Below are positions 1-64,000 of a DNA stretch of 64,000 nucleotides, one piece after another. Source of the DNA: Opitutaceae bacterium. Its GTDB lineage: Bacteria > Verrucomicrobiota > Verrucomicrobiia > Opitutales > Opitutaceae. Each line of letters opens with the position of its first letter. Position 1 is the stretch's first letter. Below the pieces are notes generated by a model. The model was not told the DNA's origin and searched no databases. It worked only from the letters and a program-made list of their open reading frames with translations. The translations under genes and the position numbers were made by a program. The DNA is taken from contig JAIXWF010000013.1 in assembly GCA_027482185.1 (NCBI GenBank), positions 1,178,001 to 1,242,000 of the forward strand, given 5' to 3'.

Positions 1-683
1 CAGGCGTAGCCGAAGACGACGGCTTTGAGTGTGCCGTCGGGGGCGGAGACGGCGAGCACCGGCACGGAGTGGTCGACGGGGCCTTTCAGTTCAAGTTTCC
101 GGCGCAACTCGGGCACCTGGGCCTCCGGGTTGTTGCGGCGGTTGACGGCGAAACCGGTGGTGCCCTGGCCGGCGGCGAGTTGCGCCGGGGCCAAGGCGGC
201 GAAGGCGCGCCCGACGGTGTCGACCAGCGTTTTCTCCAGTTCGAGAGAGTAGGCCTCGATGACGGGCTTCTGCGCTTCGGGCAGCGGATAGGCGTCGTAG
301 AGTGCGCCGCGGAGCACCGGAGTGCAGTGCGAGTGCGACGCGTGCAGCATGATCTGGTCGCGGCCGAGACCGTGGCGTTGCTTGAGCTCGGCGCAGACGC
401 GGTCGTAGATGGTCTGCGGAATGCCGAGCAAGTCGGTCGTGACCACGACGGCGCGGTGGCCGGCGGCATCTTCGAGCGCGAGGACCTTCGCGAAGAGCGG
501 ATGCAGGGTGCCTTCGGCGGGGCGGTTGCGGCCGCCGTATCCGGACATCCATTGCGCGGCCTGCGGAGTGATGTCCGCGGTGGCGAGGCCGGCTTGCCAG
601 CCGGCGTTCCCGGCCGGGGCGCCGCGGCCGGCGGAAAACAGCGCGGCCAGCGCCGCGACCAGAAGCACGAGGCGAAAACTCAT
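1..683 (-). CDS. Neutral/alkaline ceramidase-like secreted protein (3' end outside window)
   Basis: The reading frame is open from an ATG at 681-683 to the left edge, so the C-terminus is missing (about 227 codons seen). The N-terminus MSFRLVLLVAALAALF is a clear signal peptide. The mature protein then reads GLATADITPQ, the usual opening of the neutral/alkaline non-lysosomal ceramidase family. HASHSHCTP resembles the family's metal-ligand T-H-x-H region. Two relatives lie at 4579 and 6039. In this phylum such proteins are often of unknown substrate, so ceramide hydrolysis is not established. It lies 12 bp downstream of the DUF1080 gene on the same strand and is probably cotranscribed with it. 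Confidence 0.8.
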   Translation of the reverse strand, partial: MSFRLVLLVAALAALFSAGRGAPAGNAGWQAGLATADITPQAAQWMSGYGGRNRPAEGTLHPLFAKVLALEDAAGHRAVVVTTDLLGIPQTIYDRVCAELKQRHGLGRDQIMLHASHSHCTPVLRGALYDAYPLPEAQKPVIEAYSLELEKTLVDTVGRAFAALAPAQLAAGQGTTGFAVNRRNNPEAQVPELRRKLELKGPVDHSVPVLAVSAPDGTLKAVVFGYA

Positions 684-695
684 GGCGGGCACGGG

Positions 696-1541
696 TCAGC
701 GTTGCAGCGGGTGGAGCTCGATCCGGCGGAAAAAGATCTCGGCGCCCTCCGATTGGAACAGGAGCCGTCCGGCCGTGAGCGTGCTGCCGGAAGCCTCGAG
801 GACTTTCACGCCGTTGAGGAAATAGACCAGGTTGCCGCCGTCGCAGATGGCCTCGATCCGGTTCCATTCGCCGACGGGTTTCTCGACGTCCTTGGCGCCG
901 CGGAAACCGAGGGCGTCCTTCCAGCCAAGATCACGATACTGCCAATCGATGCGGCCCTTGGTGAATTCCTTGGGGGGGCCCGCCGGATCCCAGTTCTTGC
1001 CGTTGGCGGCGACGGCGGCGACGACGCGGTCGGCGAGCGGCTTGTCGGAACCGCGCACGTAGCCGTTGAGCACGAGGAGGTCGCCGGTGCCGCCCTCGAT
1101 GATCTGGTATTCGAGGGAACGCATCCACGGGGAGAGGAAGTCCTTGGCGTAGCCGCCGTCCTCGCCCTGTCCGTGCAGCAAGATGCCGGAGTCGCGGGCG
1201 CGATCGGCCCGCGGGATCCAGGTCCCCGGGCCCCAGCGGAATTCGGCGACCAGACGGTAGTTCGTGTAGTTCTCTTTGGTGACGATGCCGCCCCAGTGCT
1301 GGCCGCTGATGCGGATCGCCGGGGCGCCGTCGATGCGGTCGACGACGCTGAAGACCCGGTCCGGATCCGTGCGGCCGAACTTCGGCAGCCACGTGTAGAA
1401 CGCGGAAAGATCCTTCTTGGTCGTGCCGTCGAACAGGACGACGGTTTGCTGCGGCGTCACGGCCGGCTCCGCGGCCGGCATCGACCGCAGAGAAACAAAG
1501 AGGGAGAGCAGGCAAAGCAGACGCGGCAGCGGGGATTTCAT
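696..1541 (-). CDS. DUF1080 (3-keto-disaccharide hydrolase type) secreted protein
   Basis: The 281-residue protein has a signal peptide (MKSPLPRLLCLLSLFVSL) and one DUF1080 domain, a concanavalin-like jelly roll. Features include FDGTTKKDLSAFYTW near the start and the motifs SGILLHGQGEDG, SLEYQIIEGG, GEWNRIEAICDGGNLVYFLNG and GRLLFQSEGAEIFFRRIEL. Characterised relatives in Bacteroidota and Verrucomicrobiota cleave 3-keto-glycosides or bind carbohydrate; the substrate here is unknown. I chose the ATG at 1541 over a TTG two codons upstream. It is divergent from the PVC cytochrome gene, and the 77 bp between them should hold both promoters. Confidence 0.85.
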   Translation of the reverse strand: MKSPLPRLLCLLSLFVSLRSMPAAEPAVTPQQTVVLFDGTTKKDLSAFYTWLPKFGRTDPDRVFSVVDRIDGAPAIRISGQHWGGIVTKENYTNYRLVAEFRWGPGTWIPRADRARDSGILLHGQGEDGGYAKDFLSPWMRSLEYQIIEGGTGDLLVLNGYVRGSDKPLADRVVAAVAANGKNWDPAGPPKEFTKGRIDWQYRDLGWKDALGFRGAKDVEKPVGEWNRIEAICDGGNLVYFLNGVKVLEASGSTLTAGRLLFQSEGAEIFFRRIELHPLQR

Positions 1542-1618
1542 GGGCAAATGCGGGGACCGAAGAAGGCGGGGCGCGGAAGAAGTTGCGCCGCGCGCGGGGC
1601 CTGCTCAAGGCTCTTCGC

Positions 1619-4558
1619 ATGCGCGCAAGTAACCGATCGGTTCACGCGGTCGGCCGGTGGCCGGCGGGCGTCCTCGCCGCGCTGGCGCTGGTGGCGGCGG
1701 CCGCCGCGGCGCCGGCGCTTGCTCCGTTGGAACCCGCGGCGGCGCTGGCGGCGTTCCGGTTGGAACCGGGCCTGCGCATCGAATTGGTGGCGGCGGAGCC
1801 GGCGATCGTCGACCCGGTGGCATTCGTGTTCGACGACCGCGGACGGCTCTTCGTGGCGGAAGGCCGCGGGTATCCCGATCCGGTCGAGGGCGGCGGCAAG
1901 ACGCAGTTGGGCCGCATCGTTTGCCTCGAGGATCGGGACGGCGACGGCCGTTTCGAGCACCGGACCGTGTTTGCCGACGGCCTCGGCTACATCAACGGAC
2001 TCGCAGTGTGGCGGGGCGGATTGTTCGTCACGGCGGCGCCGGAAATTCTGTATTTGAAAGATCGGGACGGAGACGGCGCGGCGGACGAGCGCCGCACGGT
2101 GCTGACCGGCTTCGAGGCGAGCAAGACGGCGCAATTGCGCGTCAGCCACCCGACGCGCGGACCCGACGGTCGCTTCTATGTCACCAGCGGTTTGAACGGC
2201 GGAAAAGTGACCTCCCCGGCGCATCCCGACCGTCCGGCGGTCGCGTTCACCGCGCGCGACGGCCGCTTCGATCCGGAAACGTCGGCCTTCGAAAACACGG
2301 GAGGCCGCGGGCAATTCGGCTTGGCCTTCGATGCCTTCGGGCGCCGCTTCGTGACGTCCAACCGCCACCCGGTGCTCCAGGTGATGTTGGAACCGTGGCA
2401 CCTCGCGCGGCACCCGCACCTCGGCTTCAGCGAGACGACCCAGGAAGTTTCCAAGGTCGAAGCGCAGGCAAAAGTGTTCCGCCTGAGCAACGCGGCGATC
2501 TCCGCGGACTATATTCCTTCGCTGATGGGGACGCCGCACGCGGGGACGTTCACCTCGGCGTGCGGGCTGATCGTTTTCGGCGGCGATGCGCTCGGCGCGG
2601 ACTACGTTGGCAACGCGTTCATCTGCGAACCCGCCCAGAATCTGATCCAGCGGCAAGTGTTCCGGCCGGAGGGATCGTCCTGGCGCAGCGACGCCGTGCC
2701 GGCGGGGCGGGAGTTTTTGGCCACGACCGACGTGTGGTTTCGCCCGGTGTTTCTCGGCGAAGGGCCGGACGGGGCGCTGTATATCGCCGACATGTACCGG
2801 CGGGAAATCGATCATCCCCGTTATGTGCCGGAGGAATCGCGGGGCGGTTTGGATTTCGAAGGCGGCAAGGACCGCGGGCGGATTTACCGGATTGTGCGGG
2901 AAGGCGCGGCGCCACGGGCACGCCCGGTCCGGGCGCAAGCGGAGACGCCGCGCACCTGGGTGGCGGATTTGGAGTCGCCGAAGCGGTGGTGGCGGGACCG
3001 GGCCGCGCGTTTGCTCGCCGAGGATAAAACGCCGCTGCAGGCGGAGTTGGCCGCGCTGGCGGCGCGGTCGCCGCGGCCGGAAACGCGGGCGGCCGCACTG
3101 TGGGTCCTGCGCAATCGCGGGGAGTTGGCGCCCGAGCACTTGGTGCAGGCGGGTCGGGATCCGCAGGCCGGGGTGCGCGAACAGGTGCCGCGGCTGATCG
3201 CGGAAATGCCGAATTTGCCGGCGGAGCTGGCGTCTTTGGTCGCGGCGCTGGCGGCGGATCCGGACGCCGGAGTGCGGTTTCAGGCCGCGTTGGTCCTGGC
3301 GAAATGGGATGCCCCGGCGGCGATTCCGGCGCTGGCGGCGATCGCGCGCACGGATGGCGCCGATCGCTGGAGCCGGGCGGCGGTGCTGTCGGGCATCGGC
3401 GGACGAGAGATCGAATTTCAACGCGCGCTGTTGGCGGAAATGGGCCGGGAGGAACCGGCGTTTGCCGCCGTGATGGAGCACCTGGGACGCATGGTTGGCG
3501 CCGGCGGTCCGCCCGAGCGCAGCCGTCAGTTTCTCGCCGAGATCGTGGCGAAGGCTCCGCCGGAGAGTTGGCAATTGGCGGCGGCGCTCGGCGTGATTCA
3601 GGGCTCGCGCGGGGCGGCGGCGAAGCGGTTGGCCGCGGGCTCCGCCGACGCCGCGGCGTGGCAGACTTTTGTCGCCCGCGTGGCCGAGACGGCGCAAAAT
3701 GCCGGCGCGCCGACCGGCCGCCGACTGCCGGCGATCGCGCTGCTGGGGTATGCCGATGCCGTCTGGGCCGGTCCGGTATTGACGGGATTGCTGGCGCCGC
3801 GGCAACCGGCGGACGTGCAGCTGCAGGCGGTGAAGGCGATCGAGAGTCTCGGCGAGACGGAGACGGCGCGGGCGTTGGTGGCGGCGGAACGGTGGCGAAG
3901 CTACACGCCCCAGGTGCGCGAGGCGGTGCTTGCGGCAGTGACCGGGAAGCCGGCGCTCGTGCCGGTGCTGTTCGACGCCCTGGAGGGCGGGGCGATCGCC
4001 CCGACGGAAATCTCGTCCGTGAAACGCGGCCAATTGCTGAAGCACGCGCAGCCGGCGGTGCGCGAACGTGCCGCCGTTGCCTTCCGGGCGCTCGAGGGCG
4101 GCGACCGCATGGCGGTGTATCGGAGTTTCCGCGACGTCGCCGGCCGGCCGGCGGCCGACGCCAAGGCGGGCGGCGCGGCGTTTGTCCGGAGTTGCTCCGC
4201 TTGCCACACCTACCGGGGCAACGGCGGCCGGGTCGGTCCCGATCTCACAGGGCTGAAGAACCAGCCGGCGGAGGCGATTTTGCTGCACATCTTGGTGCCG
4301 AACTACGAAGTGATGCCCAGTTACCAGACCCTCGCAGTGACGACTCGCGACGGCCGGACTGTGAGCGGCTGGCTGGCGGCGGAATCGGAATTCGGATTGC
4401 TGCTGCGGACCGCGGCCGGAGCCGAGGAGTCGATCCGGCGGGACGAGATCGCAACGCTGACGGCCACCGGCGTTTCGTTGATGCCCGACGGGCTGGAGCA
4501 AACAATGACGCGGGATGAATTGGCCGGTTTGATCGCGTTTCTCAAGCAGGCCGACTGA
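1619..4558 (+). CDS. PVC-type beta-propeller / HEAT / cytochrome c protein
   Basis: This 979-residue exported protein has the architecture of the large 'membrane-bound dehydrogenase' family of Planctomycetota and Verrucomicrobiota. After a hydrophobic signal (about residues 14-35) comes a six-bladed propeller-like domain with repeated DRDGDG motifs and VSHPTRGPDGRFYV. A HEAT-like alpha-solenoid follows (about 430-800), then a C-terminal cytochrome c with CSACH at residues 859-863 and a likely axial Met in VSLMPDG. It presumably transfers electrons from a sugar or other organic substrate in the periplasm; the substrate is unknown. The frame extends upstream to a TTG at 1583, but the ATG at 1619 places the signal peptide correctly. 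The ceramidase-like genes follow directly. Confidence 0.88.
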   Translation: MRASNRSVHAVGRWPAGVLAALALVAAAAAAPALAPLEPAAALAAFRLEPGLRIELVAAEPAIVDPVAFVFDDRGRLFVAEGRGYPDPVEGGGKTQLGRIVCLEDRDGDGRFEHRTVFADGLGYINGLAVWRGGLFVTAAPEILYLKDRDGDGAADERRTVLTGFEASKTAQLRVSHPTRGPDGRFYVTSGLNGGKVTSPAHPDRPAVAFTARDGRFDPETSAFENTGGRGQFGLAFDAFGRRFVTSNRHPVLQVMLEPWHLARHPHLGFSETTQEVSKVEAQAKVFRLSNAAISADYIPSLMGTPHAGTFTSACGLIVFGGDALGADYVGNAFICEPAQNLIQRQVFRPEGSSWRSDAVPAGREFLATTDVWFRPVFLGEGPDGALYIADMYRREIDHPRYVPEESRGGLDFEGGKDRGRIYRIVREGAAPRARPVRAQAETPRTWVADLESPKRWWRDRAARLLAEDKTPLQAELAALAARSPRPETRAAALWVLRNRGELAPEHLVQAGRDPQAGVREQVPRLIAEMPNLPAELASLVAALAADPDAGVRFQAALVLAKWDAPAAIPALAAIARTDGADRWSRAAVLSGIGGREIEFQRALLAEMGREEPAFAAVMEHLGRMVGAGGPPERSRQFLAEIVAKAPPESWQLAAALGVIQGSRGAAAKRLAAGSADAAAWQTFVARVAETAQNAGAPTGRRLPAIALLGYADAVWAGPVLTGLLAPRQPADVQLQAVKAIESLGETETARALVAAERWRSYTPQVREAVLAAVTGKPALVPVLFDALEGGAIAPTEISSVKRGQLLKHAQPAVRERAAVAFRALEGGDRMAVYRSFRDVAGRPAADAKAGGAAFVRSCSACHTYRGNGGRVGPDLTGLKNQPAEAILLHILVPNYEVMPSYQTLAVTTRDGRTVSGWLAAESEFGLLLRTAAGAEESIRRDEIATLTATGVSLMPDGLEQTMTRDELAGLIAFLKQAD

Positions 4559-4578
4559 CGCAACCCCACGCCCCGACG

Positions 4579-6042
4579 ATGAAGATGCCGATCAACCGAT
4601 TGCTTCTGGCGGCGATATGTTGGACGGGATTGGGCCTGGCCGAGGCGGCCGAGCCGGTGTTTCGCGCGGGAGCCGACCGGACCGACATCACGCCCGAACT
4701 CGGCATCGTGATTGTCGGCAATTTCGTAACCCCGGCTTCGACGCACGTGCACGATCCGCTCTACGCCCGCACGTTGGTGCTGGACGACGGGACGACGCGG
4801 CTGGCTTTCGTGGTGGTCGACAACGTCGGCCTGCCGCGCTTCGTCTGCGACGCCGCCAAAGAACTGATCCGCGAGAAGACCGGCCTCCCGCCGGCCAACG
4901 TGCTGATCTCATCGACTCACACCCATAGCGCGGGTTCCGCCCGCGATCGCGTCGGCGGCGGAACCGACGAAATCCGCGACGGCTTCGAGCAGGCGGCGCC
5001 GGTGCTCGGGCCGTACCAGCGGTTTCTCGCGACGCGGATGGCGGACAGCGTCCGCAACGCACTGCAGCGGCTGGAACCGGCGAAGGTCGGGTGGGGCACG
5101 GGTTCAGCACCCGCCCATGTCTTCAACCGGCGCTGGCACGTCAAAACGGAGGAATTGCGGCGCAATCCCTTCGGAGGCACGGACGCCGTGCGGATGAATC
5201 CGCCCGCGGCGAACCAGGAGGAGTTGCTCCGGCCGGCGGGGCCGACCGACCCGGAGATCGTCTTCCTTTCCGTGCAGGCGGCGAATGGCCGTCCGTTGGC
5301 GCTCCTCGCGAACTATTCGCTCCACTACGTCGGGGGCACGGTGGCGGGGGCGCTTTCGGCGGATTACTTCGGCGTGTTTGCGGAGCGTCTGCGCGAGTTG
5401 GTGGGCGGCGGGGATGCGGCGGCGGCGCCCTTCGTCGGGATCATGGCCAACGGCACCAGCGGCGACGTGAACAACATCGACTTCCGGGCGCGGCCCGTCC
5501 CGGCGGCGCCGTACGAGAAGATGCGGCGCGTCGGCGAGGCCGTGGCGGCGGAAGTGCACCGGGCCTACGGCAACGTGGTGCATGTGCCGTGGGTCAAGTT
5601 GGACGCGCGGCTCGAGGAAGTGCGGTTGGCGACGCGGCGGCCGAGCGCGGAGCTCGTGGCCTACGCCCAATCCCGGTTGGCCCCGGCAGCCGGCAAGGCG
5701 TGGCATCCCAACGAAAAACTCTACGCCCGGCACGTCCTGCGCGCGGCGGCCGGGCCCGCGGAGGTCGACGTTCCCGTTCAGGCAATCCGCGTCGGCGACC
5801 TGGGCATCGCGGCCCTGCCGATCGAGGTGTTTGCCGAAACCGGGCTCGAACTGAAGGCAAAGGCCCCGTGGGCGAAAGCGTTCACGATCTCGATCGCGAA
5901 CGGCGCTTTCGGCTACATGCCGACGCCCGCGCAGCATCAGCTCGGCGGATACGAGAGTTGGCTCGGCACCAATCGGGTCGAGTCCGAGGCTTCGGTGAAG
6001 ATGACCGATCGCGTGCTGAAACTGTGGCAGGAGATGAAATGA
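4579..6042 (+). CDS. Neutral/alkaline ceramidase-like secreted protein
   Basis: The 487-residue product has a signal peptide ending near AEA-AEP. It has the ceramidase-family N-terminal pattern RAGADRTDITPELG and the metal-site motif SSTHTHSAG. Further motifs are LANYSLHYVGG, IMANGTSGDVNN (the serine region expected to carry the nucleophile) and a C-terminal ANGAFGYMPTP-x-GGYE segment. It is therefore a probable zinc hydrolase acting outside the cytoplasm, with unknown substrate. It starts 20 bp after the PVC cytochrome gene and overlaps the next ceramidase-like gene by ATGA, so the three form one operon. An alternative ATG two codons downstream (4585) cannot be excluded. Confidence 0.85.
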   Translation: MKMPINRLLLAAICWTGLGLAEAAEPVFRAGADRTDITPELGIVIVGNFVTPASTHVHDPLYARTLVLDDGTTRLAFVVVDNVGLPRFVCDAAKELIREKTGLPPANVLISSTHTHSAGSARDRVGGGTDEIRDGFEQAAPVLGPYQRFLATRMADSVRNALQRLEPAKVGWGTGSAPAHVFNRRWHVKTEELRRNPFGGTDAVRMNPPAANQEELLRPAGPTDPEIVFLSVQAANGRPLALLANYSLHYVGGTVAGALSADYFGVFAERLRELVGGGDAAAAPFVGIMANGTSGDVNNIDFRARPVPAAPYEKMRRVGEAVAAEVHRAYGNVVHVPWVKLDARLEEVRLATRRPSAELVAYAQSRLAPAAGKAWHPNEKLYARHVLRAAAGPAEVDVPVQAIRVGDLGIAALPIEVFAETGLELKAKAPWAKAFTISIANGAFGYMPTPAQHQLGGYESWLGTNRVESEASVKMTDRVLKLWQEMK

Positions 6043-7370
6043 AAACCGCGACCGCAAAAATCGGGCGGGCGGTACGGCGGATTCTTCTCGGCGGGTGGTG
6101 GGTCCTGGGCGGCACGCTCCTTCCCGCGGCCTCAGGCGGTCTCACCGCCGGGGCCGCGGCGGCGGATATCACGCCGGACCCGGCCATGCCGAACTGGACC
6201 GTGCCCCGGGCCTACGCCGAGGTCCACGATGCGCTGCAGGTGCGCGCCGTGGTGCTGGACGACGGCGGGTCCAAGGTCGCGTTGATCGGCTGGGATTTGC
6301 TCGACGCGCGGGAGTTTGCGGTGGCGCGGGTGCGGCGCGAAGTGGCGGCGGCGACCGGCATCCCGGCGGAGCGGATCATGGTGCAGGCAACGCACAACCA
6401 TGCGGGTCCGAAATCGGAGATGGGGCCGGAACCGTTGATGCCGCGGGAACGCGGCTTGTCCGCGACGGCGCAGCGCCATCCGACCTACCGGTCCTGGGCG
6501 GACCGGCTGGTCAGGCTGACGGTCGACGCGGTGCAGCGGGCGGATGCAGCCCGGGTGCCCGTCACGCTGCGGCTCGGTCGGGCGACGGTGGGGGAGTGGA
6601 TATTCAACCGGCGTCCGCTGCGTCCGGACGGCACCGTGCAGAGCATGCTTGAGCCCGCGGATCCGACAGTGCTGCCGAACGGCCTGAGGTTCGGTCCGGT
6701 CGACCCGACTTTGACGGTGATCGGTTTGCGCGGGATGGACGGCGCCGCGGTCGCGACACTTTTCCATGTGCCGATCCACCCGGTCGTCGTGTACGGCGGA
6801 TACAAGGGGCTGTCCGCGGATTGGCCGGGTGCCGCGACCGAGGCGCTCGCGGGCAAAGTCGGGGGCGCGGCAATGTTTCTGCAAGGGTGCGCCGGCGATC
6901 TTGTGCCGAGCCGCCGCGGACTCGAGGTCGCGGCGAAGATGGGTGCGGCGGTGGCGGAGCGAGCGGCCGCGGCGGCGGCCAAGGCGGTGCCGTTGCGGAG
7001 CGGCCCGTTGCGCACGGCGGCGGAGACGCTCGTCCTGCCGGTCAATCCCGAGGTGCGTGCCGTCATGAAGACGGAAACGCTGACCGTGGAGGTCGGCGCC
7101 GTGCGCTGCGGCGAGCTCGTGCTGGTTTTCCTGCCGGGAGAGCCGCTGCAGGAAATCGGGACCGCGATCCAGACGGCGTCGCCTTTCTTTCACACGGTCG
7201 TGCTCGGCTACGCAAACGGCCGAGGTGTCGGATACTTCGGCCTGCCGGGAGGAAAGCGGCAGGGCGGTTATGAAATGACCGACGTCGGCGCCGGGACCGA
7301 CGAGGCCGGCCGGCTGATCGTCGAAGCCGCGGGGCGCGTGCTGCGCCGTTTGGCCGCCGAGCCGCCCTGA
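6039..7370 (+). CDS. Second ceramidase-like secreted protein of the operon
   Basis: This is a 443-residue member of the same hydrolase family. The frame is open far upstream (to 5091) only because of codon bias. The ATG at 6039 overlaps the preceding stop as ATGA and is followed by a signal peptide (RRILLGGWWVLGGTLLPAAS). Motifs are TAGAAAADITPDP, QATHNHAGP (metal site), VPIHPVVVYG, FLQGCAGDLVPS and LGYANGRGVGYF. The serine segment NGTSGD of the upstream paralogue reads QGCAGD here, so the nucleophile may be altered or the mechanism different. Its substrate is unknown. Confidence 0.82.
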   Translation: MKTATAKIGRAVRRILLGGWWVLGGTLLPAASGGLTAGAAAADITPDPAMPNWTVPRAYAEVHDALQVRAVVLDDGGSKVALIGWDLLDAREFAVARVRREVAAATGIPAERIMVQATHNHAGPKSEMGPEPLMPRERGLSATAQRHPTYRSWADRLVRLTVDAVQRADAARVPVTLRLGRATVGEWIFNRRPLRPDGTVQSMLEPADPTVLPNGLRFGPVDPTLTVIGLRGMDGAAVATLFHVPIHPVVVYGGYKGLSADWPGAATEALAGKVGGAAMFLQGCAGDLVPSRRGLEVAAKMGAAVAERAAAAAAKAVPLRSGPLRTAAETLVLPVNPEVRAVMKTETLTVEVGAVRCGELVLVFLPGEPLQEIGTAIQTASPFFHTVVLGYANGRGVGYFGLPGGKRQGGYEMTDVGAGTDEAGRLIVEAAGRVLRRLAAEPP

Positions 7371-7416
7371 GCGCGCGGGTGGAAATCAGGCGGCGGCCGG
7401 GAACGGCCAAGCGAAC

Positions 7417-7797
7417 TTACGAGCAGCGCGCGTAGATTTTTTGCAGCATCGAAACCGAGGCGGCCGGCGTCGCAGTGCCGGCGGGACGAGCCGGGGCAAG
7501 GCTGCAACGGAGGAGGAGCTGCTCGTTTTCCTTGTCGAGTTGGAGAATCTGCAGGATCCGCGCACGGGTCTTTTCCAGCTGGTCGCGGGTCTGCGGGTCG
7601 CGGGCGGAGGCGGCGGGCACGGAGCGCAGCGCCGCGAGCGTCGTGTCGAGGCGGGCGAGCAGATCGCGTTTGCGCTCGAGCAGGGCGGCGTCGGGGGCGC
7701 GCTGCTGCTGGCGGAGAAAGCGGTTTTCATCGAGCACGCACTGGTGGATCTCGTCGCACAGGCGTTGGTGCTCCTGGATGGTCTCAAGCTGGGTCAT
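7417..7797 (-). CDS. Small coiled-coil protein, FlgN-like
   Basis: The 126-residue protein is almost entirely alpha-helical. Heptad-rich stretches (LLERKRDLLARLDTTL, then LEKTRARILQILQLDKENEQ) resemble FlgN-type chaperones, in which a long helical hairpin ends in an N-x-x-LL segment. FlgN binds the hook-filament junction proteins before export, but the similarity here is only in pattern. The start overlaps the stop of the upstream TPR gene by 4 bp, so it is translated in the same operon. It could also be an unrelated structural partner of the TPR protein. Confidence 0.5.
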   Translation of the reverse strand: MTQLETIQEHQRLCDEIHQCVLDENRFLRQQQRAPDAALLERKRDLLARLDTTLAALRSVPAASARDPQTRDQLEKTRARILQILQLDKENEQLLLRCSLAPARPAGTATPAASVSMLQKIYARCS

Positions 7798-9338
7798 GGG
7801 GTGGCGGCGGTTTTGATAGCCCCGCTGGGGGCGGGGGTGTGGGTGTCGCGGGCCGCCGGCGGCACGGCTCCGGGCTTGACGGCATCGGCCGGGACCGGAG
7901 CGGGTGCGGGGGGCGGTGCGACGGGCTCAGGCTGTGCCGGAATGCCGCCGAAATACGAGGAAATCTGGCCGGAGGTTTTTTCGCGCCAGTCGATGTGTTC
8001 GAGCCGCCACTTGGCCATGGTGGCCAGTTCGGTGACGTCGGCGCCCGGGGTTTTGCCGGCGGCATCGATGATGGCTTGGTAGGAAACGCGGGCGCGTTCC
8101 GGATGGCCGAGGCGTTCGTCGCAGAGGCCGAGTTGGTAAGTGATCGGCAGGCGCCAAGTGTTCTCGGTCGAGATCGCCAGCAAGCCGGCATAGATGGCGC
8201 GGGCGTTCAGCGTGTCGCCGGATTCGAAGAAATCGTTGGCGAGCTGGTTGCCGGTGCGGCGCTGCCAATAGGCCCAGCGCTTGGGGTCGGCCTCGATGCG
8301 GGCCTTTTCCGTGCGCAGGAGCTCGAGGGTTTGGGCGAAGGCCTCCTGCGGGCGCTTGAGCTCGCGGAAGGAAATCGCGATCAGGTAGCGCGCCTCGGGG
8401 ACGTTTTCGTCCTCGGGCCACTGTTCGATGTAGGCCCGCAGGGTGTTGATGGCGCCTTCGAGATCGCCCTGCAGCTTGAGCGCGTAGCCGGCTTTGAAGT
8501 GGGCGCGGGCGCGGTCGACGGGCGCGAGATCGAGAAGGCGCAGGCGGGTGAAGAACTTGTTGGCTTCGGCGAAGTCGCCGGCCTGGAAGTACGTCTCCGC
8601 GATTTCGAACTGGGCGGTCCGGGCGAGGAGTTGATAGCGGTCGAAGCCGTCGCCGGGGAGCTTCAGCGTCGAATTGATCACGCTGTAGAAGCGGGCGATG
8701 GCGGTCTTGTAGACGCCGAGGTCGCGCAGGGTGCGGCCCAATTCTAGCAGGGCGTCGGGCGTGCGCTCGTCGGTCGGATATTCCTTGATATAACGTTCGT
8801 AGATTGCGGCGGCTTTGGTCGAGGCACCCTGGCGGCGAAACATGCGGGCCAGGCCGAGCAGCGCGGATTTGACGTCGTTCTGCGACACCTTCAGCGACTC
8901 GAGCACCTGATGGTACGCGATCTCGGCCGCGGAATAGTCGCCGCGTTCCGCGAGGTTGGCGCCGAGGGAGAGCAAGCCGGAGATTTCGTCCGTCGTGCGC
9001 TTCCGTTTGCCGTTCTTGGCCGCGGCATCGGCCGCCGGTTCGGCGGCATGAACTTCGGCTTTCGCGTCGGACTTGGGTTCGGCTTTGGCGTCGGCCGGAG
9101 TGCCGTGGCCGGGGTGGGCCGGGGCGGCGGCATGGGCGCCGTGGTCGGTCGCTTTGGCGGCGTGGGCCGGGGCTGATTCCGGCGCCTTCGCCTTCGGTTC
9201 CGCCGCGTGGGCGGCGGGAACCGAAGGCGAAGGCGCTTCCGAGCCCTCCAGTCTGGCCCGCGCGACGGCGAAGAGCGCGAAGGCGAGCCACGCGCAGGCG
9301 AAGGCGCGGCGGGAAGGCAGGAATCGGCGGCGGGTCAT
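7794..9338 (-). CDS. Exported TPR-repeat protein with Ala/Pro/His-rich linkers
   Basis: The 514-residue protein starts with a twin-Arg-like but ordinary signal segment (MTRRRFLPSRRAFACAWLAF). A low-complexity Ala/Pro/His/Lys linker follows (about 30-115), then at least seven TPR-like helical pairs (about 118-460), for example GDYSAAEIAYHQVLESL and GDLEGAINTLRAYIEQWP. It ends in a Pro/Ala tail. Such proteins act as periplasmic or outer-membrane scaffolds. It abuts the Pro-rich gene upstream (0 bp gap) and overlaps the FlgN-like gene downstream, so the three form one operon. A weak sigma28-like promoter precedes the operon, which fits a flagellar role, but the function is not known. Confidence 0.75.
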   Translation of the reverse strand: MTRRRFLPSRRAFACAWLAFALFAVARARLEGSEAPSPSVPAAHAAEPKAKAPESAPAHAAKATDHGAHAAAPAHPGHGTPADAKAEPKSDAKAEVHAAEPAADAAAKNGKRKRTTDEISGLLSLGANLAERGDYSAAEIAYHQVLESLKVSQNDVKSALLGLARMFRRQGASTKAAAIYERYIKEYPTDERTPDALLELGRTLRDLGVYKTAIARFYSVINSTLKLPGDGFDRYQLLARTAQFEIAETYFQAGDFAEANKFFTRLRLLDLAPVDRARAHFKAGYALKLQGDLEGAINTLRAYIEQWPEDENVPEARYLIAISFRELKRPQEAFAQTLELLRTEKARIEADPKRWAYWQRRTGNQLANDFFESGDTLNARAIYAGLLAISTENTWRLPITYQLGLCDERLGHPERARVSYQAIIDAAGKTPGADVTELATMAKWRLEHIDWREKTSGQISSYFGGIPAQPEPVAPPPAPAPVPADAVKPGAVPPAARDTHTPAPSGAIKTAATP

Positions 9339-9941
9339 TTAGGGGGTCTGTCGGTAGGTCGCCGAGCTGGCCGGGATCGGGGCGGGCGCCGGAGCTGCCG
9401 GGGGGACCGGAGCGACGACCGTCACGTTGGCGGGAGCGCGGGCGGAGACCGGGACTTGGAAGTAGGGCAGGAAGTCCTCAGGTCGGACGGTGGGCCGGGA
9501 GCTGTCCGGCAGGATCGGCGGCGGCGCCTTGGGGGGCGGAGCGACCGGTTTGGGCGGAGCGGCGGCCGGCGGCTTGGCTTCTTCCAGAAGCCGGTCGGAG
9601 GCCTCCGTCAACGCCGCCGAGGAAGCGGAGGCGGCGGCGTTGGCCAAAGCAACCGAAGCCTCGGTCGGCGAAAGGGCGGGCATAGGCGGAGCGGCGGCGG
9701 CCGGTCGCGTGACCAGATCGGGCGGCGGAGCCGCCTCCTGGAAACGCAGCGGCGGCGGGCCGACCAACGGCAGGTATGGAATTGCTTCCATCGACTGGAG
9801 GTCGGAACCGCTGCGCGACGGACGCGTGCGTGGCAGCGCCAGGACGCCATCGGGCGCAAGTGCCGGCAGGAGGATCAGCGACAGGCAGCGGAGTGCGCGT
9901 CGCGATCCCGCCGACAAGTGCGGTGGTTCGCGGTGATTCAT
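9339..9941 (-). CDS. Pro/Ala-rich exported protein of unknown function
   Basis: The 200-residue product has a hydrophobic segment at about residues 17-35 (signal or anchor). About 80 residues are rich in proline and alanine (for example PPKPVAPPPKAPPP), with a short predicted helix (ASVALANAAASASSAALTEASDRLLEE). I recognise no domain. First gene of a three-gene minus-strand operon with the TPR and FlgN-like genes, and translationally adjacent to the TPR gene. The composition suggests a periplasm-spanning spacer. Conservation would be needed to confirm the exact start; the ATG at 9941 is the first ATG downstream of the candidate promoter. Confidence 0.6.
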   Translation of the reverse strand: MNHREPPHLSAGSRRALRCLSLILLPALAPDGVLALPRTRPSRSGSDLQSMEAIPYLPLVGPPPLRFQEAAPPPDLVTRPAAAAPPMPALSPTEASVALANAAASASSAALTEASDRLLEEAKPPAAAPPKPVAPPPKAPPPILPDSSRPTVRPEDFLPYFQVPVSARAPANVTVVAPVPPAAPAPAPIPASSATYRQTP

Positions 9942-9993
9942 TTCGTATAAGACGGTCCATGGTGGTGGATGGTCCTGATTGTGCCCAACGTCC

Positions 9994-10020
9994 TCTTCGG
10001 CACGCGGGGCCCGCCGCTGA
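9994..10020 (-). promoter_or_regulatory. Weak sigma28-like promoter for the Pro-rich/TPR/FlgN-like operon
   Basis: Read on the minus strand: TCAG, 15 bp, GCCGAAGA. The -10 matches the better sites in this window, but the -35 has G in place of the fourth A. It lies about 55 bp upstream of the ATG at 9941. Confidence 0.35.
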
Positions 10021-10053
10021 AATGAAATTGCGGCCGGCTGCGCCGGCGCGCGG

Positions 10054-11964
10054 TCAGCGCGAATCGAGCACGCCGCGGAGCTGGCGGCCGAGGTCGTCCA
10101 GCTTGTAGGGCTTCTGGATGAAGCCCCGTTGGCCGAGCTGCTCGAACTCCTGGCGGACCTCCGCGGTGAGGTGGCCGCTGATGATCAGCACCTTGAGCTG
10201 CGGCCGGCAGATGCGGCTGACCTTCAGCACGTCGACGCCGCTGGCGCCGGGCATGTTGAGATCGAGCAGCATCGCGTCGAAGCGGCGCGAGGTGTCGCTG
10301 ATGGCCTCGATCGCCTCGATTCCGGAGGCGGCGGTGCTGGTGACGTAGCCCTTGCGGCTGAGCGCGGAGGAAAGAAGGGTGCGCAGCGACTCCTCGTCGT
10401 CGACGATGAGCACGTTTTCCGAACCGCCGGGAAACTCGGTCGGGGCGGAGACGGTGGCGATGGTCGCCGGGGAAGCGGCGAGCGGCAGGTAGACGCGGAA
10501 GGTGCTGCCGGCGCCGAGCACGCTGTCGACTTCGATGAAACCGTGGTGCGCCACGACGATGCCGTAGACGACGGCGAGACCGAGGCCGGTGCCGTGGTTG
10601 CCCTGCTTGGTGGTGAAGAACGGTTCGAAGATCCGCTGCCGCACCTCCGGCGTCATGCCGGTGCCCGTATCGGAAACTTCGAGACAGGCAAAGTCGCGGC
10701 CGGACTCGGCGCCGAGGTGCCGCAGCGCGGAACCGGGCCGCGTGGAGGTCGAAAGGGTGATGGCGCCGCCGGACGGCATCGCGTCGCGGGCGTTCACGCA
10801 GAGATTCAGGACGATCTGCTGCAGCTGGTTCTGGTCGGCGAGCAGGTTCGGCAGGCGGTCGCGCAGGGCGAGCTGGATGGTGACCGTGCGGGGAAACGTT
10901 TCCGCCATCAAGTGCACGAGATCGCGCGCGAGCTGGTTGAGATCGACCGGCGAGAAGCGGACCTCGGTCTTGCGGCTGAAGGTGAGGATCTGGCGCACGA
11001 GGCCGCTGGCGCGCTGGGCGGCCCGGTGGATCTCGCGGAGGCTCTTCTGCAGCATCGCCGGCTCGGGCGTGCCCTGCTGGCAGAACTCGGCGTAGCCGTT
11101 GATGATCGCGAGCAGGTTGTTGAAATCGTGGGCGATGCCGCCGGCGAGCGTGCCGAGGCTCTCCATCTTCTGGGCCTGGCGGAGCTCGTGCTCGAGTTTC
11201 TTGCGCTCGGTGATGTCCTCGCGGAGGCAGAGATAATTGGTGATGTCGCCGGCCGGGCTGCGCAGGCAGGAAACTTTGACCGACTCCCAGACGGTGCTGC
11301 CGTCGCGCCGCGTGGTGGTGAGTTCGCCGCGCCATTCGCCGCCGGCGCGGACCGTGGTCCAGAAATTGTCGAAGGAGAGCTGGTCGGGGTGGCCGTCGCG
11401 CAGGACCTCGATGTTGCCGTCGAGGATGTCCTCGAGGGTGTGGCCGCTGACGGCCGTGTACTTGGAATTCACGTACTGGGCGCGGCCGTCGAGGTCGGTG
11501 ATGACGATCGAGACGGGCGACTGTTCGACGGCGCGGGACAGCCGGTAGAATTGTTCCTCCGCGAGGCGCTGCCGGGTGATGTCGCGGCCGATCGCGCGGA
11601 TGGCGACGATGGCGCCGGCCTCGTCGTGGAGCGCGGATTCCTCCCACGAGAACCAGCGGACGCCCTGCGGCGTGAGCCAACGGTGCTCGGCCACGGCGCG
11701 GTGCGGCGGGCGCACGAGGTCGACGGCGCCGGGCGCCCACGACGGGCGGTCGTCGGGGTGGAGGAGTTCGGCAACCCGGCAGTCGCTGAGCGTCTGGCTG
11801 GTGCGGCCGAATTTGCGGGCGAAGGTGTTGTTCGCGACCAGCAGCTTGCCCTGCAAATCCCGGCAGTAGGCGGCGTCCGCGCTGTTTTCCCAGGCGCCGA
11901 GCCAGGCGTCGTAGGGAGATTTGGAGCCGGCGCGATCGATCGCCTCGGTCAGCAGGACGGACAT
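10054..11964 (-). CDS. Hybrid sensor histidine kinase (PAS-PAS-HK-REC)
   Basis: This 636-residue protein has no membrane segment. Two PAS domains (about 18-130 and 140-255) end in GRDITRQR and [10 protein letters not shown] HisKA domain carries the phospho-acceptor His279 in [12 protein letters not shown], and a HATPase domain has [14 protein letters not shown]-terminal receiver (about 515-636) has VDDEE and acceptor Asp568 in LLDLNMPG. The cytoplasmic PAS sensing and the attached receiver suggest internal phosphotransfer to an unknown partner. It lies 52 bp downstream of the HDOD gene on the same strand and is probably cotranscribed from the sigma28-like promoter at 13002. Confidence 0.92.
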
Positions 11965-12016
11965 GGTGAAAAGGTGAGGGCCGAACCGGCCGGGGCCGGC
12001 CGCGGCGCGAAGAAAC

Positions 12017-12943
12017 TCAGATCAGGCCCTGCAGCATCGAGGGCAGGCGTTGGATGGAGTTGGCGAGGGAAGCGCGGGCCAGCTTGGATTCGGGACCGTC
12101 CGCGCCGTAAAGGATCCGCCAGCCGCTGAGCTGGAGCCAGGCGTCGGCCGCGACCGGGGCGACCTGCTCGAAACCGCCGCCGATGCCGGCGTGGCGCACG
12201 ACGTGGTCCGCGATCTGCACGGCCGCCGCGAACAGGCGGTGGCGCGGGGCGCGGTCGGGATCGTTGTGGTAGCGCAGGGCGAAGACGATTTCCTCGGAAA
12301 GGCTGTGGCGGGCGGCGTAATGCGCGCCGATCTGGCCGTGGTCCCAGCCGATGAGATCGCGCTCGAATCTGCAGAACTCGGCGGGATCGGCGGCGGGCAT
12401 CGCCATCAGCGTGCGCAGCTCGTCGGGAAACGAATAGGCCATGACGACCTTCCCGACATTGTGCAGCAGGCCGATGAGATAATCGGTGTCGTCGTCGATG
12501 TGGAGCTGCGTCGAGGCGAGGATCTCGCGTGTGAGGATCGCGGTGGCGATGCTGTGCGTCCACAGTTCCTTCCACGGCAGCGAGGCGGTGGTGACGGGCT
12601 GGAGGGTCTCGAGTTCCTCGATGATCGGCGTCGCCATCGAGAGTTCGCGGATCTGCCGGAGGCCGAGGAAAAACACGGCTTCCTCGATGTTGTTCACGCG
12701 GGTGGAAAGCCCGAAGTAGACGGAGTTGACCATCCGCAGGAGGCGGGCCGAGAGCGAAGGGTCGCGCCGGATCACTTCGGCGATCTGGGAGCTGAGACTC
12801 TGCTCGGAACGGACCAGGTCGCTTAGGGCCCGATTGATGCTTTGGAGCGACGCGAGCTTGGGGCAGGCGTCGATCCGGCGGCGCAGTTCGTCTTCGGCGA
12901 AGGGCGTCGCGCGCGAAGGCGGCACGAGGTTCATCGTAAGCAT
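12017..12943 (-). CDS. HDOD-domain protein with an altered HD motif
   Basis: The 308-residue protein is covered by one HDOD domain: LSSQIAEVIRRDPSLSARLLRMVNSVYFG, VNNIEEAVFFLGLRQIREL and HSLSEEIVFALRYHNDP. HDOD proteins are non-enzymatic relatives of HD phosphohydrolases that act in signalling, often with chemotaxis or cyclic-di-GMP circuits. The HD pair reads H161-N162 in LLHNVGK, in keeping with loss of metal-dependent catalysis. ATGs at 12943 and 12934 are both possible. A sigma28-like promoter at 13002-13028 gives a leader of about 50 nt. Its neighbours are a hybrid kinase downstream and a divergent GT41 gene. Confidence 0.9.
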   Translation of the reverse strand: MLTMNLVPPSRATPFAEDELRRRIDACPKLASLQSINRALSDLVRSEQSLSSQIAEVIRRDPSLSARLLRMVNSVYFGLSTRVNNIEEAVFFLGLRQIRELSMATPIIEELETLQPVTTASLPWKELWTHSIATAILTREILASTQLHIDDDTDYLIGLLHNVGKVVMAYSFPDELRTLMAMPAADPAEFCRFERDLIGWDHGQIGAHYAARHSLSEEIVFALRYHNDPDRAPRHRLFAAAVQIADHVVRHAGIGGGFEQVAPVAADAWLQLSGWRILYGADGPESKLARASLANSIQRLPSMLQGLI

Positions 12944-13001
12944 GCGGGTGCGGTGGAAAGTGGTTGCGGAGGGCGGGCGGGAGCGCCCGGAGCCGGTGAA
13001 A

Positions 13002-13028
13002 GTATCGGCGCAACCGGGGTGCGCTTGA
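13002..13028 (-). promoter_or_regulatory. Sigma28 (FliA)-like promoter for the HDOD-kinase operon
   Basis: Read on the minus strand: TCAA at 13028-13025, 15 bp spacer, GCCGATAC at 13009-13002. This differs from the classical TAAA-N15-GCCGATAA at one -35 position and one -10 position. It sits back to back with the plus-strand site at 13041. Confidence 0.72.
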
Positions 13029-13040
13029 GGTGGTTTCTAC

Positions 13041-13068
13041 TCAAGTTGCGCGCCGGGTGTGCCGAAGC
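13041..13068 (+). promoter_or_regulatory. Sigma28-like promoter for the GT41 gene
   Basis: TCAA at 13041-13044, a 16 bp spacer and GCCGAAGC at 13061-13068. Both the spacing and the CTACTCAAGT context match the site at 46261. Transcription would begin near 13075, so the GTG at 13030 cannot be the start for this promoter. Confidence 0.55.
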
Positions 13069-13080
13069 TCCCGGCAATCC

Positions 13081-14967
13081 GTGTCTCCGGCGAAACTCCA
13101 GTCTCTGCTCCAGGCGGGCATTGCGCACCACCGCGCGGGCCGGCTGGCGGAGGCGGAGCTGCACTACCGGCAAGTCCGTGCGGCCGCGCCCAAGAACTTC
13201 GATGTCCTGCACCTTTCGGGTCTCGTGGCCTACCAACTGGCGCGGTTGCCGGAAGCGGTCGACTTGCTCGGCCGGGCGCATCGGATCGACCGCAAGCACC
13301 CGGTGTGCGCGATGCGCTACGGCCTCGCGTTGCTGGCGGCGCGCAAAACGGCGGAAGCCGAGGCGGCGCTGCGCCTCGCCGTCGAGCTTAAACCCGATTT
13401 CCACGAAGGCTGGGACAACCTGGCGTACTGCCTGAAAACCCAGGACCGCCTCGCCGAGGCCGTCGAATGCCATCGGCGGTGCACGGCGCTCCGCGCCGAC
13501 TATGCGGTCGGTTGGTTCAATTTCGGCCTGACCCTCAGTCTGCTCGGCCGGAATACCGAAGCCCTCGCTTGCCACGAGCGTTCGTTGCAGGCGGATCCGA
13601 CCTATGCACAGGGCCGGCTGGGCCGCGCGCAGGTGCTGCACAAAATGCACCGCATCGCCGAGGCGGTGGCGGACTACCGCAGGTACCTCGACCTGCAGCC
13701 GGGCAACCTCGAAGCGCGTTCCCATCTGTTGCTCGCGCTGCACAACCTGGCGGAACTGAGTCGCGACGACTTGCTCGCCGAACATCGGGCCTACGGACGG
13801 CTGGCCGCCGCGGGCGGTCCCGCGGTTGCCACGTTTCCCAATCTGCCGGAACCGGAACGGCGGCTGCGGTTGGCGATTCTGTCGCCGGACCTGCGGGCGC
13901 ATTCGTGCGCGTTTTTTCTCGAACCGCTGCTGCAGCACCTCGATCCGGCGCAGTTCCAACTCTACCTTTACCACGACCACTTCCGCGAGGATGCGGTGTC
14001 GGTGCGCCTCAAGGCGTACGCGGCCGTGTGGCGGAATTTCATCGGGCAACCGGCGGCGGTGGTCGAAGCGACGATCCGGGCGGATGCGCCCGACATCTTG
14101 GTCGATCTCGCCGGTCATACCGGCATCAATTGCCGCATGGGTCTGTTCGCGCGCCGGCTGGCGCCGGTGCAGGTAAACTATCTCGGCTATCCGGATACCA
14201 CGGGCCTGGCAGCGATGGACTACCGGTTCACGGATGATTACGCCGATCCCGCGCCGGAGGCGGATGCGTTTGCGACCGAGCGGCTCGTGCGTTTCTCGGC
14301 GTGCGCATGGGCGTTCCGGCCGAGCGAGGCCGCGCCCGAGGTGGCGCCGGCACCCGTGCTCGGCCGGGGGCACACGACCTTCGGCTGTTTCAACAACCTC
14401 GGCAAAGTCACCGATCGGATGCTGGCCGTGTGGGGCCGGATTTTGGCCGCGGTGCCCGATGCCCGACTGCTGCTGAAGGGCGGTGGACTCGGTGAACCGG
14501 CGGAACAGGCGCGGTTCCGCGACCGTTTGGCCGCGGCGGGCATTGAAACGGCACGGGTTGATTTTCTGGAACGGACCGACGATACCGCGGGGCATCTGGC
14601 GCTCTACGGGCGGATGGACGTTTCGCTCGATACCTTTCCCTATCACGGCACGACGACGACCTGCGAGGCGCTCTGGATGGGAGTGCCGGTGGTTACGCTG
14701 GCCGGCGACCGCCACGTTTCCCGCGTGGGAGCCAGTCTGCTCCACGCGGTTGGCCGGCCGGATTGGATTGCGGCGACGGAAGACGACTACGTGCGGATCG
14801 CGGTGGAACTCGCGGATCCGGCGCGGCTTGCCGGCAGCCGCGGCGCCTTGCGCGAAGCGATGCGCGGCAGCGTGCTGTGCGACCATGCCGGGCAATCCGG
14901 CCGATGGGCGGCGGCATTGCGGGATTGCTGGCGGGCGTGGTGCGGGCGGGCGGCGGTCGCGGCTTGA
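13081..14967 (+). CDS. TPR-SPINDLY O-GlcNAc-transferase-like enzyme (GT41)
   Basis: The 628-residue protein has about six TPRs (to about residue 235; LLQAGIAHHRAGRLAEAELH is the first). A GT41 catalytic region follows: LAILSPDLRAHSCAFF, DLAGHTGINCRMGLFARR, VQVNYLGYPDTTG, FGCFNNLGKVTD and FPYHGTTTTCEALWMGVPVV. GT41 enzymes transfer GlcNAc or related sugars to Ser/Thr of proteins. Next to the pse operon and flagellins, flagellin glycosylation is a reasonable inference. An upstream in-frame GTG at 13030 lies inside the promoter-like element, so I chose the GTG at 13081. That leaves a very short leader, and the start is uncertain. Confidence 0.85.
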   Translation: MSPAKLQSLLQAGIAHHRAGRLAEAELHYRQVRAAAPKNFDVLHLSGLVAYQLARLPEAVDLLGRAHRIDRKHPVCAMRYGLALLAARKTAEAEAALRLAVELKPDFHEGWDNLAYCLKTQDRLAEAVECHRRCTALRADYAVGWFNFGLTLSLLGRNTEALACHERSLQADPTYAQGRLGRAQVLHKMHRIAEAVADYRRYLDLQPGNLEARSHLLLALHNLAELSRDDLLAEHRAYGRLAAAGGPAVATFPNLPEPERRLRLAILSPDLRAHSCAFFLEPLLQHLDPAQFQLYLYHDHFREDAVSVRLKAYAAVWRNFIGQPAAVVEATIRADAPDILVDLAGHTGINCRMGLFARRLAPVQVNYLGYPDTTGLAAMDYRFTDDYADPAPEADAFATERLVRFSACAWAFRPSEAAPEVAPAPVLGRGHTTFGCFNNLGKVTDRMLAVWGRILAAVPDARLLLKGGGLGEPAEQARFRDRLAAAGIETARVDFLERTDDTAGHLALYGRMDVSLDTFPYHGTTTTCEALWMGVPVVTLAGDRHVSRVGASLLHAVGRPDWIAATEDDYVRIAVELADPARLAGSRGALREAMRGSVLCDHAGQSGRWAAALRDCWRAWCGRAAVAA

Positions 14968-15417
14968 GTTGGCGGCAGCGGACGCGCGGCAAATTCTGCC
15001 GGCGGCGTCGGGCGAATGGCCTCGGGATGAAATCGAGGCGGCGTCGGCGGGAAATAATCTGCGGTTACGTTTTGTCCGGTCGCGTTTTGCGCAACGCCGA
15101 AGCGGGCCGGCCTGAAACTTGCAAATTGGGGGCCCGTCATGGGCTTCCACTTTGCCGATTCCTCCGATTCTCCTGCCTGGGAGGCGGCTGCCGGGTTCCC
15201 GGGAGTTTCGGGCGCAGGCGTGCCGGCTTCCGAGCTGAGCGCATCCTCCGGTGAAGCGCGGCTCGCGCCGCCGCGCTGCGGCGGTCGGCGTTGCAGCGCC
15301 CGGACTCCTTTCGGCGACCGGGCCGCCGACCGCCGGCCCGGCAGAATCCGCGGCGGCTTGCCGCCGCCGGGACTGTATTTTGCCGCCCCCGCCACCTGAA
15401 CCGCCCCCGCTTTTGCC
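14968..15417. other. 450-bp non-coding stretch upstream of the pse operon
   Basis: No convincing gene is seen. It contains the palindrome GGCAAATTCTGCC at 14988-15000, 21 bp after the GT41 stop. Closer to pseB are two GC-rich hairpins: CCGGGC...GCCCGG around 15318-15341, and GGCGGCTTGCCGCC just after it. The second is followed by a short T-run and could form an attenuator or terminator. The promoter of the pse operon should be here, but I cannot assign it. Confidence 0.5.
14988..15000. repeat. Palindromic motif, copy 1
   Basis: GGCAAATTCTGCC can fold as GGCA-AATTC-TGCC. An identical copy lies at 23531-23543. A related core (CAAATTCTG) lies at 33497-33505. Confidence 0.5.
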
Positions 15418-16500
15418 ATGAGTTCCAATCGCTCCGCTCCCTACGCCCTGGAAAACGCCAGCATCCTCCTGACCGGGGGCACGGGTTCCTTCGGCAAGAT
15501 GTTCGTGCAAACCGTGCTGGCCCGATATCCCAAGATCCGGCGGCTCGTGGTGTTCTCGCGCGACGAACTCAAACAGTTCGAAATGGCGCAGCAGTTTCCG
15601 GTGCACGAGCATCCGGCGCTCCGCTATTTCATCGGCGACATCCGCGACGAGAAACGCCTGCGTCGGGCCCTCGAAGGCGTCGACACGGTCGTGCATGCCG
15701 CTGCGCTCAAGCAGGTGCCGACGGCGGAGTACAACCCCTTCGAGTGCATCAAGACGAACGTGCTCGGGGCGCAGAACCTGATCGAGGCGTGCCTCGACAG
15801 CGGCATCCGGCGCGTGGTGGCGCTCTCGACCGACAAAGCGGCGGCGCCGTGCAACCTCTACGGTGCGACCAAGCTTTGCTCGGACAAACTGTTCGTGGCG
15901 GCCAACAACATCGCCGGGGCGCGCGATCTGCGGCTGAGCGTCGTGCGCTACGGCAACGTCATGGGCAGCCGCGGTTCGGTGATCCCGTTCTTCCTCGAGA
16001 AGAAAAAGACCGGCGTGCTGCCGATCACGGACCCGACGATGACGCGGTTCAACATCAGCCTCCAGGAAGGCGTGGAGATGGTGCTGTGGGGGCTCGAGCA
16101 TGCCTGGGGCGGCGAGATCCTCGTGCCGAAGATTCCCTCCTACCGGATCACCGATCTGGCCGAGGCCATCGGCCCGGAGTGCACCCATCCCGTGATCGGC
16201 GTCCGGCCCGGCGAAAAGATCCACGAGGAGATGATCACGACGAGCGACAGCTACAACACCGTCGACGTGGGCCGTTACTACGCGATCCTGCCCAGCGGCG
16301 GCGCGTATTCGCTTCGGGACTACTGCGCGAAGACCAAGGCGCGGACGGTGCCGAACGGCTTCTGCTACAACAGCGGCACCAACGAGCACTTTCTCTCCGT
16401 CGGCGAACTGCGCGGCCTTATCTTCGGCCCCGCGGCCGCGCCGAAGCCGGCGGCCCGCCGCCACCGCGCGCGGCCCCCGCAGCGCGCGGGCGCCCGCTGA
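15418..16500 (+). CDS. pseB: UDP-GlcNAc 4,6-dehydratase (inverting)
   Basis: This 360-residue short-chain dehydrogenase has the nucleotide-binding motif TGGTGSFG (19-26). The PseB/FlaA1 catalytic segment is STDKAAAPCNLYGATK (T138, D139, K140, Y148, K152). PseB dehydrates UDP-GlcNAc and inverts C5, giving the 4-keto-L-arabino sugar that starts pseudaminic acid synthesis in the cytoplasm. The length is near the family norm (about 330) plus a basic, Pro-rich tail after about 335. It is the first gene of an eight-gene operon in which order and overlaps follow the pathway. Confidence 0.93.
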   Translation: MSSNRSAPYALENASILLTGGTGSFGKMFVQTVLARYPKIRRLVVFSRDELKQFEMAQQFPVHEHPALRYFIGDIRDEKRLRRALEGVDTVVHAAALKQVPTAEYNPFECIKTNVLGAQNLIEACLDSGIRRVVALSTDKAAAPCNLYGATKLCSDKLFVAANNIAGARDLRLSVVRYGNVMGSRGSVIPFFLEKKKTGVLPITDPTMTRFNISLQEGVEMVLWGLEHAWGGEILVPKIPSYRITDLAEAIGPECTHPVIGVRPGEKIHEEMITTSDSYNTVDVGRYYAILPSGGAYSLRDYCAKTKARTVPNGFCYNSGTNEHFLSVGELRGLIFGPAAAPKPAARRHRARPPQRAGAR

Positions 16501-16547
16501 ACCGCCGGCACGGTCCGATCCTGAACCAACTCCAATCGCCCCCGACC

Positions 16548-17774
16548 ATGATTCCCTACGGCCGACAGACCATCTCCGACGACGACATCGCCGCGGTTTC
16601 AGCCGCCTTGCGCAACAGCCTGATTACCCAGGGTCCCGTAGTGGAGGCGTTCGAGCGCCAGTTTGCCGCGCACGTCGGCGCGAAACATGCGGTCGCCGTC
16701 AACAACGCGACCTCCGCGTTGCAACTGGCCATGCGGGTCGCCGGGATCGGACCCGGCGACCGCGTCGTCACGTCGCCCATCACCTTTCTGGCTTCGGCAA
16801 ACGCAGCCGTCTACCTCGGTGCCGTACCCGACTTCGCCGACATCGATGCGGCCACCTATACTCTGGATCCGGCGGCGTTGGCACGGGAATGGAAGCCGGA
16901 CACGCGCGCGGTCGTGGCGGTCGATTACGCGGGCCAGGCCTGCGATCTGCCGGAGATCGCGCGGGTCGCCCGCAGCCGTGGCGCCGTCGTGATCGGCGAC
17001 GCGTGCCACGCGGTGGGCGGCTCTTTCCATTCCGCGGCGGCGCCGGGACGCAGCTGGCGGCTGGGCGGCAATCCTTGGGCGGATATGACGGTCTTCAGTT
17101 TCCATCCGGTAAAGACCATGACCACGGGCGAGGGCGGTATGCTGGTCACGGATCGCCAGGATTGGGCCGATCACGCGCGCCTGCTGCGCACGCACGGGAT
17201 GGTGCGGGAGCGCGACCACTTCGTGCTGCCGGCCGACGATCCAGTGCTCGGCGAAAAAGGGCCGTGGTATTACGAGATGCAGGACCTGGGCTGGAACTTC
17301 CGGATGACGGAGTTCCAGGCGGCGCTGGGCATCTCGCAGCTCGGGAAACTCGAAGGATTCCTCGCGCGGCGGCGCGAAATCGTGGCGGCCTACAATGCGG
17401 GGCTTGCGGATCTCGAATGGATCCATGTCCCGCGGCTCCGCCATCCCGAGGATGTCGGCACCGCTTCCTGGCACTTGTATACCGTGCAGGTTGATTTCGC
17501 GGCCATCGGCCAAACTCGGTCCGAGGTGTTCAAGGCTCTCGCGGCCGAGGGGGTGCTCGCCCACGTGCTCTACATCCCGGTGCACCTGCAGCCCTGGTAC
17601 CGGAAGGTGTATGGCTACGGTCCCGGGAAGTGCCCGGTCGCCGAAAATTTCTATGCGCATGCCATGAGCCTGCCGCTCTTTCCGACGCTGGAGGACAGCG
17701 AGGTCCGGCACGTGATCGAATCGGTCCGCAGGCTGGGCCGCTCGGCCGCGAGAACCGTCGGCGTCGCCGCTTGA
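16548..17774 (+). CDS. pseC: UDP-4-amino-4,6-dideoxy-AltNAc transaminase
   Basis: The 408-residue PLP-dependent DegT/DnrJ/EryC1-type aminotransferase carries the Schiff-base lysine K189 in FSFHPVKTMTTGEGG. Other family motifs are NNATSALQLAMR and GDACHAVGGS. PseC aminates the PseB product at C4 using glutamate. The ATG at 16548 follows pseB by 47 bp; the frame is open further upstream only because of base composition. The stop overlaps the pseF start as TGATG. An insertion around 162-178 (rich in Ser, Gly and Arg) is a little longer than usual. Confidence 0.92.
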   Translation: MIPYGRQTISDDDIAAVSAALRNSLITQGPVVEAFERQFAAHVGAKHAVAVNNATSALQLAMRVAGIGPGDRVVTSPITFLASANAAVYLGAVPDFADIDAATYTLDPAALAREWKPDTRAVVAVDYAGQACDLPEIARVARSRGAVVIGDACHAVGGSFHSAAAPGRSWRLGGNPWADMTVFSFHPVKTMTTGEGGMLVTDRQDWADHARLLRTHGMVRERDHFVLPADDPVLGEKGPWYYEMQDLGWNFRMTEFQAALGISQLGKLEGFLARRREIVAAYNAGLADLEWIHVPRLRHPEDVGTASWHLYTVQVDFAAIGQTRSEVFKALAAEGVLAHVLYIPVHLQPWYRKVYGYGPGKCPVAENFYAHAMSLPLFPTLEDSEVRHVIESVRRLGRSAARTVGVAA

Positions 17775-18487
17775 TGTCCGCGCTCTGCGTCATTCCCGCG
17801 CGCGGCGGCAGCAAGCGGATCCCGCGGAAAAACGTGCGCCCCTTCGCCGGCCGGCCCATGATCGCCTGGTCGATCGAGACGGCGCGGGCTTCCGGCCTGT
17901 TCGACCGGGTGGTTGTCTCGACGGACGACACGGAGATCGCGGCGGTGGCGCGTGAGTCCGGCGCGGAAGTGCCGTTTTTGCGGCCCGCGGAATTGGCGAA
18001 CGATATTGCCGGGACCGACGCGGTGATCGGCCACGCTCTGGAGTGGTTTGCCGCGCAGGGCGAGACGGTGGAAGAGTTCTGCTGCATTTACGCGACCGCG
18101 CCGTTCCTGTGCGCGGAGGATCTGCGCCGCGGGCTCGAATTGCTCCGGGAACGGGAAGCCGCGACGGTGTTTTCCGTCACCTCTTTCCCGTCGACCATCT
18201 TCCGGGCTCTGGAGATCGCCGGCGACGGTCGGCTCCGGATGTTCTGGCCGGAGAATTTCACGCGGCGCTCCCAGGATTTGCCGGCGGCCTACCACGATGC
18301 CGCCCAATTCTACTGGGGCCACACCCGCCGCTACCTGCTCGAACGGCGCCTGTTCTCGACGAACTCGGTTCCCGTGGTGCTGCCGCGGCACCGGGTGCAG
18401 GACATCGACACGCCGGAAGACTGGGCGTTGGCGGAGAATCTGTTTGCGGCCCTGCGGCAGCCGGACCGGGGAGGGGTGGCGGTATGA
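17774..18487 (+). CDS. pseF: CMP-pseudaminic acid cytidylyltransferase
   Basis: The 237-residue protein has the cytidylyltransferase signature IPARGGSKRIPRKN (about 8-21), then VSTDD and RVQDIDTPEDW near the end. It activates the nonulosonic acid with CTP. The HDAAQFYWG segment favours PseF over NeuA and CMP-legionaminate enzymes, consistent with pseB/C/G/I around it. The frame opens upstream to 17630, but the ATG at 17774 overlaps the pseC stop and starts directly at MSALCVIPARGG. Its stop overlaps the next gene as ATGA. Confidence 0.92.
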   Translation: MSALCVIPARGGSKRIPRKNVRPFAGRPMIAWSIETARASGLFDRVVVSTDDTEIAAVARESGAEVPFLRPAELANDIAGTDAVIGHALEWFAAQGETVEEFCCIYATAPFLCAEDLRRGLELLREREAATVFSVTSFPSTIFRALEIAGDGRLRMFWPENFTRRSQDLPAAYHDAAQFYWGHTRRYLLERRLFSTNSVPVVLPRHRVQDIDTPEDWALAENLFAALRQPDRGGVAV

Positions 18488-20223
18488 AGATCGCCGGCGA
18501 TCCGATCGTTTCGGGCGTGATCGCGCGCGCCGGACTGCTGCTGATCCGGGCCGATGCCAGCGCCGCGATCGGCGCCGGCCATATCATGCGTTGCCTCGCT
18601 TTGGCGCAGGCGTGGCGCCGGAGCGGAGGCCGCGCCGTGTTTGCCGCCGCGGAATGCACGCCGGCGCTGGCGGACCGGCTGCGGCACGAAGGTTTCGAAC
18701 TGCTGGGCGGTCGGGAGGTGCGCGGCGGTCCCGGGGATGCGGAATGGACGGCGGAAACGGCGCGCGCCCGGGGCGCGGATTGGGTCGTCGCCGACGGCTA
18801 CGAATTCGGTCCCGCTTGGTTGCGCACGGTTGCCGATGCCGGACCGAAGGTCTTGCTCGTGGACGACTGCGGCCGGGCCGACGTCGCGGCCGCCGCGCTG
18901 ATCTTGAACCAGAACGCCGGCGCGAACGCCGCCTGGTATCCGGCCAGGCCCGCGGGCGAGACGTTGCTGGCGGGACCCAAGTTCGCCCTGTTGCGCGAAG
19001 AATTTCTGACGGCCGCGGGCGCCTCGCGCACCCGCGGGACCGCGGCGAGAAAAGTGCTCGTGACGCTGGGCGGCGGAGATCCGGACAACGCGACCGGCTT
19101 CGTGCTGGGCGCGTTGGCCGAGCTCGAAGGCTTCGAATTCACCGTGGTGGTCGGCGGGAGCAATCCGCACCGGGCGGCCATCGCCGCAGCCGCGGGCGCG
19201 ATGCGGTCCCCGGCGCGGGTGGTCGTCGATGCCAAGGACATGCCGGCCTTGATGGCGGAGGCGGATCTGGCGGTTGCGGCCGCCGGTTCGACGACCTGGG
19301 AACTGGCCTACATGGGACTGCCGGCGGTGCTGCTGGTCATCGCGGACAACCAGCGCGGAATCGCCGCGGCGCTGGCGGAAGCGGGGGCCGCGATCAATCT
19401 CGGGGACTTCGGCCGTGTTGGCCCCGCGCGGATCGCCGCGGCGGTCGCCGATCTGCGGGCCGATCCGGAACGCGCGGCCGAACAGTCGCGGCGCGGCCGG
19501 GCCCTGGTCGACGGCCATGGGGCGGCGCGGGTCGCGGCGGCCTTGGGCGCGCCGTTGCGGGTCACGCTCCTCAGCGATGCCGACTCCTGGCTCAATTCGT
19601 ATCTGGGGAATTTCGTCGCCGAGCTCGCGGAGCGCGGTTGTCGCGCGCGGTGGATCCACGATCCCGCGGAATTGGCCCCCGGGGATGTGGCGTTTTTCCT
19701 GTCGTTGAGCCGGCTGGTGCCTGCGGACCTGCGGCGGCGCCATGCGCACAATCTGGTGGTGCACGAAAGCGCCGTGCCCGCCGGCCGCGGTTGGTCGCCG
19801 CTGACGTGGCAAGTGCTTGAAGGAAAGTCCGAGATTCCGGTCGCCCTGCTCGAGGCGGTCGACGGCGCGGATGCCGGCGACGTTTACGGCCGATCGACGA
19901 TCGGCCTGCGCGGCGACGAATTGGTCGACGAGCTGCGCGCGGCACAGGCGGCGGCGACGCTGGCGCTGGTGCGGGCGTTCCTCGACCGCTACCCGTGGAG
20001 CGCGGCCGAGGGCCGGGCCCAACAGGGAGAGCCCTCCTACTATCCGCGGCGGCGGCCGGCCGACAGCCGGCTCGATCCGGACCGGACCTTGCGGCAGCTG
20101 TTCAACCAACTTCGGGTCGCCGATCCCGTCCGCTATCCCGCTTTCTTCGACCTGGCCGGCCGGCGTTTCGAGCTCCGCATCACCGCGGCTCCGTCGCCCG
20201 CGCCCCGCTTTGCATCCGCATGA
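18484..20223 (+). CDS. pseG: PseG hydrolase fused to a formyltransferase-like domain
   Basis: The 579-residue protein is about 230 residues longer than PseG. Residues 1 to about 355 are the UDP-sugar hydrolase that releases UDP from 2,4-diacetamido-trideoxy-altropyranose. The phosphate loop is IGAGHIMRCLALAQAW, with the expected catalytic His33, and AAGSTTWELAYMGLP is also present. From about 358 a formyltransferase N-domain fold follows (VTLLSDADSWLNSYLG, then HNLVVHESAVPAGRGWSP, H427, and DAGDVYG with D463). This module belongs to the family often annotated as methionyl-tRNA formyltransferase in such clusters. The N-x-H Asn of true formyltransferases is V425 here. No pseH acetyltransferase gene is seen in the window, so this domain may acylate the 4-amino group. 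Confidence 0.85.
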   Translation: MKIAGDPIVSGVIARAGLLLIRADASAAIGAGHIMRCLALAQAWRRSGGRAVFAAAECTPALADRLRHEGFELLGGREVRGGPGDAEWTAETARARGADWVVADGYEFGPAWLRTVADAGPKVLLVDDCGRADVAAAALILNQNAGANAAWYPARPAGETLLAGPKFALLREEFLTAAGASRTRGTAARKVLVTLGGGDPDNATGFVLGALAELEGFEFTVVVGGSNPHRAAIAAAAGAMRSPARVVVDAKDMPALMAEADLAVAAAGSTTWELAYMGLPAVLLVIADNQRGIAAALAEAGAAINLGDFGRVGPARIAAAVADLRADPERAAEQSRRGRALVDGHGAARVAAALGAPLRVTLLSDADSWLNSYLGNFVAELAERGCRARWIHDPAELAPGDVAFFLSLSRLVPADLRRRHAHNLVVHESAVPAGRGWSPLTWQVLEGKSEIPVALLEAVDGADAGDVYGRSTIGLRGDELVDELRAAQAAATLALVRAFLDRYPWSAAEGRAQQGEPSYYPRRRPADSRLDPDRTLRQLFNQLRVADPVRYPAFFDLAGRRFELRITAAPSPAPRFASA

Positions 20224-20963
20224 AAACGCGCCGCTCCTCGTCCCGTCTTCGCTGCGCTGCCGCGGCCCCCGCCCGCTACCTGGTGGTCGGCTGCAAACCG
20301 TGGAACCGGCGGATTTTTGACGAGCAACTGGCGGGTTTGCCGGGCGAGTGGAGCTATCTCGCCGACCGCGAACAGCTGACGGCGGAGGCGGTGGACCGGC
20401 TCGCGCCGCGGTACGTTTTTTTCCTGCACTGGTCCTGGAAGGTGCCCGAGGCGTTGATCGCGCGGCACGAATGCGTGTGCTTCCACATGACCGACGTGCC
20501 GTACGGGCGCGGCGGCAGTCCGTTGCAGAACCTGATCGCGCGCGGGCACCGGGAAACGAAGCTGACCGCCCTGCGCATGACGGCGGACTTCGACGCGGGG
20601 CCGGTCTATATGAAGCAGCCGCTGTCGCTCGAAGGCGGCGCGGAGGAAATCCTGATCCGCGCGAGCCGGCTCGCCGCCGCCATGATCGTCCGGCTCGTGC
20701 GGGAGCACCCGGCACCGGTGCCGCAGCAGGGCGACGTCGTCGTCTTCAAGCGCCGCAAGCCGGCGGAGAGCGCGATCGCCGCGCCGGAATCGCTGGCGGC
20801 GCTGCACGACTTCATCCGCATGTTGGACGCCGAGGGCTACCCGCCCGCATTCCTCGAGCACGGGGGCTTCCGCTTCGAGTTCACGCGTTCCGCGCTTTAC
20901 GACGGCCGGCTCGCGGCGGACGTGAAGATCACCCCGGTACCGCGGCCGGCACCGGCCCGCTGA
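20220..20963 (+). CDS. Second formyltransferase-like protein of the pse operon
   Basis: The 247-residue product starts at an ATG overlapping the previous stop. It has a formyl-transferase core: FHMTDVPYGRGGSPLQNL with H89, then TADFDAGPVYM with D125. The final third (about 195-235) resembles the C-terminal domain of sugar-nucleotide formyltransferases. The catalytic N-x-H-x-D arrangement is incomplete, with C87 where Asn is expected. Together with the fusion partner upstream it suggests N-formylation of the nonulosonic acid or its precursor, but altered chemistry or a loss of activity cannot be excluded. It could also act on a different amino sugar. Confidence 0.75.
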   Translation: MKTRRSSSRLRCAAAAPARYLVVGCKPWNRRIFDEQLAGLPGEWSYLADREQLTAEAVDRLAPRYVFFLHWSWKVPEALIARHECVCFHMTDVPYGRGGSPLQNLIARGHRETKLTALRMTADFDAGPVYMKQPLSLEGGAEEILIRASRLAAAMIVRLVREHPAPVPQQGDVVVFKRRKPAESAIAAPESLAALHDFIRMLDAEGYPPAFLEHGGFRFEFTRSALYDGRLAADVKITPVPRPAPAR

Positions 20964-20981
20964 TTTTCTCGATCCCCGCCT

Positions 20982-22037
20982 ATGACTCCCCGCTTCAGCA
21001 TCCAAGGCCGCGCCATCGGACCCGGGCACCCGGTGTACGTCATCGCCGAAATGTCGGCCAACCATAACCAGGATTTTGCCCAGGCCGCCGAGATCGTGCG
21101 GGCGGCCAAGGCGGCGGGCGCCGACGCGCTCAAGCTGCAGACCTACACGCCGGACACGATGACGCTGAACCTGCGCACGCCGGAATTCCAGATCGGCGCC
21201 GGCACGATCTGGGCCGGACGCAATCTGCATGAGCTCTACGGCGAGGCCTGCACCCCGTGGGACTGGACCCCGCGGCTCAAGGCGCTGGCCGAGAGCCTCG
21301 GGCTGCACTGTTTCTCGACGCCCTTCGATTTCACGGCGGTCGATTTCCTCGAAGGAATGGATGTGCCGGCCCACAAGATCGCCTCGTTCGAGATCGTCGA
21401 CCTGCCGCTGATCCGCCGGGTGGCGCGCACCGGGAAACCGACGATCATTTCGACCGGCATGGCTTCGATGGCCGAGATCGACGACGCGGTGCGGGCGTTC
21501 CGGCAGGCGGGCGGCCGGGACCTGGCCCTGCTCAAGTGCACCAGCGCGTATCCGTCGCCGCCGGACGAAATGAACCTCCGCACCATCCCGCATCTCGGCG
21601 CGACCTTCGGCACGGTGGCCGGATTGTCGGACCACACGATGGGCGTGGCCGTCCCCGTCGCCGCCGTCGCGCTCGGCGCCTGCATCGTCGAGAAACACTT
21701 CACGCTTTCCCGGTCCCAGCCGGGCCCCGACAGCGCGTTCTCGCTCGAGCCCGCCGAGTTCAAGGCGATGGTGGACGCCATCCGCGTCACGGAACAGGCG
21801 CTCGGCCGCGTCAGTTACGAGATGACGTCCAAAGAGCAATCGAGCTGCGTGTTTCGCCGTTCGCTGTTCGTCACCGCCGACGTCAAGGCCGGCGAGGTGT
21901 TCGGCGAACACAATGTCCGTTCGATTCGTCCCGGCACCGGGTTGCCGCCGAAGCATTGGGACCAGGTCGTCGGCCGGCGCGCCAGCCGCGACATCGCGCG
22001 CGGCACGCCGCTGGACTGGCCGCTGCTCGGGGCCTGA
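20982..22037 (+). CDS. pseI: Pseudaminic acid synthase
   Basis: The 351-residue protein has the NeuB-type TIM barrel. Motifs are VIAEMSANHNQD, KLQTYTPDTMT, FSTPFDFTAVDFLE, KCTSAYPSPPDEMNL, SDHTMG and VEKHFTLSR. A C-terminal antifreeze-like SAF domain follows (about 290-350). It condenses the 6-deoxy-altrose derivative with phosphoenolpyruvate to give pseudaminic acid or an N-acyl variant. The KLQTYTPDT motif is the PseI rather than the NeuB form. The start lies 18 bp after the formyltransferase-like gene. Confidence 0.93.
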   Translation: MTPRFSIQGRAIGPGHPVYVIAEMSANHNQDFAQAAEIVRAAKAAGADALKLQTYTPDTMTLNLRTPEFQIGAGTIWAGRNLHELYGEACTPWDWTPRLKALAESLGLHCFSTPFDFTAVDFLEGMDVPAHKIASFEIVDLPLIRRVARTGKPTIISTGMASMAEIDDAVRAFRQAGGRDLALLKCTSAYPSPPDEMNLRTIPHLGATFGTVAGLSDHTMGVAVPVAAVALGACIVEKHFTLSRSQPGPDSAFSLEPAEFKAMVDAIRVTEQALGRVSYEMTSKEQSSCVFRRSLFVTADVKAGEVFGEHNVRSIRPGTGLPPKHWDQVVGRRASRDIARGTPLDWPLLGA

Positions 22038-22043
22038 ACCGCC

Positions 22044-22712
22044 ATGAACCTCCTGATTTTGGCCGCGCATGCGGACGACGAGGTGCTCGGCTGCGGCGGC
22101 GCCATCGCGCGCTGGGTCCGCGAAGGCCACCGGGTGCACGTGCTCTTTTTCACCGATGGCGTCGGTTCGCGCGGGCGCAATTCCGCCGCGGCCAAGGCGC
22201 GCCGGCAGGCCGCGCGCGCGGCGGCAAAGATTCTCGGCTTCTCGATCGCCGGTTTCGGCACGTTTCCCGACAACCAACTCGACCGCGTCCCGCTCCTGCG
22301 GCTCGCGCAGACCGTCGAGCGCGTGAAGCGGAAGGTGCGCCCGGACGCGGTCTACACGCATTTCTGGGGCGACCTGAACATCGACCACCGCCGGGTGTTC
22401 GAGGCCGCGCTCACCGCCTTCCGCCCCCAGCCGGGCGAGACGTGCCGGACCTTGCGTGCTTTCGAAGTGGCAAGCGCGACGGAGTGGGGCGGCCCCGCGA
22501 CCGCGTATCGGCCGAATGCGTACATCGAGCTGACCGAAGGCGATGTCGAGCACGCGGTCCGGGCCTACCGGGCTTATGTGCACGAAGTGCGGGCCGATCC
22601 GCACAGCCGTTCCGTCGAGGCGTTCCTGGCCCGCCGCGTGGTCCGCGGCCGCGAGTGCGGCGTGGCCTGGGCGGAAGGCTTCATGGTCTGCCGCGAACTC
22701 GCTCCTCTCTGA
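22044..22712 (+). CDS. PIG-L (LmbE-like) deacetylase
   Basis: The 222-residue protein has the zinc motif AAHADDEVLGCGG (about 7-19), then FFTDGVGSR, YTHFWGDLNIDHR (metal-binding His) and a PNAYIEL segment. PIG-L enzymes remove N-acetyl groups from GlcNAc-type substrates, including sugar nucleotides. In this operon it could expose an amino group for later acylation or formylation, which is inference from position. It starts 6 bp after pseI. Confidence 0.88.
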   Translation: MNLLILAAHADDEVLGCGGAIARWVREGHRVHVLFFTDGVGSRGRNSAAAKARRQAARAAAKILGFSIAGFGTFPDNQLDRVPLLRLAQTVERVKRKVRPDAVYTHFWGDLNIDHRRVFEAALTAFRPQPGETCRTLRAFEVASATEWGGPATAYRPNAYIELTEGDVEHAVRAYRAYVHEVRADPHSRSVEAFLARRVVRGRECGVAWAEGFMVCRELAPL

Positions 22713-22744
22713 ACCGAACACCCGGCTTCAACCCAACCAATCCT

Positions 22745-23497
22745 ATGTCCTACACCCCTTGGCTCAAAACGATCGAACCTCTCGTCGGCGGATTCCGCGG
22801 CAAACGCGTGCTGGATGTGGGCTGCGACTGGGCCGCCCGCCTCGTCCAGCAACTGGTCACGGAGTTCGGCGCGGAAGAGGCGGTCGGCGTCAATCTCATC
22901 GCCCAGGACCGGCAGTACCTGCCGCAGGCGCGGACGATGTGCGCCGACGTGACGAAGCTGCCGTTTGCCGAAGGCGAATTCGAGGTCATCGTGAGTTCCT
23001 CGGCCTTCGAGCACATCCGCGGCCTCGACAAGGGCCTGTCCGAGATGCACCGGGTGCTCAAACCGGGCGGCTCGCTTTATTCGATGTTCGGCCCGATCTG
23101 GTCGACCTCCTACGGCCATCACATCTGGTTCAACCACAAGGGCAAGGAGTACACCTACCACAATGTGATTCTGCCGCCCTGGTGCCATCTGCTGCTGGAA
23201 CGGTCCGAACTGCAGGCGCGGCTGAAAGATCACGCCGCGCCTCCTTTGATCGAGGCGATTCTCGATTGGGTTTACCATTCCGACGGCCAGAACCGCCTGT
23301 TCTTCGAGGACTATGAAACCCTGTTTCGGGAAAGCCCTTTCCGTTCTCTGTTCGTCAGGGGCTACGAGTACAAGGAGCTCTCCTCGAAGTATGAAGCGGG
23401 CATGGATCCGGGCGTGTTCGACCGCCTCCACAGCCGCTACCCGAGGAACCACAATTGGCTCTACGACGGCATGACCGTGCTGTTGCGGAAAGACTGA
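22745..23497 (+). CDS. SAM-dependent class I methyltransferase
   Basis: The 250-residue product has motif I VLDVGCDWAARL (about 23-34), then ADVTKLPFAEGEFEVI and SSAFEHIRGLDKGLSEMHRVLKPGG, typical of the Methyltransf_11 family. The first ATG after the PIG-L gene is at 22745, and the longer open frame upstream is composition-driven. As the last gene of the pse operon it may methylate the sugar or another glycan component; the substrate is unknown. Confidence 0.85.
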   Translation: MSYTPWLKTIEPLVGGFRGKRVLDVGCDWAARLVQQLVTEFGAEEAVGVNLIAQDRQYLPQARTMCADVTKLPFAEGEFEVIVSSSAFEHIRGLDKGLSEMHRVLKPGGSLYSMFGPIWSTSYGHHIWFNHKGKEYTYHNVILPPWCHLLLERSELQARLKDHAAPPLIEAILDWVYHSDGQNRLFFEDYETLFRESPFRSLFVRGYEYKELSSKYEAGMDPGVFDRLHSRYPRNHNWLYDGMTVLLRKD

Positions 23498-23805
23498 CGC
23501 GGAACGCGCCGGGGGAAGATTCCCGGGCCGGGCAAATTCTGCCGGTCGATTGCGGCCGAAAGACTGTGGCGGCATATGGTTTCGTAAAACGTTCCGGGTC
23601 AGTGTCTAGGGCGGTTGGCGGGATTTCTGCTTAGTAGAGGAGCGATGCCCCGCTGTATCAACCGAGACACGCTTGTGCCACGAGCCCTCCCTGCCGTTGC
23701 GGGGAAGAGCGGGCCGTTCTCCGGCGCGAACGCCTCGTCGCTTCCGCGGGCGCGCGTCCGGTTTGAATTCCGCGTCGTTGTCCTGTCGCCCGTTGCCTTC
23801 CCCGT
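23498..23805. other. 308-bp non-coding stretch before the giant glycosyltransferase
   Basis: I see no gene. It holds the second copy of GGCAAATTCTGCC at 23531-23543, 34 bp after the methyltransferase stop, where it extends to CCGGGCAAATTCTGCCGG. It also holds a poor sigma28-like match at 23658-23684 (TCAA, 15 bp, GCCACGAG). Confidence 0.45.
23531..23543. repeat. Palindromic motif, copy 2
   Basis: Identical to the 13-mer at 14988-15000, and likewise placed shortly after a stop codon in a glycosylation gene region. Confidence 0.5.
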
Positions 23806-26800
23806 ATGACCTCACCTGCCAAGATCCTGAGCTTCTCTCCCTACGCGTACTGGCAGTTGCATGCGCTCTACGAGATCGCGATTTGCCACAACCTGCAGTG
23901 GCGCGGTCACAGCTATCGCTACGTGAGCTGCGACGGGCTCTTCACCGACTGCGACCTTTTCTGGGAGTCCACCGTGGGCCGCCGCCCGGCCAATGCCTGC
24001 GCCGTCTGCCAGGAGCAGGTCAAGGGTCTGCTCGAGAAAAATCGCGTGCCGCACACGTGGCTCGGCGCCTACCAGGCGGCCGATGTTGTCCCGACGGTCC
24101 GCGCCTTCGTCGACGGGCTCGCGGATGCGGATCTGCTGCGGGCGGAGTTCCTGGGCTATCCGCTGGGCTCGTGGGTGAAGTCCTCGGTCCACACGCATCT
24201 CCGGATCAACGCGATCGATCCGGCCAACGCCAAACACTGCGCGGCCCTCCGCAGTTACCTCTACAGCGGCGGCGTGGCGCTCCTGTGCATCGCGCAGATG
24301 CTCGACGCGGAGCGTCCCGACGTGCTGCTGATGTTCAACGGCCGCATGGGCGTGACCCGGGTCGCGCTTGAGTTGGCCAAGGAGCGCGGCATCCGCGTGG
24401 TGTGCCACGAGCGGGGTTTGGCCAAGGAGCAATTGCTGCTGTGGGAAAACGAGGGCTGCCTGTCGCTCCGGCCGTATCCGAAACTGTGGGCGGAGTGGGG
24501 CGGCGTGCCGCTCGCCGCCGCGGAGGCCGGACAGGTGACCCGCTGGCTCCTCGATCGCGCGCGCGGCGCCAACCTCAACTGGAAGACGTTCAGCGTGCAG
24601 AGTTCGCTCGGGCCCCTCGCGCCGTTTCTGGAGCGCCACGCGGGCCGGCAGATCTGGAGCCTTTTCACGAGCAGCACGGACGAAATCGTGGCCGACGACG
24701 ACCGCACGTCGGCCTTCGGCACCCAGAACCGCTGGATCGACGAGACGATCCGCTTCGTGCGCGACCAGCCCGGCATCGCCCTGGTCGTCCGCGTGCACCC
24801 GAATTCCGGCGGCAAGAAATCCACGGGCCGCAACCTCGACGAACTGCGGCACTTCGAGGAGCTGAAGGGCCGCGTCCCGGACAATGTGGCCGTGGTGATG
24901 CCCGACGACCCGGTCAGCAGCTACGCGCTGGTCGACCGCACCGACGTCGGTTTCGTCTACGGCAGCACCATCGCGCTGGAGATGGCCTGCCGCGGTTTGC
25001 CCGTGTTCCTTGCGGCGCGCTCGCCGTGGATGCCGTGCGACGGAATCCGCTTTGTCACCGCGGCCGACGACTACGCGGCGCTTCTCGCCGCGCGCGCGGC
25101 CCGGCCGCGCACCGCCGCGGAAGCCGAGACGATCGCGCGCGCCGCCTACCGTTTCGCCTACGCGTACATGTTCCGCTGGAACATTCCGTTTCCGCTCGTC
25201 CGCATGCCGGATGTGCATCACGGCGAACTGGCGGCCGGGACGCTCGAGGATTTTCAGCCAGGCAAGCACGCCTGTCTCGATCGCTGCGCCGAGATCGTGC
25301 TCGGGCTCCGGCCCTCGATCCCGCAGGCGACGGCGCCGATCGCCAAGGGCGCCGCCGAACTCGAACTGGCGGCGGTGCGGGCCGGTTTGGACGCCGTGGC
25401 CGGGCGGAGCGCGGAGCAGGCGGCGCATCCCGTCCGGATCAGCGTCGTCATCACCTGCTACAATTACGGCAAGTACCTGCGCGACTGCGTGCGCAGCGTC
25501 GTGGGGCAGACGTTCAAGGAATGGGAATTGATCATCGTCAACGACGGCAGCACCGACGATTCGCTCGCCGTGGCCAAGGCCTGTGCCGAGGAGTTTGCGG
25601 GCCTGCCGATCACGATCGTCGACCAGCCCAATTCCGGCCAACCGGCCCTCGCGCGCAACGCCGGCATCCGCCGGGCGCAGGGCGAGTTCATTCTGCCGAT
25701 CGACGCCGACGACCAGATCGATCCGCGTTACCTCGAACATGCCTTCCGGGCGATCGACGCCGACGCGACGGTCGACCTCGTCTACTCGGATTCGCTCTTC
25801 GACAACGGCAAGACGCGCGTGCGCAAGACGCCGGGCCGCTTCGAGGCCAAGGCCCTCGCCGCCGCCAACCAACTCGTCTACTGCTGCGTTTATCGTCGCG
25901 CGGTCTGGGCCAAGGTCGGCGGTTATCGCGACAACGTCCGCGGCTATGAAGATTGGGATTTCTGGTTGGCCGCCGCGCTTGCCGGCGCCAAGGCCGTCTA
26001 CATTCCGCGGGTCGGCCTGCTCTACAACGAGAAGGACAGCGGCGTCTATTCGCAGACGGTGAGCCGCCACCAGGTGCGGACGGCCCAGGTGATGTTGAAC
26101 AATTCCGCGGCGTATTCGTCCGCGCAGCTGGAGCGCGCGCGGGCCGTGTTGGCGGATGCCGCGGCGGCAACGACGGTCAGTGCCGCGGGGCCGAAGTCCC
26201 CGAGTTTTGTCTCGGTGGTGATTCCTTGCTACAATCAGGCGCAGTACCTCGCGGAGGCGGTGCAGAGCGTGTTCGCGCAGACGTACCCGCATTGGGAAAT
26301 CGTCATCGTGAACGACGGCAGTCCCGACCGGACCTCCGAGGTCGCGCAGGGTTTGATCCTGCGACATCCGGACCGGAAGATCCGCCTGATCGAAAAGGCG
26401 AACGGCGGCTTGGCCGATGCGCGCAATGCGGGAATTCGATTTGCGCGCGGGCAATACATCCTGCCGTTGGATGCGGACGACCGCATCGATCCCACGTTCC
26501 TCGCGAAGACGGTGGCGCTGCTCGACGGCCAACCCGGGATCGCGATCGCCTACACCGACTGGGTCTACTTCGGCGGGCACAACACGCGGCGCGCGGCGCT
26601 GGATTACGATTTTGCCCGTTTGTGCAAAAAGGAGAACCTGTTCACGTGCACGTCGCTTTTCCGCCGCGAGGCCTGGGAAGCGGCCGGCGGCTACAATCCC
26701 AACATGACGCGCGGCGTCGAGGATTGGGATTTCTGGATCGGCTGCGGCGAAAAGGGCTTCGTCGGCCAACGCATCCCGGAGCCGCTGTTCTTCTACCGCG

Positions 26801-29061
26801 CGAAGGAAGGCAGCATGATCCATACGCTGCAGCCGCACCTGCCGGCGATGTTCGCGCGCATCATCCTGAATCACCCCAAGCTCTACGGGCCCGAGGCCGT
26901 GAAGTTGGCGCAGCGGAAATTCGATGCGGCGCAATTGCCGCCGCCGAAACCGAGTTCGGCCGGCACGGAATGGCTGGCGCCCAAGGCGACGTTGGCGGAT
27001 TTCCAGGCCCTCGTGGCCGATGCCGAAGCCAAGGTGCGCGCCGGCCAGGCCGCCGAGGCGCTCGCGGTGCTCGAACAGGCGCTGCGGCAGGCGCCGTCGG
27101 AAGAGTGCGCGGCCAAAGCGCGCGAAATTCTCGAGTTGCTGCGCGCTGAATTGACGCCGGCGGCTGAACCGGCCGCAGCGGCCGACAATCCGGGCGGGGA
27201 AGAAGTGTTCGGGGCCGAGGAAGTCGCGGCGATCCGGCAGATCATCGCGGCGTATGCGGAAAACCCGGCGGAACCGTCGGTCCGCAACCAGCTCGCCGAG
27301 CTGCAGCAGGGCTTGATGAACTTCTTGGTCGGCGCGGCGCCGGATGCGCTGGAAAAGCATTTCGCGGGCGGGCTCGGCCAGGTGTTCCGGGCCCTCGTGA
27401 AGAGCGGGTTGACGGGCGAGGCGCCGACGCCGGCCGCGGCCGAACAGATGGCGATCCTCGACGAGGCGTTGGCGAAGACCGACGGCGCACCGGATGTCCG
27501 CCCGCTGCTGGCGCGCATGCTGGTGGCGCCGGCGCATCGCGGAACCGTGATCGTACCGCTCGAACGGCTGCCGGAGTGGCTGCTGGACGACGGCCTCGGC
27601 TACGTGCTGCACGCGCCCCTTGTCTTCGTGCTGCCGGGCGAAGCCGAGCAGTACCACGACCATCTGTTGCGCACGGCCCGGTCGATCCATCGGCTGACGC
27701 GCACGCGGGCAGCCGACCCGCGGACGCTGCGGGTGGCAGAGCACTTCGCGCTGCGGGTGAACTGCGTTCCGCTCTATTTCAGCCGGTCCAATACCCGCGA
27801 GTTTGCGGAGTTGCGGGCGGCGATCATGGAGTTTGTGCTCCTGCGCAAAGGCGCGGCCATCGACGCGAAGCTGCCGAAGCGCCCGAAGGGCCGGTCCCGC
27901 ATCAAGGTTGGATTTCTCAGCGCGCACTTCGGTTCGCAGACGGAAACGCACGTCACGTTGCCCGCGCTCCAACTCGACCGTTCGCGTTTCGAGATCTGCC
28001 TGTATCCGGTGGCGCGCAACCCCGGCCCGGTGGAGGAACGCTGCCGGTCCTTCGCAGATTCGTTCACGCCGCTGCCGGGCAATCTGCACCAGCAGGTGAA
28101 GACGATCCGGGACGCGGAACTCGACGTGCTGATCGTGGGCACGAATGTCACGGCGGTCGCGAATTCGGTTTCGTTGATCGCGCTGCACCGGCTCGCACCG
28201 GTCCAGCTGACGTCGTATTGCTCGCCGGTCAGCACGGGCATGCGGCACATCGACGGTTTCCTCACCGGCACGCTGAACGATGCGCCCGGCTTGCAGGACC
28301 ATTTCAGCGAGCAGCTGCGTTTCTGTCCCGGGCCTCCGGGCTGCCTCGACTACACCGTGGAGACCGCGGGCTCGGGCCGCACCTTCGACCGCGCCGGGCT
28401 GGGCTTGGCGGACGACGACGTCGTGTTTCTCAACGCCGCGGCCTGCTTCAAGATTCTGCCCGAGCAGCAGGAAACCTGGGCGAAGATTTTGGCGGCGGTG
28501 CCGAAATCGAAGCTGGTGCTGCTGCCGTTCAATCCGAACTGGTCGAGCAGTTTCCCGGTGAAGCAATTCGAGCGCACGTTGACCGAGATTTGCGCCCGCC
28601 ACGGCGTCGCGCGCGACCGTTTCGTGCTGGCGGGATCGCTGCCCTCGCGGACCGACGTAAAGGCGCTGGAGCGCATCGCCGACGTGTACCTGGATACCGC
28701 GCCGTTCTCGGGCAGCATCTCCGTGATCGATCCGCTGGAGCTGGGACTGCCTCCCGTGGTGCAGGACGGCCCGACGCATCGCGCGCGGATGGCGGCGGCC
28801 CTGCTGCGCGAATTGGAGATCCCGGAATTGGTCGTGCCCGACGAAGCGGCCTACATCGCGTTGGCGGTGCGGCTGGCAAACGAACCGGCCTATCGCGCGG
28901 CCCTGCGCGGGCGCATCGCGGCCGGCATGGCGCGGCGGCCGACCTTCGTGAATCCCGGCGCCTATGCGGCCCACCTCGGTCGGTTGCTCGAAACGCTGGT
29001 GCGCGGTGCACCGGCCGGCGTCCGTCCGGCCGCGCGTTTGCTCGAACTCGTGCTCCAATGA
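23806..29061 (+). CDS. Four-module glycosyltransferase (GT-B + GT2 + GT2 + GT41-like), 1751 residues
   Basis: An N-terminal module (1 to about 530) resembles KpsC/KpsS-type GT-B transferases (CHERGLAKEQLLLWENEG, VRVHPNSGGKK, YGSTIALEMACRGLPVF). Two GT2 domains follow. The first starts near 545 (ISVVITCYNYGKYLRDCV, VNDGSTDDS, LPIDADDQID, GYEDWDFWL). The second starts near 800 (SVVIPCYNQAQYLAEAV, VNDGSPD, LPLDADDRID, GVEDWDFWI). A helical linker leads to a GT41-like module from about 1364 (KVGFLSAHFGSQTETH, LTSYCSPVSTGMRHIDG). That module lacks the DLAGHT and NGTTTTCE motifs of the two TPR-GT41 proteins nearby. The protein is probably cytoplasmic and may build a multi-sugar glycan on flagellin or surface polymer. 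There is no frame break. Confidence 0.85.
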   Translation: MTSPAKILSFSPYAYWQLHALYEIAICHNLQWRGHSYRYVSCDGLFTDCDLFWESTVGRRPANACAVCQEQVKGLLEKNRVPHTWLGAYQAADVVPTVRAFVDGLADADLLRAEFLGYPLGSWVKSSVHTHLRINAIDPANAKHCAALRSYLYSGGVALLCIAQMLDAERPDVLLMFNGRMGVTRVALELAKERGIRVVCHERGLAKEQLLLWENEGCLSLRPYPKLWAEWGGVPLAAAEAGQVTRWLLDRARGANLNWKTFSVQSSLGPLAPFLERHAGRQIWSLFTSSTDEIVADDDRTSAFGTQNRWIDETIRFVRDQPGIALVVRVHPNSGGKKSTGRNLDELRHFEELKGRVPDNVAVVMPDDPVSSYALVDRTDVGFVYGSTIALEMACRGLPVFLAARSPWMPCDGIRFVTAADDYAALLAARAARPRTAAEAETIARAAYRFAYAYMFRWNIPFPLVRMPDVHHGELAAGTLEDFQPGKHACLDRCAEIVLGLRPSIPQATAPIAKGAAELELAAVRAGLDAVAGRSAEQAAHPVRISVVITCYNYGKYLRDCVRSVVGQTFKEWELIIVNDGSTDDSLAVAKACAEEFAGLPITIVDQPNSGQPALARNAGIRRAQGEFILPIDADDQIDPRYLEHAFRAIDADATVDLVYSDSLFDNGKTRVRKTPGRFEAKALAAANQLVYCCVYRRAVWAKVGGYRDNVRGYEDWDFWLAAALAGAKAVYIPRVGLLYNEKDSGVYSQTVSRHQVRTAQVMLNNSAAYSSAQLERARAVLADAAAATTVSAAGPKSPSFVSVVIPCYNQAQYLAEAVQSVFAQTYPHWEIVIVNDGSPDRTSEVAQGLILRHPDRKIRLIEKANGGLADARNAGIRFARGQYILPLDADDRIDPTFLAKTVALLDGQPGIAIAYTDWVYFGGHNTRRAALDYDFARLCKKENLFTCTSLFRREAWEAAGGYNPNMTRGVEDWDFWIGCGEKGFVGQRIPEPLFFYRAKEGSMIHTLQPHLPAMFARIILNHPKLYGPEAVKLAQRKFDAAQLPPPKPSSAGTEWLAPKATLADFQALVADAEAKVRAGQAAEALAVLEQALRQAPSEECAAKAREILELLRAELTPAAEPAAAADNPGGEEVFGAEEVAAIRQIIAAYAENPAEPSVRNQLAELQQGLMNFLVGAAPDALEKHFAGGLGQVFRALVKSGLTGEAPTPAAAEQMAILDEALAKTDGAPDVRPLLARMLVAPAHRGTVIVPLERLPEWLLDDGLGYVLHAPLVFVLPGEAEQYHDHLLRTARSIHRLTRTRAADPRTLRVAEHFALRVNCVPLYFSRSNTREFAELRAAIMEFVLLRKGAAIDAKLPKRPKGRSRIKVGFLSAHFGSQTETHVTLPALQLDRSRFEICLYPVARNPGPVEERCRSFADSFTPLPGNLHQQVKTIRDAELDVLIVGTNVTAVANSVSLIALHRLAPVQLTSYCSPVSTGMRHIDGFLTGTLNDAPGLQDHFSEQLRFCPGPPGCLDYTVETAGSGRTFDRAGLGLADDDVVFLNAAACFKILPEQQETWAKILAAVPKSKLVLLPFNPNWSSSFPVKQFERTLTEICARHGVARDRFVLAGSLPSRTDVKALERIADVYLDTAPFSGSISVIDPLELGLPPVVQDGPTHRARMAAALLRELEIPELVVPDEAAYIALAVRLANEPAYRAALRGRIAAGMARRPTFVNPGAYAAHLGRLLETLVRGAPAGVRPAARLLELVLQ

Positions 29062-30131
29062 CCTCCGCCTTGCCGGCAGCGCCGCGGCGGCGGATCCGGA
29101 TCTGCTACTTCAATACCTGGGCGGGCCCATTGCAGCCGGTCGCCGACTACCTCGCGCGGTTGCCGGGGCTCGACCTGCGGCCGCTGGTGAGCGACCCGCG
29201 CGACGCCGAGCTGATGCGCAAGGCGCGGCTCGACTGCGATTGGTACGGCGAGAACGCCCGCTGCTTCGCCGCGCTGGCGCATCCGGAAATCGAATTCCTG
29301 CCCGCGTGGACCACGGGACGTGCGGGCGTGCTGGATACGGCCAAGGCCCCGCGCGAGCCCGGCGAGGAACGCTGGCTGGTCACGATGGCGCAGCAACCGC
29401 AGGCCTTCGGCGAACTGGCCCCGAAGGTCTTCGCGCTGCTCGCGAAAACGGGCGTGCGGCATGCTTTCTACGCCTTCGACGAGGCGAGCCGCACGATGCC
29501 TTGTTTCGCGGACATCGCGCCTTTTCTCGACGTGCTGGTGCACGACGAGGCGCCGATGGCCGAGGCGGGCGCGGCCCGGCTCAAACCGGACTGCGTGCGG
29601 CGGCACCGGAGCTGGGTGGCAAACCTGCTGCCGGGAGCGACGGCCTTCGCGGAAGCTCCGGAGGAGAAAATCTACTTTCTCGGTTCCCAACTCGGGCTTT
29701 CGCCGCACCGCCGGCGCCAGATCGAGTTTCTCGCGGCGCGGTTCAAGGATCGGTTTGTCGCGAGTTGCGACCACACGACGCCGGTGAACGGCCGCGGCGA
29801 ATTGGCGCGCTACAAGGTCGGCTTTTGTCCCGAGGGCCGGAAATTCTCGACCCCGGCGATGGCGGCGACGCACACGGACCGGCCGTTCTGGTGCGGCTGT
29901 CTCGGCATGGTGCCGGTGAGCGAGGATTCGCAAAGCGGCGGCCGACTCGAGGAGTTGCACCGCGCCGGATTGATTGTGCGGTATCCGCACGGGGATCTGG
30001 CAGGACTGGCGGCGGCGTGCGAACGCGCCCTGGCGTTGCCCAACGAAGCCCGGCGCCGGATCTACGATCACTTCAACGCGCACGAAACCGTCGGGCACGT
30101 GCTCGCGGAAGCGTTGGCGGCGGCGCGTTGA
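29058..30131 (+). CDS. Glycosyltransferase-like protein (CgeB-type candidate)
   Basis: The 357-residue product overlaps the giant gene by ATGA. It opens with IRICYFNTWAGPL and has no membrane segment. It carries YKVGFCPEGRKFSTPAMAATHTDR followed by FWCGCLGMVPVSED, a layout like the C-terminal half of CgeB/GT-B transferases, where a Glu binds the donor sugar. No signature is decisive, so the family call is tentative. Translational coupling to the four-module transferase implies a shared glycan pathway. It is convergent with the GT41 gene at 30144. Confidence 0.6.
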   Translation: MTSALPAAPRRRIRICYFNTWAGPLQPVADYLARLPGLDLRPLVSDPRDAELMRKARLDCDWYGENARCFAALAHPEIEFLPAWTTGRAGVLDTAKAPREPGEERWLVTMAQQPQAFGELAPKVFALLAKTGVRHAFYAFDEASRTMPCFADIAPFLDVLVHDEAPMAEAGAARLKPDCVRRHRSWVANLLPGATAFAEAPEEKIYFLGSQLGLSPHRRRQIEFLAARFKDRFVASCDHTTPVNGRGELARYKVGFCPEGRKFSTPAMAATHTDRPFWCGCLGMVPVSEDSQSGGRLEELHRAGLIVRYPHGDLAGLAAACERALALPNEARRRIYDHFNAHETVGHVLAEALAAAR

Positions 30132-30143
30132 TTCCGGGCGAAT

Positions 30144-32117
30144 TCAGACCGGGGAAGGTGCGGCCGGGCGGACGAGTTGCAGGCAAATCTGTTCGAAGGT
30201 CCGCGTGAAACCGACGGCATCGCAGAGCGGACTGCGGCGCATTTGTTCGCGCAGGCCCGCGCGCAGGTCGGCGAGGCGGCGCCGGTCGGAGGCCGCGGCG
30301 ACCGCGATGCGCACATAGTCCGACGGCGTGGCGGCGATCCAGTCCGCGAGCCCGACATGCGTGAGCAGGCTGGCGCCGACGCGGGCGGCGTGGACGCGGC
30401 CCGCGAGGGTGACGACGGGGACGCCCATCCAAAGGGCCTCGCAGGTTGTGGTGGTGCCGTTGTAGGGAAACGGATCGAGCGCCACGTCGACCTCGTGGTA
30501 CAGGGCGAGATGGTCGGCGACCGAGAGTTCGTCTCCGTTGCAGCAAATGCGTTCCGGCGCGATGCCGGCGGCGGCAAAGGTGCCGCGGAGGCGGCCGGCG
30601 ACGTCGGGGTCGCCGAGCCCGCGCGACTTGAGAAATAGCCGCGAATCCGGCAACGCGCGCAGCAACTCGGTCCAAAGCGCGAGCACCGCGGGAGTGAGTT
30701 TTGCGAGGTGATTGAAGCAGCCGAAGGTGACGGTTCCGCGCGCATCCGCGGGGAGGATACCGACGGCGGGGGCGTCGTCGTCGGGTCGGTAGCAGGAGAA
30801 AGGGCCGGGCAGGCGGACAAGTTTCTCCGTGTGGAGATGTTCGGTGGTGCCGGGCGGATCGCTGACGGCGTCGGTGAACCGGAAATCGACCGCGGCGAGG
30901 CCGGTGGTGTTGGGATAGCCGAGCCAGGTCGCTTGCGCGCGGGCGGGGCGGCGGGCGAGGACCGGAAGACGGTGGCCCGCGGTGTGGCCGGCGAGATCGA
31001 TGAGGAGGTCGAGGTCGTCGGCGCGGATCAGGTCCGCGGCAGCCGCATCGTCGAGTCGGGCAAGGTCGCGCCAGTGTTCCGCGTGCGACTGCAGCCGGGC
31101 CGTGAAGCGGTCGTGGTGCTTGACGTTGGCGTAGCAGAAAATCTCGCAGCGGCCGCGATCATGGGCGGCGAGGACGGGCTCGATGAAGTAGGCGACGGCG
31201 TGGTGGTTGAAATCGGGAGAGAGATAGCCGATCCGCAGCCGGTTCGGCGGCGCGGCCGAGGCGGGGCGGGCAGGTTGCGGCGTCGCCGCGGGTGGCGCGT
31301 GCAGTTCGGCCCAGCGCCGATGTTCGGCCGCGACGTCCGCGGGCGGCATGTCCGGCAAATAGTTCAGCGCGAGCAACAGATTGCTGTGGGTGTCGGCCGA
31401 CGGCGCCGCGGCCAAGGCGGCGCGGAAATGGTCGACGGCCTCCGGCACGAGCCCTTCGGCGCGGGCGAGGCGGCCGAGGTTGTTGAGCGCGGCGGCGTAG
31501 CCGGGGCGGAGCCGGAGGGCGGCCTCGAACTCGGCGCGGGCCTCGGCCGCGCGGCCGGCGGCGGCAAGCGTGTGGCCGAGGATGTTGCGGGACTCGGGCC
31601 GGTCGGGCTCGAGGGCGACGGCGCGATGGAAGGCGGCGAGGGCGGTGTCGCGCGCGCCGGCTTCGAGGGCGGCAACGCCGAGGTTGAGCCGGATGGCGGC
31701 GCGGTCCGGGGCGAGGGCGGCGGCGCGTTCGAGGGCCGCCTGGGCCTCGGCGTAGCGGCCGAGGGCCTTGAGGAGGTTGCCGAATTGGTGATGCGTTTCG
31801 GCGAGCTGCGGATCGAGTTCGAGGGCGCGGCGGAAAGCGGCGAGCGCTTCCTCGTCGCGGCGGAGGGCGCGCAGAGCGAGGCCGTGCTGGTGGAGCAGGG
31901 CGGGGGCGTCGGGTTGTCGCGCGAGGGCGCGGCGAAACAGCTCTTCCGCGCGGGCGGCTTCGCCGCGGCCGAGCCGGATCGTGCCGAGGAGCCGCAGGGT
32001 ATCCGCATGGTCCGGCGTCGCGGCGAGGACCTGCTCGTAGAGCGGGACGGCCTCGGCGAGCCGGCCGGCCCGATGGTGGGCGACGGCGGAGCTGAAGAGC
32101 GCGGCGGGGGCGGACAT
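30144..32117 (-). CDS. TPR-SPINDLY O-GlcNAc-transferase-like enzyme (GT41), second copy
   Basis: The 657-residue protein has about seven TPRs (to about residue 245; AVAHHRAGRLAEAVPLYEQVL is the first). The GT41 catalytic core follows: RIGYLSPDFNHHAVAYFI, DLAGHTAGHRLPVLARR, ATWLGYPNTTG, FGCFNHLAKLTP and FPYNGTTTTCEALWMGVPVV. It keeps the same catalytic motifs as the enzyme at 13081 and looks fully functional. A protein target such as flagellin is inferred from its position next to the flagellin genes. The start codon at 32117 lies downstream of a strongly structured leader (32146-32396). Confidence 0.88.
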   Translation of the reverse strand: MSAPAALFSSAVAHHRAGRLAEAVPLYEQVLAATPDHADTLRLLGTIRLGRGEAARAEELFRRALARQPDAPALLHQHGLALRALRRDEEALAAFRRALELDPQLAETHHQFGNLLKALGRYAEAQAALERAAALAPDRAAIRLNLGVAALEAGARDTALAAFHRAVALEPDRPESRNILGHTLAAAGRAAEARAEFEAALRLRPGYAAALNNLGRLARAEGLVPEAVDHFRAALAAAPSADTHSNLLLALNYLPDMPPADVAAEHRRWAELHAPPAATPQPARPASAAPPNRLRIGYLSPDFNHHAVAYFIEPVLAAHDRGRCEIFCYANVKHHDRFTARLQSHAEHWRDLARLDDAAAADLIRADDLDLLIDLAGHTAGHRLPVLARRPARAQATWLGYPNTTGLAAVDFRFTDAVSDPPGTTEHLHTEKLVRLPGPFSCYRPDDDAPAVGILPADARGTVTFGCFNHLAKLTPAVLALWTELLRALPDSRLFLKSRGLGDPDVAGRLRGTFAAAGIAPERICCNGDELSVADHLALYHEVDVALDPFPYNGTTTTCEALWMGVPVVTLAGRVHAARVGASLLTHVGLADWIAATPSDYVRIAVAAASDRRRLADLRAGLREQMRRSPLCDAVGFTRTFEQICLQLVRPAAPSPV

Positions 32118-32145
32118 TGCGGCGGAGGAGAGGAGGGGGAGGGAG

Positions 32146-32200
32146 CCCGTTGAGTCAACGGGAAGGAGCGGGTCGGCACCCGGGACGCGGGTGCCGACCC
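32146..32200 (-). other. Two tandem hairpins in the leader of the GT41 gene
   Basis: CCCGTTGA-g-TCAACGGG (32146-32162) and a perfect 12-bp stem GGGTCGGCACCC...GGGTGCCGACCC (32170-32200) lie just upstream of the ATG at 32117. Neither has a long T-run. They could sequester the leader or act with the hairpin at 32212. Confidence 0.55.
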
Positions 32201-32203
32201 CAT

Positions 32204-32238
32204 AAAACGCGAAGGCCCCGGCTGTGGGCCGGGGCCTT
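32204..32238 (-). terminator. Candidate rho-independent terminator or attenuator (minus strand)
   Basis: An 11-bp perfect stem AAGGCCCCGGC/GCCGGGGCCTT (32212-32238) is followed on the minus strand by cGCG and then TTTT. It lies about 190 bp after the flagellin 1 stop and 95 bp before the GT41 start. It would end flagellin mRNA or regulate read-through into the GT41 gene. Confidence 0.55.
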
Positions 32239-32290
32239 GACTACGTATCGAATGCTGCTGCTGACGTGGCGTTTTGGCCGGATCACGTGC

Positions 32291-32396
32291 GGTTCCTTGT
32301 GGTGAACCGACGGGAAGCGACCCCGCCCACCGGGGCCTCCGCAGAGAGGTCGCCGATTCCTCCCGTAGCCTGGCCACCGGATTAACGGTGGCCAGG
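32291..32396 (-). ncRNA. Structured RNA candidate between flagellin 1 and GT41
   Basis: Several nested pairings occur within about 105 nt. The first is an 11-bp stem CCTGGCCACCG/CGGTGGCCAGG (32369-32396). The second is an outer stem GGGA..GCGACC/GGTCGC..TCCC (32312-32322 with 32348-32364) enclosing two small hairpins (CCCC/GGGG and CTC/GAG). The third is GGTTC/GAACC (32291-32308). Followed by the terminator-like hairpin at 32212, the arrangement looks like a riboswitch, attenuator or small RNA. I do not recognise the family. Confidence 0.45.
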
Positions 32397-32431
32397 ATTG
32401 GGCGAATCAGGACTATCCCTGAGTTGGTGGC

Positions 32432-33244
32432 TTAGCCGATGAGCCGCAGCGCGCTCTGGGCGCTCTGGTTGGCCTGCGACAGCATCGCGGTGCCGGACTG
32501 CACCAGAATGTTCCAGCGTGCGAGCTGGGTCGATTCCGATGCGACATCCACATCCGTGATGCGGCTGGACGCAGCCTCCAGGTTGGCCTTGTTGACCGAC
32601 AGCAACTCCGCGGCGAACCCGAGGTGGCTCTGCTCGGCGCCGTTTTCGGCGCGGAACGTGGCCACGTTCTTGATCGCATCGGTGATGTCCGACAGGTCGA
32701 TGTCGCCGAGGGAGGAGACACCGGTATCCGTGAGCGCGCCGACGCCGGCGGTCGTGCCGTCGAGTTCGCGGCCCTTGATGGCCACGCTCGTCGCGGCGTC
32801 TTCGGTGACCTTGACCGAGAGGTCGGAGGTACCGAACAGCGCCACGCTGTTGAACGTTTCACCGGAGATGTCCGTGAGCTGCGTCTGGAGTTCGGTGAAC
32901 TCCGAGTCGTAGTTCGCGAGATCGCTGGTGCTCTTGGTGGGATCGGCGTAGAGGGTCTTCAGCTCGCTCATACGATCGAGGACCTTCGCCGCCACCTTGA
33001 GGGCTCCGTCCTGCGTCTGCAGGAAGGACACGGAATTGCCGATGTTCGTCTCGACCGCGCCTTGACGGCGGGCCGCGGCGGACAACTTCATCGAGACCGC
33101 GAGACCGCCGGCATCATCCGACGGGTTCACGATTTTCGAGCCGCTCGAGAGCCGGTTGAGGCTCCGTTGCAGGGAGGCATTCGAAGCGGCGAGGTTGTTG
33201 GAGGCAACCGTCGCCGCGTAGTTGGTATTAATCACGACTGACAT
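32432..33244 (-). CDS. fliC: Flagellin 1
   Basis: The 270-residue flagellin has the conserved N-terminal D0/D1 helix (MSVVINTNYAATVASNNLAA, SLNRLSSGSKIVNPSDDAGG) and the C-terminal helix (DVASESTQLARWNILVQSGTAMLSQANQSAQ). Only a short central domain is present. Flagellins polymerise into the filament after export by the flagellar type III system. The ATG at 33244 has AAGGA about 10 nt upstream. The frame extends upstream to 33373 without biological support. A sigma28-like promoter lies at 33390, giving a leader of about 140 nt that contains the hairpin TGCGGC-ataa-GCCGCA (33321-33336). A nearly identical paralogue follows upstream. Confidence 0.96.
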   Translation of the reverse strand: MSVVINTNYAATVASNNLAASNASLQRSLNRLSSGSKIVNPSDDAGGLAVSMKLSAAARRQGAVETNIGNSVSFLQTQDGALKVAAKVLDRMSELKTLYADPTKSTSDLANYDSEFTELQTQLTDISGETFNSVALFGTSDLSVKVTEDAATSVAIKGRELDGTTAGVGALTDTGVSSLGDIDLSDITDAIKNVATFRAENGAEQSHLGFAAELLSVNKANLEAASSRITDVDVASESTQLARWNILVQSGTAMLSQANQSAQSALRLIG

Positions 33245-33389
33245 GGTATCGTTTCCTTGATGGGTGCGACTGTCCGTCGTCGCCACGTATCCGGAATTGT
33301 CAGCGCCGGATCGCGCCGTCTGCGGCATAAGCCGCAAAGGTTTCGGACGAGCTGCCGCAATGCAGCGCGCCACCTCAGGGTGTGACCAA

Positions 33390-33416
33390 GGAACGGCACC
33401 TAGGCCGTCGGATTAA
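33390..33416 (-). promoter_or_regulatory. Sigma28-like promoter for flagellin 1
   Basis: Read on the minus strand: TTAA, 15 bp, GCCGTTCC. The -10 is identical to that of the plus-strand site at 38908-38915. Confidence 0.5.
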
Positions 33417-33494
33417 CTTTCAATGAACCTGACGTCCGGTCCGGCCCCGGCTTCCCGTGAAACCGGCCCGGCGCTGCGGACCTGCGACTGACAC

Positions 33495-33508
33495 TGCAAA
33501 TTCTGGCA
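33495..33508. repeat. Relative of the CAAATTCTG palindrome
   Basis: TGCAAATTCTGGCA shares the CAAATTCTG core with the 13-mers at 14988 and 23531. It lies between the two flagellin genes, about 80 bp upstream of the flagellin 1 promoter. Confidence 0.35.
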
Positions 33509-33594
33509 CGGGCGGCCCCTGGGCGGAACCGGCGGCCGGTTCCGGAGCGGGCGGCGGGAAACTGCCCCCGCCGCCGCGTTCGGGAGGGCCCGGA

Positions 33595-34410
33595 TCAACC
33601 GCCGATCAGCCGGAGGGCGATCTGCGTGCTCTGGTTGGCCTGCGACAGCATCGCCGTGCCGGACTGGACCAGGATGTTCCAGCGGGCGAGCTGGGTCGAT
33701 TCCGCCGCCACATCCACGTCCGTGATCCGGCTCGCGGCGGCCTCGAGGTTGGCCTTGTTCACCGTGAGCAGTTCGGCGGCGAAGCCGAAGCGGCTCTGTT
33801 CGGCGCCGTTCTCGGCGCGGAAGGTGGCGACATTCTGGATCGCGGAAGTGATGTCGGTCAGGGCGATGTCGGCGAGCGAATCGACCGTGGTGGCCGTCAG
33901 GGCGCCGATACCTTCGGTGGTGCCGGAGAGTTCGCGGCCCAGAATGGACACCGACGTGGCGCCGTCCTCGGTCACGCTGACGCTCAGGTCGGAGGTGCCG
34001 AAGAGCGACACGGAGTTGAACTCCTCGGTGGTGAGGTCGCTCAGCTGCGTCTGGAGTTCGGTGAACTCCGAATCGTAGTTGGCGAGATCGCTCGAGCTCT
34101 TGGTCGGGTCGGCGTAGAGGGTCTTCAGCTCGCCCATACGGTCGAGGACTTTGCCCGCGACCTTGAGGACGCCGTCCTGCGTCTGCAGGAAGGAAACGGC
34201 ATTGCCGATGTTGGTGTTGACCGCGCCCTGGCGGCGGGCGGCGGCGGACAATTTCATCGAGACGGCCAAGCCGCCGGCGTCGTCCGCCGGGGTGACAATC
34301 TTGGAGCCGCTCGAGAGCCGGTTCAGGCTCTTCTGCAACGAAGCGTTGGAGGCGGCGAGGTTGTTCGCCGCCACGGTGGCAGCGAAGTTCGTGTTGATGA
34401 CGACTGACAT
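33595..34410 (-). CDS. fliC: Flagellin 2
   Basis: The 271-residue flagellin is closely similar to flagellin 1 along its whole length (MSVVINTNFAATVAANNLAA; DVAAESTQLARWNILVQSG; final IALRLIGG). Most differences fall in the short central region (about 120-185). The ATG at 34410 has AAGGAAG at a good distance. A long leader of roughly 100 nt runs from the sigma28-like site at 34513. The 350 bp between the two flagellins holds the leader and promoter of flagellin 1, so each copy appears to have its own promoter. Confidence 0.96.
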   Translation of the reverse strand: MSVVINTNFAATVAANNLAASNASLQKSLNRLSSGSKIVTPADDAGGLAVSMKLSAAARRQGAVNTNIGNAVSFLQTQDGVLKVAGKVLDRMGELKTLYADPTKSSSDLANYDSEFTELQTQLSDLTTEEFNSVSLFGTSDLSVSVTEDGATSVSILGRELSGTTEGIGALTATTVDSLADIALTDITSAIQNVATFRAENGAEQSRFGFAAELLTVNKANLEAAASRITDVDVAAESTQLARWNILVQSGTAMLSQANQSTQIALRLIGG

Positions 34411-34512
34411 GGTGATCTTCCTTGATGCTAAGCGTGACGTCCGTGTCACATTCGTATCCGGGGGAGCGGCTCCGGATCGCGCCGGTCAGAACATTTGTCC
34501 CGACAGGACCAG

Positions 34513-34540
34513 CTATCGTCGCGCCGCGAGAAAACCTTTA
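34513..34540 (-). promoter_or_regulatory. Sigma28-like promoter for flagellin 2
   Basis: Read on the minus strand: TAAA at 34540-34537, 16 bp, GACGATAG at 34520-34513. It has a perfect -35, and the 16 bp spacing also occurs at 13041 and 46261. It is paired divergently with the fliD promoter at 34600. Confidence 0.62.
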
Positions 34541-34551
34541 CGCGATTGTGC

Positions 34552-34584
34552 AAGTTTTTTCCGCGCGCTTCGCGAAGTTTTTTC
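34552..34584 (-). repeat. Two direct repeats GAAAAAACTT upstream of the flagellin 2 promoter
   Basis: AAGTTTTTTC on the plus strand occurs at 34552-34561 and 34575-34584. The copies are 23 bp apart, about two helical turns, between the two divergent promoters. They could be an UP-like element or an activator site. Confidence 0.5.
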
Positions 34585-34599
34585 TAAACCCCGCGGACC

Positions 34600-34626
34600 T
34601 CAAGCCGACCGCGCGCGTGCCGATAT
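34600..34626 (+). promoter_or_regulatory. Sigma28-like promoter for fliD
   Basis: TCAA, 15 bp, GCCGATAT. The -10 core GCCGATA is perfect. It lies 35 bp upstream of the fliD ATG. Confidence 0.78.
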
Positions 34627-34661
34627 AGGGTGAGCGCGTCACCGCTTTTCTCTTCTTCGCC

Positions 34662-36383
34662 ATGGCCTCCACCAGTCTCCAAGTCGCCGGTCTCGCTTCC
34701 AACTTCGATTGGAAGGCGTTCACCGACCAGATCATGGAACTGGAGCGCGCCCCGGCGGCCCGTCTCGAGGCGGAGCAGACGAAGAACAACACCCAGAATT
34801 CGCTGCTCAGCACGTTGGGCTCGCGGCTCGCGGCGCTGAACGACGCCGCCGACGCGCTCACGAGCAGCCTTTTCGGCAAGCGCACGGCCACGTCGGGTAC
34901 CTCCGGTTCCACCTGGGGCGCCGCCGCGGCTGCCGATACCGCCACGGGCTCCTATCGTATCGCCGTGTCGCAGCTCGCCACAAGCGCGACCCTCACGGGC
35001 ACGAGCGACCGCGGCAGCCGGCTCGCGACGACTTCCGATGTCTCGGGCCTGACGCTCGCGAATCTGCCGATCAGCCAGGCCGTGACCGCCGGTACCTTCA
35101 CGGTCAACGGGCAGCAGGTGACGGTCGCGCTCACCGACTCGCTCGAAACGGTGTTCGACGCGATCGACACCGCGACCGGCGGCGATGTCACCGCGCAATA
35201 CGACCCGACGGAAGACAAGATCACGCTGACCAGCACGAACGGCAACGTTGTCCTCGGTGCGGCGAACGACAGCTCCAATTTCCTGCGCGCCCTCAAGCTC
35301 GGCAACAACGGCTCCGCCGCCGTCTCGAGTTCGGCCAAGCTCGGTGTGCTCAAGACTTCGGCCGCGCTCGCGAGCGCGAATCTCGCCACCGCCGTGACGG
35401 CGGTCGACGGTTCGGGCAACGGGTCGTTTTCGATCAACGGCACGTCCATCTCCTACAACGTCAATTCCGACTCCCTCACGGCCGTGATGAAGCGGATCAA
35501 CGACTCCGCCGCGGGCGTCAGCGCGGTCTACGACGCCGTGAACGACCGGGTGCAGCTGGTGAACAAGAGCACCGGCGACCTCGGCATCGCGGTGAGCGAA
35601 TCGTCCGGCGGCCTGCTCGGGGCGCTCGGGCTGACTTCCGGCGCGACGCTTGGCCGGGGCGACAACGCGCTGTTCACATTGAACGGGGGCGACACGCTCT
35701 CTTCGGCGAGCAATTCGCTCGATGTGTCGGCCCACGGCATCACGGGGCTGGTGGTCGACGTGAAGACCGCGACCACGGAGACGATCACCGTCGCGTCCGA
35801 CGCCTCCGCGATGCGGACCAAGGTCGACGCCTTCATCGCCAAGTTCAACGACGTCCAGCAGTTCATCGACACGAACACCCGCGTCTCCGCCGACAGCAAG
35901 GGCAAGGTCACCGCGGCGGCCCTGTCCGGCAACCGCGAGATCCAGGATTGGTCCCGTTCGCTGCGCACGATGGCCTTTGCCTCGGTGAGCGGGCTCTCGG
36001 GCACGATTTCCCGGCTCAACGATCTCGGCATCGATTTCAAATCCGGCACCAACGAACTCGAGGTCAGCGACGAGAGCGCGCTGACGGACGCTTTGGAAAC
36101 TTCCCCGGCCGACGTCGGCGAGTTTTTCTCCAAGGCCTCGACCGGCTTCGCGGCGAAGTTCGGGACGTATCTGGACAACGTCGTCGCGCAGAACGACGAC
36201 CAGAAAGAGCGCCTGACGAAGGCCAACACCAGTCTCGACGACCAGATCGCGGCCATCGACCGCAGGTTGACGCAGCAGCGTTCGCTGCTCGAATCCGCGT
36301 TCATCGCGATGGAAAACGCGCAATCCAAGATCAAGCAGCAGCAGACCGCGCTGGACGGCATGATCAGCCAGCTCTCCCGCTGA
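34662..36383 (+). CDS. fliD: Flagellar filament cap protein FliD (HAP2)
   Basis: The 573-residue protein has the FliD N-terminal domain (VAGLASNFDWKAFTDQIMEL, about 7-26). The long Thr/Ser/Ala-rich middle (about 70-330) contains several flagellin-hook-like segments. The FliD C-terminal coiled coil ends near residue 573 (DQIAAIDRRLTQQRSLLESAF, then MISQLSR). FliD caps the growing filament and folds incoming flagellin. It is divergent from flagellin 2, and its stop overlaps the next ATG as TGATG. There is no strong Shine-Dalgarno sequence upstream. Confidence 0.95.
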   Translation: MASTSLQVAGLASNFDWKAFTDQIMELERAPAARLEAEQTKNNTQNSLLSTLGSRLAALNDAADALTSSLFGKRTATSGTSGSTWGAAAAADTATGSYRIAVSQLATSATLTGTSDRGSRLATTSDVSGLTLANLPISQAVTAGTFTVNGQQVTVALTDSLETVFDAIDTATGGDVTAQYDPTEDKITLTSTNGNVVLGAANDSSNFLRALKLGNNGSAAVSSSAKLGVLKTSAALASANLATAVTAVDGSGNGSFSINGTSISYNVNSDSLTAVMKRINDSAAGVSAVYDAVNDRVQLVNKSTGDLGIAVSESSGGLLGALGLTSGATLGRGDNALFTLNGGDTLSSASNSLDVSAHGITGLVVDVKTATTETITVASDASAMRTKVDAFIAKFNDVQQFIDTNTRVSADSKGKVTAAALSGNREIQDWSRSLRTMAFASVSGLSGTISRLNDLGIDFKSGTNELEVSDESALTDALETSPADVGEFFSKASTGFAAKFGTYLDNVVAQNDDQKERLTKANTSLDDQIAAIDRRLTQQRSLLESAFIAMENAQSKIKQQQTALDGMISQLSR

Positions 36384-37099
36384 TGAGCGCCGCCGGCAAA
36401 CGACGCCTCCGGGCGATGCTCGCGGCGGCCTGGGTGGCAGCGGTCGCCGGCTGCATGCATCCCGGTCCCCAGGACTCCGCCCGGCTCGGTCCCTTCTACG
36501 AACCGAAAAATGTCATGGCGGAACCCAACCTCGGCGGCCTGCGCCGGGTGGTGGTGCTGCCGGTCTGGAGCGGCAACGTTGCGCCGGCCGAGACGGCCGC
36601 CGAGTTGGACGTCGAAGTCGCCAACGCGCTGCAGCGCACGCATCGCTTCGAGGTCGTGAACGTTTCCCGCGAAGACAGCCTCCGCCGCTTCCGCGTCGAA
36701 GCCTTCTCGTCAGCGTCGGCCCTGCCGCCCGATCTTTTCACCCGGCTCCAGCGGGAGTACGCGGCGGACGGTGTGCTGTTCGTCGACGTCACCGTTTACA
36801 AGGCCTACCGGCCCGTCGCGATCGGCTTTCGCGCGAAACTGGCGTCGATCGACGGCCAGCGCCTGATCTGGACCTTCGACAACGTGTTTTCATCCGAGGA
36901 TCCGGCCGTGGCCAACGCGGCGCGGCACCATTTCCTCGATTCCGACCAGCGCGGGGTGCCGGCGGACCTGACCCACAGTGTCCTGCAATCCCCGGCCCGG
37001 TTCGCGGCTTATGCCACGACGGCGATGTTTGCGACGCTGCCCCCGGTGCTCAACGCAGCCGCGGATCCCGAAATGGCCCGGGCCGCCGTTAGTCGCTAA
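36383..37099 (+). CDS. Lipoprotein coupled to fliD
   Basis: The 238-residue protein has a lipobox (AAAWVAAVAGC, Cys at about residue 23) and no recognised family domain. Residues 50-165 (LRRVVVLPVWSGN, LDVEVANALQRTHRFEVVN, EYAADGVLFVDVTVYKAYRP) suggest the alpha/beta CsgG/TolB-N-like fold of outer-membrane assembly lipoproteins. That is a fold guess. It is translated from a TGATG overlap with fliD, which implies a role in the flagellum, for example as a cell-envelope ring or secretion accessory like FlgP or FlgT. Its own stop overlaps the -35 of the next promoter. Confidence 0.7.
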   Translation: MSAAGKRRLRAMLAAAWVAAVAGCMHPGPQDSARLGPFYEPKNVMAEPNLGGLRRVVVLPVWSGNVAPAETAAELDVEVANALQRTHRFEVVNVSREDSLRRFRVEAFSSASALPPDLFTRLQREYAADGVLFVDVTVYKAYRPVAIGFRAKLASIDGQRLIWTFDNVFSSEDPAVANAARHHFLDSDQRGVPADLTHSVLQSPARFAAYATTAMFATLPPVLNAAADPEMARAAVSR

Positions 37100-37123
37100 A
37101 GTCCGCGCAATTTTGTCCGATAT
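37097..37123 (+). promoter_or_regulatory. Sigma28-like promoter for the FlgM-like/fliS operon
   Basis: TAAA, 15 bp, TCCGATAT. The -35 is perfect and uses the TAA stop of the lipoprotein gene. One mismatch lies in the -10 core. Confidence 0.72.
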
Positions 37124-37196
37124 TGTTCCAAATCCTTCACGGCGTTCCCTGTATCCGACCATCAGCGGCTGACCGTAACGTCCTCCGAACTCGCCA

Positions 37197-37481
37197 ATGA
37201 TTACCTCTACATCTTCCACCGACCGTCCGGTCCGGCCCGAAATGGTCGCCCCGGCGGGGCAGACCGCGGCCCGTCCCCTCGCGCCGCGTCCGGATCGGAT
37301 TTCGACGGAGAGCGCCGCCTTTCTGCGCGCCGAGTTGGCCCGCCAGCCCGAAATTCGTCCCGAGGTCGTCGCCCGCGGCAAGGAATTGGCCGCGGATCCT
37401 TCCTATCCGTCGTTCGAGACGCTGCGCAACGTCGCGCAGCAGATTCTCAAGGCGCCGGACCTGAGCGAAAGCGAAGCCTGA
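37197..37481 (+). CDS. Small protein, candidate anti-sigma28 factor (FlgM-like)
   Basis: The 94-residue product has a disordered, Pro/Arg-rich first half. A C-terminal helical region follows (SAAFLRAELARQPEIRPEVV, ARGKELAADPSYPS, LRNVAQQIL). Size, layout and the R-x-x-x-V...A/L-x-x-IL helix pattern resemble FlgM, whose C-terminal half binds sigma28 and which is secreted through the finished hook. Like flgM in enterobacteria it sits behind its own sigma28-like promoter, here together with fliS. Sequence similarity is too low for a firm call; a FlaG-like or other small flagellar protein is an alternative. Confidence 0.5.
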   Translation: MITSTSSTDRPVRPEMVAPAGQTAARPLAPRPDRISTESAAFLRAELARQPEIRPEVVARGKELAADPSYPSFETLRNVAQQILKAPDLSESEA

Positions 37482-37491
37482 GCCCGACCCC

Positions 37492-37914
37492 ATGGTCGCC
37501 ACTGGCTACGCGCGGACCTACCGCGCCAACGCGATTCTGACCGCGAGCCCAGGGCAGCTCGTGCTGATGCTCTACGACGGGGCCCTCAAGGCCATCGGCC
37601 TCGCGCGGGAAGCCTTCGAGAACACCGCCGATCCGAAACGGATCGAGACGATCAACACGCAGTTGCTGAAGGCGCAGGCCATCATCGGCGAACTGCAAAA
37701 CGGCCTCAACCTGGAGGTGGGCGGCGAGTTCGCCCGCACCATGCACCGGCTGTACGATTATCACAACCGGCGCCTCCTCGAGGCGAACATCCGGAAACAG
37801 GTCGAACCCGTGGTCGAGGTGGAGCGGCTCGTGCGCGAGCTGCGCGACGCCTGGGCCCAGATGCTGTCCCAGCAGGACGGCGGTTCCATCGAGCATATCC
37901 GCGGCGTCGCCTGA
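37492..37914 (+). CDS. fliS: Flagellin export chaperone FliS
   Basis: The 140-residue protein matches FliS over its length: YRANAILTASPGQLVLMLYDGALKAI, then the four-helix core ending EVERLVRELRDAWAQML. FliS binds the C-terminal D0 helix of flagellin and prevents early polymerisation. It starts 10 bp after the FlgM-like gene and is followed 2 bp later by a FliT-like gene, the usual fliS-fliT order. Confidence 0.95.
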   Translation: MVATGYARTYRANAILTASPGQLVLMLYDGALKAIGLAREAFENTADPKRIETINTQLLKAQAIIGELQNGLNLEVGGEFARTMHRLYDYHNRRLLEANIRKQVEPVVEVERLVRELRDAWAQMLSQQDGGSIEHIRGVA

Positions 37915-37916
37915 CC

Positions 37917-38285
37917 ATGTCCGCAACCGCGCAAGACTGCGCGCGGATGGTGACCGCGCTCGCCGACCTGGCCGACCAGGAAGGAGCGGCGCTGCGGGCC
38001 GGGGATTATGCCGCCGTCGCCGGGATCCAGACGCGCTGCGCGCCCTTGCTCGAATTCCTGTCCGCGCACGCCGAAACGATGCGGGACCGGGCCGACCTCG
38101 TCGGCGAACTGCGCCGCATCCGGGCGTTGCGCAACGCGAGCTCCTCGCACCTGCAAAACCGTTTGGACGAGACCCGCGACGAACTCGGCACGCTGCAATC
38201 CTCGCGCCGGCGCCTCAATCAGGTCGCGCCCGCCTACGGCCACGCCGCGTCGGCGCCGCGCCGGCAGGTGAGTTTTGTCGGTTGA
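37917..38285 (+). CDS. FliT-like helical protein after fliS
   Basis: The 122-residue all-helical protein contains HLQNRLDETRDELGTLQSSRRRL at its C-terminal half. The layout resembles FliT/FlgN-like chaperones that keep FliD or junction proteins export-competent. Position immediately after fliS (2 bp gap) supports a flagellar chaperone role; sequence similarity alone is weak. It may be functionally related to the FlgN-like protein at 7417. Confidence 0.55.
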   Translation: MSATAQDCARMVTALADLADQEGAALRAGDYAAVAGIQTRCAPLLEFLSAHAETMRDRADLVGELRRIRALRNASSSHLQNRLDETRDELGTLQSSRRRLNQVAPAYGHAASAPRRQVSFVG

Positions 38286-38372
38286 TTCGCCGGGTCGCCG
38301 ATCGCGTCTCCGGCCGGACTTCGTGCCGCGGGACTGCGCGGATTCGGTTTCCGATTCGGTCCCGTCAGGCGC

Positions 38373-38398
38373 AAAAAAAAACCCGGCCGGAGCCGGGG
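38373..38398 (-). terminator. Rho-independent terminator for the gene at 38430
   Basis: On the minus strand, CCCGGC-tccg-GCCGGG is followed by a run of about nine T. It lies 32 bp after the stop codon. Confidence 0.9.
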
Positions 38399-38429
38399 TC
38401 GTAGGCGTAACGAAAAGGGTTCGGAGCCT

Positions 38430-38840
38430 TCAGCCGGCCGCCATCGCGAGGGGCTGCAGACCTTGCGCGTCGGCTTCGGCCGACGTGATCGTGGCCATCG
38501 CCGGCGGACCTTCGAGCCAAGCGGAAGCAACCCGGGACGCCTCGAGTTTCCAATTGGTGCTGGGCGTCGAGTAGACGGCGAGCACCGGGAAGGCCTCGCT
38601 GCCTTTCCAACTGAGGTTGGCTTTCAGGCACAGCGAACCGTCGGCCAGGACGAAGGCCTGGAGGAAGATGGAACCGCCCGGGTAGGGGAGGTCGGCCGCT
38701 GGTCGCGGCGTCAGCGTCAACCGGGCGAGCCCGTGGCTGAAATTCACCATCCGGATCGAGTCCCACGCCCCGCCGTCGACGACGGGGGATTCGGCGATGA
38801 GCGATTTTTCGACATCGGAAAGGAAGGAGAGCAGGCGCAT
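38430..38840 (-). CDS. Unknown 136-residue protein in the flagellar region
   Basis: I recognise no family. The protein has no signal peptide or membrane segment. It is predicted as mostly beta (VNFSHGLARLTLTPRP, GSIFLQAFVLADGSLCLKANLSW) with a short N-terminal helix (MRLLSFLSDVEKSLIAES). It has its own sigma28-like promoter (38851-38877) and a strong terminator, so it is a monocistronic late-flagellar gene if the promoter is real. The predicted transcript start is only about 4 nt before the ATG, suggesting nearly leaderless translation. A role as a filament, motor or secretion accessory is inference. Confidence 0.7.
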   Translation of the reverse strand: MRLLSFLSDVEKSLIAESPVVDGGAWDSIRMVNFSHGLARLTLTPRPAADLPYPGGSIFLQAFVLADGSLCLKANLSWKGSEAFPVLAVYSTPSTNWKLEASRVASAWLEGPPAMATITSAEADAQGLQPLAMAAG

Positions 38841-38850
38841 GGCAAGGAGG

Positions 38851-38877
38851 AGATCGGCTCCGGCGGGGCAAACTTGA
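38851..38877 (-). promoter_or_regulatory. Sigma28-like promoter (minus) of a palindromic divergent pair
   Basis: Read on the minus strand: TCAAGTTT, 11 bp, GCCGATCT. It matches the classical TAAAGTTT-N11-GCCGATAA at all but three positions. Confidence 0.78.
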
Positions 38878-38888
38878 GCGGATTTCGC

Positions 38889-38915
38889 TCAAGTTTCGCG
38901 GTCCCGTGCCGTTCC
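38889..38915 (+). promoter_or_regulatory. Sigma28-like promoter (plus) of a palindromic divergent pair
   Basis: TCAAGTTT, 11 bp, GCCGTTCC. The two -35 boxes form the inverted repeat AAACTTGAGCG-gattt-CGCTCAAGTTT. The transcript would start at or next to the ATG at 38922. Confidence 0.6.
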
Positions 38916-38921
38916 CCGGCC

Positions 38922-39368
38922 ATGCCCCCCGGCGTTTTGCCCCCCAGCCCCGGGAATTTTGCCCCCCAGCCCGCGGCGGTCGCGACGGAACCGTTGCCGT
39001 CCCGCGCCATTCTTTTGGTCGAGGACGACGATGCCGTGGCGGGGTTGATCGGGATGATTTTGGGCCGCTCCGGCCACACCGTGGTCCGGGCGCGCTCCTG
39101 CGCCGAGGGCCTCCGGTGCTTCCGCACGGAAGGGGACCGCGTGGCCCTGGCGATTGTCGACGCCGGTTTGCCCGACGGCGACGGGGCCCTCATCGGCCGG
39201 CGGCTGCGCGAACTCGCGCCGTCCCTGCCGGTGCTGCTCACCAGCGGTCGCGACCGGAGCCGTTTCGCCGCGTCCTGCGCCGACCCGCGGGTGGGTTACC
39301 TGGCGAAACCCTTCCGCCCGGCCGAAGTCGCGACGGCGGTGGGGCGTTTGCTGGGCGGGACCTACTGA
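38922..39368 (+). CDS. Single-domain response regulator
   Basis: The 148-residue protein has a Pro-rich lead (residues 1-27), then one receiver domain. The acidic pair lies in ILLVEDDDAVAG, acceptor Asp80 in AIVDAGLPDGDG, Ser/Thr in LLTSGRDRS, and Lys in YLAKPFRPAEV. There is no output domain, so it acts by protein contact or phosphotransfer. The ATG at 38922 coincides with the predicted start of transcription from the sigma28-like promoter, implying a leaderless message. The open frame further upstream runs antisense through another gene and is not real. Confidence 0.85.
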   Translation: MPPGVLPPSPGNFAPQPAAVATEPLPSRAILLVEDDDAVAGLIGMILGRSGHTVVRARSCAEGLRCFRTEGDRVALAIVDAGLPDGDGALIGRRLRELAPSLPVLLTSGRDRSRFAASCADPRVGYLAKPFRPAEVATAVGRLLGGTY

Positions 39369-39478
39369 GGCGGAAATTCCCGGGGGGCTAGGCGCGAACA
39401 TTTGTTTGAATCGGCCGGAGGGCCTCCCTTTATTGGCAGCGCTCAGCTTCGCTTCCTGCCCTCCATCGCCGCCCGCTC

Positions 39479-40960
39479 ATGTCATTCGAGAAAATCCTGA
39501 TCGTCGAAGACGATTTGGTCGTCCGCAACCTGCTCCAAAGCATTTTCATGCGGCACAAATTGCCGGTGAGCGTGGCGGGCAGTCTGGCGGAAGCGCAGGC
39601 GCACCTCGCCCGGGAGCAGTTCGATCTGATGATGCTCGATTTGCGGCTGCCCGACGGCGACGGCCTCAAGTTTCTCGAACAGGTCGCCACGATCCCCGAG
39701 CGGCCGCTGGTCGTGATGGTCACGGGCTTCGGGTCGATCGAATCCGCCGTCGCCTGCATGCGGGCCGGCGCCTTCGACTATGTGCTGAAGCCGTTTTCGC
39801 CGTCGCAGATCGACGTGATTTTGCGGAAGGCGCAGACCTACCGCCAACTCGTCAAGGTCAACAATCTCCTCAGCGACAACCCCGACGACGAAGACGGCCT
39901 GCTGGTCGGCCGCAGTCCGGCGATGACGCGTTTGCGGCAGCTGATCGACCGCGTCGCCCCGACCGATGCCACCGTGCTCGTCACGGGCGAGAGCGGCACC
40001 GGCAAGGAAATGATCTCCCGCGAATTCTACCGCCGCAGCCCGCGCCGCGGCCAGCCGTTCATCAAGGTCAACTGCGCCGCCGTTTCCCAGACCCTGATCG
40101 AGAGCGAATTTTTCGGCCATGAGCGCGGCGCGTTCACCGGCGCGACGGAGCGGCGCGAGGGTCGTTTCGAACTGGCGAACAACGGGACGCTCCTGCTCGA
40201 CGAGGTCAGCGAAATCCCGCCCAGCTTGCAGGCGAAGCTTCTGCGCGTGCTGCAGGAGCGCGAATTCGAACGCGTCGGCGGCAGCCGCACGATCAAGGTC
40301 AACGTCCGCATCATCGCGACCTCCAACCGCGACCTGATGAGCAACGTGACCAAGGGCGAATTCCGGCAGGATCTCTATTACCGGCTCAACGTGTTCCCGG
40401 TCCATGTGCCGGCGCTGCGGGAACGGACCGAGGACATTCCGCTGCTTGCGGACCACTTCCTCATGCGTTTCACGCGCAAACACGGCGTGCGGGTCACCGG
40501 ATTTTCCGATTCCGCGCGCGCGGCCCTGCTCGCGTACCGCTGGCCGGGCAATGTCCGCGAACTCCAGAACACCGTCGAACGCGCCGTGATTCTGAGCGAA
40601 TCCGGCCGGCCCGTGTCCGCGGCCGCGCTCGGCCTGCCGGGCGATCTCACCGCCACCGACGCCAATTCGATGGCGCCGTGGGGCGAGACCGATCCCGTCG
40701 GCTTCGTCAACGACGGGGCGGCGCCCGCTCCTGCGTCGGTGGCGGTCGAGACGTCCGGTCTCACCGACGGCAACGGCCAGGTGCTGCGCCTCGAGGAATT
40801 GGAAAAACAGGCGATCCGCGCCGCCCTGCGGCAGACCGCGGGCAACCGCACGCAGGCCGCGGCGGCGCTCGGCATCAGCATCCGGACCCTGCGCAACAAA
40901 CTGCAGGAGTACCGCGACGCCGGCGACCCGATCGACGCCGGCGTCGAGTCCGAGGTCTGA
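39479..40960 (+). CDS. NtrC-family sigma54-dependent regulator
   Basis: The 493-residue protein has a receiver (acceptor Asp54 in MMLDLRLPDGDG) and an AAA+ domain with Walker A GESGTGKE (near 170). GAFTGA (near 217) is the sigma54-contact loop, and LLLDEVSEI is Walker B. A C-terminal Fis-type helix-turn-helix follows (LRQTAGNRTQAAAALGISIRTLRNKLQEY). Proteins of the FleR/FlgR type control hook and basal-body genes with sigma54. Given its place among flagellar genes that is a reasonable role, although no sigma54 promoter was found in the window. Confidence 0.93.
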   Translation: MSFEKILIVEDDLVVRNLLQSIFMRHKLPVSVAGSLAEAQAHLAREQFDLMMLDLRLPDGDGLKFLEQVATIPERPLVVMVTGFGSIESAVACMRAGAFDYVLKPFSPSQIDVILRKAQTYRQLVKVNNLLSDNPDDEDGLLVGRSPAMTRLRQLIDRVAPTDATVLVTGESGTGKEMISREFYRRSPRRGQPFIKVNCAAVSQTLIESEFFGHERGAFTGATERREGRFELANNGTLLLDEVSEIPPSLQAKLLRVLQEREFERVGGSRTIKVNVRIIATSNRDLMSNVTKGEFRQDLYYRLNVFPVHVPALRERTEDIPLLADHFLMRFTRKHGVRVTGFSDSARAALLAYRWPGNVRELQNTVERAVILSESGRPVSAAALGLPGDLTATDANSMAPWGETDPVGFVNDGAAPAPASVAVETSGLTDGNGQVLRLEELEKQAIRAALRQTAGNRTQAAAALGISIRTLRNKLQEYRDAGDPIDAGVESEV

Positions 40961-41085
40961 ACGGGCCCCGCGCTCCGGGCGGTCCGCGGCGGGACGGCCG
41001 CGTAGTTTTTGTCACCGTTGGCGCCGTGCGGTTCGCGCCGGCGCCGAGGATTCGCGAATTTTCCGGAATTCGCACCCTTCCTCGT

Positions 41086-41112
41086 TAAACCACCGCCTGA
41101 ATCGGCCGATAT
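41086..41112 (+). promoter_or_regulatory. Sigma28-like promoter for cheX and the REC-REC-STAS gene
   Basis: TAAA, 15 bp, GCCGATAT, a perfect -35 and -10 core. The last two bases overlap the ATG at 41111, which therefore cannot be the translation start of this transcript. Confidence 0.78.
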
Positions 41113-41143
41113 GCAGGTATTCATCCGCAACCCTGCCGATCTC

Positions 41144-41668
41144 ATGCCCGCCACCGCTGAAATTACCGAAGCGCTGATCCGAGAGTACATCAATCGCGCT
41201 GTCACCGATGTTTTCAAAACGATGGTCGGCCGCGAGCCGTCCTTCAGTACGCCGGCCGATACCCCGCAGCTTTCCCAGTCGCTCACGCCGCCCGACCGCC
41301 CGCAGGTCGTCGGCACCGTCGGCTTTCTGGGCGACGTCAACGGACTCGTCTATCTCCACCTCGACCTCGCCTTCGCGCGGCTGTGCACCTGCCACCTCCT
41401 CGGCATGACGGAACAGGAACTCGAGGAGGCGGGCGACGAAGTGATCAACGACGCGATCGGCGAGATGACCAACATGACGGTCGGCAGTTTCAAGAACGGC
41501 CTCTGCGACGCCGGCTATCCGTGCAAGCTCACGATCCCGTCGATTTTGCGCGGCACCAATTTCTCCATCGAGCCCATCAGCTCGGCGGTGCGGCACGTTT
41601 ACTTCTTCGACTGCGCGGAACACCGCGTGGTCGCCGACATCCTCATGAAGTCCGACGACCAGGGCTGA
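41144..41668 (+). CDS. cheX: CheX-type chemotaxis phosphatase
   Basis: The 174-residue protein has the CheC/CheX fold with the active-site pattern E-x-x-N in NDAIGEMTNMTVGSFKNGL. It keeps the acidic and amide residues needed to dephosphorylate CheY-P. A single such motif and an N-terminal helix (ITEALIREYINRAVTDVF) point to CheX rather than CheC. The frame opens at 41009 and has an ATG at 41111 inside the promoter -10, so I chose the ATG at 41144, giving a leader of about 25 nt. It is followed after 16 bp by the REC-REC-STAS gene. Confidence 0.85.
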   Translation: MPATAEITEALIREYINRAVTDVFKTMVGREPSFSTPADTPQLSQSLTPPDRPQVVGTVGFLGDVNGLVYLHLDLAFARLCTCHLLGMTEQELEEAGDEVINDAIGEMTNMTVGSFKNGLCDAGYPCKLTIPSILRGTNFSIEPISSAVRHVYFFDCAEHRVVADILMKSDDQG

Positions 41669-41684
41669 AGCCAATTCCTCCACC

Positions 41685-42851
41685 ATGCGCTACAAAGTTC
41701 TCACCGTGGACGATTCGAAGACCGTCCGAATCATCGTCAAAAAGGCGTTCAAGCCGTTTGACTGCGAAATCCTCGAGGCGGCCAACGGGGTGGAAGGCCT
41801 CGCCGTGGCGGCGAAGGAAACCCCCGACCTGATTCTCCTCGATATCACGATGCCCGTCATGGACGGCGTCGAGATGCTCACCAAGCTCAAGTCCGACCCG
41901 GCCCTCAAGGCCATCCCGGTGATCATGCTCACCGCCGAAGGCGGCCGCGACAATGTGCTCAAGATCGCCAAGATCGGCGTCCGCGACTACCTCGTGAAGC
42001 CGTTCAAGGAAGAGGTGCTCATCGAGAAGTGCAGCCGCGTCATCGACCTCAAGCCCGTCAACGAGGGCCCGGCGAAGGCGAAGTCCATTCTCGATCCGGC
42101 CGACATCCTCGTCGTCGAGGACAAGCCCGCGATCATCCAGCAGATCCAGGACGGCCTAAAGCACACGCCGTGGCGCATCAAGGGCGTCGCGACGCAGGGC
42201 GAGGCCATCGACTGCGCCACCAAGGCGCCGCCGGATCTCATCGTGGTCAGCCTCTCGCTGCCCGAGGACGCCGCGTTCACGTTCTTCCGCATGCTCCGCA
42301 CGAACCTGAAGACCAAGTACACGCCGGTCTTCGCGCTTGTCGTGAAGACGGAGGTCGCGCAGCAGCAGCAGGCCCAGACGATGGGCTTCAGCGCCATTAT
42401 CACCAAGCCGATCGAGATGGGCGAACTCGAGTCCAAGGCCGCCAAGGCCATGAACCTCGATACGTCCCAGCGGTACTACGCCGTCAACGGCGACCTGATG
42501 GTCATGCGCCTGCCCGAAACCTGCTCCCCGGCCGTGCTGGCCGAGGCGGCCGCCTACCTGAAGCCGAAGTTCGCCGAGGCGGTCGACGCCGGTTTCAACA
42601 AGGTCGTCATCGACATCCACCAGGTGAAGTCCCTGCACATGGGCATCATCAAGCTGCTCTTCCAGGCGATGCAGACCTGCCGCGACCTCGCGATGCAGTT
42701 CGTCTTGGTCGGCAACACGCAGATCATCTCCGAGTGCAAAGGCTTCGAGGACACCCGCGGCTGGACGTTCTGCGATTCCATCGACGACGCCAAGGCCACC
42801 TTGTCCAAAGCCCCGGCGGCCGCTCCCCAGCTGGCCGGCGCGGCGACCTGA
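41685..42851 (+). CDS. Double receiver protein with C-terminal STAS-like domain
   Basis: The 388-residue protein starts with a canonical CheY-like receiver (TVDDSKTV; Asp53 in LLDITMPVMDG; LTAEGG; YLVKPFKEEV). A second receiver (about 138-255) keeps the fold (LVVEDKPA, ALVVKTEV, ITKPIEM) but has VVSLSLPEDA in place of the phospho-acceptor aspartate. The C-terminal part (about 265-375) resembles a STAS domain (YAVNGDLMVMRLPET, KVVIDIHQVKSLHMGIIKLL, FVLVGNTQI). It is a likely chemotaxis output or phosphate sink partner of CheX, cotranscribed with it and ended by a strong terminator. Confidence 0.85.
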   Translation: MRYKVLTVDDSKTVRIIVKKAFKPFDCEILEAANGVEGLAVAAKETPDLILLDITMPVMDGVEMLTKLKSDPALKAIPVIMLTAEGGRDNVLKIAKIGVRDYLVKPFKEEVLIEKCSRVIDLKPVNEGPAKAKSILDPADILVVEDKPAIIQQIQDGLKHTPWRIKGVATQGEAIDCATKAPPDLIVVSLSLPEDAAFTFFRMLRTNLKTKYTPVFALVVKTEVAQQQQAQTMGFSAIITKPIEMGELESKAAKAMNLDTSQRYYAVNGDLMVMRLPETCSPAVLAEAAAYLKPKFAEAVDAGFNKVVIDIHQVKSLHMGIIKLLFQAMQTCRDLAMQFVLVGNTQIISECKGFEDTRGWTFCDSIDDAKATLSKAPAAAPQLAGAAT

Positions 42852-42891
42852 GCCCGATCCAATTTGTCAGGGGTGTGAAAGTTCAGAACCG

Positions 42892-42933
42892 GCGGGCGGT
42901 GCGAAATGTGGTCGCACCGCCCGCTTTCTTTTT
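42892..42933 (+). terminator. Rho-independent terminator after the cheX operon
   Basis: A 13-bp stem (GCGGGCGGTGCGA / TCGCACCGCCCGC) with a 7-nt loop is followed by TTTCTTTTT. Confidence 0.93.
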
Positions 42934-43063
42934 GGCCCCCGGCGCCGCCGGACCGCACGCCGCCGGACCGCCGGAAGTCTCGCGTTGACGCCGTCCGGGC
43001 CGGCCGCGAAGTTCGGTGCAACATTTTCCCGTTCGCCCCGTCCCATTGGGGCCCTCCCAACGC

Positions 43064-44314
43064 ATGAAACTCCTTCGTCTCGCCCTTGTTGCCTTCGCGT
43101 CGACCCTCGGTTTGGCCTACGCCCAGGACGAAGAGCGCCGCGCGCCCCCGGTCGAAATCCCCGATTTCAGCAATCTCGACGAATATATCTATGAGCCGAA
43201 GAGCACCGTGACCTTCGGCTTCCGCTACGTCAGCGGCGCCAAGACCCGCTTCTCCGGCCAAGGCCGGATTTCCGCGCCGGAAAATCCCGGCGACCTGACC
43301 GGCGCCAACCTGACCCGCAACTACCACAACGGCACCGTCCAGCCCGATTCCCGGACCGTGGTCCGCACGGACAGCGCCGGCAATCCGGTGATCGATCCCG
43401 ACACCGGCGCCCGTGCCTTCGACCCCATTTCCCCCGACGGCCGCACGAACACCTGGAGCTACATCGATTCCAGCCAGCTCACGGCCAACGGCTACATCGC
43501 CTTCAGCACCTACTCGGCCGATGTCATCGACACCTCGGTCCGCGAGAAGGACAGCGCCAGCAGCGCCGGCATGGACATCGCGATGCACCGCGACATGGGC
43601 AAACTCTTCGGCGGCCGCGTCGCGTGGAACCTCACCGCCGGCCTCTCGATCAACGACATCGCTTCCAGCACGCAGGATCGCGTCCGCGCCACGATGCGCA
43701 CGCTGACCGACTTCTACTCCCTCTTCGGCCAGACGCCCCCGGCGCCGCCCTATTCCTCGCCCAGCACGTCGACCGAGAATGTCCTCGATGCCAGCGGCAA
43801 CCCGCTCCTCAACGACGACGGCAGCATCCGTACGCTGACCTCCGACACATCCGTTCTCATCGGCAACCAGCCGGCCGGCCGCACCGAGACCGCCGTCACC
43901 AACGACACCAGCGTGACCAACCGCTGGAAACTCAAGGGCGCCTACTACACGATGCGCGTCGGCCCCACGCTGCTGTTTGCGATCACCAACCGCCTCAAGG
44001 CCAGCGTCAGCGTCGGCGCCGCCGTCGTCTATTCCGGCGCCAGCTACACCGTCACGCAGACCTTCCAGCCCGAACTCGGCGCGGAGATTTCCGAGACCGT
44101 CACCAACGCCGACTACAAATTGCTCCCCGGCTACTACGCGGATGCGACGGTGCAGTTCGACCTGACGGAGCGCGCCGGTTTCTACGCGGGTGCGATTTTC
44201 CAATCCGCGGGCAGCTACACGCAGTCGGTGGAAAACTCGTCGGCGACCTACGCCACGAAGATCGACCTTTCGAACCAGAACGGCGTCCGCGCCGGCATGT
44301 CGATCCGCTTCTGA
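43064..44314 (+). CDS. Outer-membrane beta-barrel-like protein
   Basis: The 416-residue protein has a signal peptide (MKLLRLALVAFASTLGLAYA). It has alternating hydrophobic/polar strands (TVTFGFRYVSG, RLKASVSVGAAVVYSG, YADATVQFDL) and ends in the C-terminal phenylalanine MSIRF typical of BAM substrates. An insertion rich in Asn, Asp and Thr (about 95-140) looks like an extracellular loop. I recognise no specific family. The frame opens at 43016, but the ATG at 43064 gives the signal peptide. It stands alone behind the terminator at 42892 and is convergent with ispH. Confidence 0.75.
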   Translation: MKLLRLALVAFASTLGLAYAQDEERRAPPVEIPDFSNLDEYIYEPKSTVTFGFRYVSGAKTRFSGQGRISAPENPGDLTGANLTRNYHNGTVQPDSRTVVRTDSAGNPVIDPDTGARAFDPISPDGRTNTWSYIDSSQLTANGYIAFSTYSADVIDTSVREKDSASSAGMDIAMHRDMGKLFGGRVAWNLTAGLSINDIASSTQDRVRATMRTLTDFYSLFGQTPPAPPYSSPSTSTENVLDASGNPLLNDDGSIRTLTSDTSVLIGNQPAGRTETAVTNDTSVTNRWKLKGAYYTMRVGPTLLFAITNRLKASVSVGAAVVYSGASYTVTQTFQPELGAEISETVTNADYKLLPGYYADATVQFDLTERAGFYAGAIFQSAGSYTQSVENSSATYATKIDLSNQNGVRAGMSIRF

Positions 44315-44356
44315 GTTCCGGCCCGCCGGCCTTGGCCGGCGCGGGCCGCCTCCGCG

Positions 44357-46066
44357 TCACTCCGCGGTTTCGAGTTCGCGCAGCACGTCGGCCACCGGCC
44401 GCAGCTGCTCCGGCGGGAAGAACCCGTTGATCCGCGCGATCACCTGCTGGATGATTCCGTCCGGGCAACTGGCGCCGCCCGTGAGCAAAATGCGTTTCGA
44501 CCCGCCGGCGAGATCGAGGGCGCGCACTTCGGTGCGGCCGGTGCCGCCCCCGCCGTAGACGTAGTGGTCGACGCCTTGGGCGGAAACAATGCCCGCTTCC
44601 GATTGGATGAAGTACGCCCGCGGCCCGAGCTGCTGTTCGCAGAGCCGGAAGAGCTGGTAGGTGTTCGAGGAATTCTTGCCGCCGAGCACGAAGGCCGCGT
44701 CGAGCGGCTCCGCCAGCGCCCGGCTGAGCGCGTCCTGGTTTACCTGCGTGGCGTAGCACAGCGTGTCGCGTCGGCTGCTGCCGCCGACGCGGAGTTCGTC
44801 GCCGGTCTGCTCGCGGTAGACGGACCGCAGCAGTTCGATGATCCCGAGGGTCTCGTTCATCAGCAGCGTCGTCTGGTTGACGACGGCAATGCGCTCGAGG
44901 TGGCGGTCGACGTCGAAGTCCGGCGTGTGCCGCCCCGCGAACCACTCGGCGAAACGCGCGCGCCGCTCCGGGCCGCGCGCGGCGATGACTTCCCCGAGCT
45001 GTTTCGCCTCGGCGAGGTTGCGGACGATCAGCGCCGGCGCGAATCGGCGCGTGTTCGAGAACGTCGCCTTCGTTTCCTCGTGCTCGTGCTTGCCGTGGAT
45101 CACGACGGTGTAGCCCTCGCGGCCGTAGGCGCGCGCGGCTTTCCAGACTTTTTCCACCAGCATGCAGGTCGCGTCGTATTGGCAGACCGCGATGCCCTTC
45201 CTCACCAGACGGCGCTTGTCGTCGTCCGTGGCGCCGAAGGCGGGGATGATCACGATGTCGTCCGGCGTCAGCGTATCCCAGCGCGTGGTTTCGCGCCCGT
45301 CCGGCCCCGGCGCGGTGTACGGCACGCCTTTGTCCGTCTGCAGGTAGCGCAGGCCGCGGCGCAGGAGGTCCTCGTTGACGAACGGATTGTGGATCAGTTC
45401 CGAAAGCATGAATACGCGCCGGCCCGGGTGCGCGGCGAGCGTCTCGTAGGCCTTCTCGATCGCGTTCTTCACGCCGAGGCAGAAGCCGAAGTGGCTGGGG
45501 ATGACGTAGCGCACGGCGCCGAAATCCAGCGTGACGGGCGCGGCGGCCGTGCGTTCGTGGCGGCGGGCGAGGGCTTTGATCGCGGCGCAAAGTTGCGACT
45601 GGTACAGCGCGCCGGCGGCCGAATCCTGCGCGTAGATCGCGGTGTTCCGCTCCTGGGCCGGGCGGAATTTGTAGATGAAGTCGTTCTCGCCGAGGTGCAG
45701 GTACGGAATCTCCGCGAGAAACGGATCCAGTGCCGGCAACAGCGCCGCGAGGGAAGGGGCCAGTGCGGCCGGATCGGCCGACAAACCGTCGAGCGCGCGG
45801 AAAACGATCTCGGCGTCGGCCGGCACGCCCTGGACCTGCGTGAGGCAAACGCGGTAGCTGCGGCCCGCGGCCGTGGCCGAGAAATACTCGGTCACCGCCG
45901 TGTGTTCCCGGAATGCGCCCTCGAGCCGCGCCGTGGCCATCGCGAGATCGCTGCCGGTGAAGGCGAGGCCCGCCTTGGAGCCGAGGCGCCGCACGGCGAG
46001 CTGGTTGTTCGCGTTGAAGGCGAGGATGGCGAAGAGCAGGGGAGGGGCGGCGACGGCCGTGGACAT
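44357..46066 (-). CDS. ispH: 4-hydroxy-3-methylbut-2-enyl diphosphate reductase with long N-terminal extension
   Basis: The 569-residue product ends in a full IspH (LytB) domain from about 180. The three Fe-S cysteines are C196 (HFGFCLGVKNAIEKA), C301 (DATCMLVEKVWKAA) and C534 (LTGGASCPDGI). HGKHEHEET and NQTTLLMNET are also present. The enzyme makes IPP and DMAPP in the MEP pathway. The domain is of the longer form (near 390 residues). The first 175 residues form an additional domain of unknown function (FAILAFNANNQLAVRRLG, TGSDLAMATARLEGAFREHT). I chose the ATG at 46066, the first residue of that domain. Confidence 0.9.
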   Translation of the reverse strand: MSTAVAAPPLLFAILAFNANNQLAVRRLGSKAGLAFTGSDLAMATARLEGAFREHTAVTEYFSATAAGRSYRVCLTQVQGVPADAEIVFRALDGLSADPAALAPSLAALLPALDPFLAEIPYLHLGENDFIYKFRPAQERNTAIYAQDSAAGALYQSQLCAAIKALARRHERTAAAPVTLDFGAVRYVIPSHFGFCLGVKNAIEKAYETLAAHPGRRVFMLSELIHNPFVNEDLLRRGLRYLQTDKGVPYTAPGPDGRETTRWDTLTPDDIVIIPAFGATDDDKRRLVRKGIAVCQYDATCMLVEKVWKAARAYGREGYTVVIHGKHEHEETKATFSNTRRFAPALIVRNLAEAKQLGEVIAARGPERRARFAEWFAGRHTPDFDVDRHLERIAVVNQTTLLMNETLGIIELLRSVYREQTGDELRVGGSSRRDTLCYATQVNQDALSRALAEPLDAAFVLGGKNSSNTYQLFRLCEQQLGPRAYFIQSEAGIVSAQGVDHYVYGGGGTGRTEVRALDLAGGSKRILLTGGASCPDGIIQQVIARINGFFPPEQLRPVADVLRELETAE

Positions 46067-46260
46067 GGAAGGAACGGGAAACGTGGGACATCGGCGCGTC
46101 CGTCGCAAGGGGCGGATTTCGCGGCGCGGGATGACACGGAATTCCGCGGACCGGACGGCGTCCCTCGCCCGCCGTCGCAAACCGCGGTCCCGGCGTTGAA
46201 ACGGACGTAAATCTCCCGTCCCGCGGGGCGGATTCCCCGGGTCCAGGCTGCGAATACTAC

Positions 46261-46288
46261 TCAAGTCGCAAACGGGCTGTGCCGAAAG
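46261..46288 (+). promoter_or_regulatory. Sigma28-like promoter for the TonB-C/chemoreceptor operon
   Basis: TCAA, 16 bp, GCCGAAAG, 23 bp before the ATG at 46311. The spacing and the CTACTCAAGT context match the site at 13041. Confidence 0.58.
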
Positions 46289-46310
46289 CTCTCCCGATCC
46301 TACAACCACC

Positions 46311-46649
46311 ATGCGCAAATTCGTACCTACTGTTCTCCTCTTCAGCGCTCTGATCGCGCCGGCCTTCGCCCAGTCCAAGGCCGAGCCGCCCGTTCCCGTC
46401 CGCACCGTGCCGCCCGATTATCCCGACGAACTGCGCCGCGACGGCGTCTCCGGTCTCGTGATGGTCAAGTGCACGATCGACGAACAGGGCAACGTCGCCG
46501 GCACGGAAATCGAGAAGTCGAGCAACGCCGCCTTCGAGAAGCCCGCGCTCAACGCCCTCAAGAAGTGGAAATTCAAGCCGGCGAAGCAGGACGGCGCGCC
46601 GGTCGCCATCAAAGTCTCCATCCCGATCAAGTTCGTCTTCGAGAGCTGA
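46311..46649 (+). CDS. Small secreted TonB C-terminal-domain protein
   Basis: The 112-residue protein has a cleavable signal peptide ([20 protein letters not shown]) directly followed by one TonB C-terminal domain. Residues include [24 protein letters not shown], then [20 protein letters not shown]. Unlike TonB it has no membrane anchor or Pro-rich spacer. Energy coupling is therefore unlikely, and a binding role in the periplasm is more probable. It shares a sigma28-like promoter and 49 bp spacing with the chemoreceptor downstream, so it may be a periplasmic partner of the receptor. Confidence 0.85.
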
Positions 46650-46698
46650 ATCCCCGCCTCCGGCCGCGCCGCCCGCGGCCGGGGCGATCTCCTATCCC

Positions 46699-48690
46699 AT
46701 GTCGTTTCAAAACCTGACCATCGGAAAGAAAATCACCCTCGGCTTCGGGCTTTCGTTTGCCGTGCTGTCGGTCGTCGCGGTCATCGCCTACACGGCGGTC
46801 AACGGCGCGGGCCGCCGGTTCAGCGTGCTTTCCGAAAGCGCGCAGGAAACCTACGCCGCCGCCTCGCTCGAATCCTCGATGCAGGGCGTCAAGCTGCAGG
46901 TGAACGATTTCCTCGCCACGGGCTCCGATGAGAGCATCGCGGCGGTCGAAGCCGCCACCAAGACGCTTAACCAGGAGCTCGACCAGGCGGCCAAGCTGAT
47001 GGTCGAGCCCGAGCGCGCCCGGGAGATCGCGAAAGCGCGCGACCTGATCAAAGCTTACGGCGCGGCCTTCAGCGACCTCGTTGCCAACCACCGCACACGG
47101 CAGCAGATCGACGACACCGTGCTCGCCCCGCAGTCCAAGGCCATCGCCGACGGTCTCCAGCAGATGCTGAAGCAGGCGCAGACGCAGGGCGACATGAGCG
47201 CGGCGTTCCGCATCTCCAACGGCCTCAAGGCGCTCTTCGAGAGCACCAGTCTGGTCAACGGCTTCCTCCTTACTTCCGATCCGCAGAAGGCCGCCGCCGC
47301 GGAAGCCGCACTCAAGGTCACCGTCGCCCAGATCCAGGCGATGGAAAAGGACCAGCTCGAGATGGAAAAGCTCGACGCCACGCTGAAGGACGACGCCAAG
47401 AAAGCGTTGCTCGTCTCTCTCGAGCAGGCCGCCGCCGCCTACGCCAAGGGGCTGCATGACGTCGTCGCGAGCAAGCAGGCCCGCGACAGCATCGTCTCGG
47501 TCAAGATCAACAAACTGGCCCCCGAGTTCACCGCCACGTTGGTGCGCGTGAAAACTTCGGTGCACGACTTCCAGCAGAATCTCGAGCAGCGGGCCCGCTC
47601 CGAACAGCGTCGCAACGAGATCGTCGTCATGGCCGTCACGGTCGGCGGGATCGTCGTCGGCGTCGTGTTTGCCTGGCTCATCATCCGCGGCGTCAGCCGT
47701 CGGATCACCGAGGTGGCCGCCCGCCTGGCCGTCGAATCCGAGAAAGCCAACGGCTCCGCCGCCCAAGTCGCCGCCGCCTCCCAGGCCATGGCCACCGGCG
47801 CCTCCGAGCAGGCCTCTTCCCTCGAGGAAACGAGTTCGTCGCTGCACGAGATGTCCAGCATGACGTCCCGCAATTCCGAGAACGCGCAGAACGCCAAGAC
47901 GCTCGCCAACCAGACGCGCCAGACCGCCGACGCCGGCGCCGCCGACATGGAACAGATGAAGGCCGCGATGAGCGCGATCAAGGGCTCCAGCGTCGAGATT
48001 TCCAAGATCATCAAGACGATCGACGAGATCGCGTTTCAGACGAACATCCTCGCCCTCAACGCCGCCGTCGAAGCCGCCCGCGCCGGCGAGGCCGGGCTCG
48101 GGTTTGCCGTCGTCGCCGACGAAGTCCGCAACCTTGCGCAACGCTGCGCCGGGGCCGCCCGCGAGACCGCGGACAAGATCTCCGCCTCCACCGAGAAGAG
48201 CGAGCAGGGCGTCCGGATCAGCGAAAAGATGGCGACCAACTTGGCCGCGATCGTGGAAAAGACCCGCCAGCTCGACGAGCGCATCGCCGAGATCGCGCAG
48301 TCGTCCCACGAACAGAGCGAAGGCATCGGCCAGCTCAACAGCGCCGTCGCCAGCATGGACAAGATCACGCAGGACAACGCCGCGCTCGCGCAGCAGTCCG
48401 CCGGCGCCTCCGAGGAACTCAAGGCCCAGGCCGAACAGGTGCGGCTCGCCGTCGGCGACCTGCTCCTGATGGCCCGCGGCAGCGCCGCCACCGACGACCT
48501 CGGTTCGGCCGCCGTCGCCGCCAAGCCGGTTACGCCGAAGCTCGAGTCGCGCCCGAAGGGTCCGCCGAAGTCCGCCGCCACCGGGACGCGGACCGCCGGC
48601 GCCCGGACGACGGCCCACGCGCCGGCCGAAACCGGCACGATGGACCTGCGCCAAGGCAGCGACGATCTGTCCTTCGAGGATCACCGCTGA
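46699..48690 (+). CDS. Methyl-accepting chemotaxis protein
   Basis: The 663-residue receptor has TM1 (about 11-32) and a helical periplasmic domain (about 33-305) containing long coiled stretches. TM2 (about 308-332, [20 protein letters not shown]) leads to a cytoplasmic signalling domain with the conserved tip [20 protein letters not shown] (near 440-460) and [16 protein letters not shown] see no clear HAMP domain between TM2 and the methylation helix. The C-terminus (LSFEDHR) lacks a CheR/CheB-binding pentapeptide. The ligand is unknown. It is likely cotranscribed with the TonB-C gene from the sigma28-like site. Confidence 0.93.
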
Positions 48691-48740
48691 GCGCGCGGTT
48701 CGCGCTCCGTTTTCCGGCCGCCGGTTGCTCCGGCGGCCGG
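48689..48740 (+). terminator. Terminator region after the chemoreceptor gene
   Basis: Two hairpins lie in tandem. GAGCGCG-cggtt-CGCGCTC is followed by cgTTTT. An 11-bp stem CCGGCCGCCGG-ttgct-CCGGCGGCCGG follows it. The T-runs are short. Confidence 0.65.
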
Positions 48741-48746
48741 TTGCGT

Positions 48747-49568
48747 TTACGGCCGGGCCGCCGGTCGGCTGCGGACGATCAGCACCGCGCCGGCCGCGAT
48801 CAAAAAGATCGAATAGAATGTGCCGCGGCTGAGGCCGAAGAGCAGCGCCGCATCCGGTTCCCGGAAGAGTTCGCCGATCATGCGCAGCACCGCGTAGCCG
48901 ATGAAAAACTCGCCGCTCAGTCGGCCGGCGGACGCCGTCGCGGGATCGCGGCGCCAGAACCGGACCTGCATGTACGCGAAGAGCAGGGCGCCCTCGAGCG
49001 CGGCCTGATAGAGTTGGGACGGATGCCGCGGCTGGAGCAGGTGCAACGCTTTGCCCGGCGGGCCGCTCAACGGGAAAACCACCGCCCAGGGCACGTCCGT
49101 GATTTTGCCCCAGAGCTCGCCGTTGATGAAGTTGGCGATGCGCCCGAGGCAAATTCCCGCCGGCGCCACCGTGACGATCAGGTCGCCGACCTGCAGGAAC
49201 GGCACCTGGCGTTTCCGGCACCACCACAGCAGGGAGAGTCCGACGCCGACGAAGGCCCCGTGGCTCGCCATGCCGCCTTCCCAAACCCGGAAGACGAGCA
49301 GCGGGTCGCTCGGGATGGCGTGCGCCTGATAAAGCAGGAAGTAGCCGAAGCGGCCGCCGGCGAGCACGCCGATCACGAGGTACGTGATCAGGTCGGCGAT
49401 CGTGTTGCCGCCGAAAGGCGAACGGCCCCGGCGATGGTACAGGTGCAGCAACCCGACGGCGGCGGCGAATCCCAGGAGGTACGACAGCCCGTACCAGCGG
49501 ATCCCGAAGTTCTCGGAGAAACGCACCAGAAACGGGTCGAGGTTGTGCACCCAGGCGGCGAGCGGCAT
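48747..49568 (-). CDS. lgt: Prolipoprotein diacylglyceryl transferase
   Basis: The 273-residue integral membrane protein has the Lgt signature GRIANFINGELWG (about 140-152), and also RHPSQLYQAALEGALLF and GGMASHGAFVG. It moves a diacylglyceryl group from phosphatidylglycerol to the lipobox cysteine. Several hydrophobic segments match the family's seven-TM layout. It is divergent from gcvT and convergent with the chemoreceptor gene. It serves lipoproteins such as the one at 36383. Confidence 0.95.
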   Translation of the reverse strand: MPLAAWVHNLDPFLVRFSENFGIRWYGLSYLLGFAAAVGLLHLYHRRGRSPFGGNTIADLITYLVIGVLAGGRFGYFLLYQAHAIPSDPLLVFRVWEGGMASHGAFVGVGLSLLWWCRKRQVPFLQVGDLIVTVAPAGICLGRIANFINGELWGKITDVPWAVVFPLSGPPGKALHLLQPRHPSQLYQAALEGALLFAYMQVRFWRRDPATASAGRLSGEFFIGYAVLRMIGELFREPDAALLFGLSRGTFYSIFLIAAGAVLIVRSRPAARP

Positions 49569-49676
49569 CGCCGGGATTCATCACGCCCGCGGTCCGCGTG
49601 GCGAATTCTTTTCCGCGCGGCCCGCCCCGGAAAAGAGCCTTGCCGCCGCGGCAACCCGGAACGCTAACTCGGAACC

Positions 49677-50777
49677 ATGAGCGAACTCCAACGCACGCCC
49701 CTGCGCGACTTCCATGCCGCCCACGGCGCCCGCCTCGTCGATTTTGCCGGTTGGGAAATGCCGGTGCAGTACCGCAGCATTCTCGAGGAGCACAAAGCGG
49801 TCCGCCGCACCGCGGGTCTGTTCGACGTCAGCCACATGGGCGAGGTCGATGTGCAGGGACCCGCGGCCGGCCGTTTCCTGAACCATCTCGTGACCAACGA
49901 CGTCGCGAAACTGTTTCCCGGCCGCGTGCTCTATTCGCCGATGTGCCAGCCGGACGGCGGCGTGGTCGACGATCTCCTCGTCTACATGCGCGGCGCGGAG
50001 GATTACTTCCTGTGCATCAACGCCGGCAATATCGCGAAGGACCTCGCGTGGATCCGCGCGCAGGCGGCGGCGTTCGACGTGAAGATCACGGACCGTTCCG
50101 CCGACTATGCGCTGCTCGCCGTGCAGGGGCCCAAGGCCGCGGAGATCGTGCAATCCCTCACGGGCGCGAAACTCGGGCTCGTGAAGTACTACCATTTCTC
50201 CGAGGCGACGGTGGCGGGCGTCCATTGTCTTGCCAGCCGCACGGGCTACACCGGCGAGGACGGCTTCGAACTCTACCACGCCGCCGCCGATGCCCCGGCC
50301 TTGGCCGAGGCGCTGCTGGCGGCCGGCTTGCCGCACGGCCTCGAACTCGCCGGGCTCGGCGCCCGCGACAGCCTCCGCCTCGAGGCGGGTTATCCGCTCT
50401 ACGGCCACGAGATCACCGCCGAGATCTCGCCGCTCACCGCCGGCCTCGGCTGGACGGTGAAGCTCGACAAGGGCGCCGACTTCGTCGGCCGGGCCGCCTT
50501 GCTCGCCGAGAAGACGCAGGGCGGGGCGCGGCGCGTGGTCTTTTTCCGCACCGGCGACCGCCGCATCGTCCGCGCGGATACGCCGGTGCTCGACGCCGCC
50601 GGCGCGCCGGTCGGCCGCGTGCTGTCCGGCACGTTGTCCCCGATCCTCAACGAGGCGATCGGCTCCGCGCTCGTGCCCGCGGCCGCCGCCGCGGCGCCGC
50701 TCGCGGTGGACATCCGCGGGACCAAGCTGCCGCTCCAGGTCGTGAAGCCGCCGTTCGTGCCGCTGAAGAAAGTCTGA
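49677..50777 (+). CDS. gcvT: Aminomethyltransferase (glycine cleavage T protein)
   Basis: The 366-residue protein matches GcvT from start to end: [70 protein letters not shown] and a C-terminal barrel. It transfers the methylene group from the H-protein arm to tetrahydrofolate and releases ammonia. gcvH follows after 66 bp, which contains a GGCCCG/CGGGCC inverted repeat. Confidence 0.97.
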
Positions 50778-50843
50778 GGAACGTGGCCGGGCCCGAGAGT
50801 TTGACTTGAGCCCGGGCCGCAAAGGCGGCTCTTTCGATTCCGC

Positions 50844-51227
50844 ATGAGCACTATCCCCGCCGAGCTCCGCTACGCCAAGTCGCACGAATGGGTCCGCGCC
50901 GAAGGCGACGGCACCGTGACGATCGGCATCACGGACTACGCGCAGAATTCCCTCGGCGACATCACCTATGTGCAGGCGGCGAAAGTCGGCGCGGTCCTGA
51001 AGGCCGGCGACACGTTCGGCGTCGTCGAGTCCGTGAAAGCGGCCAGCGATCTTTACGCCCCGGTCGCCGGCACGGTGCTCGCGGTCAACGCCGCCCTTGA
51101 TGCCGCTCCGGAAACCGTCAACCGCGACCCCTACGGCGACGGCTGGATGCTGCGGCTCAAGCTCGCCGACCCGGGCTCCGTCGCCTCGTTGCTCGATGCG
51201 GCCGCCTACGGCCAATTGCTCGGTTGA
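50844..51227 (+). CDS. gcvH: Glycine cleavage system H protein
   Basis: The 127-residue protein has the lipoyl-domain signature [18 protein letters not shown], with lipoylated Lys65, and the usual N-terminal [22 protein letters not shown]. It shuttles the aminomethyl group between P and T proteins. The P-protein gene is not downstream, since RND efflux genes follow after about 130 bp; it must be elsewhere. Confidence 0.97.
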
Positions 51228-51355
51228 TTCATCGGCGCCCCCGGCGCCGGGGATTTTTTTCATGCGCCCGCCCGGGCGGAAATCTGGCGCACCGATTGCA
51301 TATCCGGTCCGTCCTGCGGTTGTTCCGCCGACCTTTATTTTTGCCCCGCAACGCG

Positions 51356-52543
51356 ATGCCCCCTGTTTCCCTGATGACGACCCGCTCCGCCGCCCTGGCT
51401 GTTTTGTTCACTGCGCTCCTCGCGGCCGTCCCCTTGCCGGCGGCGGAAACGGCCCCGGACAAGGACGGCGGCAAGGCCAAAGCTCCGGGTGAGGCGAAGG
51501 GCGGGAAGGAAGCCGGCAAGGGCGGGAGTCGCGGTGCCCGCGGCGGTGCCGCCCAGCCCGTGGAAGTCACGAATCTCGTGCGCCGCGATCTGTCCGAAAC
51601 GCTCCGCGTCGTCGGTTCGCTTGCACCCAACGAAACGGCGACGATCCGCCCGGAAACCACGGGCCTGATCCGCTCCATCCATTTCGCGGAGGGCCAACGC
51701 GTCCGCAAAGGCGACCTCCTGGCCAAGATCGACGATTCGGAACTGCGCGCCCAGCTCGCGCAGTCGGACTCGCGCTACGACCTCGCCAAGCAGAACCTCG
51801 CCCGCGCGGAAAACCTGCGGCAGACGCAATCGAATACCCAGGCCGACTACGACCGCGCCCGCAGCGAATACAGCGCCGCGCAGGCCGACATCGAGTTGCT
51901 CAAAGTCCGTCTCGCGCGCACCGACATCAAGGCGCCCTTCGACGGCGTCGTCGAATCGCGCACCTTGTCCGCGGGCGACTACGTCAACACCCAGTCCGTC
52001 ATCACCGTGATCAACGACCTCAGCCGCCTGAAGGTCGAGTTCCAGGTGCCCGAACGCTACCTGCCGAAAGTGAAAACCGGCACGCCGTTCAGCGTCCGCT
52101 CGACGACGGTCGAGGATGCGACGGCCTCTGCCGGCGAAGTGTATTTCGTCAATTCCGTGATCGACCGGAATACCCGCTCCAGCGCCGTCAAAGGCTACCT
52201 CACGCAGTCGGCGCCGGCATTGAAGGCCGGCATGTTCACCGTGATCGAGATCGTGCTCGAAGTCCGCAAAGGCGCGCTCGCCGTGCCCGAAGGCGCAATT
52301 CTCATCGAGCAACGCGGCCCGCAGATCGTCACGGTGAAGGATCTGAACGGCGAGAAAGTCGCCGAGATCGTGCCCGTCGTCCTCGGGCTGCGCGCGCGCG
52401 GGCTCGTCGAGGTCCGCGCGGTCAAGGGCGAGCTCACCGACCAGACGCAGGTCGTCGCCGCCGGCGTCGGCTCGCTCGCGCTGTTTCCCGGGGCCAAGCT
52501 CGAGCCGCGCCCGCTGCGGGCGGAGTTCAACCTCGTCGACTGA
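51356..52543 (+). CDS. RND efflux periplasmic adaptor (membrane fusion protein)
   Basis: The 395-residue protein has a signal peptide (LAVLFTALLAAVPLPAAE), a Lys/Gly-rich linker (about 33-58) and the HlyD-type layout. LSETLRVVGSLAPNETATIRPE is the beta-barrel/lipoyl half, then come an alpha-hairpin (about 130-185) and KAPFDGVVESRTLSAGDYVN. It bridges the inner-membrane pump to an outer-membrane channel. I chose the ATG at 51356; the ATG at 51374 is equally possible and the upstream frame is not supported. The pump gene follows after 17 bp. No TolC-type gene is nearby. Confidence 0.92.
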   Translation: MPPVSLMTTRSAALAVLFTALLAAVPLPAAETAPDKDGGKAKAPGEAKGGKEAGKGGSRGARGGAAQPVEVTNLVRRDLSETLRVVGSLAPNETATIRPETTGLIRSIHFAEGQRVRKGDLLAKIDDSELRAQLAQSDSRYDLAKQNLARAENLRQTQSNTQADYDRARSEYSAAQADIELLKVRLARTDIKAPFDGVVESRTLSAGDYVNTQSVITVINDLSRLKVEFQVPERYLPKVKTGTPFSVRSTTVEDATASAGEVYFVNSVIDRNTRSSAVKGYLTQSAPALKAGMFTVIEIVLEVRKGALAVPEGAILIEQRGPQIVTVKDLNGEKVAEIVPVVLGLRARGLVEVRAVKGELTDQTQVVAAGVGSLALFPGAKLEPRPLRAEFNLVD

Positions 52544-52560
52544 CGGCCCGCCGCCCCGCC

Positions 52561-55500
52561 ATGATTCTCTCCGATGTCTCGATCAAGCGGCCGGTCATCT
52601 GCCTTGTCGCCTCGATTCTGGTCGTGCTGATCGGCATTCTCGCCTTCGGCAAATTGCCGGTGCGCGAATACCCCAGCACCGATTCGCCCGTCATCTCCAT
52701 CGACGCCCTCTATCCCGGCGCCTCCGCCGAGGTCGTCGAATCCAAGATCACCGAAGTGATCGAGAAGGAGGTCTCGGCGATCGACGGCCTGCGCCTCATC
52801 CGGTCCAGCTCCAGCGAACAACGCTCCCGCATCAGCCTCGAGTTCAACCTCGACCGCAACATCGACGAGGCCGCCAACGACGTGCGCGACAAGGTCGCCC
52901 GCGTGCGCGGCCGGCTCCCGCCCGAGGTCGACGATCCGCAGATTTCGAAGGCGGACTCCGACGCCGACCCCGTCCTTTCCCTTTCTTTCAATTCCGAGAA
53001 GCACTCCCGTCTCGAGCTCACGGAATTGGTCGAGCGCCTCGTCGTGCAGCGTATCCAGACCATTCCGGGCGTCGCCGGCATCGAGCTGCGCGGCCAGCGC
53101 TACGCCATGCGCCTCTGGGTCGACGCAACCAAGCTCGCCGCCTACCAGCTCACCGTCTCCGACCTCGAACGCGCGCTGCGCCAGCAGAACGTCGATCTGC
53201 CCAGCGGCCGCATCGAGTCCGTCGCGCGCGAATTTCCGGTCCGGCTCCGCGGCCGGATGGACCGGCCCCAGGAATACGAGAACCTCATCCTCGCGTCCCG
53301 CAACGGCTACCAGGTCCGCTTCGGCGACATCGGCCGCGTCGAACTCGGCACCAACGACTACCGCAACTGGACCTATTTCCGCGGCCGCCAGGCCGTCAGC
53401 GTCTCCGTCCTGCGCCAATCCCAGGCCAACTTGCTCGATGTCGCCGACCGCCTCAAGGCCCTGATCCCGATCATCCAGTCCGACATGCCCGAAGGCGTGC
53501 GCGTCGAGGTCTCCCAGGACAACAGCCTCTTCGTCGCGCGTTCCGTGAAGGAAGTGTACCGCACGCTATGGGAGGCGTCGGTGCTCGTGATTCTGATGAT
53601 CTTCCTCTTCCTGCGCGATTGGCGCGCGACCCTCGTGCCGCTCGTCGCGATTCCCGTTTCGCTCATCGGCACCTTTGCCGCGATGCAGGCGCTGGGGTTC
53701 ACGATCAACATCCTCACGCTGCTCGCGCTCGTCCTCGCCGTCGGCCTCGTGGTCGACGACGCGATCGTGATGCTGGAAAACATCTACCGCCGGATCGAGC
53801 TGGGCGAGAAACCGATCCACGCCGCGATCTTCGGCGCGCGGCAGGTGGCCTTCGCCATCATCGCCACGACGTTCACGCTCGCGGCGGTTTTCCTGCCGGT
53901 TGCGTTCCAGTCGGGCCAGACCGGACGTTTGTTCTACGAGTTCGGCCTCACGCTCGCGATCTCCGTCACGGTCTCGGCCTTCGTCGCCCTGACGCTGTCG
54001 CCGATGCTTTCGTCCCGGTTGCTGAAAAACAAGATGGTCGACGGCAAGGCGACGCACGGTTGGTTCTACGAAAAAACGGAACCGGCCTTCCGGCTGCTCA
54101 ACACGGTGTTCGAGGGACTGCTGCGCGGCGCGATTCGCTTCCGTTTCGCGGTGCTGGCCGGGGCGCTCGCCTTCGCGCTGACGGGGCCGTACCTCTACAC
54201 GCTGCTGCAGCGCGAACTGACGCCGGCGGAAGACCGCGGCGTGTTCACGATGACGTTCGTGCCGCCGGTCGGGGCCACGCCGAACTACAACCGGATGTAC
54301 TCGCAGCAGATGGAACAGATGGCGCTGAGCGTGCCCGAGGTCGACCGCACGTATCATCGGACCGGCGACGGCCGCGCGTTCATTTTTGCGACGTTGAAAC
54401 CGTGGGAAGAGCGCACCCGGACCACGCAGGTCGTGATCGACGAACTCCGCGGCCGGCTCCGGCGCGAGATCACGGGCGGGCAGGCGGCGGCTTCGCCCGT
54501 GCGGCCCTTCGGCGGCAACCGCCGCGGCAGCGGCTTCGGCTCCGGGGTGCAGCTCGTCTTGCAAGGCAGCGATTTCGACAAGCTCCAGGAAATCGGCCAG
54601 CAGCTCCTCGGCACGATGCGCGGCAACCCGCTCTTCCTCGTGCCCCGCATCGATCCGTCGCCGACCAAGCCGCAGATCGACGTGAAGATCGATCGGGCCA
54701 AGGCCGCCGATCTCGGCGTCCCGGTGTCCGATGTCGCCGCCACGCTCGAGACGCTGCTCGGCAGCCGCCGCGTCACGCAGTTCCAGCGCGGCAACGAACA
54801 ATACGACGTGCTCCTGCAGGTCGAGGATGCCAACCGCACCAGCCCGGCGGACCTCGCCCGGCTCTACGTGAAGTCGTCCACCGGCGCCCTCATCCAGCTC
54901 AGCAATCTCGTCACCTACAACGAGACGGTCGTCCCCGAGAGCTTCCCGCATTTCAACCGGCTCCGCTCGGTCACCGTGTCCGCGCAGCTCGCGCCCGGCG
55001 CGACCATCGGCGACGGCGTGCGCATCCTTTCGGAAGAGGCCCGCAAACTCCTGCCGCCGGGCTACGCGTTCGCGTGGGACGGCGAATCGCGCGACTTCGT
55101 CGAGAGCGCGAGCGATACCTACATGCTCTTCGGTCTGGCGCTGCTGTTCACCTTCCTCGTGCTCGCGGCGCAGTTCGAATCGTGGATCCACCCGATCACG
55201 ATCTTCACCGGCATCATTCTCGCCGTTTCCGGCGGCCTGATCGTGCTCTATTGCACGCGGTTCTTCGGCACGCCGATCACGGACAACATCTTTTCGCGGT
55301 TCGGGTTGATCATGCTCATCGGCATGGTGGCGAAGAACGGCATTTTGGTCGTCGAGTTTGCCAACCAGCTCCAGGTCGAGGGCCGCAACGCCGCCGATGC
55401 CGCCTACGAGGCGAGCGTGGTGCGCTTCCGGCCGATCTTGATGACCTCGATCTCGACCGTGCTCGGCGCCGTGCCGATCGCGTTTGCGAGCGGCGCGGGC

Positions 55501-55716
55501 GCCGAGACGCGCAACTCGATGGGCCTCGTGGTCGTCGGCGGACTCACGTTGGCGACGTTCCTGACCCTCTTCGTTTTGCCGATCGTCTACGTGATGATGG
55601 ACCGCCTCTGCGTGATGGTCACCGGCAAGTCCAGCGCCCAGGGCCTCATTCGCGCCGCGGAAATCGAGCGCGAAACGCTCAACGCCGAAGATCCCCAGCC
55701 CGCCCACGCGCGGTGA
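52561..55716 (+). CDS. RND-family efflux transporter (HAE1/AcrB type)
   Basis: The 1051-residue pump has the two-fold AcrB layout: TM1 at about 12-30, a large periplasmic loop, TM2-6, then the repeat. Conserved features include SIKRPVICLVASILVVL at the start. The TM4 proton-relay Asp pair lies in GLVVDDAIVMLENIYRR (near 398). FRPILMTSISTVLGAVPIAFASGAGAETR lies in the second half. It exports hydrophobic compounds with proton influx; substrates cannot be told from sequence. Full length, no frame break. Confidence 0.95.
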   Translation: MILSDVSIKRPVICLVASILVVLIGILAFGKLPVREYPSTDSPVISIDALYPGASAEVVESKITEVIEKEVSAIDGLRLIRSSSSEQRSRISLEFNLDRNIDEAANDVRDKVARVRGRLPPEVDDPQISKADSDADPVLSLSFNSEKHSRLELTELVERLVVQRIQTIPGVAGIELRGQRYAMRLWVDATKLAAYQLTVSDLERALRQQNVDLPSGRIESVAREFPVRLRGRMDRPQEYENLILASRNGYQVRFGDIGRVELGTNDYRNWTYFRGRQAVSVSVLRQSQANLLDVADRLKALIPIIQSDMPEGVRVEVSQDNSLFVARSVKEVYRTLWEASVLVILMIFLFLRDWRATLVPLVAIPVSLIGTFAAMQALGFTINILTLLALVLAVGLVVDDAIVMLENIYRRIELGEKPIHAAIFGARQVAFAIIATTFTLAAVFLPVAFQSGQTGRLFYEFGLTLAISVTVSAFVALTLSPMLSSRLLKNKMVDGKATHGWFYEKTEPAFRLLNTVFEGLLRGAIRFRFAVLAGALAFALTGPYLYTLLQRELTPAEDRGVFTMTFVPPVGATPNYNRMYSQQMEQMALSVPEVDRTYHRTGDGRAFIFATLKPWEERTRTTQVVIDELRGRLRREITGGQAAASPVRPFGGNRRGSGFGSGVQLVLQGSDFDKLQEIGQQLLGTMRGNPLFLVPRIDPSPTKPQIDVKIDRAKAADLGVPVSDVAATLETLLGSRRVTQFQRGNEQYDVLLQVEDANRTSPADLARLYVKSSTGALIQLSNLVTYNETVVPESFPHFNRLRSVTVSAQLAPGATIGDGVRILSEEARKLLPPGYAFAWDGESRDFVESASDTYMLFGLALLFTFLVLAAQFESWIHPITIFTGIILAVSGGLIVLYCTRFFGTPITDNIFSRFGLIMLIGMVAKNGILVVEFANQLQVEGRNAADAAYEASVVRFRPILMTSISTVLGAVPIAFASGAGAETRNSMGLVVVGGLTLATFLTLFVLPIVYVMMDRLCVMVTGKSSAQGLIRAAEIERETLNAEDPQPAHAR

Positions 55717-55721
55717 GATGG

Positions 55722-55820
55722 AGTTGAGGGTTGAGTGTTGAGAGTTGAGAGAAAGCCGCGGCGCGGCGGGCACCTGGTCCGCGGGTCGTGCTCTCAACCC
55801 TCAGCTCTCAGCTCTCAACT
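55722..55820. repeat. Inverted array of GTTGAG-type heptads
   Basis: Four heptads (AGTTGAG, GGTTGAG, TGTTGAG, AGTTGAG; 55722-55749) face four in the complementary orientation (CTCAACC, CTCAGCT, CTCAGCT, CTCAACT; 55793-55820) across about 43 bp. RNA from either strand could form a long imperfect stem between the convergent RND and sulfatase genes. Confidence 0.85.
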
Positions 55821-55825
55821 CCTCC

Positions 55826-57352
55826 CTACGGCTGCTTCGGCCGCAGCGGGGCTTTCGTCGCGGGATCGACCGGATAGACGGCTCCGTGAGCCTCGAGGGC
55901 GCCGATCATTCCGGCCATCATCCGCTTCAGCTCCGCGGGTTCGCGCGTCGCCAAGTTTTCCTGTTCGAACGGGTCGCGCGCGAGGTTGAAGAGCTGCCAA
56001 TGCGAGTCCTCCGAGGCCTTCGAGGGGAAGTAGTGGTAGATGACCTTCCAGGTGCCGTCGCGGTAGCTCGTCCAATAGTCCGAGCGGTGCGGGGCGTGCG
56101 GGTAGTGCATCAGAAAAGCCTGCGGATGGCTCGAGTCGGCCTTGCCCGTGAGCAGAGTCTGCAGCGGGGCGCCGTCGACGCTGTGACCGGCCGGTGCCTT
56201 TGTACCGGTGGCCGCCAGGATGGTGGGAAACAGATCCGGCACCGAGGCCAGCTGCGACTGCACGGCGCCGGCGGGAATCGGCAAACGCTGCTGCAGCCTG
56301 TTGCCCGCGGCCGGCTTGGCCCAGGCGGCGATGAACGGCACGCGCATGCCGCCTTCGTAGTGCGAACCCTTCCGGCCCCGCAGCGGCGCGGCGCAGGCGA
56401 CGGCGTGTTCGTGGCCGAGCGGGGCGTCGGAGCCGTTGTCGCCGAGGAAGAAGATCAACGTGTTCTCCGCGAGGCCCAGCTTCTCGAGATGGTCGAGCAG
56501 GTCGCCGAGGGACTTGTCCATGCCCTCGACCAGCGTGGCGAAGGCCTGGGCGTTCGCAGGATTGCCGGAGTTCCTGTAGTTCGCCGCGAAGCGCGGATCC
56601 GACTCGAAGGGTGCGTGCACCGCGTAATGCGCGAAGTGCAGGAAGAACGGCTGCTTGGCCGCGGCGGCCTCGTCGAGCAGCGCCTTGGTCTCGAGCGTGA
56701 GGGCCTCGGTCAGGAACGTGTCGGAGCCGTGGTACTTCGCGAGCCCCGGGACGGCGTGCTGCGTGCGTTTGCCTTTGTGGCCGTAGTCCTGGTTCGCGTA
56801 GTAGCTGCCCGGGGCGCCGAAGGAGGCGCCGGCGATGTTGCGGTCGAAGCCGAGCTGCGCGGGATCCTCGCCCGGCGTGTTGCGCGGCGCGAAGTGCGCT
56901 TTGCCGACGTGGAGCGTGCGGTAGCCGGCGGTGCGCAAAATCGCGGGCAAAGTGACGTCGCCCGGCTTGAGTCCGGTCCAGTTCCACTCGGCGGGGCCGG
57001 CGGGGCCGCGGTTGTTCTGGTCGGGATTGATCCAGTTGGTCACGCGGTGCCGCGCCGCGTTCTGGCCGGTCATGATCGAGACGCGCGTCGGCGAGCAGAC
57101 GCTCATCGCGTTGAATTGGTTGAAACGGATGCCGCGGGCCGCGAGCCGCTCCATCGCCGGCGTGCGGTAGTACTCGTTCAGCGGATACTTCTGCGGCCGG
57201 CCGGCGGCGTCGGTGAGAAACGGCACCGACGTATCCATGATTCCCATATCGTCGACCAGGAAGACGACGATGTTGGGGCGGTCGGGCGCGGCGGCGCGGA
57301 GCGCGGCGGCGGCCAGAATGAAAAGGGCGAGGCGGGCGAGAAGGCGGGGCAT
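55826..57352 (-). CDS. Secreted type I sulfatase
   Basis: The 508-residue protein has a signal peptide (LLARLALFILAAAALRAAA). The sulfatase metal site is IVVFLVDDMG, and the formylglycine motif is C86-S-P-T-R in NAMSVCSPTRVSIMTGQ. The rest follows the alkaline-phosphatase-like fold (HVGKAHF, FFLGDNGSDAPLGHE). It hydrolyses sulfate esters after conversion of Cys86 by a sulfatase-modifying enzyme, which is not in the window. The frame opens at 57406, but the ATG at 57352 starts the signal. It lies 66 bp downstream of a second sulfatase. Confidence 0.94.
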   Translation of the reverse strand: MPRLLARLALFILAAAALRAAAPDRPNIVVFLVDDMGIMDTSVPFLTDAAGRPQKYPLNEYYRTPAMERLAARGIRFNQFNAMSVCSPTRVSIMTGQNAARHRVTNWINPDQNNRGPAGPAEWNWTGLKPGDVTLPAILRTAGYRTLHVGKAHFAPRNTPGEDPAQLGFDRNIAGASFGAPGSYYANQDYGHKGKRTQHAVPGLAKYHGSDTFLTEALTLETKALLDEAAAAKQPFFLHFAHYAVHAPFESDPRFAANYRNSGNPANAQAFATLVEGMDKSLGDLLDHLEKLGLAENTLIFFLGDNGSDAPLGHEHAVACAAPLRGRKGSHYEGGMRVPFIAAWAKPAAGNRLQQRLPIPAGAVQSQLASVPDLFPTILAATGTKAPAGHSVDGAPLQTLLTGKADSSHPQAFLMHYPHAPHRSDYWTSYRDGTWKVIYHYFPSKASEDSHWQLFNLARDPFEQENLATREPAELKRMMAGMIGALEAHGAVYPVDPATKAPLRPKQP

Positions 57353-57418
57353 GGGGTTGGGGCGACCCCGCGATGGGACCCGCTCGCCCCGCCGGCTCCA
57401 AGGCAAATCCGCGCGCGT

Positions 57419-58849
57419 TCAGCGGTCGAAGGGCAGAATCGGCTTCGGCTCCGCCACCTGGCCGATTTTCCGGGCGCCGGGGCCGATGCCTTCGGTGCCG
57501 AGGTCGGACGCCATGGCGGCGACGAGCGCCTGCAGCCGGGCGACGACCTCGGGGCGGGCCGCGGCGAGATTGCGGCTTTCGCCCGGATCGGCGCGCAGGT
57601 CGTAGAGTTGGAGCGGGAAGGGTTCGGCCGGCTGTTTCTTGGCGGCCGGCGCCGCCGCGGCGCGCGGCAGATGCAGTTTCCAATCGCCGTGCCGCACGGC
57701 CTGCAGGTTGAGGCCCTGGAAATAATAGAACGTCTCGTGCGGCGGCTTGGCTCCGGGCGCGCCGGTGAGAATCGCGGAGAGATCCGCGCCGTCGATTTTC
57801 CGGTCCGCCGGCACGCGGCCGCCGCCGAGAGCGGCGAAGGTCGGCAAGAGATCGAACATGGCGGCGATGGCGTCGGTCGACGTGCCGGCGGGAATCTTGC
57901 CCGGCCACCACGCGATCGTCGGCACGCGCATGCCGCCTTCCCACGTCGTCGTCTTGTGGCCGCGGAAGGGCGCATTGACGGAGCGCGGCGTGCCGCCGTT
58001 GTCGCTCGTGAAGATCACCAGGGTGCGCTCGGCGAGGCCGAGGGCGCGCACGGTGTCGAGGATGCGGCCGACGGACCAGTCGACTTCCTCGACCCAGTCG
58101 GAGAACAGGCCGTGCGGCGATTTCCCGACCCACTTCTTTCCGGGGTAGAGCGGGAAGTGCACGGCGTTGTGCGGGAGATAGAGGAAGAAGGGCCGCGTTT
58201 GCTGCGCGGTGATGTAGGCGACGGCTTCGTCGGTGTAGAGTTCGACGAGCGACTGCTGGTCGTCGGGCAGCACGCGTTTGACGACGCGGCCGTTGCGCAG
58301 CAGCGGGAGCGGCGGCTGCGGATTCTTGGCCGCGGGCGGCAGCGGTTTGCCGAGGTCGCTCTTCACGCCGTCTTCCGCCGGTCCCATGTCGTTGGAGTAC
58401 GGCAGACCGAAATGGAGATCGAAGCCCTGGTTGTTGGGCAGGAACTCCGGTTGGTCGCCGAGATGCCATTTGCCGATGATGGCGGTCGAGTAGCCGGCCG
58501 CTTTGAGCACTTCGGCCACGGTGACTTCCCCGGGCGCGAGGCCGATGGGATTGCCGGGAAACAGCACGTGCGGGATCGGCAGCGCGCGCTTCGCGTAGGA
58601 GCCGGTCATGAGCGCGGCGCGCGACGGCGAACACACCGGCGCGGCGTAGAACGACGTGAGCTTCCGGCCTTCCGCCGCCATGCGGTCGAGGGCCGGCGTG
58701 CGGTTGAGTTTCGAGCCGAAGGGCTCGATGTCGGCGTAGCCGAGGTCGTCGATGTTGATGACGATGAAATTCGGCCGGGCTTCGGGGCCGGTGGCCGCGG
58801 CGGCGAGCGACGCCAGCGCGAGCGCGACAAGGAGGGACGGGAGTTTCAT
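57419..58849 (-). CDS. Secreted type I sulfatase, second copy
   Basis: The 476-residue protein has a signal peptide (LPSLLVALALASLAAAATG). Metal ligands lie in FIVINIDDLGYADIEPFG, the active Cys73 in APVCSPSRAALMTGSY, and IIGKWHLGDQPEFLPNNQGF and FTSDNGG also occur. It is an arylsulfatase-type member probably acting on algal or animal sulfated glycans. Low identity to the neighbour suggests a different linkage. The ATG at 58849 is chosen because it starts the signal peptide. Confidence 0.94.
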   Translation of the reverse strand: MKLPSLLVALALASLAAAATGPEARPNFIVINIDDLGYADIEPFGSKLNRTPALDRMAAEGRKLTSFYAAPVCSPSRAALMTGSYAKRALPIPHVLFPGNPIGLAPGEVTVAEVLKAAGYSTAIIGKWHLGDQPEFLPNNQGFDLHFGLPYSNDMGPAEDGVKSDLGKPLPPAAKNPQPPLPLLRNGRVVKRVLPDDQQSLVELYTDEAVAYITAQQTRPFFLYLPHNAVHFPLYPGKKWVGKSPHGLFSDWVEEVDWSVGRILDTVRALGLAERTLVIFTSDNGGTPRSVNAPFRGHKTTTWEGGMRVPTIAWWPGKIPAGTSTDAIAAMFDLLPTFAALGGGRVPADRKIDGADLSAILTGAPGAKPPHETFYYFQGLNLQAVRHGDWKLHLPRAAAAPAAKKQPAEPFPLQLYDLRADPGESRNLAAARPEVVARLQALVAAMASDLGTEGIGPGARKIGQVAEPKPILPFDR

Positions 58850-58869
58850 GGGGTGGGGCAACGTTGCGA

Positions 58870-59844
58870 TTACGGGGAAATCAGTTCGGCGCGTTCCGCG
58901 GCGTATTTGGCGTGGAGCGCGTCGAGGCGGGCCGCGATCTCCGGTTCTCGGCCGAGCAGCAGCCAGTAGCGGAAACGGTACACCGAACGCGGCCCGAGCA
59001 GCACGCGGTCGATCGGCGCGACGTGCACGCAGGGACCGGCGGACGGATCCTCGCTGGCGCCGCCGCCGTGCGGACCGAAGTTCCACGGCTGCGTCGAGGC
59101 GGGACTATACACCGCCACGCCGCGGCCATCGCGCGCGAAGCAGGCCATCGCGTGCCGCGGCGGACGGCATTGGCCCCAGGGCGGACCGGGCGGCTGCGTT
59201 TCGTCGCGCCACGTGCCGGCGCCGAGGTAGCTGCGGAACGTGTCGAAGGCGCGGACGAAGTAGCAGGCGGGAATCTCCTGCGGCATCAGGGAGGCCGGGC
59301 CCCAGCGGTCGCCGGGCTGGCGGCGGGATTCGAATTCACAACGGACGACGACCACGTCGGGCATTCCGGGTTCGAAACCCGTCCACTGCCGCATCACGGC
59401 CTCGGCCTCCTCGTCGGCCATGTCCCAGAGTTTCGGTACCGTTTCCGCGTAGAGTTCGCGGTCGCCGCGGCGTTCGAAGGCCGTGACCCGGGCCCAGGAC
59501 GAAACGCCGCCGCCTTGGATCGGATTCCAGGACCAAGGGCTCCACGCGCTGCTCTGGCCTTCGGTGCGCCGGTCGAGCCGGCGGCCCGCATAATACGATT
59601 GTTGGATGAGGCGGCCGGGGTCGGCGTGGTTGACGAGATTGCCGCCGCCGGGGCCGGCGGACAGCCACGTGATCGCGGCGCCGCGGGCGCGGTCAATGCC
59701 GACATTCAAGGTGCCGTTGTCGAGGGTGAGCAGCTCGGCTTGGCGCTCCGGCGCAGGGCGGTGCGGGGCGGCGCGGCCGGGCGCGGCGGTCGCGGCGCCG
59801 ATGAGGGCGAGATCACGGATAAAGACGCGTCGAAGGAGGGGCAT
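58870..59844 (-). CDS. Exported protein with galactose-mutarotase-like beta features
   Basis: The 324-residue product starts with a positively charged leader (MPLLRRVFIRDLALIGAATAAP, possibly a Tat-like RR signal). It then has LLTLDNGTLNVGIDRARGAAITWLS and LVNHADPGRLIQQSYYAG, a pattern of secreted sugar-binding mutarotase-fold proteins. No catalytic motif is recognised. The frame extends to 60048 but the ATG at 59844 fits a leader peptide. It lies 20 bp upstream of the second sulfatase and may supply glycan binding. Confidence 0.6.
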   Translation of the reverse strand: MPLLRRVFIRDLALIGAATAAPGRAAPHRPAPERQAELLTLDNGTLNVGIDRARGAAITWLSAGPGGGNLVNHADPGRLIQQSYYAGRRLDRRTEGQSSAWSPWSWNPIQGGGVSSWARVTAFERRGDRELYAETVPKLWDMADEEAEAVMRQWTGFEPGMPDVVVVRCEFESRRQPGDRWGPASLMPQEIPACYFVRAFDTFRSYLGAGTWRDETQPPGPPWGQCRPPRHAMACFARDGRGVAVYSPASTQPWNFGPHGGGASEDPSAGPCVHVAPIDRVLLGPRSVYRFRYWLLLGREPEIAARLDALHAKYAAERAELISP

Positions 59845-59935
59845 GACCGGTCGGGTGGCGCAGAGGGCGGACTGAACGGTACGACCCTTGACCGGCGGGC
59901 CGCGATGCCATTCTCGGGGGCGCCGGCTTCCTGCC

Positions 59936-60826
59936 TCAGGGGAGCACGTAAACCTCGACGAGCGTTTCGCCGCCCGGATCGCCGTCTTCGGCGATGCAGA
60001 CCACGGTGTAGGCGCCGGCAGGCATTCGCGGAGTAACGCCGACCGCATCGCGTGAACCGGCTTCCAGCGAAAACGCGCCTACATAGGAAAACAGCTGGTT
60101 CAGCCCCGGAACCGATGTCTCCGCCCGGGACCAATCTTCGTAGTAGGCGATCCCGTGGCGCGGGCCCGGACTGCCGCTGATCGGGGCGGCCCTGCCGGCG
60201 CCGTGCAGCTCGAAGCGTGGATTCGTCCAGGTCTGTGGGATGCCAAACGCGCGCAACGACGGCCCGACGACCCGGATCATCACATGGGATTCTTCATTCC
60301 TTAGGACAAAACCCACCACCAGTGGACTTCCGGGAGCGACCCGACCCCGTATGGAGAGGTTGGCGACCGTTTGGCCTTCGGCGGTGGCCAGTTTGGACAA
60401 AGCAAAACTCCCGAAGAAATCGTGCGTGCCTTGGCCCATGTCGCCCTTTCCGGCCGAGGCATCGCTCTGATTGGAAAACTCCAGTTTCAAGGTGCGGGGC
60501 CCGCCGCCGGCAAAGGGCGTCCGCTGTTCCAGAAAGGGGTCGGAGAAGGTGAGCTCACCGGTCGAGGCGCCGGTTTTCCGGTAAACGTAGGTGCCGTCGG
60601 GACCGGCGGTCTCGACGGTCCAATTGCTGGTCGTGAACGATTGGGACAGCGCTTTCGCATAAACGAATTTCGTGTCCGTCGTGAAGATGATCGTGCGTTC
60701 CCATCCCAGACGAAGGGAGGGGATGCCTCCCCGCTCCCGAAAGACTGTGCCGGCAAGGGTGTCCGGCGACGGCGCGGCGCCGGCGATTCCGAGCAAAAAA
60801 AGCAGCATGGCCATCGTTCGAATCAT
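59936..60826 (-). CDS. Exported protein with verrucomicrobial C-terminal beta domain
   Basis: The 296-residue protein has a signal peptide (MAMLLFLLGIAGAAPSP). Beta-rich repeats follow: TLAGTVFRERGGIPSLRLGW, and the C-terminal segment VGFVLRNEESHVMIRVVGPS with LRAFGIPQTWTNPRFELHG. That C-terminal pattern recurs in secreted proteins of Opitutaceae. It ends near TLVEVYVLP. Its function is unknown, probably adhesion or surface display. The ATG at 60826 starts the signal peptide; the frame upstream is not supported. Confidence 0.65.
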   Translation of the reverse strand: MIRTMAMLLFLLGIAGAAPSPDTLAGTVFRERGGIPSLRLGWERTIIFTTDTKFVYAKALSQSFTTSNWTVETAGPDGTYVYRKTGASTGELTFSDPFLEQRTPFAGGGPRTLKLEFSNQSDASAGKGDMGQGTHDFFGSFALSKLATAEGQTVANLSIRGRVAPGSPLVVGFVLRNEESHVMIRVVGPSLRAFGIPQTWTNPRFELHGAGRAAPISGSPGPRHGIAYYEDWSRAETSVPGLNQLFSYVGAFSLEAGSRDAVGVTPRMPAGAYTVVCIAEDGDPGGETLVEVYVLP

Positions 60827-60981
60827 AGCGCTGATTTGAACCGACGAAGGGTCTTTTCCGAGTTCAAATCCAGTCCGTCCACCCCGCTTTCCGCCTGCTG
60901 AAATCCCCGATTCCTTTTGCGCGCCTCGGCCTCTTGCTTGCCGGAAGCGCATTGCCGTTTCCGTTTCCCCAATCCCCCAAC

Positions 60982-62508
60982 ATGAAACTCCCGCTTCCCG
61001 CCTATCTTGTTTATTTGCTCGTCCTGTTGGCCGCTCCTTTGGCCGTTCGCGCCGAGGTCGCGCTGCCGGCCATCTTCTCGGATCACATGGTGCTGCAACG
61101 CGACGTGCGCGTCCCGGTCTGGGGCACGGCGGCGCCGGGCGAGCAGGTCGCGGTGACCTTTGCCGGTCAGACCGTCTCCGCCGCGGCCGGTGCCGACGGC
61201 CGATGGTTGGTCGCGTTGACCGGACTTAAGGCTGCGGCCGCCCCGCAAACGCTCACCGTCAAGGGCACCAACACGATCGAGATCCGCGATGTGCTCGTCG
61301 GCGAAGTGTGGCTGGGTTCCGGGCAATCCAACATGGCGATGACCGTCGCGCGGTCCAAGGACTTCGAAACGGAACAGCGGGCGGCGACGTATCCGCAGAT
61401 CCGGCACTTCCGCGAGGATTCGCCGGCGGCGGCGGCGCCCCAGCGCATCGGCAAGGGCCGCTGGGTCGTCTGCGCGCCCGACACGGTCGGCGGATTTTCC
61501 GCCGCGCTGTACTTTTTCGGCCGGGAATTGCACCGCACGCTCGGCGTGCCGGTCGGCCTGATCAATTCGTCCGTGGGCGGCACGCCGATCGAATCGTGGA
61601 TCGATCCCGCCGCGCAGAAGGCGGACCCCGTGTTGCGGCCCGCGGTCTTGGCCGCGGAACAAGCGCACGCCGCGGCGGTTTCGCCGGAAGCAATGCAGCG
61701 TTACGAACGCGCCCTCGCCGCCTGGGAGAAGGCCGCGAAGGCGGGTGGCGACGCGAAACGCAAAACCGCAAAGAAGCCCCAGAATCCGGCGGAGACCGCG
61801 GCGCGCAAGGGCGACGTCGGCGGCCTCTTCCTCGGCAAGATCGAGCCGCTCATCCCGTACGCGTTCCGCGGGGCGCTGTGGTACCAGGGCGAAGCGAATT
61901 CCGTTCCCGGCAAGGCCGCGCTCTACGGCCGGCAGCTGGAATTGCTGGTGCGCGATTGGCGCACGCGTTGGGGGCACGAGTTTCCTTTCGCTTGGGTGCA
62001 ATTGCCGAACTTCACCGGCACGGGCCGGGACTGGCCGACCGTGCGCGAGCAGATGCTGCGGACCCTGCGGGTCCCGCGGACCGGCATGGCGATAACGATC
62101 GACGTCGGGGAGGCCGGCGACATCCACCCGAAGGACAAACAGAGCGTCGGCCATCGGCTCGCGCTCTGGGCGCTCGGCACGGTTTACGGACGGAAAGTCC
62201 CCGCGACCTCGGGACCGTTGCCGGCCGGTCACGCCGTGCGCGGCCACGAGATCGTCGTTTCGTTCCGCCATGTTGACGGCGGCCTGACGGCGAAGGGCGT
62301 TTCCCTGGCGGGTTTCGTTGTTGCCGGGGCGGACCGCGTTTGGAAACCGGCGCAGGCGCGGATCGAGGGCGACAACGTCGTGATTTCGTCCCCGGAAGTC
62401 GCCGCGCCGGTCGCGGCGCGCTACGCGTGGGAAAACCTGCCGACGGCGACGCTGTTCAATGGCGCGGGTTTGCCCGCCACGCCGTTCCGGACCGACGACT
62501 GGGACTGA
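60982..62508 (+). CDS. Sialate O-acetylesterase family protein
   Basis: The 508-residue secreted protein has a signal peptide (LPAYLVYLLVLLAAPLAVRA) and the family's opening VALPAIFSDHMVLQRDVRVPVWG. The SGNH block I is GSGQSNMAM, with NSSVGGTPIESWIDP and GALWYQGEANS following. It removes acetyl groups from sialic acids or from acetylated xylan/mannan-type sugars. It may be functionally linked to the sulfatases as part of glycan degradation. A charged linker of Lys/Ala (about 245-275) is inserted. Confidence 0.92.
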   Translation: MKLPLPAYLVYLLVLLAAPLAVRAEVALPAIFSDHMVLQRDVRVPVWGTAAPGEQVAVTFAGQTVSAAAGADGRWLVALTGLKAAAAPQTLTVKGTNTIEIRDVLVGEVWLGSGQSNMAMTVARSKDFETEQRAATYPQIRHFREDSPAAAAPQRIGKGRWVVCAPDTVGGFSAALYFFGRELHRTLGVPVGLINSSVGGTPIESWIDPAAQKADPVLRPAVLAAEQAHAAAVSPEAMQRYERALAAWEKAAKAGGDAKRKTAKKPQNPAETAARKGDVGGLFLGKIEPLIPYAFRGALWYQGEANSVPGKAALYGRQLELLVRDWRTRWGHEFPFAWVQLPNFTGTGRDWPTVREQMLRTLRVPRTGMAITIDVGEAGDIHPKDKQSVGHRLALWALGTVYGRKVPATSGPLPAGHAVRGHEIVVSFRHVDGGLTAKGVSLAGFVVAGADRVWKPAQARIEGDNVVISSPEVAAPVAARYAWENLPTATLFNGAGLPATPFRTDDWD

Positions 62509-62541
62509 GCCGCGCCGGCGGGATGTTGCGCGCGGCCCGAT

Positions 62542-64000
62542 TTACTTTTTCCACACGTCGCCGACGTCGCCGCCGAACCAGCGGGTCGTGACGACCTTTT
62601 GCTGCGTGTAGAACTGCACGGCCTCGCGGCCCTGGATGTGCAGGTCGCCGTAGAACGAATCGTCCCAGCCGGTGAAGGGAAACATCGCCATCGTGGCGGG
62701 CACGCCGACGTTGATGCCGACCATGCCGGCTTTCACGCGGTGCTTGAACTCGCGCGCGGCGCGGCCGCTTTGGGTGAAGATCGCAGCGCCGTTGCCGAAA
62801 GCGGAGGCGTTGGCCTGCGCGATGGCGGCATCGAGGTCGTCCATGCGCATGACATTGAGGACCGGGCCGAAGACTTCCTCGCGGGCGAGCGTCATGTCGG
62901 CGCGGACGCCGTCGACGACCGTTGCTCCGAGGTAGAATCCGTGCGGGGCGTCGGCCACGCGGGCGTTGCGGCCGTCGGCGACGACTTTGGCGCCCTCGGC
63001 TTCGCCGCTGGCCACGAGGCCGAGCACGCGCTCGCGGTGCGGCGCGGAGATCAGCGGACCCATGTCGGGTTGCGGCGCGGGCGCGGGCCGGTCGGTGCGG
63101 CCGACGCGGATCGCGCGGGCGGCCGCGACGAGATCGGGCAGCAGCCGTTCGGCGGCGGGGCCGACGGTCAGGGCGGTCGAGCCGGCCATGCAGCGTTCGC
63201 CGGCGCAGCCGAAGGCCGCGGTGGCGAGGGCCTCCACCGACTTCGGGATGTCGGCGTCGGGCATGATGACGATGTAGTTCTTCGCTCCGCCGTTGGCCTG
63301 GACGCGTTTCCCGTGCCGCGTGCCGGTTTCGTAGATGTACTTCGCGATGGGCGTGGAGCCCACGAACGAAACGGCGCGCACCTGCGGATGCGTCAGCAGG
63401 GCGTCGACCGCGGGGCGGCCGCCGTGCACGATATTGAAGACGCCCTTCGGCAGGCCGGCCTGTTCGAGCAATTCGCCGAGCAGCACCGCCGTGAGCGGGA
63501 CCTTTTCGCTGGGCTTCAGGACGAACGTGTTCCCGCAGGCGAGGGCGAGGGGGAACATCCACATCGGGACCATCGCCGGGAAGTTGAAGGGCGTGATGCC
63601 GACGCAAACCCCGAGCGGCTGGTTCAGGGTCTCGCAATCGACGCCGCGGGCGAGGTTCTCGAGGGTGTCGCCGAAAAGCAGGGTCGGCACGCCGCAGGCG
63701 TATTCGACGTTCTCGAGGCCGCGGTGCACATCGCCCCGGGCTTCGGACAGCGTCTTGCCGTGCTCGCGGGAAACCGTGGCGCAGAGCCGGTCGAAGTTTT
63801 GCTCGATCAGCTGGCGGTAGCGGAAGAATACCCGCGCGCGCTCGACGGCCGGCGTCTCGCGCCAGGCGGGAAATGCGGCGTGCGCGGCAGCCACGGCCGC
63901 GTCGACCTCGGCGGCGCCGCCGGCCGGGCACTGGGCGATGACGTCCCCCGTCGACGGGTTGAAGACCGGGGTGGACGCAAGTTCGGGCGAGGTGCGCCAT
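62542..64000 (-). CDS. mmsA: Methylmalonate-semialdehyde dehydrogenase, CoA-acylating (5' end outside window)
   Basis: About 486 residues are visible and the start lies beyond the right edge. Conserved regions are PVFNPSTGDVIAQCP near the edge, GITPFNFPAMVPMWMFPLAL, HGKRVQANGGAKNY and the catalytic cysteine in AAFGCAGERCMAGSTAL. GINVGVPATMAMFPFTGWDDSF is typical of MmsA/IolA and separates it from other aldehyde dehydrogenases. It converts methylmalonate or malonate semialdehyde to propionyl- or acetyl-CoA, in valine or inositol catabolism. Confidence 0.94.
   Translation of the reverse strand, partial: WRTSPELASTPVFNPSTGDVIAQCPAGGAAEVDAAVAAAHAAFPAWRETPAVERARVFFRYRQLIEQNFDRLCATVSREHGKTLSEARGDVHRGLENVEYACGVPTLLFGDTLENLARGVDCETLNQPLGVCVGITPFNFPAMVPMWMFPLALACGNTFVLKPSEKVPLTAVLLGELLEQAGLPKGVFNIVHGGRPAVDALLTHPQVRAVSFVGSTPIAKYIYETGTRHGKRVQANGGAKNYIVIMPDADIPKSVEALATAAFGCAGERCMAGSTALTVGPAAERLLPDLVAAARAIRVGRTDRPAPAPQPDMGPLISAPHRERVLGLVASGEAEGAKVVADGRNARVADAPHGFYLGATVVDGVRADMTLAREEVFGPVLNVMRMDDLDAAIAQANASAFGNGAAIFTQSGRAAREFKHRVKAGMVGINVGVPATMAMFPFTGWDDSFYGDLHIQGREAVQFYTQQKVVTTRWFGGDVGDVWKK

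Follow-up and report, generated by a model that had tools for sequence, protein, structure and literature searches.

In polarly flagellated bacteria, for example Vibrio and Campylobacter, sigma54-to-sigma28 cascades control the flagellar genes. In excerpts of the respective papers, the E. coli FliA (sigma28) consensus is given as TAAAGTTT-n11-GCCGATAA (PMC2859248), sigma54 is already reported to control motility in Opitutia (PMC12316311), the Caulobacter flagellin glycosyltransferase FlmG combines N-terminal TPR repeats, a C-terminal glycosyltransferase and a NeuB-type sugar pathway (PMC7591256), and GsmR and SadB are described as HDOD proteins affecting flagellar genes or motility (PMC6543031). 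Among the literature matches listed, none apparently concerned sigma28 promoters in Opitutaceae or Verrucomicrobiota, or divergent sigma28 promoters, which is weak evidence of absence in both cases; none apparently linked HDOD proteins to FliA, or to motility and chemotaxis.

We analysed a 64,000-nucleotide stretch (the window) of Opitutaceae bacterium GCA_027482185.1 (contig JAIXWF010000013.1, positions 1,178,001 to 1,242,000, forward strand). Nine sites, scoring 11.1–23.3 bits with a trained matrix, are very probably FliA promoters and make up the final tier of a flagellar cascade running from sigma54 to sigma28 (Table 1). The host genome encodes one clear FliA (TIGR02479, 232 bits), the sole protein above the cut-off in a search of the genome's proteins. 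Like E. coli FliA promoters as excerpted (PMC2859248), the sites combine a TNAAG -35 element, a spacer of 11–12 bases between the 8-base elements and a GCCGATA -10 element, and they precede flagellin, fliD and chemotaxis genes. Unlike those promoters, they have A, C or T as second -35 base (as do the training sites), a GCCGAA variant at some genes, and extra regulon members. An earlier note had listed eleven sites by eye; all eleven strings occur at their positions, and nine are supported, while 33390(-) and 9994(-) were dropped.

Table 1. Candidate FliA-type promoters in the window, with predicted genes; scores are from the trained matrix.
Feature	Positions	Strand	Details
HDOD-domain protein, 308 aa	12017..12943	-	PF08668 E 5.7e-45
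FliA-type promoter, HDOD gene	13002..13028	-	-35 13021-13028, -10 13002-13009; 17.8 bits
FliA-type promoter, TPR-GT41 gene	13041..13068	+	11.1 bits; 12 bp between its -35 and 13002(-) -35
TPR + GT41 glycosyltransferase, 628 aa	13081..14967	+	PF13844 E 4.9e-34, TPR repeats
NeuB	20982-22037		nonulosonic acid pathway
Flagellin copy 1	33595..34410	-	PF00669/PF00700
FliA-type promoter, flagellin copy 1	34513..34540	-	21.5 bits; 102 bases before start codon
FliA-type promoter, fliD	34600..34626	+	23.3 bits; 27/29 relatives; training gene
fliD	34662..36383	+	PF07195, PF02465
FliA-type promoter, putative flgM-fliS-fliT operon	37097..37123	+	20.2 bits
79-residue protein, putative anti-sigma28 FlgM	37242..37481	+	weak profile matches in relatives
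fliS	37492..37914	+	PF02561 E 3.8e-37
fliT	37947..38285	+	PF05400 E 2.3e-7
136-aa protein, undescribed family	38430..38840	-	no Pfam or NCBIfam family
FliA-type promoter, 136-aa gene	38851..38877	-	20.6 bits; only 10 bases before start codon
FliA-type promoter, receiver-domain gene	38889..38915	+	12.1 bits; 11 bp between its -35 and 38851(-) -35
Single-domain response regulator	38922..39368	+	PF00072
Sigma54-dependent response regulator, FlbD/FlgR-like	39479..40960	+	PF00158
FliA-type promoter, cheX	41086..41112	+	17.9 bits; -10 overlaps first ATG
cheX, probable corrected start	41144..41668	+	PF13690 E 1.7e-21
FliA-type promoter, TonB_C / chemoreceptor pair	46261..46288	+	15.7 bits
TonB_C protein, short	46311-46649	+	PF03544 E 5.8e-23
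MCP	46699-48690	+	PF00015 E 4.9e-43

Taken by itself, the motif is unselective. By the gene caller used, 92% of the window is coding; the E. coli consensus at 12 or more of 16 matches finds four sites, all intergenic (0.35 expected in the intergenic part), whereas at 11 or more it finds nine intergenic and 24 coding sites. We trained a weight matrix on 38 sites upstream of fliD and flagellin orthologues, 11 of them flagellin sites and one the window's own fliD site. The matrix reads TMAAG...GCCGATA; the GCCGAA-type -10 of the GT41 and TonB_C genes and some receiver partners has no counterpart among the 38. It detects a site at 1 of 204 control genes at 11 bits and at none of the 204 at 12 bits. 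Scanning 524 kb of this 6.43 Mb genome gave ten distinct sites of at least 17 bits, all directly upstream of predicted genes, although three of these sit in stretches picked for an earlier genome-wide pattern match. Lowering the threshold to 12 bits gives 48 listed rows for the same scan, of which 26 are coding, so lower-scoring sites need other support. The earlier note had named coding hits as frequent as upstream ones as a refutation of its motif; strong sites do not show this, whereas weak ones do.

That other support comes from the comparison of homologous upstream regions which the note had suggested. A site recurs before the putative flgM operon in all 16 scored relatives (of 23 loci, 114–127 bases upstream), before the HDOD gene in 23 of 29 loci (at least 11 bits; 3.7% in shuffles), before the 136-aa gene in 20 of 28 scored loci (shuffles 2.1%), before the GT41 gene in 11 of 20 loci of at least 45% identity (shuffles 0.3%), before cheX in 8 of the 12 loci scored out of 23 and before the TonB_C gene in 6 of 14 scored. 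For the unexpected genes, between a fifth and over half of the orthologues scored have no site of 11 bits. Random windows of the relatives' loci give a less favourable chance rate, 8.4% at 11 bits, which is inflated because the sampled loci contain sites themselves; shuffles (0.3–3.7%) were used instead. Eight of the nine sites are conserved before orthologues, seven by the shuffle-controlled scan and 34513(-) by its distance, at 101–103 bases in 14 of 14 relatives' copies of flagellin copy 1; 38889(+) is kept on back-to-back evidence described below. Could a GC-rich genome and picking by eye have produced the motif by chance? The 24 coding sites among 33 with at least 11 matches, and the failure of two of the eleven, speak for this, and for 33390 and 9994 the chance reading stands. 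For the nine others we regard it as scarcely credible: the highest-scoring sites all stand upstream of genes, and orthologues have sites too although the spacers of conserved sites have diverged (identity only 0.29–0.42).

The two rejected sites differ in context. The site at 33390..33416 (-), proposed for flagellin copy 2, scores 8.7 bits and is absent before all 12 second copies in relatives. A crude scan gave no sigma54-like site there either: 13 upstream regions, window included, score 9.5 to 10.5, not above the control median (10.5). No FliA-type site precedes the third flagellin, which lies in the main cluster (0.3 bits). The earlier note had placed all sites just upstream of plausible genes; the one at 9994..10021 (-) scores 3.2 bits and is followed by an ORF without a gene-like translation. 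Among two 7794 orthologues, that of genome G042 has an upstream site of 15.4 bits at -455 and that of G041 has none; a promoter at the equivalent position in relatives is possible.

The promoter first assigned to fliS is sound as a site and belongs to the putative flgM-fliS-fliT operon; directly before fliS, which served as a negative control, none of 16 relatives has one. Identification of the 79-residue leading product as FlgM is weak. Seven of 17 aligned members of its family give weak PF04316 matches (best E 0.025), and the protein of the window is not one of the seven; its model has three helices (pLDDT 73, low pTM 0.35), with no Foldseek match and no FlgM among PDB sequence matches.

The earlier note had counted an HDOD gene, a GT41 transferase, a TonB_C/chemoreceptor pair and a 136-residue protein as unexpected members, and their sites hold up. 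The GT41 gene is less of a surprise than claimed, because its layout is that of FlmG (excerpt of PMC7591256): TPR repeats, a glycosyltransferase domain and a nonulosonic acid pathway. The protein is a candidate flagellin glycosyltransferase; unlike FlmG, it matches GT41 and has a FliA-type promoter. With a first, four-site matrix, 26 of 30 HDOD loci and, without an identity filter, 8 of 26 GT41 loci reached 11 bits. Elsewhere in the genome, beyond the window, a paralogue of the HDOD gene is likewise preceded by a site (17.0 bits). As with GsmR and SadB (excerpt of PMC6543031), an HDOD protein is tied to motility; those proteins act on it, whereas the gene here appears to be a FliA target.

The HDOD gene also raises the question of which sigma factor reads the unexpected sites. 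Of four orthologues in genomes without detected FliA, three have strong sites (22.7, 20.6 and 17.2 bits) and the fourth scores 8.0. Because two of these genomes (G055 and G027) carry flagellin genes, their assemblies may simply have missed FliA; in G041 and G042 neither FliA nor FlhA nor flagellin was detected, yet the HDOD sites are strong. FlhA was not found in any of the four. Together with 46 sigma region-4 matches in the host genome, the persistence of sites in G041 and G042 would suit a different sigma factor that recognises a similar -10, FliA then being dispensable at these sites. We consider this quite improbable, since the genome has a single protein above the FliA cut-off, the one matrix from fliD and flagellin orthologue sites also fits the unexpected genes, and in none of 115 genomes was the 136-aa gene detected in the absence of FliA. 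The FliA gene, the fliD and flagellin calibration and conservation at unexpected genes together support the sigma28 reading.

The 136-aa gene occurs in 30 of 60 genomes with FliA and in none of 55 without it, its own genome included. Its product matched no Pfam or NCBIfam family. A fold search of its model returned CapZ, Mediator, frataxin and phage coat rows indistinct from noise, and no assignment was made.

The three divergent pairs described earlier are real as geometry, and in two of them (HDOD/GT41 and 136-aa/receiver) the -35 elements stand back to back, with 6–13 bp between them at the loci that have the arrangement. Between the HDOD and GT41 elements the gap is 10–13 bp in 11 of 21 loci; two gap lengths occur, 10–13 and 32–35 bp, about two helical turns apart. 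At the 136-aa loci an opposite TNAAG lies at 6–14 bp in 12 of 27, against 2.9% expected. None of four orthologues of the receiver gene itself reaches 11 bits. The -10 at 38889(+) ends 6 bases before the ATG at 38922, so the receiver gene may start further downstream. The window's two TCAAG elements are arranged as an inverted repeat (e.g. AACTTGAG...CTCAAGTT), which would fit a palindromic operator (TTGAG...CTCAA) bound by a repressor or activator. Such an operator in place of two promoters is quite unlikely: at the 136-aa gene an NNCG-type -10 follows 11 of 12 outward elements, relatives that have space for a receiver gene show the outward element in 12 of 12 cases and those without such space in 2 of 10, and single promoters lack it (0 of 30 fliD, 0 of 16 flgM-like).

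At the chemotaxis genes, 11 of 12 cheX orthologues align only from residue 11–14, and CheX probably starts at its 12th residue. Of 13 scored TonB_C genes next to an MCP, the window's own among them, 6 reach 11 bits; of 12 that lack this neighbour, 1 does. A FliA-type site upstream of cheR (15.7 bits) is largely the reverse complement of a sigma54-like site before flgB and was not counted. A weaker site (12.3 bits) lies nearer cheR.

From these sequences we infer FliA binding and transcription at the nine sites, the action of sigma54 and its activator, control by FlgM and the gene functions. The FlbD/FlgR-like activator (below the cut-offs of the NCBIfam FlbD and FlgR models), with sigma54, would switch on the flgB genes and the flhB-flhA-flhF-fliA-motAB block; the FlgM-like protein would hold FliA until the hook is complete; and freed FliA would transcribe filament, chaperone, chemotaxis and glycosylation genes, a late set that would also include the HDOD, 136-aa, receiver and TonB_C/MCP genes. 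In a crude scan, the sigma54-like sites upstream of flgB and of flhB reach 14, against a control maximum of 13.5 in 88 genes. The activator gene has a FliA site at 11 bits in 2 of 22 relatives only. As in Vibrio and Campylobacter, there is a sigma54 activator, there are sigma54-like sites before flgB and flhB, and fliA lies in the block after flhA; unlike there, the host belongs to the Verrucomicrobiota and no master regulator was identified here.

Overall, the sites make up a well-supported predicted sigma28 regulon, ordinary in kind, plus one apparently new flagellum-linked family. We tentatively conjecture an Opitutaceae flagellar module in which a nearly leaderless, sigma28-driven small protein, found only with FliA, is divergent from a sigma54 flagellar activator, the back-to-back promoters, with a short gap between their -35 elements, share upstream polymerase contact, as the two HDOD/GT41 gap lengths might suggest, and fire in a coupled or mutually exclusive manner, and the small protein feeds back on the activator or on export; this joint reading is possible, though doubtful. 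The analysis offers a testable sigma28 regulon for the Verrucomicrobiota, draws attention to a conserved protein family of no known function that is linked to the flagellum, and identifies a recurrent back-to-back arrangement of sigma28-type promoters as a candidate for coupling.

Among the proteins of the source genome (6.43 Mb, 24 contigs, 98% complete), one scores above the FliA/WhiG cut-off (TIGR02479, 232 bits). Its gene sits in the main flagellar cluster, ∼320 kb from the window, where flhA was named by profile, flhB, flhF and motAB by eye, and flgB from a match just below its cut-off. A crude consensus scan found sites resembling sigma54 promoters before flgB and before flhB, each with a score of 14; the highest score among 88 control genes was 13.5. 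The cheR gene is divergent from flgB and preceded by a FliA-type match of 15.7 bits; because most of this match is the sigma54-like site of flgB in reverse complement, it is probably due to chance. The window itself, at G000:C3:1178001-1242000, encodes two flagellins, fliD, fliS, fliT, cheX, a sigma54-dependent response regulator, NeuB with adjoining sugar genes, and two TPR-GT41 proteins.

An earlier note proposed eleven sigma28-like sites in the window. Scored against the E. coli consensus, the window has four matches at ≥12 of 16 positions, all intergenic, where 0.35 are expected; when the cut is lowered to 11, 24 of 33 matches are coding, so weak sites carry no meaning alone. A weight matrix was trained on 38 sites, of which 27 lie upstream of fliD and 11 upstream of flagellin orthologues; they had been picked by a first matrix that combined four sites of the window with the consensus. 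It separates nine proposed sites (23.3, 21.5, 20.6, 20.2, 17.9, 17.8, 15.7, 12.1, and 11.1 bits) from 204 control genes in this genome, of which one has an upstream region reaching 11 bits and none reaches 12. The other two, 33390(-) at 8.7 bits and 9994(-) at 3.2 bits, were dropped. The controls come from 14 sampled stretches, with three stretches chosen for GCCGATA pattern matches excluded; two of the 14 contain GCCGAAA matches of the genome-wide pattern. That loose pattern, TNAAG-n14-GCCGAWA, lacks selectivity, given 13 genome-wide matches vs nine for a reversed control. Five of the 13 read GCCGATA, all directly upstream of genes; the remaining eight read GCCGAAA, with gene context checked for part of them.

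Comparison of homologous upstream regions, also proposed in the note, shows that the sites of the 136-aa, HDOD, GT41, putative flgM, CheX and TonB_C genes recur before orthologues above shuffle rates of 0.3–3.7%, although many of the compared genomes are related and the counts are thus not independent. In conserved sites with an 11-base spacer, spacer identity is 0.29–0.42, vs 0.92–0.94 at eight core positions; as the sites were selected by score, only the low spacer identity is informative.

Coordinates of features and recurrence of FliA-type sites (at least 11 bits) in relatives, own genome excluded; unprefixed positions refer to the window, L numbers to fetched loci, G000 to the source genome
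Feature	Position	Relatives with site	Loci
HDOD	13002(-)	23/29	
GT41	13041(+)	11/20 at ≥45% identity	23 given, 29 fetched
Flagellin copy 1	34513(-)		
fliD (training gene)	34600(+)	27/29	
Putative flgM operon	37097(+), 37097-37123	16/16 scored	23
136-aa gene	38851(-)	20/28 scored	29 given
Receiver gene	38889(+)	0/4 orthologues	
CheX	41086(+)	8/12 scored	23
TonB_C/chemoreceptor	46261(+)	6/14 scored	17 given, 29 fetched
fliS		0/16	
fliT		0/14	
36383 gene		0/12	
Sigma54 regulator		2/22	
Response regulator with STAS (counted among negatives)		3/14	
Flagellin copy 2	32432-33244		
416-aa protein	43064-44314		
HDOD to 126-aa gene run	7417-12943		
FliA gene	C3:1565133-1565804		
Third flagellin (main cluster)	G000:C3:1576579-1577457		
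cheR	L033:4281-5102 (G000:C3:1544281-1545102)		
Site before CHASE kinase	L038:10556 (G000:C20:60530-60555)		
Site before porin-like gene	L037:11721 (G000:C3:1781722)		
Site before repeat protein	L036:10840 (G000:C3:200841)		

The tandem flagellins differ. In all 14 relatives, the site of copy 1 lies 101–103 bases upstream of the start codon. For copy 2, the score of 33390(-) and the lack of a sigma28 site in all 12 relatives speak against that candidate as its promoter; a crude scan gave no clear sigma54 site either, and read-through from copy 1 is possible. No sigma28 site lies within 300 bases of the third flagellin (best 0.3 bits). The cheX ATG at 41111 overlaps the -10, and the alignments of 11 of 12 orthologues do not begin before residue 11–14, so the gene probably starts at 41144. 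In the flgM-like operon, the case for the 79-aa gene as FlgM is weak, and the -35 shares bases with the stop codon that ends the 36383 gene. TonB_C genes adjoining a chemoreceptor have a site in six of 13 scored cases (own included), and those not adjoining one in one of 12. The note had called GT41 an unexpected member; the site holds up, but the surprise fades, since TPR and glycosyltransferase domains with a NeuB pathway are the layout described for FlmG (PMC7591256).

Strong FliA-type sites also occur elsewhere in the genome, before a CHASE hybrid histidine kinase (22.1 bits), a porin-like gene identified by eye with an MCP downstream on the same strand (20.1 bits), and a 3217-aa repeat protein (19.0 bits). 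Three of five relatives carry one (18.8–21.5 bits) 223–226 bases upstream of the 416-aa protein; the window copy has no such site (-4.4 bits).

Several sites form back-to-back pairs. Across 21 loci, the HDOD/GT41 intergenic region has a -35 gap of 10–13 bp in 11 and 32–35 bp in three, with one of the two sites below 11 bits in five of these 14 (L138, L140, L141, L142, L151). For the 136-aa gene, 12 of 27 loci have an opposite TNAAG at a distance of 6–14 bp (2.9% expected), as do 13 of 28 for HDOD and 10 of 15 for GT41, which share one intergenic region; none was found for fliD (0/30), the flgM-like gene (0/16), TonB_C (0/11), or CheX (0/8). These counts exclude loci whose main site scores <5.5, or <8 for the last four genes. 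The 136-aa gene and the sigma54 regulator are divergent neighbours in all 22 named loci where the regulator was found. All 12 named loci with 611–831 bp between them carry the opposite element, compared with two of the 10 with 181–377 bp (Fisher 1.4e-4). All six frames tested within the long spaces proved to encode a receiver domain, four more look receiver-like from the residues shown, and L085 and L101 have no clear intact frame. This association with long spaces and receiver domains supports 38889(+) as a candidate promoter of the receiver gene.

Of the 42 family genomes that are FliA-positive, own included, 31 have an HDOD orthologue, which is nearly complete in 30 and fragmented in one. 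Among 31 FliA-negative family genomes, four have a nearly full-length copy (58–73% identity) and one a fragment; the 15 from the same genus have none. The HDOD sites in these four score 22.7 (G042), 20.6 (G041), 17.2 (G055), and 8.0 bits (G027), which is what counts most against tying the sites strictly to FliA. Flagella that were lost recently, gaps in the assemblies, or a different sigma factor could each account for this. Flagellin genes are present in G055 and G027, so FliA may be missing from their assemblies; flagellin was not found in G041 or G042, nor FlhA in any of the four. In G042 and G041, HDOD, a histidine kinase, a TPR protein, and a 126-aa protein (flagellar chaperone-like, by eye only) follow in the same order as on one strand of the window. 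A site of 17.0 bits also precedes another HDOD gene, which lies outside the window (position -21366).

Of 115 genomes, own included, 30 carry the 136-aa gene, all of them among the 60 with FliA above the cut-off. Within the genus it is present in 12 of 12 FliA-positive genomes (own included) vs none of 15 FliA-negative ones; it was not found in 42 genomes of the order's other families, 18 of them FliA-positive. Of 23 named loci with the gene, the closest (94% identity) comes from an Opitutia bacterium; the rest carry the labels Opitutae, Opitutaceae, Opitutus, Didemnitutus, or Verrucomicrobia, and the source genome is accordingly placed in Opitutaceae, Verrucomicrobiota. The predicted structure is a helix, five strands, and a helix (pLDDT 76), and a fold search with this model gave no convincing match. 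The -10 ends 10 bases upstream of the ATG in the window (7–51 bases in relatives with an 11-bit site); if transcription starts about 6–8 bases past the -10, the mRNA would be nearly leaderless.

The sequence evidence supports the regulon well, and as a system it is of an ordinary kind. Its new features are the recurrent pair architecture and, as an apparent regulon member, an undescribed flagellum-linked 136-aa family; the roles of both are inferred.
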